Positions 1 to 23,868 of a stretch of DNA of 23,868 nucleotides are shown in pieces. The DNA is taken from positions 1-23,868 of the IMG/VR virus record IMGVR_UViG_3300047549_000004; one strand, given 5' to 3'. The translations under genes and the position numbers were made by a program. How positions within the stretch are numbered: position 1 is the first letter of the stretch; each line of letters begins with the position of its first letter. The notes beneath the pieces were generated by a model. That model worked only from the letters and a program-made list of their open reading frames with translations, was not told the DNA's origin and did not search any database. This DNA comes from a virus.

Positions 1-645
1 GCCTCCCATAGCCCCGGCGTACCCAACCGCAAAAGACCCAGCAGCAGACGCGCCACCACCGCCCCCTTGGCCACCCTGGACTACAACCAGTACACGAGTT
101 ACAAGAGCCGGGAATGTCCAACTACCAGCCCCTGGAGTTGTAATACATACATTTCTACCAAGGAATCCAGTGGTCAACGAATCGACATAATTTTTTGTAG
201 CAGCGTCTTGCGGGCTGGCCGGGTCATGCATGTTACCTATGTACTGATTACCCATATTCAGCGAACCAGTTGCTGAATTCGCGCCATTGCGTAGCAGTAC
301 TTGCCCGACTGCGGCTGCGTCTGTAGCTGCCGAGCCAGTGGCCATATTAATTACTTTAAAATTTGATGTGCCATCTCCGACTGGCAGATGTCCTTGCATA
401 AAGTTACCGCCATCTCGACGGACAAAAAAATCTCCCAATATAGTATTAATATTATTTATATATGCTATTATTGAACGCAGCCATTTAACAATGGTTATGT
501 CGCGTTTTTCCAGAGCCCTAGCTTGCCTATCCGCAGCTTGCGGTGCGACTAAATCCGGTCTAACCGTACGTGATAGCGTTGGGAATTCTTCAGACGGAAG
601 ATCCTTGTTACTTACAAACGTAGGAAATTCATTAATATTTGGCAT
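1..645 (-). CDS. Tail fibre protein, N-terminal part (runs off the left edge)
   Basis: The frame from the ATG at 643-645 stays open for 215 codons to the window edge, so only the N-terminal part is present. Residues 1-75 are an alpha-rich lead-in, probably the virion-attachment part. Residues about 78-115 and 124-156 look like two tail-collar type repeats; the second contains GSLNMGNQYIGNM and DAATKNYVDS, the classic phage fibre pattern. From about residue 172 a glycine-rich domain begins (GSWTFPALVTRVLVVVQGG, then a poly-Gly stretch), as in glycine-rich receptor-binding fibres. The start lies 6 nt after the stop of the upstream gene, with GGA about 9 nt before the ATG. The role inferred is host-receptor binding at the baseplate periphery. 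The missing C-terminus would decide specificity and trimerisation. Confidence 0.82.
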   Translation of the reverse strand, partial: MPNINEFPTFVSNKDLPSEEFPTLSRTVRPDLVAPQAADRQARALEKRDITIVKWLRSIIAYINNINTILGDFFVRRDGGNFMQGHLPVGDGTSNFKVINMATGSAATDAAAVGQVLLRNGANSATGSLNMGNQYIGNMHDPASPQDAATKNYVDSLTTGFLGRNVCITTPGAGSWTFPALVTRVLVVVQGGQGGGGGASAAGSFAVGYAGAMGG

Positions 646-651
646 TACACA

Positions 652-1215
652 TCATCCACGAGAAAAAGAGAATGTGTGAGCAAACGCATAACCAACAGTC
701 AGCGTTGGCATAATTGCGATACTAAAATTTGTTTTGGCAAATACTACGCCGTTTCCAACTCTTAGTGCTTCTTCTGTTAGAGTGTTTGAAGCTAATACTG
801 TTGGTGGAATTAACCCAACGTAAGAAACTGAAGTAGCGGTTGGGTAAATGACATACACATGGGGCAACAGAACAACATTAGTGCAGCCGTTGGTATCAGT
901 GGCATTCAATGATGTTGGACTATTAGAGTTACCGATCTCCATGACTACCGGAGTAACGTCGGATTGTGTTCCAATAGTTTTACTCTGAATTATAGGCTGG
1001 TTTGTATTGGTGCCTGAGCCATAGGGTGCTCCTTTTGCCCCGCCAAGTAGTACAGCCATGCAGCTAAGCCCACCGTCAAGGATTATGTTTGACTTCTGTA
1101 AAACATAATCTGATTCACCACGTACCGACGCAGCGATACGAGAAAAATCCGGGTTATGATAGTCGCATTCGCATACTGTGATGCAGCCACGTACGGAAAA
1201 ACTATTATTTGGCAT
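652..1215 (-). CDS. Hypothetical virion protein, 187 aa, between tail-fibre genes
   Basis: I do not recognise the family. The ATG at 1213-1215 is preceded by AGGA about 8 nt upstream, and the stop lies 6 nt before the downstream fibre gene. The protein has four early cysteines (residues about 11-17 and 52) and then a Ser/Thr/Asn/Val-rich, beta-looking sequence without membrane segments or a signal peptide. A Cys pair in CITVCECDYHNPDFSR could be structural. Its position between the large 1027-aa tail protein and the collar-type fibre suggests a small virion protein, a fibre-attached adhesin or a fibre-assembly factor. That is inference from context only. Confidence 0.7.
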   Translation of the reverse strand: MPNNSFSVRGCITVCECDYHNPDFSRIAASVRGESDYVLQKSNIILDGGLSCMAVLLGGAKGAPYGSGTNTNQPIIQSKTIGTQSDVTPVVMEIGNSNSPTSLNATDTNGCTNVVLLPHVYVIYPTATSVSYVGLIPPTVLASNTLTEEALRVGNGVVFAKTNFSIAIMPTLTVGYAFAHTFSFSRG

Positions 1216-1244
1216 GACTACATCCTACTCTTAGCTGGTTTGTT

Positions 1245-1260
1245 GCAAACGCGCAGTTAT
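1245..1260. repeat. Degenerate copy of the dispersed palindrome
   Basis: The sequence gcaaacgcgcagttat equals the copy at 16336 plus its flank (gcaaacgc-tgttt-gcagttat) with the five bases tgttt missing. It lies in the 117-bp gap between the 1027-aa gene and the 187-aa gene. The left arm and the right flank are kept, so a deletion in an ancestral site is plausible. Chance similarity is possible for such a short match. Confidence 0.4.
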
Positions 1261-1332
1261 GTAAATTGGATGACTCCTAGCGTAGCCTAATTACTCGGTA
1301 TTGAGGGCTGTGACTTCAAGTAGCTAAATAGA

Positions 1333-4300
1333 CTACCACAAGCCTAAAGCTAGACCGTAACTATACGCGGTGTTATCAGTACTCGGTAATGCTTGTCTAA
1401 AATCCGTACTTTCCGACGTATTAAAACTATCCGGCGGGCTGTTAAGCCTAACCCCGTCAGAATTTATCTTGTCTGAGTATTTCCCCAAATGAAAATCAGT
1501 AGCAAAATATTTTATAGCTATGCATGCCGGTAGTACATCTGTTGTAAGTTCTCTGTTAATACGATGCCACGGGGCATTGCCGTCCGCACCAGGACCGCCG
1601 ACTAAGGAATAAGTGCCAGTATCATCTGGGTCTGTAAAATCTACGTATGTCCCATCAGCATGATTAATGTGTACGACAATTTGAGACAGTGGTAAGAATA
1701 TACCCGGTACATCGTAGGAATATGACTGAGGCAATTCAACGTAGTTAGCTGCGGCTCCACGGCAAAACCAAGGGTCAGTCTCCGCCCCGTTTGATGGTTT
1801 CTTAGCATATCTAGCAGAACTTTCCGAGGTAAGCCCGTCTACTAGGCCGAGGCCAAGACCGCTAGTGACACCAGAAACGGCGCATTGAAAATTAGTCCCT
1901 CCTGGCAGATCAGGGGCCGTTAGAATATCAAGATAATGGTACCCCTGGCCGCGAGAAGCAGTGAGAGAGACCGCAATTACTATACCGCCAGATATTGTAA
2001 ATACAGCTAGGGCACCAGACCCATTAGCAGAAACAAGTTCAAATATTTTACCATTAGCCGAATTCTGGTACCCAGAGCCACCGGTTAAACTTGTAATGGT
2101 TTCTAACGAGGCTTGTCCTCTAATCGCGCACGATAAGCCAGTTCCAACTGTCATGGCTGAAGAAGCTATTGGGGTTCCGAGATTGTCGTAAGATATGGCT
2201 GCCCCAGGGACAAGGATATCTCCCGAACGAAACTCATAACCAGGAGCTAAAGGGTCCGCGTTTACGGCAGTAACTACTCCATTAGTTACTGTTATATACC
2301 CGTACAGGGCCTTCCCGTGCCCGCCGTGCATATAACTGTACTGTCTATAAGTATCGTAGCACAGCCCGGTAGTAGGGTCTCTGTACGTGTACCCGGCTCC
2401 TCCATTGAGTACAATAATTCCCATAGGGTCTACCGCACCCGTTAATGGGGGCCTTGGAGGGGCCAGTATTTTTCTGTTATTTATTGTCTGATAGCCGTAC
2501 GACGCCCCCGGCGGCTGATAGCCGTAGTCTGTACTTACTATCGTAAGAAGAATACCAATTCCAGGAACATAATTACTTCCGGTAGACGCATTCCAAAGCG
2601 AGATAGCGTTTTGTAAGTTAGGAATATTTAGTATCGGCAAAGAATTATCTATCCATACTGGCACGGCAACGGCTTTAGCAGTTGACAATCCGGCATACGT
2701 CGGCGCAGCAATAAGATTGCTAGCTGACGGACTTGTGATAGTCGCTGTAAAAAAATATCCGGATTTAGAAACAAGTGTTATCGAAGCCTGTGTAGTTACG
2801 CCTGTAGCCCCCGGAATACTTGTGTATGGAACTGTTAAAGTTTCTCCTACATGATAACCGTAGCCAAGATATGTAAGTACAATTGACGTAACAGAGCCAC
2901 CAGAAATTATTACAGTCGCCAGAGCACCCGTGCCCGACCCCCCGGTTAAAGCTACGTTTGTGAATGACCCCGCTAACAATCCGCTTGTGGTGACGTACCC
3001 CGCCCCCGTACTGAGATTACTAGCGATTGAGACTGGGATACGAATGGTCTGCCCACATGCGAAGCTAGCGTGTCCAGACTCATTTAATATGCTGTTGACA
3101 GTTACTAAGGCACCATCGGACCCAATAGTGAATCCGATTGATACTTTATTTGTCGAATCCCATGCATAGCCGACGACACCGGCAGGAAGATATAACTGAT
3201 TATCAGCAGCATCTTTTATCAAACAATTAGGAATTCCACGAACGTCTAGGCACCGGTTATATGTTACGCCGTAAGCATAAACACTAGCTGCGTCACGGTA
3301 AACATAACTCGTGACCACCGGGGCCTCGGTCAGAGCAGGGTAGCCGCCGATATTGTACCCAGTACGTGTGGTGGAACCGGCTGCATACTCGCATGGGCCA
3401 CTTTTACTTGTGTCGTACGCAAATGTATCCGTGGTTTTTACGTATGGCATATACACGAAACGCCAACGTGTTACACCGTCATAAATTTCAAAATAATCGT
3501 CAGTGTCTGGTATTCCGCTCGGGTGGTTAGCTGCGTCTCTGCCTCCTGAAACTTCCACAACACAAACATTTGCATGTGTTATGACACCACCAGTGTAAGA
3601 AACTGGGTAACTGTTGCTCCATTTAGATATTCTTATCCCAGGAGTTGACGAGTAAGGGTCAAATTTAAGAAGCGGCAGCGTCGTGTCAGTAGCGCTAGTA
3701 GACGGCGCTAGGATTATACGGTTGGCACCGGGCGTTCCCCATATTTCAGTTGCATACCCGCTGTACCCCATCGTGCGCAGACGATCCGTTACACCAAGGC
3801 TTGTACCCTTACGTTTAGTACTAGACACGGACGTAAGTAGGCCTGCCCTTATCCTTGAAACGGGGTCTGTAGCATTTATTTCGTAGCCGTATTCGTGACC
3901 AATCTTTTTTAGCGTTGATACGTCATACGTGTAAGGAGGAGAACCGACCGTTGTAGTGGCTTGTGCGGGAACTTCAGCCGTGACAGCCGATGATTGCGCT
4001 TCAATAAATTTTGCGTCGTACTGGAATCTAGCAGACATGCTTCCGAGTAATCGCGCAATAAGTGTATAAATACCAGCGGGGTCTAATGCGGAGAAGATGG
4101 CCATTCCATCAATGGCTCTTTCGGGCATCGACTGGTAGTCCTCCCACCCATTTATATTCTCAGTGTACGGAATACTTGTTATTTTGGTTCTAAAACCAGT
4201 ACCCTGAGCTAGCCCAGCGATGTTAGTTAAACTAAAATCAAGAATGTCCCCTATTCTGTAACCGGTACCCAGAGTCACGTAAGATAAATGCGAAACAGCA

Positions 4301-4416
4301 CCACTAGTTATTGTTACAGCGGCCTCAATGCCTCTCCCCGATCCTCCGAATAAAGGTACCCTCGGGTAAACTCCATCTAAGTATCCCGACCCATTATTTG
4401 TTTCACTGTACGGCAT
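1333..4416 (-). CDS. Large modular tail-periphery protein with possible gpI-like segment, 1027 aa
   Basis: The ATG at 4414-4416 follows TAGGG by about 7 nt; the stop is TAG. Four copies of a glycine-rich beta-module are visible at residues about 9-82, 471-547, 666-767 and 772-850. Each has the form Gly-Tyr-x-Asp-Gly, then GGSGxGA, a strand with GGxVT, GYxxGD/E-L, and a closing strand. Residues about 165-230 (KKIGHEYGYEINATDPVSR, a basic stretch with KRKGTS, then MGYSGYATEIWG) recall the P2 gpI/tail-protein-I pattern, where a conserved KGT follows an arginine-rich helix. The gene order gp25-like, gp6-like, then this protein also fits gpI. The rest is Tyr/Ser/Thr-rich, beta-type sequence like fibre or baseplate-arm proteins. 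Probable role: attachment of fibres to the baseplate, or an adhesin. The gpI assignment is tentative; a virion structural protein is much surer. Confidence 0.72.
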   Translation of the reverse strand: MPYSETNNGSGYLDGVYPRVPLFGGSGRGIEAAVTITSGAVSHLSYVTLGTGYRIGDILDFSLTNIAGLAQGTGFRTKITSIPYTENINGWEDYQSMPERAIDGMAIFSALDPAGIYTLIARLLGSMSARFQYDAKFIEAQSSAVTAEVPAQATTTVGSPPYTYDVSTLKKIGHEYGYEINATDPVSRIRAGLLTSVSSTKRKGTSLGVTDRLRTMGYSGYATEIWGTPGANRIILAPSTSATDTTLPLLKFDPYSSTPGIRISKWSNSYPVSYTGGVITHANVCVVEVSGGRDAANHPSGIPDTDDYFEIYDGVTRWRFVYMPYVKTTDTFAYDTSKSGPCEYAAGSTTRTGYNIGGYPALTEAPVVTSYVYRDAASVYAYGVTYNRCLDVRGIPNCLIKDAADNQLYLPAGVVGYAWDSTNKVSIGFTIGSDGALVTVNSILNESGHASFACGQTIRIPVSIASNLSTGAGYVTTSGLLAGSFTNVALTGGSGTGALATVIISGGSVTSIVLTYLGYGYHVGETLTVPYTSIPGATGVTTQASITLVSKSGYFFTATITSPSASNLIAAPTYAGLSTAKAVAVPVWIDNSLPILNIPNLQNAISLWNASTGSNYVPGIGILLTIVSTDYGYQPPGASYGYQTINNRKILAPPRPPLTGAVDPMGIIVLNGGAGYTYRDPTTGLCYDTYRQYSYMHGGHGKALYGYITVTNGVVTAVNADPLAPGYEFRSGDILVPGAAISYDNLGTPIASSAMTVGTGLSCAIRGQASLETITSLTGGSGYQNSANGKIFELVSANGSGALAVFTISGGIVIAVSLTASRGQGYHYLDILTAPDLPGGTNFQCAVSGVTSGLGLGLVDGLTSESSARYAKKPSNGAETDPWFCRGAAANYVELPQSYSYDVPGIFLPLSQIVVHINHADGTYVDFTDPDDTGTYSLVGGPGADGNAPWHRINRELTTDVLPACIAIKYFATDFHLGKYSDKINSDGVRLNSPPDSFNTSESTDFRQALPSTDNTAYSYGLALGLW
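1867..4392 (-). repeat. Four glycine-rich beta-module copies within the 1027-aa protein
   Basis: Copies are encoded at about 4171-4392, 2776-3006, 2116-2421 and 1867-2103. They share GGSG-like turns and the G-Y-x-x-G-D/E-x-L motif with single copies in the tail sheath and in the 241-aa protein. Boundaries are estimates by eye. Confidence 0.65.
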
Positions 4417-4520
4417 GCTGGTACCCTAGTTAGCGCAGCATATATTGTTAATAAAACAAACAATGCCGGGATTACGTAAGCATCCCTTGGTGAGCACCAA
4501 CGATGCGTACACAGAAACAT
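4377..4520 (-). CDS. Possible small membrane-segment ORF, 47 aa (doubtful)
   Basis: The frame starts at the ATG at 4518-4520 and ends at a TAG at 4377-4379, overlapping the start of the 1027-aa gene by 40 nt. Residues about 15-31 (AYVIPALFVLLTIYAAL) form a hydrophobic stretch long enough to span a membrane. The only Shine-Dalgarno-like sequence is AGG very close to the ATG. The product is Cys-rich at its N-terminus and resembles nothing I know. It fills most of an otherwise empty gap but could easily be chance. Confidence 0.2.
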   Translation of the reverse strand: MFLCTHRWCSPRDAYVIPALFVLLTIYAALTRVPACRTVKQIMGRDT

Positions 4521-4619
4521 CGCCTGTCTTCATTTACCAGGCATGATTTTAGCGGGTACAATTTTAAATCCGGCAAAGGAGCGCCACGACCATGCCCAAT
4601 AGTATTCAATGAGCAGGGC
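4417..4619 (-). other. 203-bp gap with protein-like extension of the upstream frame and inverted repeats
   Basis: Apart from the doubtful 47-aa ORF there is no gene with a normal start. The frame of the 241-aa gene continues past its TAG (4620-4622) for 29 sense codons to a TGA at 4530-4532. That stretch reads like real protein (for example EYYWAWSWRSFAGFK and IVPAKIMPGK). On the plus strand, GGGAT/ATCCC arms (4468-4472 and 4482-4486) lie directly beside the near-perfect palindrome TTGGTGAGCACCAA (4487-4500). There is no U-rich tail, so I do not call a terminator. Confidence 0.5.
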
Positions 4620-5345
4620 CTAAACCCCGGCACTCACTGTATCTAGCAAGCCTACTGGAGAATTGTTAAACCACTTTTTTAATGTCCCATTAATTACGTC
4701 ATTTAATATTTCATTTTTAATTGGCGCTCTAAAAGACGTAGGCACGGTCACAGCCTGCACGGTAACACCGGTAACTGGATCTTTCAAATAGTCTGTGTGC
4801 GCGTTGCGGCCAATATAATTAACCGGGGCAATGGTACTGACTCCACCGCTTAGCATCCCGCTAGCGTCGTCAGACACAATAAAGTAAGCTCCTGGTGGTA
4901 CGTCTGGTATTGGGGTAGTAAGTGGATGCCCGGAGGAGACGGTAGCTACAGTTATAACGGCCCCGGCACCTCCCGGAATATCAGAAGGGGTTAGGTTGTT
5001 GCCCACAACATAGCCGTATCCTTGAGAAACGTACGTCGGAGTCTGCACCGCGCCACCAACAACAGAAACTGATACTCGGGCTCCGTGACCAGAGCCGCCG
5101 ACTAGCGGTACTGTGTACGTTCCGTCAGTATATCCACTACCACCGACAAAAGCTGACGTAAGAATCACACCAGCGTCATACCATTCTTTAATTTTAGCTA
5201 GCGCGATAGTTCCGTATATCACAGTAGTAAAGCTAGGGCGGATACCCGTAATACGTGTCTGATACTCCGCATCAGATGGTCGGATGCCAGCGGCCCACTT
5301 ATTATACGGCATCCCATCAACTAGTGGCATATTATTGTTAGCCAT
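4620..5345 (-). CDS. Tail-periphery protein with one glycine-rich beta-module, 241 aa
   Basis: The ATG at 5343-5345 is preceded by GAG about 8 nt upstream; the stop is TAG. Residues 1-60 form a globular lead-in (PLVDGMPYNKWAAGIRPSD, then GTIALAKIKEWYDAG). Residues about 66-137 are one copy of the GGSG beta-module (GYTDGTYTVPLVGGSGHGAR, GYVVGNNL, IPGGAGA). The C-terminal 100 residues end in a short helix (IKNEILNDVINGTLKKWF). It sits between the gp6-like wedge and the 1027-aa protein, which shares the module, so both probably belong to the same baseplate-peripheral assembly. No family recognised. The frame continues with protein-like sequence beyond the TAG, so an ancestral longer form is possible. 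Confidence 0.72.
   Translation of the reverse strand: MANNNMPLVDGMPYNKWAAGIRPSDAEYQTRITGIRPSFTTVIYGTIALAKIKEWYDAGVILTSAFVGGSGYTDGTYTVPLVGGSGHGARVSVSVVGGAVQTPTYVSQGYGYVVGNNLTPSDIPGGAGAVITVATVSSGHPLTTPIPDVPPGAYFIVSDDASGMLSGGVSTIAPVNYIGRNAHTDYLKDPVTGVTVQAVTVPTSFRAPIKNEILNDVINGTLKKWFNNSPVGLLDTVSAGV
4935..5150 (-). repeat. Glycine-rich beta-module copy in the 241-aa protein
   Basis: The module resembles the sheath copy at DNA level too. Plus-strand acgttccgtcagtata here matches acgttccgttagtata at about 18695-18711 in one base, and the flanking bases are partly alike. This suggests duplication or recombination rather than convergence. Confidence 0.6.
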
Positions 5346-5360
5346 AACCAGACTCGCTTA

Positions 5361-5375
5361 GCAAACAGTGTTTGC
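5361..5375. repeat. Dispersed 15-bp palindrome, copy A (perfect)
   Basis: gcaaacagtgtttgc has 7-bp arms around one central base. It lies in the 32-bp gap between the gp6-like gene and the 241-aa gene, 2 nt past the stop codon and 15 nt before the next ATG. The plus-strand flank is ggtta. Possible operator for a dimeric regulator; function unknown. Confidence 0.85.
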
Positions 5376-5377
5376 GG

Positions 5378-7873
5378 TTACTTGGGGGCCAGATCAAAAA
5401 CAAGGCGGCGAAGATTTATCGCACGCGGAGCCTGACTTACCAATTGCGAGTCATAGAATATCTCGCCATTGTAAAGATACGAGTCGTCGTAGTAGTTCTG
5501 CCGTGAAGCCAGCGGAGTTATGATGTCCTGCAACACCCCATATGTTAGCAGCGACCCAATTGACAGTGAACTATTTGTCGGGACTGCGGGATACAGGGGG
5601 CGACCGTCCTTAAACGGAGGCATTGAAGACGGGTAGCCAGGGATGCTATTGACCGTAGGCGGTGGGTAGGCGTCACCTGCGTACACATTGTCGTTCGTAA
5701 CACCAAATTTTACCACTTGGGTAGCACGCAAATCAGTAATAACGTCTCTGTACGTAGCTGATACAATCTGATTGGCCACCAAAGAGCTAGCAGTGAAAGT
5801 TATGTTCCAGATACCGCTATTATAGTCTATATAATTGACCGCACCATAAGACGGTGTGGTAAGAACCATTGGGCCTGAAGTAACGTATAGGATTCCGTCG
5901 CCGTTAGTATCCTGAAGAACCGTAGTATTACCGCTTGGCTGATTAACCGTTATAGTCAAAGTCCCAGGAACTACAGTCGGGTTAGCCACCGCACCAGAAA
6001 TCGTAGCACTAGTAGACGTAGCCCCGATGTTTTCCGAATCAGCTGAAGTAGCGTTATAGTCGCCGTATGCCAGCCGAGATAATTTAAAGTAGCTAACACC
6101 ATCTACCGAGTTAACGGCGTTGTAGATATCTGACGTGTAAACTGACAAACCGTCAGCATTCTGAAATACGTCAACGATAGCCGATGTAATCGCGGTTCTG
6201 ATCTGGTTTTTTGGGTACGTTGAGTCGTACTTGATAGTCTCCAAGTAAAGATCGACCCACCGCATACCGTTGACCGTAATAGCAGGACGCACAGTTATCT
6301 GATTCCGGTTACGCATAGCCTTAGCTACGTTGTAAACAGTTGAACTTGTAGCCCTGACATACCGGGAATAGTAAATCGTGCTCTGGTCAGACGAGCTAAG
6401 AGCCGTGGTAGGTGATTCAGAAGCGAACGATACGCTTTCTTTGCTCCATAGACTCAAACGAATAGTGTTAGCTACGTGTGACCCAATCCATAGATCGGGA
6501 ACAACTAGGCCGGCCCCAGCGACATTCGTTAGGGCGTCCTTGTAATCTTGGAGCGTGACGAGAGTTCCGCGAGAACGAACATACGCTGGAATATTTACAC
6601 GCAGCTCAGCAATAGTCTCACGGTCTTGACCGCCAGAAGCAGCACCAGTCGTTATTACCGCAGATACGGCTGGTGCTGCTGACGCATAATACCCCGCAAG
6701 AAACGAAGGCTTAACTGTACCGGAGAAATTTAGAGACCCTGACGCGGGAGAAAGATTGAATGCCCAAGTGCCGTTGGCATAATTTATAGAATTTGTAGAT
6801 CCGATAATATATGTTGTAACGGTACTATTAAGTAGGATCGTGAAAGTTGCGTTTGCCGTGTCTTTCAAAATCAAAGAACCATCACTGACGTTACCGGTGG
6901 GGTAAATAGTAAGCGTCAAAGATCCGGGAACTAACGGACTATTCTGAAGTATTTGAGTAAATGACTTATCCGCGCTTCCGGTATTAGTTAATGCCTGCGG
7001 TTCGCCAGATATAAACAGGGAGCCGCCAGTGTCAGCATTTACTGTGTCAGTGTTTTCAACTGGTACGGGTACCGTAGATCCGTCTACGTTAATTATCGCT
7101 TGGAGGGTACCCCTGATGGTTCCAATACCGGAGTTACCGGAGGCCCCGTTTGTTGTCCGATACGCAATTGTAATATCGCCAGAGGGGATAGCTCCAGCCA
7201 CACCGTCACCGAAAGTGAAAATTGCTTTATTGCTGCCGTCTAGGAATACTTGATATGTATTGGTTGCGGATAACTCCAGAGCGACATTATCAACTTGAGA
7301 CCACGTAACCGGAGTACCGGAGACGTTGACGGTTACTCCCCAAGACAACTCTTCAACATTCGCGTTGGTCAACGTGATAGCCATTCTTGGTTGACTGGAA
7401 GTCCTGAATATTTCCTGATACGACTTTCCCTCTTTAAGCGGTACTCGGATGTATCCCGCGCCGGGGGATATGACCGTATCTGATACGACTTCATAATTTA
7501 GGCCGTTAGCCCCGGTGATACTGCTTCCGGATTTAATTGTTCCCCCGTAAGTCGTAAGTTGACCCGGCATGCTAGTTGAACGAACGGTGACGGTGGCAGC
7601 GACAGCGGCACGAGGTTTATAGCCAACATCACGAGCTTTACGGATAGCTGAATCGTAGCGCTGTGCAGTACTCAAAAACATTTCTTGGGCAATTACATCC
7701 TGCCCAAATGAAAGAGTGTCGCCGGTCAACGCGATAAGATCAATGAGTACACTTCCAAGATTTGAAGTATTAAAATCATTCCATAGATCCGGAGCGGTTT
7801 CTTTTATAGCCCTCTGCAACTCAGCGCGGATAGTCGTGGCGTCTCTGGCCGTATAGTTGATTGTGTCGGGCAT
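5378..7873 (-). CDS. Baseplate wedge protein, T4 gp6 / P2 gpJ-like, 831 aa
   Basis: The N-terminus (INYTARDATTIRAELQRAIK, then NTSNLGSVLIDLIALTGD) and the motif FGDGVAGAIPSGDITIAYRT with G-x-x-GN at residues 220-247 are the signature of the Baseplate_J family. Residues 418-450 (ETIAELRVNIPAYVRSRGTL, then DYKDAL) are the conserved second part. This family forms the dimeric wedge that ties the baseplate together and triggers sheath contraction. At 831 aa it is longer than P2 gpJ because two similar beta-modules (residues about 313-395 and 633-710, each starting VPG(S/T)LT(L/I)T) are inserted. The ATG lies 4 nt after the stop of the gp25-like gene, so the two are probably translationally coupled. 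Confidence 0.9.
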   Translation of the reverse strand: MPDTINYTARDATTIRAELQRAIKETAPDLWNDFNTSNLGSVLIDLIALTGDTLSFGQDVIAQEMFLSTAQRYDSAIRKARDVGYKPRAAVAATVTVRSTSMPGQLTTYGGTIKSGSSITGANGLNYEVVSDTVISPGAGYIRVPLKEGKSYQEIFRTSSQPRMAITLTNANVEELSWGVTVNVSGTPVTWSQVDNVALELSATNTYQVFLDGSNKAIFTFGDGVAGAIPSGDITIAYRTTNGASGNSGIGTIRGTLQAIINVDGSTVPVPVENTDTVNADTGGSLFISGEPQALTNTGSADKSFTQILQNSPLVPGSLTLTIYPTGNVSDGSLILKDTANATFTILLNSTVTTYIIGSTNSINYANGTWAFNLSPASGSLNFSGTVKPSFLAGYYASAAPAVSAVITTGAASGGQDRETIAELRVNIPAYVRSRGTLVTLQDYKDALTNVAGAGLVVPDLWIGSHVANTIRLSLWSKESVSFASESPTTALSSSDQSTIYYSRYVRATSSTVYNVAKAMRNRNQITVRPAITVNGMRWVDLYLETIKYDSTYPKNQIRTAITSAIVDVFQNADGLSVYTSDIYNAVNSVDGVSYFKLSRLAYGDYNATSADSENIGATSTSATISGAVANPTVVPGTLTITVNQPSGNTTVLQDTNGDGILYVTSGPMVLTTPSYGAVNYIDYNSGIWNITFTASSLVANQIVSATYRDVITDLRATQVVKFGVTNDNVYAGDAYPPPTVNSIPGYPSSMPPFKDGRPLYPAVPTNSSLSIGSLLTYGVLQDIITPLASRQNYYDDSYLYNGEIFYDSQLVSQAPRAINLRRLVFDLAPK

Positions 7874-7877
7874 AGCG

Positions 7878-8276
7878 TCACCGCGTTGTTGAGAAGAATG
7901 CAGATTGAGGGAAAGATACTGAGTCTTGGTACGTGGTAGTATCGTTGGCCATCTTGAACGTGATAACGAAGTTTAGTGTCTGAGCGCTACTGGTGATTGC
8001 CACGTTAGCAACTTTAACCATAGGAGCGTATTTTGCCGCAGCCTGTTCTATGATGTACCGAATCATGGTCTGCGTACGATTGTCATTTGGCTCAAATATG
8101 TAACGGTGAATATTACTGCCGAATGATCTGCTCAGTGGACGGGTGCCGGCTGGCACAATAAGCGCCATCAGAAGATCACCCCAGGCTACTTGAGCATTAG
8201 ACTTTGAATCTAGATAGTTAGACCCCGACCGTTTGGCGGCGGGTAATGCCAAGCCGGTTAAGGATGCAGTAGCCAT
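7878..8276 (-). CDS. Baseplate wedge protein, T4 gp25 / P2 gpW-like, 132 aa
   Basis: Size, position directly before the gp6/gpJ-like gene and sequence agree with the gp25 lysozyme-like family. Seen are VAWGDLLMALIVPAGTRPLS, the RPLSRSFGSN turn, and then RTQTMIRYIIEQAAAKYAP, where the family has its arginine-turn-helix and a conserved E/Q-A...YEPR-like segment. Despite the family name these are structural sheath-initiator/wedge proteins, not enzymes. I prefer the ATG at 8274-8276; a TTG two codons upstream (8280-8282) is an alternative. No clear Shine-Dalgarno sequence is visible for either, so the start is less certain than the family. Confidence 0.85.
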   Translation of the reverse strand: MATASLTGLALPAAKRSGSNYLDSKSNAQVAWGDLLMALIVPAGTRPLSRSFGSNIHRYIFEPNDNRTQTMIRYIIEQAAAKYAPMVKVANVAITSSAQTLNFVITFKMANDTTTYQDSVSFPQSAFFSTTR

Positions 8277-8295
8277 GGGCAAAAGATATGGTCAG

Positions 8296-8592
8296 TTAGG
8301 CAGAACGGAAGCGCTTGCGCCAAGTGCAGGGCGGCAAGTGATGGCTGCTTGCTGTTAGCTCATAAGATTCAGGGGAATTAACTGACCCTCGCTCTATACC
8401 GAGCAAAAGCTCCATGGTTTTATTTATCCTAGAACGATCAACCATGTGCCCGTGTCTCATGAGTCTGACCATAATCGGAAGTGCTCTTTTCTGCCAGACT
8501 AACGCCAGTTCTGTAGGGTCCATTTCAACCCCACACGAGCAGACAGTATCAGTGCAAACACTGTTTGCGGTAGAGGTGAAGCAGCTACTCAC
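8296..8592 (-). CDS. Small Cys-rich hypothetical protein, 98 aa
   Basis: I chose the GTG at 8590-8592 because AGGAG lies 5 nt before it. The N-terminus is Cys-rich (C4, C13, C18, C20), followed by a helical part (DPTELALVWQKRALPIMVRL, HGHMVDRSR) and HHLPPC near the end, so a small metal-binding fold is possible. One copy of the dispersed palindrome falls in codons 9-13. An ATG at 8521-8523 would start a 75-aa product and leave the palindrome in the intergenic gap, as at other sites. No family recognised. Its place between the 422-aa protein and the gp25-like wedge suggests a small baseplate or assembly protein. Confidence 0.6.
   Translation of the reverse strand: MSSCFTSTANSVCTDTVCSCGVEMDPTELALVWQKRALPIMVRLMRHGHMVDRSRINKTMELLLGIERGSVNSPESYELTASSHHLPPCTWRKRFRSA
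8554..8568. repeat. Dispersed 15-bp palindrome, copy B (perfect)
   Basis: gcaaacactgtttgc, identical to the reverse complement of copy A. It lies near the 5' end of the 98-aa reading frame, or in its leader if the internal ATG at 8521-8523 is the true start. Confidence 0.85.
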
Positions 8593-8635
8593 AGTGACTC
8601 CTAGAAGATTTAGTTAGTGTACATTTATGGTGGGG

Positions 8636-9904
8636 CTAAACTATAATGTAAACCAAGTCTTCCCAGCGCTTCACTTTCTGCCAAGCCTGAGCTACGATAG
8701 TCATAAAACGCTGAACTTCGGCATCCATACCGGACGGTAGAAGTCCGTCGAAGCTCCACGTAGAAAGCTCATTGGCCAGTTTTATGAACGGATTGTTAGG
8801 GTTGTTATATATGGATGGGCAAGCCGCCTGAACATACGCACCCTGGGCCATGCAGAATGCAATGTCCAAGGCGAACTGGGCAGGATTTCCAGAAAGTGCT
8901 CTGTAAAGCTCCTGCAAGTATCTTCGGACAATCTGGGCAACTGGGGATTTTGGTTGCGGTGAGCTACGAAGTTTTTGAACAGCGCCTTCAATAGACAAAG
9001 GACTGCTGGAGCTATCCTTGAACTGCACAGTAACCAAGGCTCCGGTAAGATTGCCGTTCTGACTTATAAATCTAAGATTGAACGGGGTATAGTCGTTCAC
9101 CGGAGGATTGGCGGTGTTATATAAGATGTATGAATTAGCGGTGTCCACGTACATGGATCCGCTGTCCCCAGTTGAAAGCCTAAAGTTAGGACCATCGTCA
9201 TTAAACACTATAGGGCTTGAGGCATTTACAGTAAGCTGTACCGACCCAGGAGATACGTAGGCCGACTGCATAGCAGTTGTGGCGGCTCCGGTACCACTGA
9301 CATTGTAGATGTATTCTCCGGTACCAGTTGTTCCGATAAGAGTAACAACTGTATTCAAAGCCGGATTTGTTGACGGGTTACTTGGGCCGTTCTGATAACG
9401 TTGAGTAAAGTCCATCTCGTTCTTCAACTCACGAAGATCGTAGCTGCCAATACGAGCAAGAGCTTCGTCGTAGAGTGCTTCTACTTGTTTCTTCTTATTA
9501 ATGAACGTTGGCTTGAGATTGTTCTCGTATACTTTTCTAGGATCAAGCTTATCTATGATGCTCTGATTGAGATTATAGGCAAAATTGAATTTCGTAGGAT
9601 CGTTAGGCGAGTTCTTATCGCGGATGTCAATGTCCTTCAGAATAGCCAAAGGAGTCAATGGGCACGTAATGAGATTAACGTACTCGGTAACATTGAACAC
9701 AGGCGGATCTGGGATGAGATCCACTAGAGCTTGCAGATCGCCTAAAATCTGATTAGCGATGTCCTTGATAAGACGATTGAAGATCGACGTGAGATACTTA
9801 AGGCGCTGGATCTTATCCAGAACTTCCCACGACTTAGCTGACACCGCCTGAATAACGTAGTCAGGGCATGAACTGCACCCGATAGAAGCAACTGAGATAG
9901 GCAT
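8636..9904 (-). CDS. Baseplate-region structural protein of unknown role, 422 aa
   Basis: The ATG at 9902-9904 follows AAGGA by 6 nt, and this Shine-Dalgarno overlaps the stop region of the spike gene. Residues 1-170 are mostly helical, with a CSSC motif at 10-13 and a basic, charged segment (LKPTFINKKKQVEALYDEAL). Residues about 180-300 form a beta-type insert with SPGSVQLTV and a closing F-N-L-R-F strand. It resembles the two inserts in the gp6-like protein. Helical sequence resumes at 305 (AQIVRRYLQELYRALSGN) and runs to the end. Its place between spike and gp25-like wedge points to a baseplate component (hub-proximal or a wedge partner). I do not recognise the family, and the role is inferred from context. 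Confidence 0.72.
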   Translation of the reverse strand: MPISVASIGCSSCPDYVIQAVSAKSWEVLDKIQRLKYLTSIFNRLIKDIANQILGDLQALVDLIPDPPVFNVTEYVNLITCPLTPLAILKDIDIRDKNSPNDPTKFNFAYNLNQSIIDKLDPRKVYENNLKPTFINKKKQVEALYDEALARIGSYDLRELKNEMDFTQRYQNGPSNPSTNPALNTVVTLIGTTGTGEYIYNVSGTGAATTAMQSAYVSPGSVQLTVNASSPIVFNDDGPNFRLSTGDSGSMYVDTANSYILYNTANPPVNDYTPFNLRFISQNGNLTGALVTVQFKDSSSSPLSIEGAVQKLRSSPQPKSPVAQIVRRYLQELYRALSGNPAQFALDIAFCMAQGAYVQAACPSIYNNPNNPFIKLANELSTWSFDGLLPSGMDAEVQRFMTIVAQAWQKVKRWEDLVYIIV

Positions 9905-9913
9905 GCTGGTTCC

Positions 9914-10996
9914 TTACGCTGGTGGAGCGCTGGGGGTAGGACCACCAGGACCGGGGCTGTAAAGATGAGTGTGGCTGCGGAGACTGATAGTACCGGCTAC
10001 GATATCGCCAGTGGCCGTTATATTCCCCGTTACTGATAAGTTCCCCTGAACCGATACCCCAACAGGAGTAATAGTCATAGTAGTGCCACCCACCGTTACG
10101 TTCAGGCTAGTAACGCCGGTAAGATTTATCGCTACGCCATTTACTTCCACAAGAGCAGTACCAAGCGGTACCAATGGTGTCGCCAAAGAGTTAGTTGGCG
10201 ATCCAGAAGCCACGCTCTTAGCGCCAACAACAACTTTCTGCGAAGCTACTAAATAGGACACTAAAGCTGGTCGAACTGACGTGCCCCTGTTCGAGCCTAC
10301 ACCAGTACCAGGGCACATAGACACTCCAAGGAGTGTCGGAACGTAGGAGCCTAGAATTAATTCATTATCTCCAGATAGCGAAACCCGGTTATTATTTATG
10401 ATGTCAAAAAGGGCATCCGCGAAACCGAGACTAGAAACACTATCACCGGTTATGACGAGGCTGCTTGAATCAATAACGAAGACTCTACTTGTGGAGCGCA
10501 CAGAGCCTGTTTCCATATTTATGGAACCAGTAGGCACTTTTACGTTAATAGAATTCTCAGACTGGAGGACTTCCAACTCACAAGATCCGCTAATTAAAGC
10601 AATGCCAGCGTCTTCCGGAAGTTCATTAAATACAAGTTGGTTACCCTTACGGTCAACGCGCACCCATTTGTGGGATACGCCGTTATTCTCCAGATCCTGA
10701 ACAAGCTCAGCTGGAGTTGAATTCACACCCTGAGAATTGCTCTGCCAACCACCCAGATAGACGGGGTAATTTGACTGCCCGCCCTCAAACATAACCCAGA
10801 CTTTATCGCCCTCGTTATATGGAAAGTAGTCTCCTGACATGAACGTAGCAGGAGCATTGCCGTTCTCAGCCCATGGCAGAGTATCAGTCGGGGATGTCTC
10901 GTCGTGGACACCGACCACGCGCACTTGAACCCTGTGCAGGCGCTTTGGGTCATTGACGTTTGTTATCGTGGCGCGGTGTATACCGGAGTATGACAT
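9914..10996 (-). CDS. Baseplate spike protein, gp5/gpV-like with OB domain, 360 aa
   Basis: Residues about 5-85 are an OB-fold domain (ATITNVNDPKRLHRVQVRV, LPWAENGNA, EGDKVWVMFEGGQSNYPVYL) typical of gp5/VgrG/gpV spikes, which docks on the hub. A Ser/Thr/Val/Gly-rich beta-helix region follows to about residue 335. The C-terminal tip has SHTH (H342, H344) before a Pro/Gly tail. P2 gpV-type spikes bind an iron ion with such HxH motifs at the apex. No lysozyme domain is seen, unlike T4 gp5. The product should be the trimeric membrane-piercing spike. The ATG at 10994-10996 has GAG about 7 nt upstream and follows the hub gene by 6 nt. Confidence 0.86.
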   Translation of the reverse strand: MSYSGIHRATITNVNDPKRLHRVQVRVVGVHDETSPTDTLPWAENGNAPATFMSGDYFPYNEGDKVWVMFEGGQSNYPVYLGGWQSNSQGVNSTPAELVQDLENNGVSHKWVRVDRKGNQLVFNELPEDAGIALISGSCELEVLQSENSINVKVPTGSINMETGSVRSTSRVFVIDSSSLVITGDSVSSLGFADALFDIINNNRVSLSGDNELILGSYVPTLLGVSMCPGTGVGSNRGTSVRPALVSYLVASQKVVVGAKSVASGSPTNSLATPLVPLGTALVEVNGVAINLTGVTSLNVTVGGTTMTITPVGVSVQGNLSVTGNITATGDIVAGTISLRSHTHLYSPGPGGPTPSAPPA

Positions 10997-11002
10997 ATTA
11001 TC

Positions 11003-12373
11003 TCAGCTAACTTGCTTAGTTATAGTTGTACTATCATCGTTTGTCGGAGTACCAAGATCCGAAGTTGCTTGTGTAACTCCAGGAAGATTAACCAGACCAG
11101 GAAGAGTGTCCCCTATTCCTTCCTTGAATAGATTACACCCAGTCATAAATCCGCGAGAACTGTCTATAGTATGAGCTAAACGAGAAATACGGAACAGCCC
11201 GCCCATGGGATGGTTGGTACCATCACGCCTTCTGTATCTAACTTCTACAAGCTGCCCCATCTTCAAAGACCAGTTACCAAGGACCGTAAGGGTAGCGGTT
11301 ACGTAGGCGGATCGAAGATAGCCGTATACGGCTTGTGCTCTAAGAGCAGCGTCTCCGGGAGTTCTATCTTGAAGCGTCGTGTAGCTCTGTGTGCCTGCAC
11401 TGACAGGCATAACATTTTTAGCATCTGACTGCACAGATATGTCAAGTGATACGCCATTGCTCGACGGGGACGTGGTTACTGTAGTCGTTGAGCCGTCAAC
11501 TGAATTTACACTCTTGTATACGGCAGCACTACCTCCAAGCATGGCCGCGCCAACGCCAGAGTATTCCGGCTCGAACTGGAATACGTCACCGGCAGAATCA
11601 CGGGCGTACTCGTACGATGCAACTATAGCTTCCCTATTGTCGTTTGTAGAAGACGAGTCGTATCCTTTGGAGTGGAAGTGCATTACTCCACTTTGGTCAA
11701 AATAAAAATCAAATGGTTTACCCTCGCGGTTTACAGCAAGTGGCATTATCTTTTTTAGGATAAATCCACATGTAGTGTCGTTTAATTCGGTAGCAAGATC
11801 GGCTTCAATTATGCCGCTAGACTCTTCTATTATAGGGTCTTTCCATACCGTCTTTATAACGTTGTTGGTAAGTAATTTGGTCGGTGTACCGTTACTAGAT
11901 TGTTTTGCCGGTACGACTATCTCTTTGGCTGCTATATGAGAAACCATTTGAGACGCAGTATACTTGTAGCCGGGGAAGGAAAAAGTATTAGCCGGTAACT
12001 TGTTGGTCCCGGCTTCGTACGAATGCTCAACTACACAATTTATAGAAGTTCCAAAACCGTCAGGCAAGAATTTTGGTGAAAAACTTACTACACTCAACTC
12101 CATTACGGGGTTGGAGTCTTCTTTCCAGCCAAAAGATAAAGTTAGAGCACTATTCTGACCGGCCATTACTAAACTTGATTCTAGATCTGACCCCTCACCG
12201 TCGAATAATTCTATTATGACGTGGTATGACCCCATATCACTTACTTCTGCTTTAGCAGACTGAAAAAATCTAGTAAAATCAAGAACTGTATCCGGACTGT
12301 CGGCTACATTGAACTTTACACTGAACGCGAGATCTCTCTCACTACGGGCCGATCCACCAAGTAGATTAGGCAT
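11003..12373 (-). CDS. Baseplate hub protein, gp27/gpD-like, 456 aa
   Basis: The position directly upstream of the spike gene, the length and the motif order fit the phage late-control gene D/gp27 hub family. Seen are a first beta-barrel with FGWKEDSNPVMEL, a middle part with YKYTASQMVSHIAAKE and FYFDQSGVMHFHSKG, and a last barrel with LTVLGNWSLKMGQLVEVRY and GGLFRISRLAHTIDSSRGF. In the virion this trimer would join the tail tube to the spike. The start ATG overlaps the end of the LysM-like gene by 8 nt, which suggests translational coupling. The last 30 residues are a Thr/Gly-rich tail of unclear use. Confidence 0.83.
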   Translation of the reverse strand: MPNLLGGSARSERDLAFSVKFNVADSPDTVLDFTRFFQSAKAEVSDMGSYHVIIELFDGEGSDLESSLVMAGQNSALTLSFGWKEDSNPVMELSVVSFSPKFLPDGFGTSINCVVEHSYEAGTNKLPANTFSFPGYKYTASQMVSHIAAKEIVVPAKQSSNGTPTKLLTNNVIKTVWKDPIIEESSGIIEADLATELNDTTCGFILKKIMPLAVNREGKPFDFYFDQSGVMHFHSKGYDSSSTNDNREAIVASYEYARDSAGDVFQFEPEYSGVGAAMLGGSAAVYKSVNSVDGSTTTVTTSPSSNGVSLDISVQSDAKNVMPVSAGTQSYTTLQDRTPGDAALRAQAVYGYLRSAYVTATLTVLGNWSLKMGQLVEVRYRRRDGTNHPMGGLFRISRLAHTIDSSRGFMTGCNLFKEGIGDTLPGLVNLPGVTQATSDLGTPTNDDSTTITKQVS

Positions 12374-12710
12374 TTACTGGTGCCCTTGCTACAAAAGTTA
12401 GAACAGTCTGTAGCGGCGGTATAGTTAGGCTTTGCCCGACGTACATATCCACCTCGGGGTCAAGTATCTTGTTAGCCTGAGCTATAGCCCACCACATAAA
12501 TTCATAGCCGTCACCATACGTAAGAAATGCTACCCTATCCAAAAAACCAACATCCGCCCTCGTAACCGTATAGATGTTCCACGAGTTATCCGGTGACTGA
12601 AATTCAGTGGGTGGCTGCCACAGGCCGAATGACGTATTATTGTAGACTACTTCAGAGAATACAGAAGTGTCTTTATACCGCGTGTTCTTTGGCAGAGATA
12701 TAGTAACCAT
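12366..12710 (-). CDS. Baseplate wedge, gp53-like / LysM-like protein, 114 aa
   Basis: The second half carries the pattern seen in gp53-like and LysM-type baseplate proteins: VGFLDRVAFLTYGDGYEFMW, then WAIAQANKILDPEVDMYVGQ and SLTIP. In LysM terms it has an aromatic-rich helix, the Asn before an Asp-Pro turn and the final G-x-x-L-x-I-P strand. In tails this fold is structural, a baseplate/tube adaptor next to the hub; binding to peptidoglycan is possible but not needed. The ATG has GGAAG 5 nt upstream. The gene lies 11 nt after the upstream gene and overlaps the hub gene by 8 nt. Confidence 0.8.
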   Translation of the reverse strand: MVTISLPKNTRYKDTSVFSEVVYNNTSFGLWQPPTEFQSPDNSWNIYTVTRADVGFLDRVAFLTYGDGYEFMWWAIAQANKILDPEVDMYVGQSLTIPPLQTVLTFVARAPVNA

Positions 12711-12721
12711 AATTACTTCCT

Positions 12722-13348
12722 TTAGCTACGGAATCTCAGGGAGCCGTTACCGGTGTTAGTCCCAGAGTAGCGCTTAGGATTAAGTGAGCTTGAAGAGAAT
12801 ACAATATCAACAACCGCCGATGTGGGGTACAATTTTTCCGGTGTGAATGGGGCTTCCCAAGTTATGTTACATGATGTCACAAGAGCACGCATAGTTAACA
12901 GTTGCCCGATCATTAGGATAACCGAAGGCGGGTTGTAGACTACTCCCTCCGGAGAAGTTACGGTGTATTTCAAAGCGTCCAGCCATCTAGCCGGGGATAT
13001 AACTTCATGCATACAGGCGTCTTCAATGTCGGTGAATTGGGTTCCCTGAACTTGGAAATGGAATTGCATAGGAACAGTTCTATTGGTTGCCCCAGTGTAT
13101 ACCATAATATCTTCTAATCGCCCAAGTATTGACACGTTAGAATACGATGGTTTTGAACTTTCGCTTATACCACGGCTAGTATCGAAGAACGGAACATTGA
13201 GTGAGTTTTGAGTGTACAGAGAATCCAGGACATTACTAAGAATTGTAGGACCGTAGCCAACCCAGTCAGGGTCAATGTCTATACGGATAGACGAATCCTG
13301 CGTGTCCGTGGCTACAATCGTAGTGTCACCAATAGAGCGAAGTGCCAT
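12722..13348 (-). CDS. Baseplate tube-initiator-like protein (gp48/54 position), 208 aa
   Basis: The gene follows the tape measure, where tube-initiator or baseplate hub adaptors are found. The C-terminal half has a typical arrangement: a wL-like segment (ARWLDALKYTVTSPEGVVYN), PPSVILMIGQLLTMRALVTS, a tryptophan strand NITWEAPFTPEKLYP and AVVDIVFSSSS. I know this pattern from tube-like baseplate proteins with a TIP/tube fold. It would seed tail-tube polymerisation on the hub. The assignment is by pattern and context. The palindrome copy C abuts its Shine-Dalgarno region: the last base of the copy is part of GAG in TTTGAGTAAACTATG. Confidence 0.65.
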   Translation of the reverse strand: MALRSIGDTTIVATDTQDSSIRIDIDPDWVGYGPTILSNVLDSLYTQNSLNVPFFDTSRGISESSKPSYSNVSILGRLEDIMVYTGATNRTVPMQFHFQVQGTQFTDIEDACMHEVISPARWLDALKYTVTSPEGVVYNPPSVILMIGQLLTMRALVTSCNITWEAPFTPEKLYPTSAVVDIVFSSSSLNPKRYSGTNTGNGSLRFRS

Positions 13349-13355
13349 AGTTTAC

Positions 13356-13370
13356 TCAAACAGTGTTTGC
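13356..13370. repeat. Dispersed 15-bp palindrome, copy C (outer base differs)
   Basis: tcaaacagtgtttgc keeps 6-bp arms around the centre. It lies in the 24-bp gap between the tape measure and the next gene, 2 nt past the stop and 7 nt before the ATG. Plus-strand flank agtta. Confidence 0.8.
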
Positions 13371-13372
13371 AG

Positions 13373-15406
13373 TTAGTTATTAGATCCAGGAATACGATTA
13401 AAGTTAGCGATGGCTACGGCATGTGGATCGCCAGTAACTACTGCTACTCTGTCTGCCAATTGGGAAGTTGGCGACATTGATGGTCGATGTGCATGCAAAG
13501 CTCCACCCTGGGCCGGAGTACTGCCAAGTCCTGGGGCAGCTTTCTTAAGTTCTTCGTCGCTTGGCATTGTAGGCTGAGAGACCGGTGGCGCGTTCGACTT
13601 AAACAGTGCTGGGTTAGCCCAACCACCGCCCATAGCCTGTGTAGCGCCCCACGCACCCTTACCACCATTATTTATTTGGTCGTCAATCATGCTGTAGATG
13701 CCACTAGCTACTGTAGCGACTATGGCTGTACCCCCAGCGACGGCCAGTGCGCTGCCAGCAGTTATGCCCCCGACAGAGGCTGCGTCCTTAGCGATCGTCG
13801 CGGCCGTCGCCCCATCCTTAAGAGTCTTAAGTTCTTTAAGTACTTTCCAGCTATTTAGAAGAGTAATTATAGAAATTAGAGAAGTAGCCACCCCGGACAG
13901 CATGTTGCCGATCCCGTTTATTCCTAGGAAGATATTTCTAAAATTCTCACTCTGAGTTACCGTTGCTTTTAGGGACTCGGTTAAATTTGTAAAAGCGTCA
14001 CGGGAATCCTCAAGACTCTTAAGCAATTGCTGCTGGGCGTCTTCTGGGCGAACTCGCAGCCTCTCTGTTCTTTCCATACTTGCGTTGAAAGCTGGAAGAG
14101 CCACAGACAAGGCATTGGTATCAAGTCCGACAGACTTTAGCAACTCATTCAGAAGAACAGAAGCTTTCTTGTCTTTGCCAATAGCTCCAAGGAAGTTTGA
14201 ATTTAACCGAAGACCAGAGTAATCACCGGTATCGACCATCTTGTCGATTTCCCCTGAGCTTTTCTTGAAAAGAATCTCCAAAGCTCTAGCCTCGTCAGAC
14301 CCGGCGTTCTTCCGACCCTTTGTTATGAGGGTAGATATTACGTTGGCTAATTGCGGACCAGCGCCTGTGCCGGAAGCAGCGGCCAGCAGACTAGTAGCGC
14401 CGGTAGCAGCCCCCATTCCCGACATAAAACCAGCGTTTGTCGAAAGAAAACTTGTTAGGGCTGTCGTGGTTGACCCCGTGGTTGCACCACCGGCCTTAGA
14501 AGCCGCCTGAATCTGCGCAAGGATAGTCATTCTATCACTAGCCGATAGCTCTGGCCCGTACGCTGACAGAGCCATCATTAGCTGAACCATTTCAGAGTCT
14601 GTACTAATACCGGCCTGAACACCGAGACCCCCGGCATTAGCTGACTTCATAATCGTTCCCTGGTCAGCATGCTGTTGCATAAGCATCGCACCAATGCTCA
14701 GACCACCGCTGACGTTATATTTATTCTTCCACCACGGTTGTCCGGCGTTCATACCCTGAGCGCCCTGTAGTATACTCGCCACGCCGCTTCTTCCAATTTG
14801 GGAAGTAAGAGCCATCTCGTCGCCTATGCTGCTCATCACCGAATTGTTCATGGAACCAATAGCGCCAGTGTTAAATACATCACGAACGGCATCACCAGCA
14901 CCACGAAGAACGGCGAATTTGGCCGTTATAGAATTAGCCTTCTCATTCATTTTTTCTAGTTGCTGGAGGCTTCTAGATAGCTCTAAATTGTACATGACCG
15001 CATTACCGGTCATCAATTGCCCTTGCGTGTTAAGAGTACCGTATATCTGAGCAACATCTTGCATGTTGTTCTTGATGTACGTGTTCCACTTATTTAACTC
15101 TTTGGCGTTCTCCGAAGCTTTACCGACCCCAAGAGCCAACTTAGTTTGAGCCAAACTAGCAGCATTAACACCAGCAGCGATATTTTGAAATGCGCTCTGC
15201 ATTCCAGACGATTTGTCGCGGCCAATTACGTCACGGATCTTATCTAAAGAATCAACAATTCTTTTTTGGTCATTTGTATTTAGAAATGACTGCGAGGCCT
15301 TGTTTAACTCTTCACGAATCTTGTTAGATTCTTTAAGGATATCCCGAGATGAAGAAAAGAATCCTGCCGTGTTTAACTTGGCTACAAAATCCACGATGTT
15401 AGACAC
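13373..15406 (-). CDS. Tape measure protein, 677 aa
   Basis: It is the longest gene between tail tube/chaperones and baseplate, with the composition of a tape measure: long helical, Gln/Lys/Asn/Ala-rich N-terminal half, Gly/Ala-rich centre, and two hydrophobic segments near the C-terminus (residues about 498-515 with LISIITLL, and 549-574 with SALAVAGGTAIVATVASG). Tape measures set tail length and leave the tail during DNA ejection. About 1.5 angstrom per residue would give a tail near 100 nm. No peptidase or lysozyme motif is seen. The start is GTG at 15404-15406, chosen because the strong Shine-Dalgarno AGAGGAAG ends 5 nt before it. The gene begins 15 nt after the chaperone-like ORF. Confidence 0.86.
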   Translation of the reverse strand: MSNIVDFVAKLNTAGFFSSSRDILKESNKIREELNKASQSFLNTNDQKRIVDSLDKIRDVIGRDKSSGMQSAFQNIAAGVNAASLAQTKLALGVGKASENAKELNKWNTYIKNNMQDVAQIYGTLNTQGQLMTGNAVMYNLELSRSLQQLEKMNEKANSITAKFAVLRGAGDAVRDVFNTGAIGSMNNSVMSSIGDEMALTSQIGRSGVASILQGAQGMNAGQPWWKNKYNVSGGLSIGAMLMQQHADQGTIMKSANAGGLGVQAGISTDSEMVQLMMALSAYGPELSASDRMTILAQIQAASKAGGATTGSTTTALTSFLSTNAGFMSGMGAATGATSLLAAASGTGAGPQLANVISTLITKGRKNAGSDEARALEILFKKSSGEIDKMVDTGDYSGLRLNSNFLGAIGKDKKASVLLNELLKSVGLDTNALSVALPAFNASMERTERLRVRPEDAQQQLLKSLEDSRDAFTNLTESLKATVTQSENFRNIFLGINGIGNMLSGVATSLISIITLLNSWKVLKELKTLKDGATAATIAKDAASVGGITAGSALAVAGGTAIVATVASGIYSMIDDQINNGGKGAWGATQAMGGGWANPALFKSNAPPVSQPTMPSDEELKKAAPGLGSTPAQGGALHAHRPSMSPTSQLADRVAVVTGDPHAVAIANFNRIPGSNN

Positions 15407-15421
15407 GGCAACTTCCTCTAG

Positions 15422-15628
15422 CTAGCGTTTACGGCTGTTCTTTATTGCGTCGGTTTCCTGCTTTAATTGTTTAATCAAGCGCTGTACATGCCAGTTGAAG
15501 TCCTCAACGAACATACGCCCAATTGCATCAGTATTATAGCCACCCTTACCGGCGTAACATAAAAAGAACGTGTTCTCTCTTACTGTTTCAAGATCATAGA
15601 TTGGAAGGGCGAAAGAATTCACGCCCAA
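15422..15628 (-). CDS. Small tail assembly chaperone-like protein, 68 aa, overlapping the gp26-like gene
   Basis: The product contains YDLETVRENTFFLCYAGKGG, an aromatic/acidic middle and WHVQRLIKQLKQETDAIKNS, which is the pattern of the small protein that often follows gp26-family genes in myophage tails. It overlaps the gp26-like gene by 35 nt in the +1 (equivalently -2) frame. No ATG fits; candidates are TTG at 15626-15628 and GTG at 15620-15622, with only a GGGG run in front. Either an unusual start is used or ribosomes shift frame in the overlap, for example near TTC TTT CGC. Its position between tube and tape measure matches the frameshifted gpG/gpGT chaperones of other phages. Confidence 0.7.
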   Translation of the reverse strand: MGVNSFALPIYDLETVRENTFFLCYAGKGGYNTDAIGRMFVEDFNWHVQRLIKQLKQETDAIKNSRKR

Positions 15629-16316
15629 TCGGCAACCCCATTTCGGTCTCCTCGCTACACTTTACGCATACAGGCTTTACATTAGTGGACATTCCAGATT
15701 CCAAAGCTTCAAGCCTGTTCTTTATGCGAATAACATCCGCAGCAGTAAGCTGACGCACGAAGATAGCTTTCTCAGCGGCGGTCAACGGATTTCCATCCTT
15801 GGCGATGATCTGGCGCTCCAGGGTAAGAATGTGCTCGCTAGTGTTAAGCTGGGTAAGTTTGGCCTTGCGAATAGCTTCCTCGTCAGACCCTCGCAGGAAG
15901 CGCAGATCAACCGAACACTCCGCGTCTGCCAAGTGTACCGTGATAGGCTCTACACAGTTCTCGTCTGGGTTCTTGATGGTAAGATCAGTCAGCAAATCAC
16001 AGACTTTATCATTGCGGGCACCACAGCTTGGGCACTTGTAATCATACATATATTGAGCACTGAACGAGTACGAGCGAATAGCGAAGAGGAGATACATACG
16101 GTCAGACGATAGCAGCTCGTTAGGCGAAAGCCCGTCAGGAAGCAGAGAGCAACGCTTAATGACCTCCTCCATACGAACGTCAATGTGGCCCTGTTCAAGT
16201 ATTGAAAGTTCTGAAATAGTCATCTTACGGACTTCTACGGTGCCGCCTGGAAGACGGTCGCCATAGAACTTACCCAAAGACGGAAGAGTAAATTTTTTAG
16301 TCGTGGCGTTAGCCAT
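15594..16316 (-). CDS. T4 gp26-family tail/baseplate assembly protein, 240 aa
   Basis: The N-terminus FTLPSLGKFYGDRLPGGTVE, then VRKMTISELSILEQG, is the signature of the T4 gp26-type baseplate family, found between tube and tape measure in many myophages, where it probably acts as an assembly chaperone. Two CxxC pairs (C95-x2-C98 in CPSC, C217-x2-C220 in CVKC) could form a zinc ribbon split by about 118 residues. The end, LPIGREFFRPSNL, is the usual family C-terminus, so this frame gives a complete product by itself. AGGAAA lies about 7 nt before the ATG. Palindrome copy D sits 19 nt upstream of the start. Confidence 0.82.
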   Translation of the reverse strand: MANATTKKFTLPSLGKFYGDRLPGGTVEVRKMTISELSILEQGHIDVRMEEVIKRCSLLPDGLSPNELLSSDRMYLLFAIRSYSFSAQYMYDYKCPSCGARNDKVCDLLTDLTIKNPDENCVEPITVHLADAECSVDLRFLRGSDEEAIRKAKLTQLNTSEHILTLERQIIAKDGNPLTAAEKAIFVRQLTAADVIRIKNRLEALESGMSTNVKPVCVKCSEETEMGLPIGREFFRPSNL

Positions 16317-16335
16317 GGTTATATTTCCTATGCCT

Positions 16336-16350
16336 GCAAACGCTGTTTGC
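16336..16350. repeat. Dispersed 15-bp palindrome, copy D (one arm mismatch)
   Basis: gcaaacgctgtttgc lies in the 55-bp gap between the tail tube gene and the gp26-like gene. The plus-strand flank agttat matches the degenerate copy at 1245 and agtta at copy C. Confidence 0.8.
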
Positions 16351-16371
16351 AGTTATTATGTTCTTGCAAAG

Positions 16372-16953
16372 TTAAGATCCAAATTGCCCGCTGATGTTGG
16401 TAGCTAGAGAACCAAAACCGTCACCCGCAACCCATTTATCAACACATAGGCGCATAGAGATCATAACGAGATCATCTGAGTCTTGGTCAAACGGGGCGTG
16501 GTTGAACGAGGCTGGCCAGATACCGAGAATATTGTATGTTCGAGATAGTGTGCTGTCTGGCGCAAACATAATAACATCGGCACGTTTGGCGTAGTTCTTC
16601 TTGAAACCGATCTTACCGTTAGTCGGGTCGTACACTTGGGCACGCCAATTCAGCAACAGGGGAACAATAGCTACGTCTACGTAGTCGTGGTACATTACGT
16701 CCATGTCACCGAAGTTAGGAACTCCAGCAAACTTTCGCGCCTCGTTCATGTAGCGAACTTGCTTCACATCATTACTTACGGTAGGGCCAGTAAACGATTT
16801 CAGCGAAAGCTGAAGAACGTCGTCACCACCGCCGGTACCGCCAGTTACATTATAAATGTATAATGTAGCGTTATTCTGACGCTGCGGTTCATAGCTATTA
16901 CTCGTTCCAGCAGCGCCAACGTGATTAGCGGTCAAATCATTTGGATAAGCCAT
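16372..16953 (-). CDS. Tail tube protein, gp19-like, 193 aa
   Basis: The gene follows the sheath gene directly and has the size of a contractile-tail tube subunit (T4 gp19 is slightly shorter). Seen are QLSLKSFTGPTVSNDVKQVR, a central NYAKRADVIMFAPDSTLSRT strand-rich segment, and TYNILGIWPASFNHAPFDQD, the interface where tube proteins carry the late strand pair (I-x-x-x-x-WP...). It would form the hexameric rings through which DNA passes. AGGA lies about 8 nt before the ATG. The 16-nt spacing to the sheath fits one transcript. Confidence 0.87.
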   Translation of the reverse strand: MAYPNDLTANHVGAAGTSNSYEPQRQNNATLYIYNVTGGTGGGDDVLQLSLKSFTGPTVSNDVKQVRYMNEARKFAGVPNFGDMDVMYHDYVDVAIVPLLLNWRAQVYDPTNGKIGFKKNYAKRADVIMFAPDSTLSRTYNILGIWPASFNHAPFDQDSDDLVMISMRLCVDKWVAGDGFGSLATNISGQFGS

Positions 16954-16969
16954 GGTGTATTCCTACTTT

Positions 16970-19078
16970 TTAGACCGACGTATTGCCGAACGTGGTGCCT
17001 GCACCGAAGATAACGAAATCCTCAGTAATGATCTCAGCACCTTCCATAGCGGCAATGAGTATCTTGCCGTTCATCGTCTTATTCTGGCGCTGGGCAGGCG
17101 GGTTGGTTGTGGCGTCACAGATAACTTTGAATGTTTCTAGGCCCCGCGCCGAAGCAATACGAGCGAGGATAGGGTTTACCAGCGCGGTGAACTTACGCCA
17201 CGTTGTCGTATCATTAGGCTCAAACGTCAGATACTGGGTGGTTGTCGCGACCAGTTTCTCGGCATAGAGGAGCATACGGCGAGTATGGATATTGGTCAGT
17301 GCAGTCTGTTTACGCTGGAGAGTGCGATTACCCCATACGAGAAGACCGGAGTTATAGAATTGAGTGATAGGGTTAGCACGGTTAGTCGTGTTTATACCGC
17401 ACATCAGATCACGGTCAGCTTGGCTGGGGGTAACTTCGCCCTTGATACCGGCAATCTTGCCGCGGGTATATCCAGCCGGAATAGCCCAAGGGCCGTTGAC
17501 GGAATCGTTGTATGCGAGAGCCGCAGCAACGAATGCCGAAGGCGGGAGCCAGATGGTCTGCTTGATGTAGCTATCAAAAACTTGGACCCACGGAGCAAAT
17601 ACGGCTCCGTAACTGGAATCTAGCGGAGCACTGGGGGCATTTGGATAAGCAGAAGTGGAGAACGGCTGGCCATTTATGGTACCGTTATGCCACGCCGTGA
17701 CATACGAAGCATAATTTAACGATGCATTGCTCGGATTCGTACCGGCAAGACCGAACGGAGGGTCAACAAGAACAAAACAGTCACCCCGCTTCGTGGCAAT
17801 ATCTAACATACCAGAGCCGCCAGCGGCACCGGTACCGATGACCGAAGCAAAAGCTGCGCCGGGAGCCATGAGTACGTTGAACTCAGTGGTTTCCGGATTT
17901 GACAGTGCCTGGAGTCCGGTAGGGGTCGGGGCTGTGACACCGATATACGAAGCAAGGTAGTCAGCAGAATTATAAACCGGAATACCGTCAGACCCCGAAA
18001 CGGGACTGCCCTGTGCGGATACCCCGTAGTACAACGGTTGCCAATTAGTACCGTTTGTACCGGTAAAAGCCTGGGAAACCGTACCACCGTTGGTATTGGT
18101 TATCCTAGCGGAAACATACTGCGATCCAGCTGTCTCGCCACTCTTGCCAAAGGCCAGGATATTTACGATATACCGTTCATTATTGCTGTCGGTTGATAAA
18201 TTATTAAACCGCTCAACCTGAGTATACGTTGCGCTAGCGGTATCGTAAGAATAGACAATAAGATCAAAATAGGACGCACTGTAGTACGGGCTATTTGGAA
18301 CAACTGATGCTGAGGAAGCAATTGCAGAAATATTACCAGGAGTGCCCGTGGCCCCGGTCATTCTACCGACGAAGTCAGTTGTGGTTGCCCCATACTGACC
18401 GTTTATTACGCCATAAGGGAGTATCTGGTATCGCAGGCTGTTTCCCCAACTACCAGGGCTGATAGCCGATATAACAAGGCCGGCACTTCCAGAAGAAGCA
18501 ATCCCGATAGTAGCCACCGGAACAGTAAAGCCCGTTCCGGTACCTCCGATGCTAGAAGCAGCAGCAGATAGCGTATTTCCAACTGCGTAATTTATGCCAC
18601 CAGCGGTAAGGGTTACAGTTGTCACTGCTCCTAGTGCTACGACAATATTTGCAGTAGCGCCCGTACCAGACCCACCAGTGAGCGGGACGTTATTATACGT
18701 TCCGTTAGTATACAGATTACCGCCAGTAACAGTCCCCAGACTAGTTACGGCCCCGTTTCCACCGGAGATAGTACACGTCGCGGAAACGGCTGGGGTTGCC
18801 ACGGAGGATATACGAGTATATAGAAGCCGGTTCCCCTGCTTCAAGAAGCGGATAGCTGAGAGCAAGCCGTAGTCACTGGCATTGTACAGGCCGAGAGTTG
18901 GCGCACCGAAAATCTGAACAAGCTGCTGTTCGCTATTAATTACTGTCGGGGTGTTTATAGGCCCTTTGGTCGCACCGCCAACGACAGCAAGAATAGTAGT
19001 GCTAAGAAGTGTAGCATAGTCGGAGTAGTCAAACTCACGCACGTATATGCCAGCAGAGACTGGGGTTGAAACGGCCAT
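16970..19078 (-). CDS. Contractile tail sheath protein, 702 aa
   Basis: The N-terminus (VSAGIYVREFDYSDY, AVVGGATKGPINTP) and the C-terminal domain are those of phage tail sheaths. The latter includes NPITQFYNSGLLVWGNRTLQ, the RRML helix, TFEPNDTTTWRKF and the I-C-D-x-x-TN strand. The N-terminal handshake strand and C-terminal domain interlock subunits; contraction drives the tube through the cell envelope. At 702 aa it is longer than T4 gp18, partly because residues about 115-193 hold one copy of the glycine-rich beta-module also found in two fibre-region proteins. That module should point outward, because the conserved core is intact on both sides. The start ATG has AAGG about 9 nt upstream. 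Confidence 0.95.
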   Translation of the reverse strand: MAVSTPVSAGIYVREFDYSDYATLLSTTILAVVGGATKGPINTPTVINSEQQLVQIFGAPTLGLYNASDYGLLSAIRFLKQGNRLLYTRISSVATPAVSATCTISGGNGAVTSLGTVTGGNLYTNGTYNNVPLTGGSGTGATANIVVALGAVTTVTLTAGGINYAVGNTLSAAASSIGGTGTGFTVPVATIGIASSGSAGLVISAISPGSWGNSLRYQILPYGVINGQYGATTTDFVGRMTGATGTPGNISAIASSASVVPNSPYYSASYFDLIVYSYDTASATYTQVERFNNLSTDSNNERYIVNILAFGKSGETAGSQYVSARITNTNGGTVSQAFTGTNGTNWQPLYYGVSAQGSPVSGSDGIPVYNSADYLASYIGVTAPTPTGLQALSNPETTEFNVLMAPGAAFASVIGTGAAGGSGMLDIATKRGDCFVLVDPPFGLAGTNPSNASLNYASYVTAWHNGTINGQPFSTSAYPNAPSAPLDSSYGAVFAPWVQVFDSYIKQTIWLPPSAFVAAALAYNDSVNGPWAIPAGYTRGKIAGIKGEVTPSQADRDLMCGINTTNRANPITQFYNSGLLVWGNRTLQRKQTALTNIHTRRMLLYAEKLVATTTQYLTFEPNDTTTWRKFTALVNPILARIASARGLETFKVICDATTNPPAQRQNKTMNGKILIAAMEGAEIITEDFVIFGAGTTFGNTSV
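18500..18736 (-). repeat. Glycine-rich beta-module copy inserted in the tail sheath
   Basis: It encodes YTNGTYNNVPLTGGSGTGAT, a GAVTTVTLTAGG strand, YAVGNTLS and GGTGTGFTVPV. It is the clearest copy of the module and sits in the sheath's variable outer region. Confidence 0.75.
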
Positions 19079-19098
19079 GATACACGCCTTGTAAAAGA

Positions 19099-19302
19099 TT
19101 ATTCAGCTTCTGGAACCGGAACAATTGAGAGAGTTCCGGTGGCGATCAGGCCGTTGGCATGATCGGTAAGATTTGACCGCTCGACAGGCTCGCTATTACC
19201 GTTACCGGGAACGAACAGGGAGTGAAGTTTTGTCGGCTCCTCGCTATCAAAGTAGGATACACATATCCCGTGAGCTTCTGGGTTATGCAGGATGATCTTC
19301 AT
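19099..19302 (-). CDS. Small hypothetical protein upstream of the sheath, 67 aa
   Basis: The ORF lies between the 541-aa gene (5 nt gap) and the sheath gene (20 nt gap), so it fits the operon. The sequence (MKIILHNPEAHGICVSYFDS, HSLFVPGNGNSEPV, ATGTLSIVPVPEAE) is acidic, without membrane segments. An LFVPG-type turn followed by a short strand is reminiscent of tiny beta-proteins seen before sheath genes in other phages, but I cannot name a family. GGG is the only weak Shine-Dalgarno. Role unknown; a small virion or tail-assembly protein is likely. Confidence 0.7.
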   Translation of the reverse strand: MKIILHNPEAHGICVSYFDSEEPTKLHSLFVPGNGNSEPVERSNLTDHANGLIATGTLSIVPVPEAE

Positions 19303-19307
19303 AGTGA

Positions 19308-20933
19308 TTAGCCCAAGTCGCTAGGGTAGTACGGTCCTGAGTATCCTTTGGCGGTGACTGATGCAACCGTGACGGAGGCAGGAATGGTTATCGTAAAAGT
19401 GGTAGCAACAGGCTGCACTAAGAAAACAGCCCCTACACCGGTTCCAGATTTTACAATATTAGTCTTAGAGTAAGTAGCGCCACTTATAGAATTGTTCACC
19501 GCTACTGCGAAGTCTGCGCTAGCAGCAGAGGATAGCTTAATGGTCGCTAGATACGTGGTGCCGGCGGGCACCGTGAATGTGTAGACTGTATTAGAGCCAG
19601 CGGTCGTAATAACCGGCGTATAACTAGGGGACACTGAATACCATGCCTTCTGCCTGACATCGCCTTTAGCTATCGCAAACACTGTTTGCGTGGCTGACCC
19701 GTAAAAGCCCGCAGACATCAATGAACTGGTGACGACAGCGTATACACGCATTCTCTGCCATGCCCCACCAGTAGCCGGAAGTGCCGTCGATAGTGCCACG
19801 GTTCTAACTAATGAAGTCGGGTCTACGTTATTAACGTTGAACAGCACTGGCTGGTCTGACGTATAGTACATGTAGAATAGTACTAAAGCAGACCCGTCAG
19901 CCTCTTGTAAAACTGGGGTCGTTATGATCTCTACTGCGTCAGATTCAGCACTCAGCGTGCCTCGCAAAGAGTACCGGGCATCCGGAGTAACAGCTACGCC
20001 GCTAGGATACAGTTGCGAATAGCCCGCTGTAGCGTTACCGTAGAGATTCCACGGGTAATACAAATTATTATTGTACCGGTATAGATTGCCGGTGTAACTT
20101 CCGGTTAATCGCAGCGCGTCAATTGCATCTTCGCTGTACGTAACAACCCCGTCACCTTTGGGGACCACGACGTTAACCCCGACATTAAAAATTGGCTGAG
20201 CAGCGTTCATGCCCGCAAAAGCGCCAGTAGCGTTACCGAGGAATTCTGAACCGGGGGCGATATCACTTGGAAGATTCTTAAATATCAGCATACGTAACGA
20301 GAAGACAAACCGAGTGCGTATATAACGCTGGCTCAAGCCTTCAAGGTACGATAGATTGGTTGAGCTTACAAGTTTTAACGATTGGTTAGATATCCCTATC
20401 GCAGGGTTGTGCTGAACCGGAATGAATGTTTCGTAGTTACCGCTACCGATAATACCGAGCTGCCCGTAAACCCAGTCACGTATGAATACATCGGTGCTTT
20501 GCTTCAGTGACCAAAATGTTACGGCATAATCACATTGGTAAGTAGTTGGAGCGCTCCACGATATCCACTGCCCTGTAGTAGGATCAAAATATGATCTTGG
20601 ATCTTTAGCGGGAGCATGGTTTAGCTCACGCAAAGGAACCGGCTCCAAACGCTCAATCGTGGCGACTGGTAGCGGCAAAACTTTTAGAATACTGTCAATG
20701 TTGGCACGAGTTTCAGAGTCATTAGTACTAGGAGCAACGAACCCGTTCTTTGTTACCATGTCATAGATAGTAGCAAATGCCCGGTCGGGCGATGCGAAGA
20801 CTGTCAAAATAGAAGCGTTAGTCTTATCCTGTCCGTTTATTATTCCGTAGTCAACGTGCAGACCCTGAAGCCAGTTATAAATTGCTTCATCATGAACACG
20901 GATGCTGTTTTCGACTGAATAAGGGGCGCTCAT
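19308..20933 (-). CDS. Neck/tail-terminator-like structural protein with beta-rich C-terminus, 541 aa
   Basis: Residues about 40-230 (ASILTVFASPDRAFATIYDM, PLPVATIERLEPVP, a YQCDYAVTFWSLKQSTDVF strand-helix part, and YIRTRFVFSLRM) look like the tail terminator/completion proteins that precede sheath genes in myophages. The pattern is a Pro-rich loop, a tyrosine-rich strand and a final arginine-aromatic strand. Residues 240-541 are Thr/Ser/Tyr/Val-rich and beta-type, ending in a sandwich-like segment (YTFTVPAGTTYLATIKLSS). This may be an outward-facing adhesin or decoration domain. Its ATG overlaps the upstream stop by one base (TAATG), implying coupling. Palindrome copy E falls inside the frame. 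The terminator assignment is inference from position and pattern. Confidence 0.6.
   Translation of the reverse strand: MSAPYSVENSIRVHDEAIYNWLQGLHVDYGIINGQDKTNASILTVFASPDRAFATIYDMVTKNGFVAPSTNDSETRANIDSILKVLPLPVATIERLEPVPLRELNHAPAKDPRSYFDPTTGQWISWSAPTTYQCDYAVTFWSLKQSTDVFIRDWVYGQLGIIGSGNYETFIPVQHNPAIGISNQSLKLVSSTNLSYLEGLSQRYIRTRFVFSLRMLIFKNLPSDIAPGSEFLGNATGAFAGMNAAQPIFNVGVNVVVPKGDGVVTYSEDAIDALRLTGSYTGNLYRYNNNLYYPWNLYGNATAGYSQLYPSGVAVTPDARYSLRGTLSAESDAVEIITTPVLQEADGSALVLFYMYYTSDQPVLFNVNNVDPTSLVRTVALSTALPATGGAWQRMRVYAVVTSSLMSAGFYGSATQTVFAIAKGDVRQKAWYSVSPSYTPVITTAGSNTVYTFTVPAGTTYLATIKLSSAASADFAVAVNNSISGATYSKTNIVKSGTGVGAVFLVQPVATTFTITIPASVTVASVTAKGYSGPYYPSDLG
19675..19689. repeat. Dispersed 15-bp palindrome, copy E (perfect, inside a gene)
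   Basis: gcaaacactgtttgc lies within the 541-aa gene, encoding T-Q-T-V-F-A on the minus strand. A perfect palindrome kept inside a coding sequence argues that the DNA site itself matters. Confidence 0.85.
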
Positions 20934-21523
20934 TATGAACTCTGCCTACGGCGGTGTTCGCACATGATCTTCACGTAAAGCCGAATATTTGTGTTTTTCC
21001 AATACCCGCACGAAGTTTCTTGTTTTACTATGTACTCGTCACCATCCCATACCAATTTGTCACCAGCCTGGCAAGTAATACCAAAACGATCAAGAAGTGA
21101 CGCTGGAATAACAACCTCAGCGCCTATATCCATTTTGCGAACCCGGTCAAACCCATACTGGTAAAGTCCCGTATCTGGGTCTCTACGCGGAACCCTGGCG
21201 CTAATACCGACAGGCTCATCATATCTTTCAACGTCAACAGTAGCTAATCCGCTATTTCCATGAGCCTGTTTCCAACCAGTCGTCGCCATAGACACATCTA
21301 CGGCCTCGCCATACAGTGAGTCAAAGGCGGTCGAACCAGACTTGTGGACGATAAAACTATCTGTCGGGGTAGCAGTGAACGGCTTGATAATAGTGTAGTA
21401 CTGGACGGACGTATAGAAACGCTGCCACCGTTCCTCAATAAAACTAATTGCTAAGTTTAGATCATACCCTTGAGCAGTCGGCATGACTGTTTCATTGAGA
21501 AAATTAGGAGGCAGATAAGGCAT
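20933..21523 (-). CDS. Head-closure/neck-like protein, 196 aa
   Basis: The middle is typical of virion sequence (KPFTATPTDSFIVHKSGSTA, YDEPVGISARVPRRDPDTG). The C-terminal part has a strand pattern (TCQAGDKLVWDGDEYIVKQE, then SCGYWKNTNIRLYV) like neck head-closure proteins, where a GD...G-x-x-Y-x-V turn leads to a GYW.N segment. It lies between the 132-aa unknown and the terminator-like gene, as expected for a connector protein. ATG at 21521-21523; AGGAG lies about 10 nt upstream. Assignment is by pattern, not by a named match. Confidence 0.6.
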   Translation of the reverse strand: MPYLPPNFLNETVMPTAQGYDLNLAISFIEERWQRFYTSVQYYTIIKPFTATPTDSFIVHKSGSTAFDSLYGEAVDVSMATTGWKQAHGNSGLATVDVERYDEPVGISARVPRRDPDTGLYQYGFDRVRKMDIGAEVVIPASLLDRFGITCQAGDKLVWDGDEYIVKQETSCGYWKNTNIRLYVKIMCEHRRRQSS

Positions 21524-21536
21524 GGCCTAGGGGCTC

Positions 21537-21935
21537 CTAACCGTTCAGGGTTTGCCGGATATCCACCATGTTGATGTCTCCTGAGATAATGCCACGGAGA
21601 ATAGGAGACATTGGCAACCCGTGTCCGTGACCATTACCAATATCTCGAAGTTCTACCATAGGCTCTCCGCGTAGTTTTTCACGAAGATAAATTTCACCAA
21701 ACAAAACTTCTCCACTTGTACCGTCTAGATCTGCTACGACGCTTTTTTGCCCGCCAATAAGAACTATGAGAGCATGCTTGCAGGCCTCCATGAGAACATC
21801 CGGAACATCTACACTTTTTAGCACTATTCGGCGGCGAACGAATAGGTTGTCAAATCCAAGAGATAAATCTATGATCGCAGAGTTACAAGCCACAACGCTT
21901 CTAGTGGTGCCACTAAGGATAGTTCTACTGCTCAT
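21537..21935 (-). CDS. Hypothetical neck-region protein, 132 aa
   Basis: ATG overlaps the stop of the previous gene (ATGA), so the two are probably coupled. The chain has a helix with MEACKHALIVLIGG and then a small beta part (SGEVLFGEIYLREKLRGE). A GNGHGHGLPMSPIL segment follows, whose two histidines in GHGHG could bind metal or be a plain loop. The end (ISGDINMVDIRQTLNG) is hydrophilic. I recognise no family. Placement in the connector block suggests a virion or head-completion protein. Confidence 0.65.
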   Translation of the reverse strand: MSSRTILSGTTRSVVACNSAIIDLSLGFDNLFVRRRIVLKSVDVPDVLMEACKHALIVLIGGQKSVVADLDGTSGEVLFGEIYLREKLRGEPMVELRDIGNGHGHGLPMSPILRGIISGDINMVDIRQTLNG

Positions 21936-22324
21936 AAAAACAATCCTTCAAATAGTTTTTTACCTACAGTCTCAGCGATATCGTTCTTAGCTGCGATTAA
22001 TTGATTGCGGAAATTTGCCCAGGCGTTGGTAGCTGGGATGCCTCCGCTAGCACTACCGTACTCCATTAAATCCCGGGCCTTATTATCTTCTTCCTCAGAA
22101 TGCACTAAGTAATTAGAGCGTATGACAAATCCATCGTCAGTTTTTACAAGTTCCAAGGACTCGGCGTAATGCCGCATCTTATCCCGTTCACTTGTCGGGG
22201 CTGTATGGGCGAACGTCCTCAAATCGTTTTTTAGTCGGTCGAATATCGGTTTTACCGCTTTCGTCATATCCGCGTTTTTTATATTCTCCAGAATCTTCTT
22301 TTCTAGTTTTTCGCGGTTCAACAT
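21932..22324 (-). CDS. Tail-completion-like protein (HK97 gp10-type pattern), 130 aa
   Basis: The N-terminus is a lysine-rich helical segment (REKLEKKILENIKNADMTKA). The second half contains RDLMEYGSASGGIPATNAWA followed by NFRNQL. This resembles the conserved L-E-Y-G-T...P...W/F-x-x-F segment of HK97 gp10/neck proteins that join tail and head. Two stops (TAA TAA) lie immediately before CCA-ATG, so the ATG at 22322-22324 is the earliest start. No strong Shine-Dalgarno. The first 137 nt are overlapped by the 92-aa ORF in another frame. Confidence 0.65.
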   Translation of the reverse strand: MLNREKLEKKILENIKNADMTKAVKPIFDRLKNDLRTFAHTAPTSERDKMRHYAESLELVKTDDGFVIRSNYLVHSEEEDNKARDLMEYGSASGGIPATNAWANFRNQLIAAKNDIAETVGKKLFEGLFL

Positions 22325-22466
22325 TGGTTATTACTTTTTTCAGTTCTTCTGGCGTGAGTTCTGTACGAAGAACTTTTATTAACTTAGCTACGATTTCCAC
22401 GCGATTGACGCGAGGACGAAGCCGGTCCAACTGAAGACTCGTTTTTAGTCCTAACTTCAAAGCCAT
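22188..22466 (-). CDS. Overlapping 92-aa ORF, possibly a real gene
   Basis: The ATG at 22464-22466 has AAAGGA about 9 nt upstream, a good Shine-Dalgarno. The N-terminal half (MALKLGLKTSLQLDRLRPR, VEIVAKLIKVLRTELTPEEL) looks like an amphipathic, protein-like helix pair. The C-terminal 45 residues are very rich in Lys, Arg, Asp and Glu. It overlaps the upstream gene by 83 nt and the downstream gene by 137 nt. Only 59 of its 279 nt are unique, far more overlap than any other junction here. It may be a true overlapping gene, a shifted relic of the upstream C-terminus, or spurious. Confidence 0.45.
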   Translation of the reverse strand: MALKLGLKTSLQLDRLRPRVNRVEIVAKLIKVLRTELTPEELKKVITNVEPRKTRKEDSGEYKKRGYDESGKTDIRPTKKRFEDVRPYSPDK

Positions 22467-23079
22467 AGCCGTTTGTCCTTTTGACTTTTGTAGCTGGGCG
22501 AAGAGATCCCTCAAACACTGTTTGCCAATCATTTTTTGTCAAAACATCCCAGTAGTCGTTAACTAATGGAAGAATCCTATTTTCAATGATTGCTGCCGCA
22601 GAACCAATTTCAGAATGGTACCAGCCATACCGAGGATCCAAATAAAGGACTTGATCGCCACTAATTAGGGACTTACCAGATAACACCCAAGGCGTTCTGC
22701 CCTTGGCGTTCAATGATTCAACTATGCTAGATGTACGCCCTAGCATAACGTTCTTAAGCGGAATGGCTTGGCAGTCCCTGCCAGCACTTTCAGGACATGA
22801 TAACGCCCGTATACCAATGGAAGACATGCCGGCAGTTGATCCGTATTCTACATAATACTGAAGTATCTTTACTGGTCCCTCAGCTTCTGTAGTTTCGGAT
22901 ATGTTGCTTATGGAATCGACTTTTAACCCATGGTCTGTAACTATATCAGCTATACGTGAATTGCGTTTTGAATCAAACAGTCTGGAAACACTTTTATCTA
23001 CAATGGACCTTTTTATTTCCTCGCGGAGATAGTTTTGAGCGTCAACGTAGTGTAACGTTAATATATCGGCTAGGCGCAC
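22384..23079 (-). CDS. Hypothetical neck-region virion protein, 231 aa
   Basis: The start is GTG at 23077-23079, four bases after the upstream stop, with GGGA about 7 nt before it; no ATG is available near the 5' end. Residues 1-60 are helical and basic. The centre has strand-like segments with VKILQYYVEYGSTAGMSSIG, then two cysteines (ALSCPESAGRDCQA) and GDQVLYLDPRYGWYHSE, and a helix IIENRILPLVNDYWDVL. I know no family name. The order before gp10-type and head-closure-type genes suggests a connector/neck virion protein. The last 25 residues are Ser/Arg-rich and overlap the 92-aa ORF; copy F of the palindrome falls at WQTVFEG. Confidence 0.65.
   Translation of the reverse strand: MRLADILTLHYVDAQNYLREEIKRSIVDKSVSRLFDSKRNSRIADIVTDHGLKVDSISNISETTEAEGPVKILQYYVEYGSTAGMSSIGIRALSCPESAGRDCQAIPLKNVMLGRTSSIVESLNAKGRTPWVLSGKSLISGDQVLYLDPRYGWYHSEIGSAAAIIENRILPLVNDYWDVLTKNDWQTVFEGSLRPATKVKRTNGYGFEVRTKNESSVGPASSSRQSRGNRS
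22511..22525. repeat. Dispersed 15-bp palindrome, copy F (outer base differs)
   Basis: tcaaacactgtttgc lies inside the 231-aa gene, encoding Q-T-V-F on the minus strand. Copy E encodes the same Q-T-V-F in an unrelated protein. Same reading frame use in two genes may be chance or common constraint. Confidence 0.75.
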
Positions 23080-23083
23080 AATA

Positions 23084-23868
23084 TTATCCCATTACTGGCG
23101 CGATCTGCGCTCTAGTTTCCATCAGCATTTGCTCAATCTCTTCAGTTTCTTCTTTTCCTTCTTTTAGGAGATCTTCACCGTCTAGATCGTACGAGGATCC
23201 CTCTTCAGCGCCTGGGATGCCCTTGAACTTATTACGAATACGCCCAAGCATAATTTTAGCCCGTGCAATAGCGTACTTCTTAAACCAAATTTGATGTTGG
23301 TAGGGAATAGCTGGGATGCCCATTATCAGATCGTCGGAAGCCTCATACCGGGCATTATAGAATACAGTAACATCGTATGCTAGGGCTAGTGCTGGGTCAG
23401 GCATTCTTAAATACAAGGCATAGATGCGCCGAGGAGTGCCAGTTGAGTTATCAACTTCCCATTGCCCTGTCCATTGGGGCTCAATAGAAAAAACTCTGCG
23501 GGCCTCTTTGATTCTAGCAAGAGACAGAGCGAAGTCACCGTAGGCTAGGGTAACAGTGCCCATTCCCATACCGATAACGGTGTCTAAACGGAAAGGATTT
23601 TCCAACAGAATACCGGAACCAGTTAGTTCCGGTTTAACGAAGTCTACATGAGCAATGTCAATGAACCCAGGCATCTGAGTAAGATCAAAAATATATTTAT
23701 GCTGCCCAAATGAGTACGGCTGATAGATAGCGTTAGTTCTGGGTTTAAACCGAGTCAAAACATCACAAGCGTCTCTGATAGCTCGTACGTAATGAATATC
23801 CTGTAGTTCTACGTTTACACTTAAGCCACCAAGTTCAACATTTATGGAAGTCTTGAGAGTCGCTATTG
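23084..23868 (-). CDS. Conserved virion structural protein of the neck region, 5' end outside the window
   Basis: The frame is open from the right edge to the TAA at 23084-23086 (261 codons visible), so the true start lies beyond the window. Residues read GGLSVNVELQDIHYVRAIRD at the visible N-terminus. Later come PQWTGQWEVDNSTGTPRRIY and the helix WFKKYAIARAKIMLGRIRNK, with F-K-G-I-P. An acidic end follows, with DLDGEDLLKEGKEETEEIEQ. The motif AK-x-x-LG-x-IR-x-K-x-x-G-x-P followed by DGxxLLxEG is, from memory, common in conserved myophage virion proteins near the connector. No enzyme motif is seen. A TTG at 23756-23758 would give a 224-aa product, but the coding pattern clearly continues upstream, so it is not the start. 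Confidence 0.7.
   Translation of the reverse strand, partial: IATLKTSINVELGGLSVNVELQDIHYVRAIRDACDVLTRFKPRTNAIYQPYSFGQHKYIFDLTQMPGFIDIAHVDFVKPELTGSGILLENPFRLDTVIGMGMGTVTLAYGDFALSLARIKEARRVFSIEPQWTGQWEVDNSTGTPRRIYALYLRMPDPALALAYDVTVFYNARYEASDDLIMGIPAIPYQHQIWFKKYAIARAKIMLGRIRNKFKGIPGAEEGSSYDLDGEDLLKEGKEETEEIEQMLMETRAQIAPVMG

Follow-up and report, generated by a model that had tools for sequence, protein, structure and literature searches.

The window analysed here, a stretch of 23,868 nt from IMG/VR record IMGVR_UViG_3300047549_000004, is the tail gene cluster of a contractile-tailed phage with a T4-type gene organisation. Pfam or PHROGs recognised the sheath, tube and hub proteins along with gp5-like, gp25-like and gp6-like proteins (labels that we take to be the T4 names of these families), and all of the recognised genes lie on the minus strand. 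The window is a fragment; a longer contig, G001 (55,589 bases), includes it whole at 100% identity, as read from overlapping pieces of 7,400 and 16,968 bases.

Three of the encoded proteins carry a module of about 85 residues: the tail sheath, a 241-aa protein (P241) and a 1027-aa protein (P1027; Table 1). The 702-aa protein is a contractile tail sheath of the gp18 family with its core domains present. Pfam Gp18_domIII_N scored 30.5 bits (cut-off 27) and Phage_sheath_1C 29.9 bits (cut-off 26.9), phrog_23 matched at E 6.6e-58, and the structural model aligned with T4 gp18 (chain 3j2m_U) at Z 31.8 and with 9f4a_SA at Z 35.9. P241 and P1027 are encoded beside baseplate genes. The PHROG matches of P241 lie only in or around its module, and a search for relatives in IMG/VR returned P241 from this virus and two distant loci and P1027 from this virus and no others.

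Table 1. Module-bearing genes, module copies and a short DNA match in the window
Feature	Position	Strand	Remark
Tail sheath gene, 702 aa, one module	16970..19078	-	Pfam, PHROG and structure match
Module in sheath (residues 109-193)	18500..18754	-	At T4 gp18 Domain I position
P241 gene, 241 aa	4620..5345	-	Adjoins gp6-like baseplate wedge gene
Module in P241 (residues 60-140)	4926..5168	-	
P1027 gene, 1027 aa, four module copies	1333..4416	-	
Module copy A in P1027 (residues 5-82)	4171..4404	-	
Module copy B in P1027 (residues 475-546)	2779..2994	-	
Module copy C in P1027 (residues 673-765)	2122..2400	-	Marginal
Module copy D in P1027 (residues 772-852)	1861..2103	-	
Short DNA match, P241 copy to sheath copy	5116..5144 and 18696-18724	+	79% over 29 nt

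Module copies in the tail and head gene clusters

A sequence-only reading of this DNA had proposed that one glycine-rich beta-module is reused in the three proteins, in six copies. Two kinds of scoring bear this out for five of them. In a leave-one-out test, five copies score the sixth and the result is set against up to 1000 composition shuffles of that sixth copy. The null2-corrected bits (shuffle maximum in brackets) were 50.1 (5.6) for the sheath, 48.3 (13.2) for P241 and, within P1027, 58.4 (14.7) for A, 49.3 (9.5) for B and 34.8 (10.4) for D; copy C stood out little, with 13.3 (11.3). An external model, built solely from 68 modules of other phages, was run on 22 of the virus's own proteins (21 ORFs of the window and a head-cluster protein, see below), with 22 reversed and 440 shuffled proteins as controls, the best of which scored 4.7 bits. 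It gave 103.2 bits for the sheath (residues 111-192), 61.6 for P241 (63-139), 54.3 for copy B (478-546), 53.4 for copy A (5-82) and 40.1 for copy D (772-852), and 9.1 bits for copy C (670-738). No other ORF of the window exceeded the best control, the next being a 187-aa ORF at 4.3 bits. On the strength of both sets of scores against their controls we regard the sheath, P241, A, B and D copies as certain and copy C as a probable, decayed one.

These scores also speak to the idea that the copies resemble each other through glycine-rich, low-complexity sequence and share no ancestor. The composition is indeed biased, and tblastn with the low-complexity filter on returned nothing for the module alone, but five of the six copies score far above shuffles that preserve their composition. 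We therefore reject this explanation for those five and consider it extremely unlikely overall, although it could still account for copy C.

A seventh copy lies outside the window. It was found on contig G001 in a 203-aa protein (P0004) that scored 107.7 bits with the external model and is encoded close before the head maturation protease (phrog_207) and the major head protein (phrog_138). We assign it to the head cluster from this gene position, and presence of the protein in the virion is putative. In sum, seven copies are found in four genes of one virus. The earlier expectation that the hosts are tail proteins fits the three encoded in the tail cluster, but is too narrow in view of the copy beside the head genes.

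The sheath copy and sheath relatives

When the sheath is aligned to T4 gp18 and a further ten sheath proteins, its residues 106-211 fall opposite T4 residues 98-188, which form Domain I. The module thus occupies the T4 Domain I position, between a strand of the sheath core and a Domain II-like region. According to PMC3004832, Domain I of T4 gp18 protrudes outward. Since our sheath aligns to Domain I, the module is likely to be displayed outward on the sheath surface, in keeping with the surface location on the tail shaft that had been suggested from the sequence.

The spacing between core anchors to either side of this site varies widely among sheaths. It is 293 residues here and only 123-133 in six short relatives, which have nothing at the module site (SP-15, LIS04, L006, L101, L105 and L115 are the relatives concerned). 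Elsewhere it is 150 (L113), 219 (GXN1), 234 (L120), 273 (T4) and 392 residues (L003). Other relatives have other inserts, and those in the L003 and L004 sheaths are a different kind of sequence. Because relatives either lack the module or carry something else, the sheath module is an exchangeable unit; a search for sheaths without the insertion had been suggested as a check, and the six short relatives supply them.

The module is present in two of the 35 distinct sheath ORFs that we collected, those of this virus and of locus L017, and five other ORFs of the 35 start at a contig edge, such that the module site may be missing from them. We had supposed that IMG/VR loci found through the sheath would mostly be sheaths bearing the module at the same site. 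This was wrong, as L017 is the only one besides this virus. The L017 sheath, which was recruited through the module itself and whose ORF is cut off by the contig end, belongs to another family (phrog_10581) and has two modules in tandem. Two of its relatives were checked; XacN1, with negative scores only, lacks the module, and RaK2 gave no row. None of 15 T4-type gp18 proteins contained the whole module. The occurrence of the module in two different sheath families suggests that sheaths gained it at least twice.

Kinship of the copies and spread among phages

The earlier reading suggested that the module multiplies through recombination within the genome. In favour of this are the number of copies, seven across four genes of a single virus, and a short DNA match between the sheath and P241 copies (Table 1). 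The match is real but encodes a shared peptide (GGNLYTNGT / GGSGYTDGT), and across the two modules 13 of 37 shared residues have the same codon where 10.8 are expected (p=0.26); it can thus be put down to the peptide, there being no codon excess beyond codon usage. Excess codon identity was absent from 20 of the 21 pairs of own copies; the remaining pair was borderline (A-C, p=0.050), as 21 tests would lead one to expect. Furthermore, within a set of 80 distinct modules, the best protein match of an own copy was never another own copy (0/7), and the best DNA match was an own copy in one case of seven, where copy B paired with that of the head cluster. A number of these best matches by DNA are insignificant in themselves.

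Recent exchange within the genome is therefore not supported: own pairs have no codon excess, and the best matches come mostly from other phages. An ancient origin within the genome is possible. At the protein level the sheath copy has 70% identity to the head-cluster copy, and with a module tree of 75 rows and 88 columns, itself unresolved, the AU test did not reject a clade of all seven own copies (p-AU 0.20). The other three own-copy groups (sheath with P241, p 0.32; sheath with the head-cluster copy, 0.31; A, B and D together, 0.41) were not rejected in this tree either. Taking both sides together, we consider within-genome duplication and recombination a very unlikely account of how the module spread. 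Transfer between phages, as is known for Ig-like domains, fits the sequence comparisons best.

A survey of other phages is in line with such traffic. At a threshold of 40 bits per module, 163 ORFs from this virus and 194 loci carry one or several modules. Once the module segments were masked, the host ORFs fell into 24 clusters, four of which are the virus's own proteins, so that virion proteins with no relation to one another have the module in different phages. The largest cluster holds 124 ORFs, though clustering was by single linkage and may chain. The survey is also a biased census, since its loci came largely through search patterns from the sheath and head-cluster copies, of whose results the best 79 and 80 were kept. 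Kin of the module were found in PHROG tail, baseplate, head and connector families.

Within one conserved protein family, compared in five phrog_3287-type members (four of them assigned by PHROG match), modules are cleanly inserted at two loop sites: (i) at the first site it is found in L009, L018 and L011 and is absent from L023 and L045; (ii) at the second it is found in L011, L023 and L045 and is absent from L009, while L018 ends before this site. On the sequence evidence, the module has the look of an ornament that phages share and pass among themselves.

Fold, database families and possible function

AlphaFold predicted the module with high confidence in both proteins that were modelled. 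Block means of pLDDT were 89-97 at residues 61-130 and 85 at residues 131-140 of P241, and 92-95 at residues 111-190 of the sheath, where flanking stretches (93-107 and 195-270) are under 50. The predicted strands lie at 59-67, 75-82, 90-96, 104-107, 117-120 and 130-137 in P241 and at 109-114, 126-132, 139-148, 151-162, 169-171 and 185-192 in the sheath. Two of the six copies thus agree on one six-strand order. This is agreement and not independent proof, because the input alignments of the two models have many module rows in common. A repeat of two halves within the module was not supported (hhalign 15.57 against 15.41 for the best of 60 column shuffles).

Comparison of the P241 model with PDB structures gave little guidance. 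Foldseek found no PDB entry at E<=0.001, and sugar-binding proteins appeared among its insignificant rows only. VIA-align placed 31 of 996 chains at Z>=2, led by the EF-Tu domain of a Qbeta holoenzyme entry (Z 3.4) and including baseplate proteins of phages Pa193 (Z 3.3) and Mu (Z 3.0); all values being at most 3.4, we considered them too weak to name a fold. A structure search of BFVD, by contrast, returned 26 viral proteins at E<=0.001; two of these, a baseplate wedge protein and a virion structural protein, are from cyanophages, and tail-fibre-like and neck proteins followed at weaker E.

The sequence databases do not convincingly cover the module either, be it Pfam, NCBIfam or PDB. A phmmer search of PDB sequences with the module alone gave no match, and profile searches gave best E-values of 0.058 and 0.043, to a GH31 glucosidase over about 55 columns that we do not believe. 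No Pfam family was above its cut-off for 32 modules at E<=0.01, or at laxer limits for 29 modules and one whole protein. Ig-like family models likewise scored no module above cut-off, and SgrA_ig-like appeared as one weak row at E 0.073, its 13.7 bits falling short of the cut-off of 27. An NCBIfam row for a PTS fructose transporter (E 0.0076, one module of 32) was taken as chance. Profiles of PHROGs 5342, 6005, 438, 4406 and 32294 partly match 26 to 31 of the 32 modules, with phrog_5342 matched by 31, but these are whole-protein families in which the module is neither delimited nor described. Their annotations are tail fiber, virion structural and baseplate wedge. A limited search of the literature yielded no description of the module.

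Sheaths bearing variable extra domains are a known kind, as are phage proteins of mosaic make-up. PMC9230969 describes phage sheaths with extra domains, often Ig-like, set on a conserved core away from the tube, and proposes that these are exchanged horizontally and make weak carbohydrate contacts, and also that they stabilise the tail. The module is likewise an extra on the conserved sheath core, but it has no Pfam Ig match above cut-off and has kin in many other virion proteins. PMC10684548 reports that phage proteins with no other relationship can have domains in common, for the most part those that bind receptors or belong to the baseplate; the term 'tail sheath' does not occur in that text, whereas the hosts here include a sheath and a head-cluster protein.

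The reading that we favor, and think probably correct, is of a small, autonomous beta domain that decorates the virion proteins of phages as a plug-in ornament. The six predicted strands would form an autonomous fold with its ends close together, so that a host protein could accept it within a loop and keep its own fold, and illegitimate or short-homology recombination may have brought in the copies from other phages. From the Domain I site each sheath subunit would display a module outward along the tail, and the other copies would sit on two proteins encoded beside baseplate genes and one beside head genes. The most likely function would be multivalent weak surface contact with the cell, by analogy with the proposal for Ig-like phage domains in PMC9230969. 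Glycan binding and variation of host contact, both raised in the earlier reading, are putative.

The main rival is that the module is a docking or cementing unit, with modules binding each other or fibres. Such binding would let fibres or baseplate proteins fold back against the sheath, or would keep adjacent subunits together. In T4, Domain I contacts the baseplate when the sheath is extended and also binds long tail fibres in their retracted state (PMC3004832), the stabilising role proposed for extra sheath domains points the same way, and the module occurs in the sheath as well as in the products of genes beside the baseplate genes. It also occurs in many unrelated protein clusters, however, and a special sheath partner would not need these. 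We consider docking unlikely.

If the plug-in ornament is indeed a generic unit, for adhesion or for docking, it would explain part of the role of the variable sheath domain and offer a testable non-Ig counterpart of Ig-like phage domains. Whatever its role, it is a common domain of phage particle proteins, with hosts among sheaths, fibres, baseplate proteins and proteins of the head cluster, and a name for it would make many structural proteins easier to annotate.

A further possibility, which we consider rather unlikely, is that Domain I of T4 gp18 is a diverged member of the module family and that its site is a general docking site, repeatedly filled by mobile beta domains out of a single pool on which heads, necks, baseplates and fibres draw as well. 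The classic sheath domain would then be a captured mobile ornament. Domain I (PF22639) has the same place in the sheath chain, and a 20-residue stretch of the module resembles its start: hhalign against six T4-type sequences gave a score of 25.6 and a probability of 39%, the best control window scoring 16.05. The module profile also weakly matches the Domain I start in gp18 of T4, RB43, ER13, AhFM11 and Proteus. The similarity is confined to these 20 columns, and because the match is so short, shared ancestry is only a lead. None of 30 proteins scanned reached the PF22639 cut-off of 27, weak rows being found in two of them (best 16.3 bits). Both of these rows begin at the same spot at the start of Domain I. 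Domain I has six strands, the number predicted for the module. In the structure comparison of the whole sheath, the three top T4-type entries align over 403 to 419 residues (rmsd about 7) and the other entries listed over at most 349, and the longer T4-type alignment may reflect pairing of the module with an extra T4 domain.

Domains at the sheath insertion site

In two other phages (L003 and L004), the sheath carries long inserts of another repeat type (GDTITLND-like) where the window's sheath has the module. With either the module or these repeats found at one sheath site, different domains are evidently accepted there. The module also occurs as two tandem copies in a partial sheath of a different family (phrog_10581, L017). 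Separately, 11 modules scoring at least 40 bits against the module profile lie in a single open frame of L190.

Coordinates of the features discussed
Feature	Location	Remark
13-base palindrome (n=6)	window 5362-5374, 8555-8567, 13357-13369, 16337-16349, 19676-19688, 22512-22524
98-aa ORF	window 8296-8592	opens with GTG at 8592
Partial sheath, phrog_10581	L017:9509-11371	truncated by the contig edge
Sheaths with long inserts	L003:3576-5873; L004:9065-11746
Open frame	L190:2838-7715	1626 residues

A recurrent palindrome

The 55,589-base contig containing the window has a 13-base palindrome of the CAAACANTGTTTG type at 16 positions; 200 mononucleotide shuffles averaged 0.13 occurrences, with no more than 2 in any. 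Three of the six window sites lie 9-21 bases ahead of gene starts (241-, 208- and 240-aa ORFs), the other three within ORFs. The palindrome could be an operator or other phage regulatory site. One palindrome falls within the start of the 98-aa ORF, whose true start may be an in-frame ATG about 30 bases past the palindrome.
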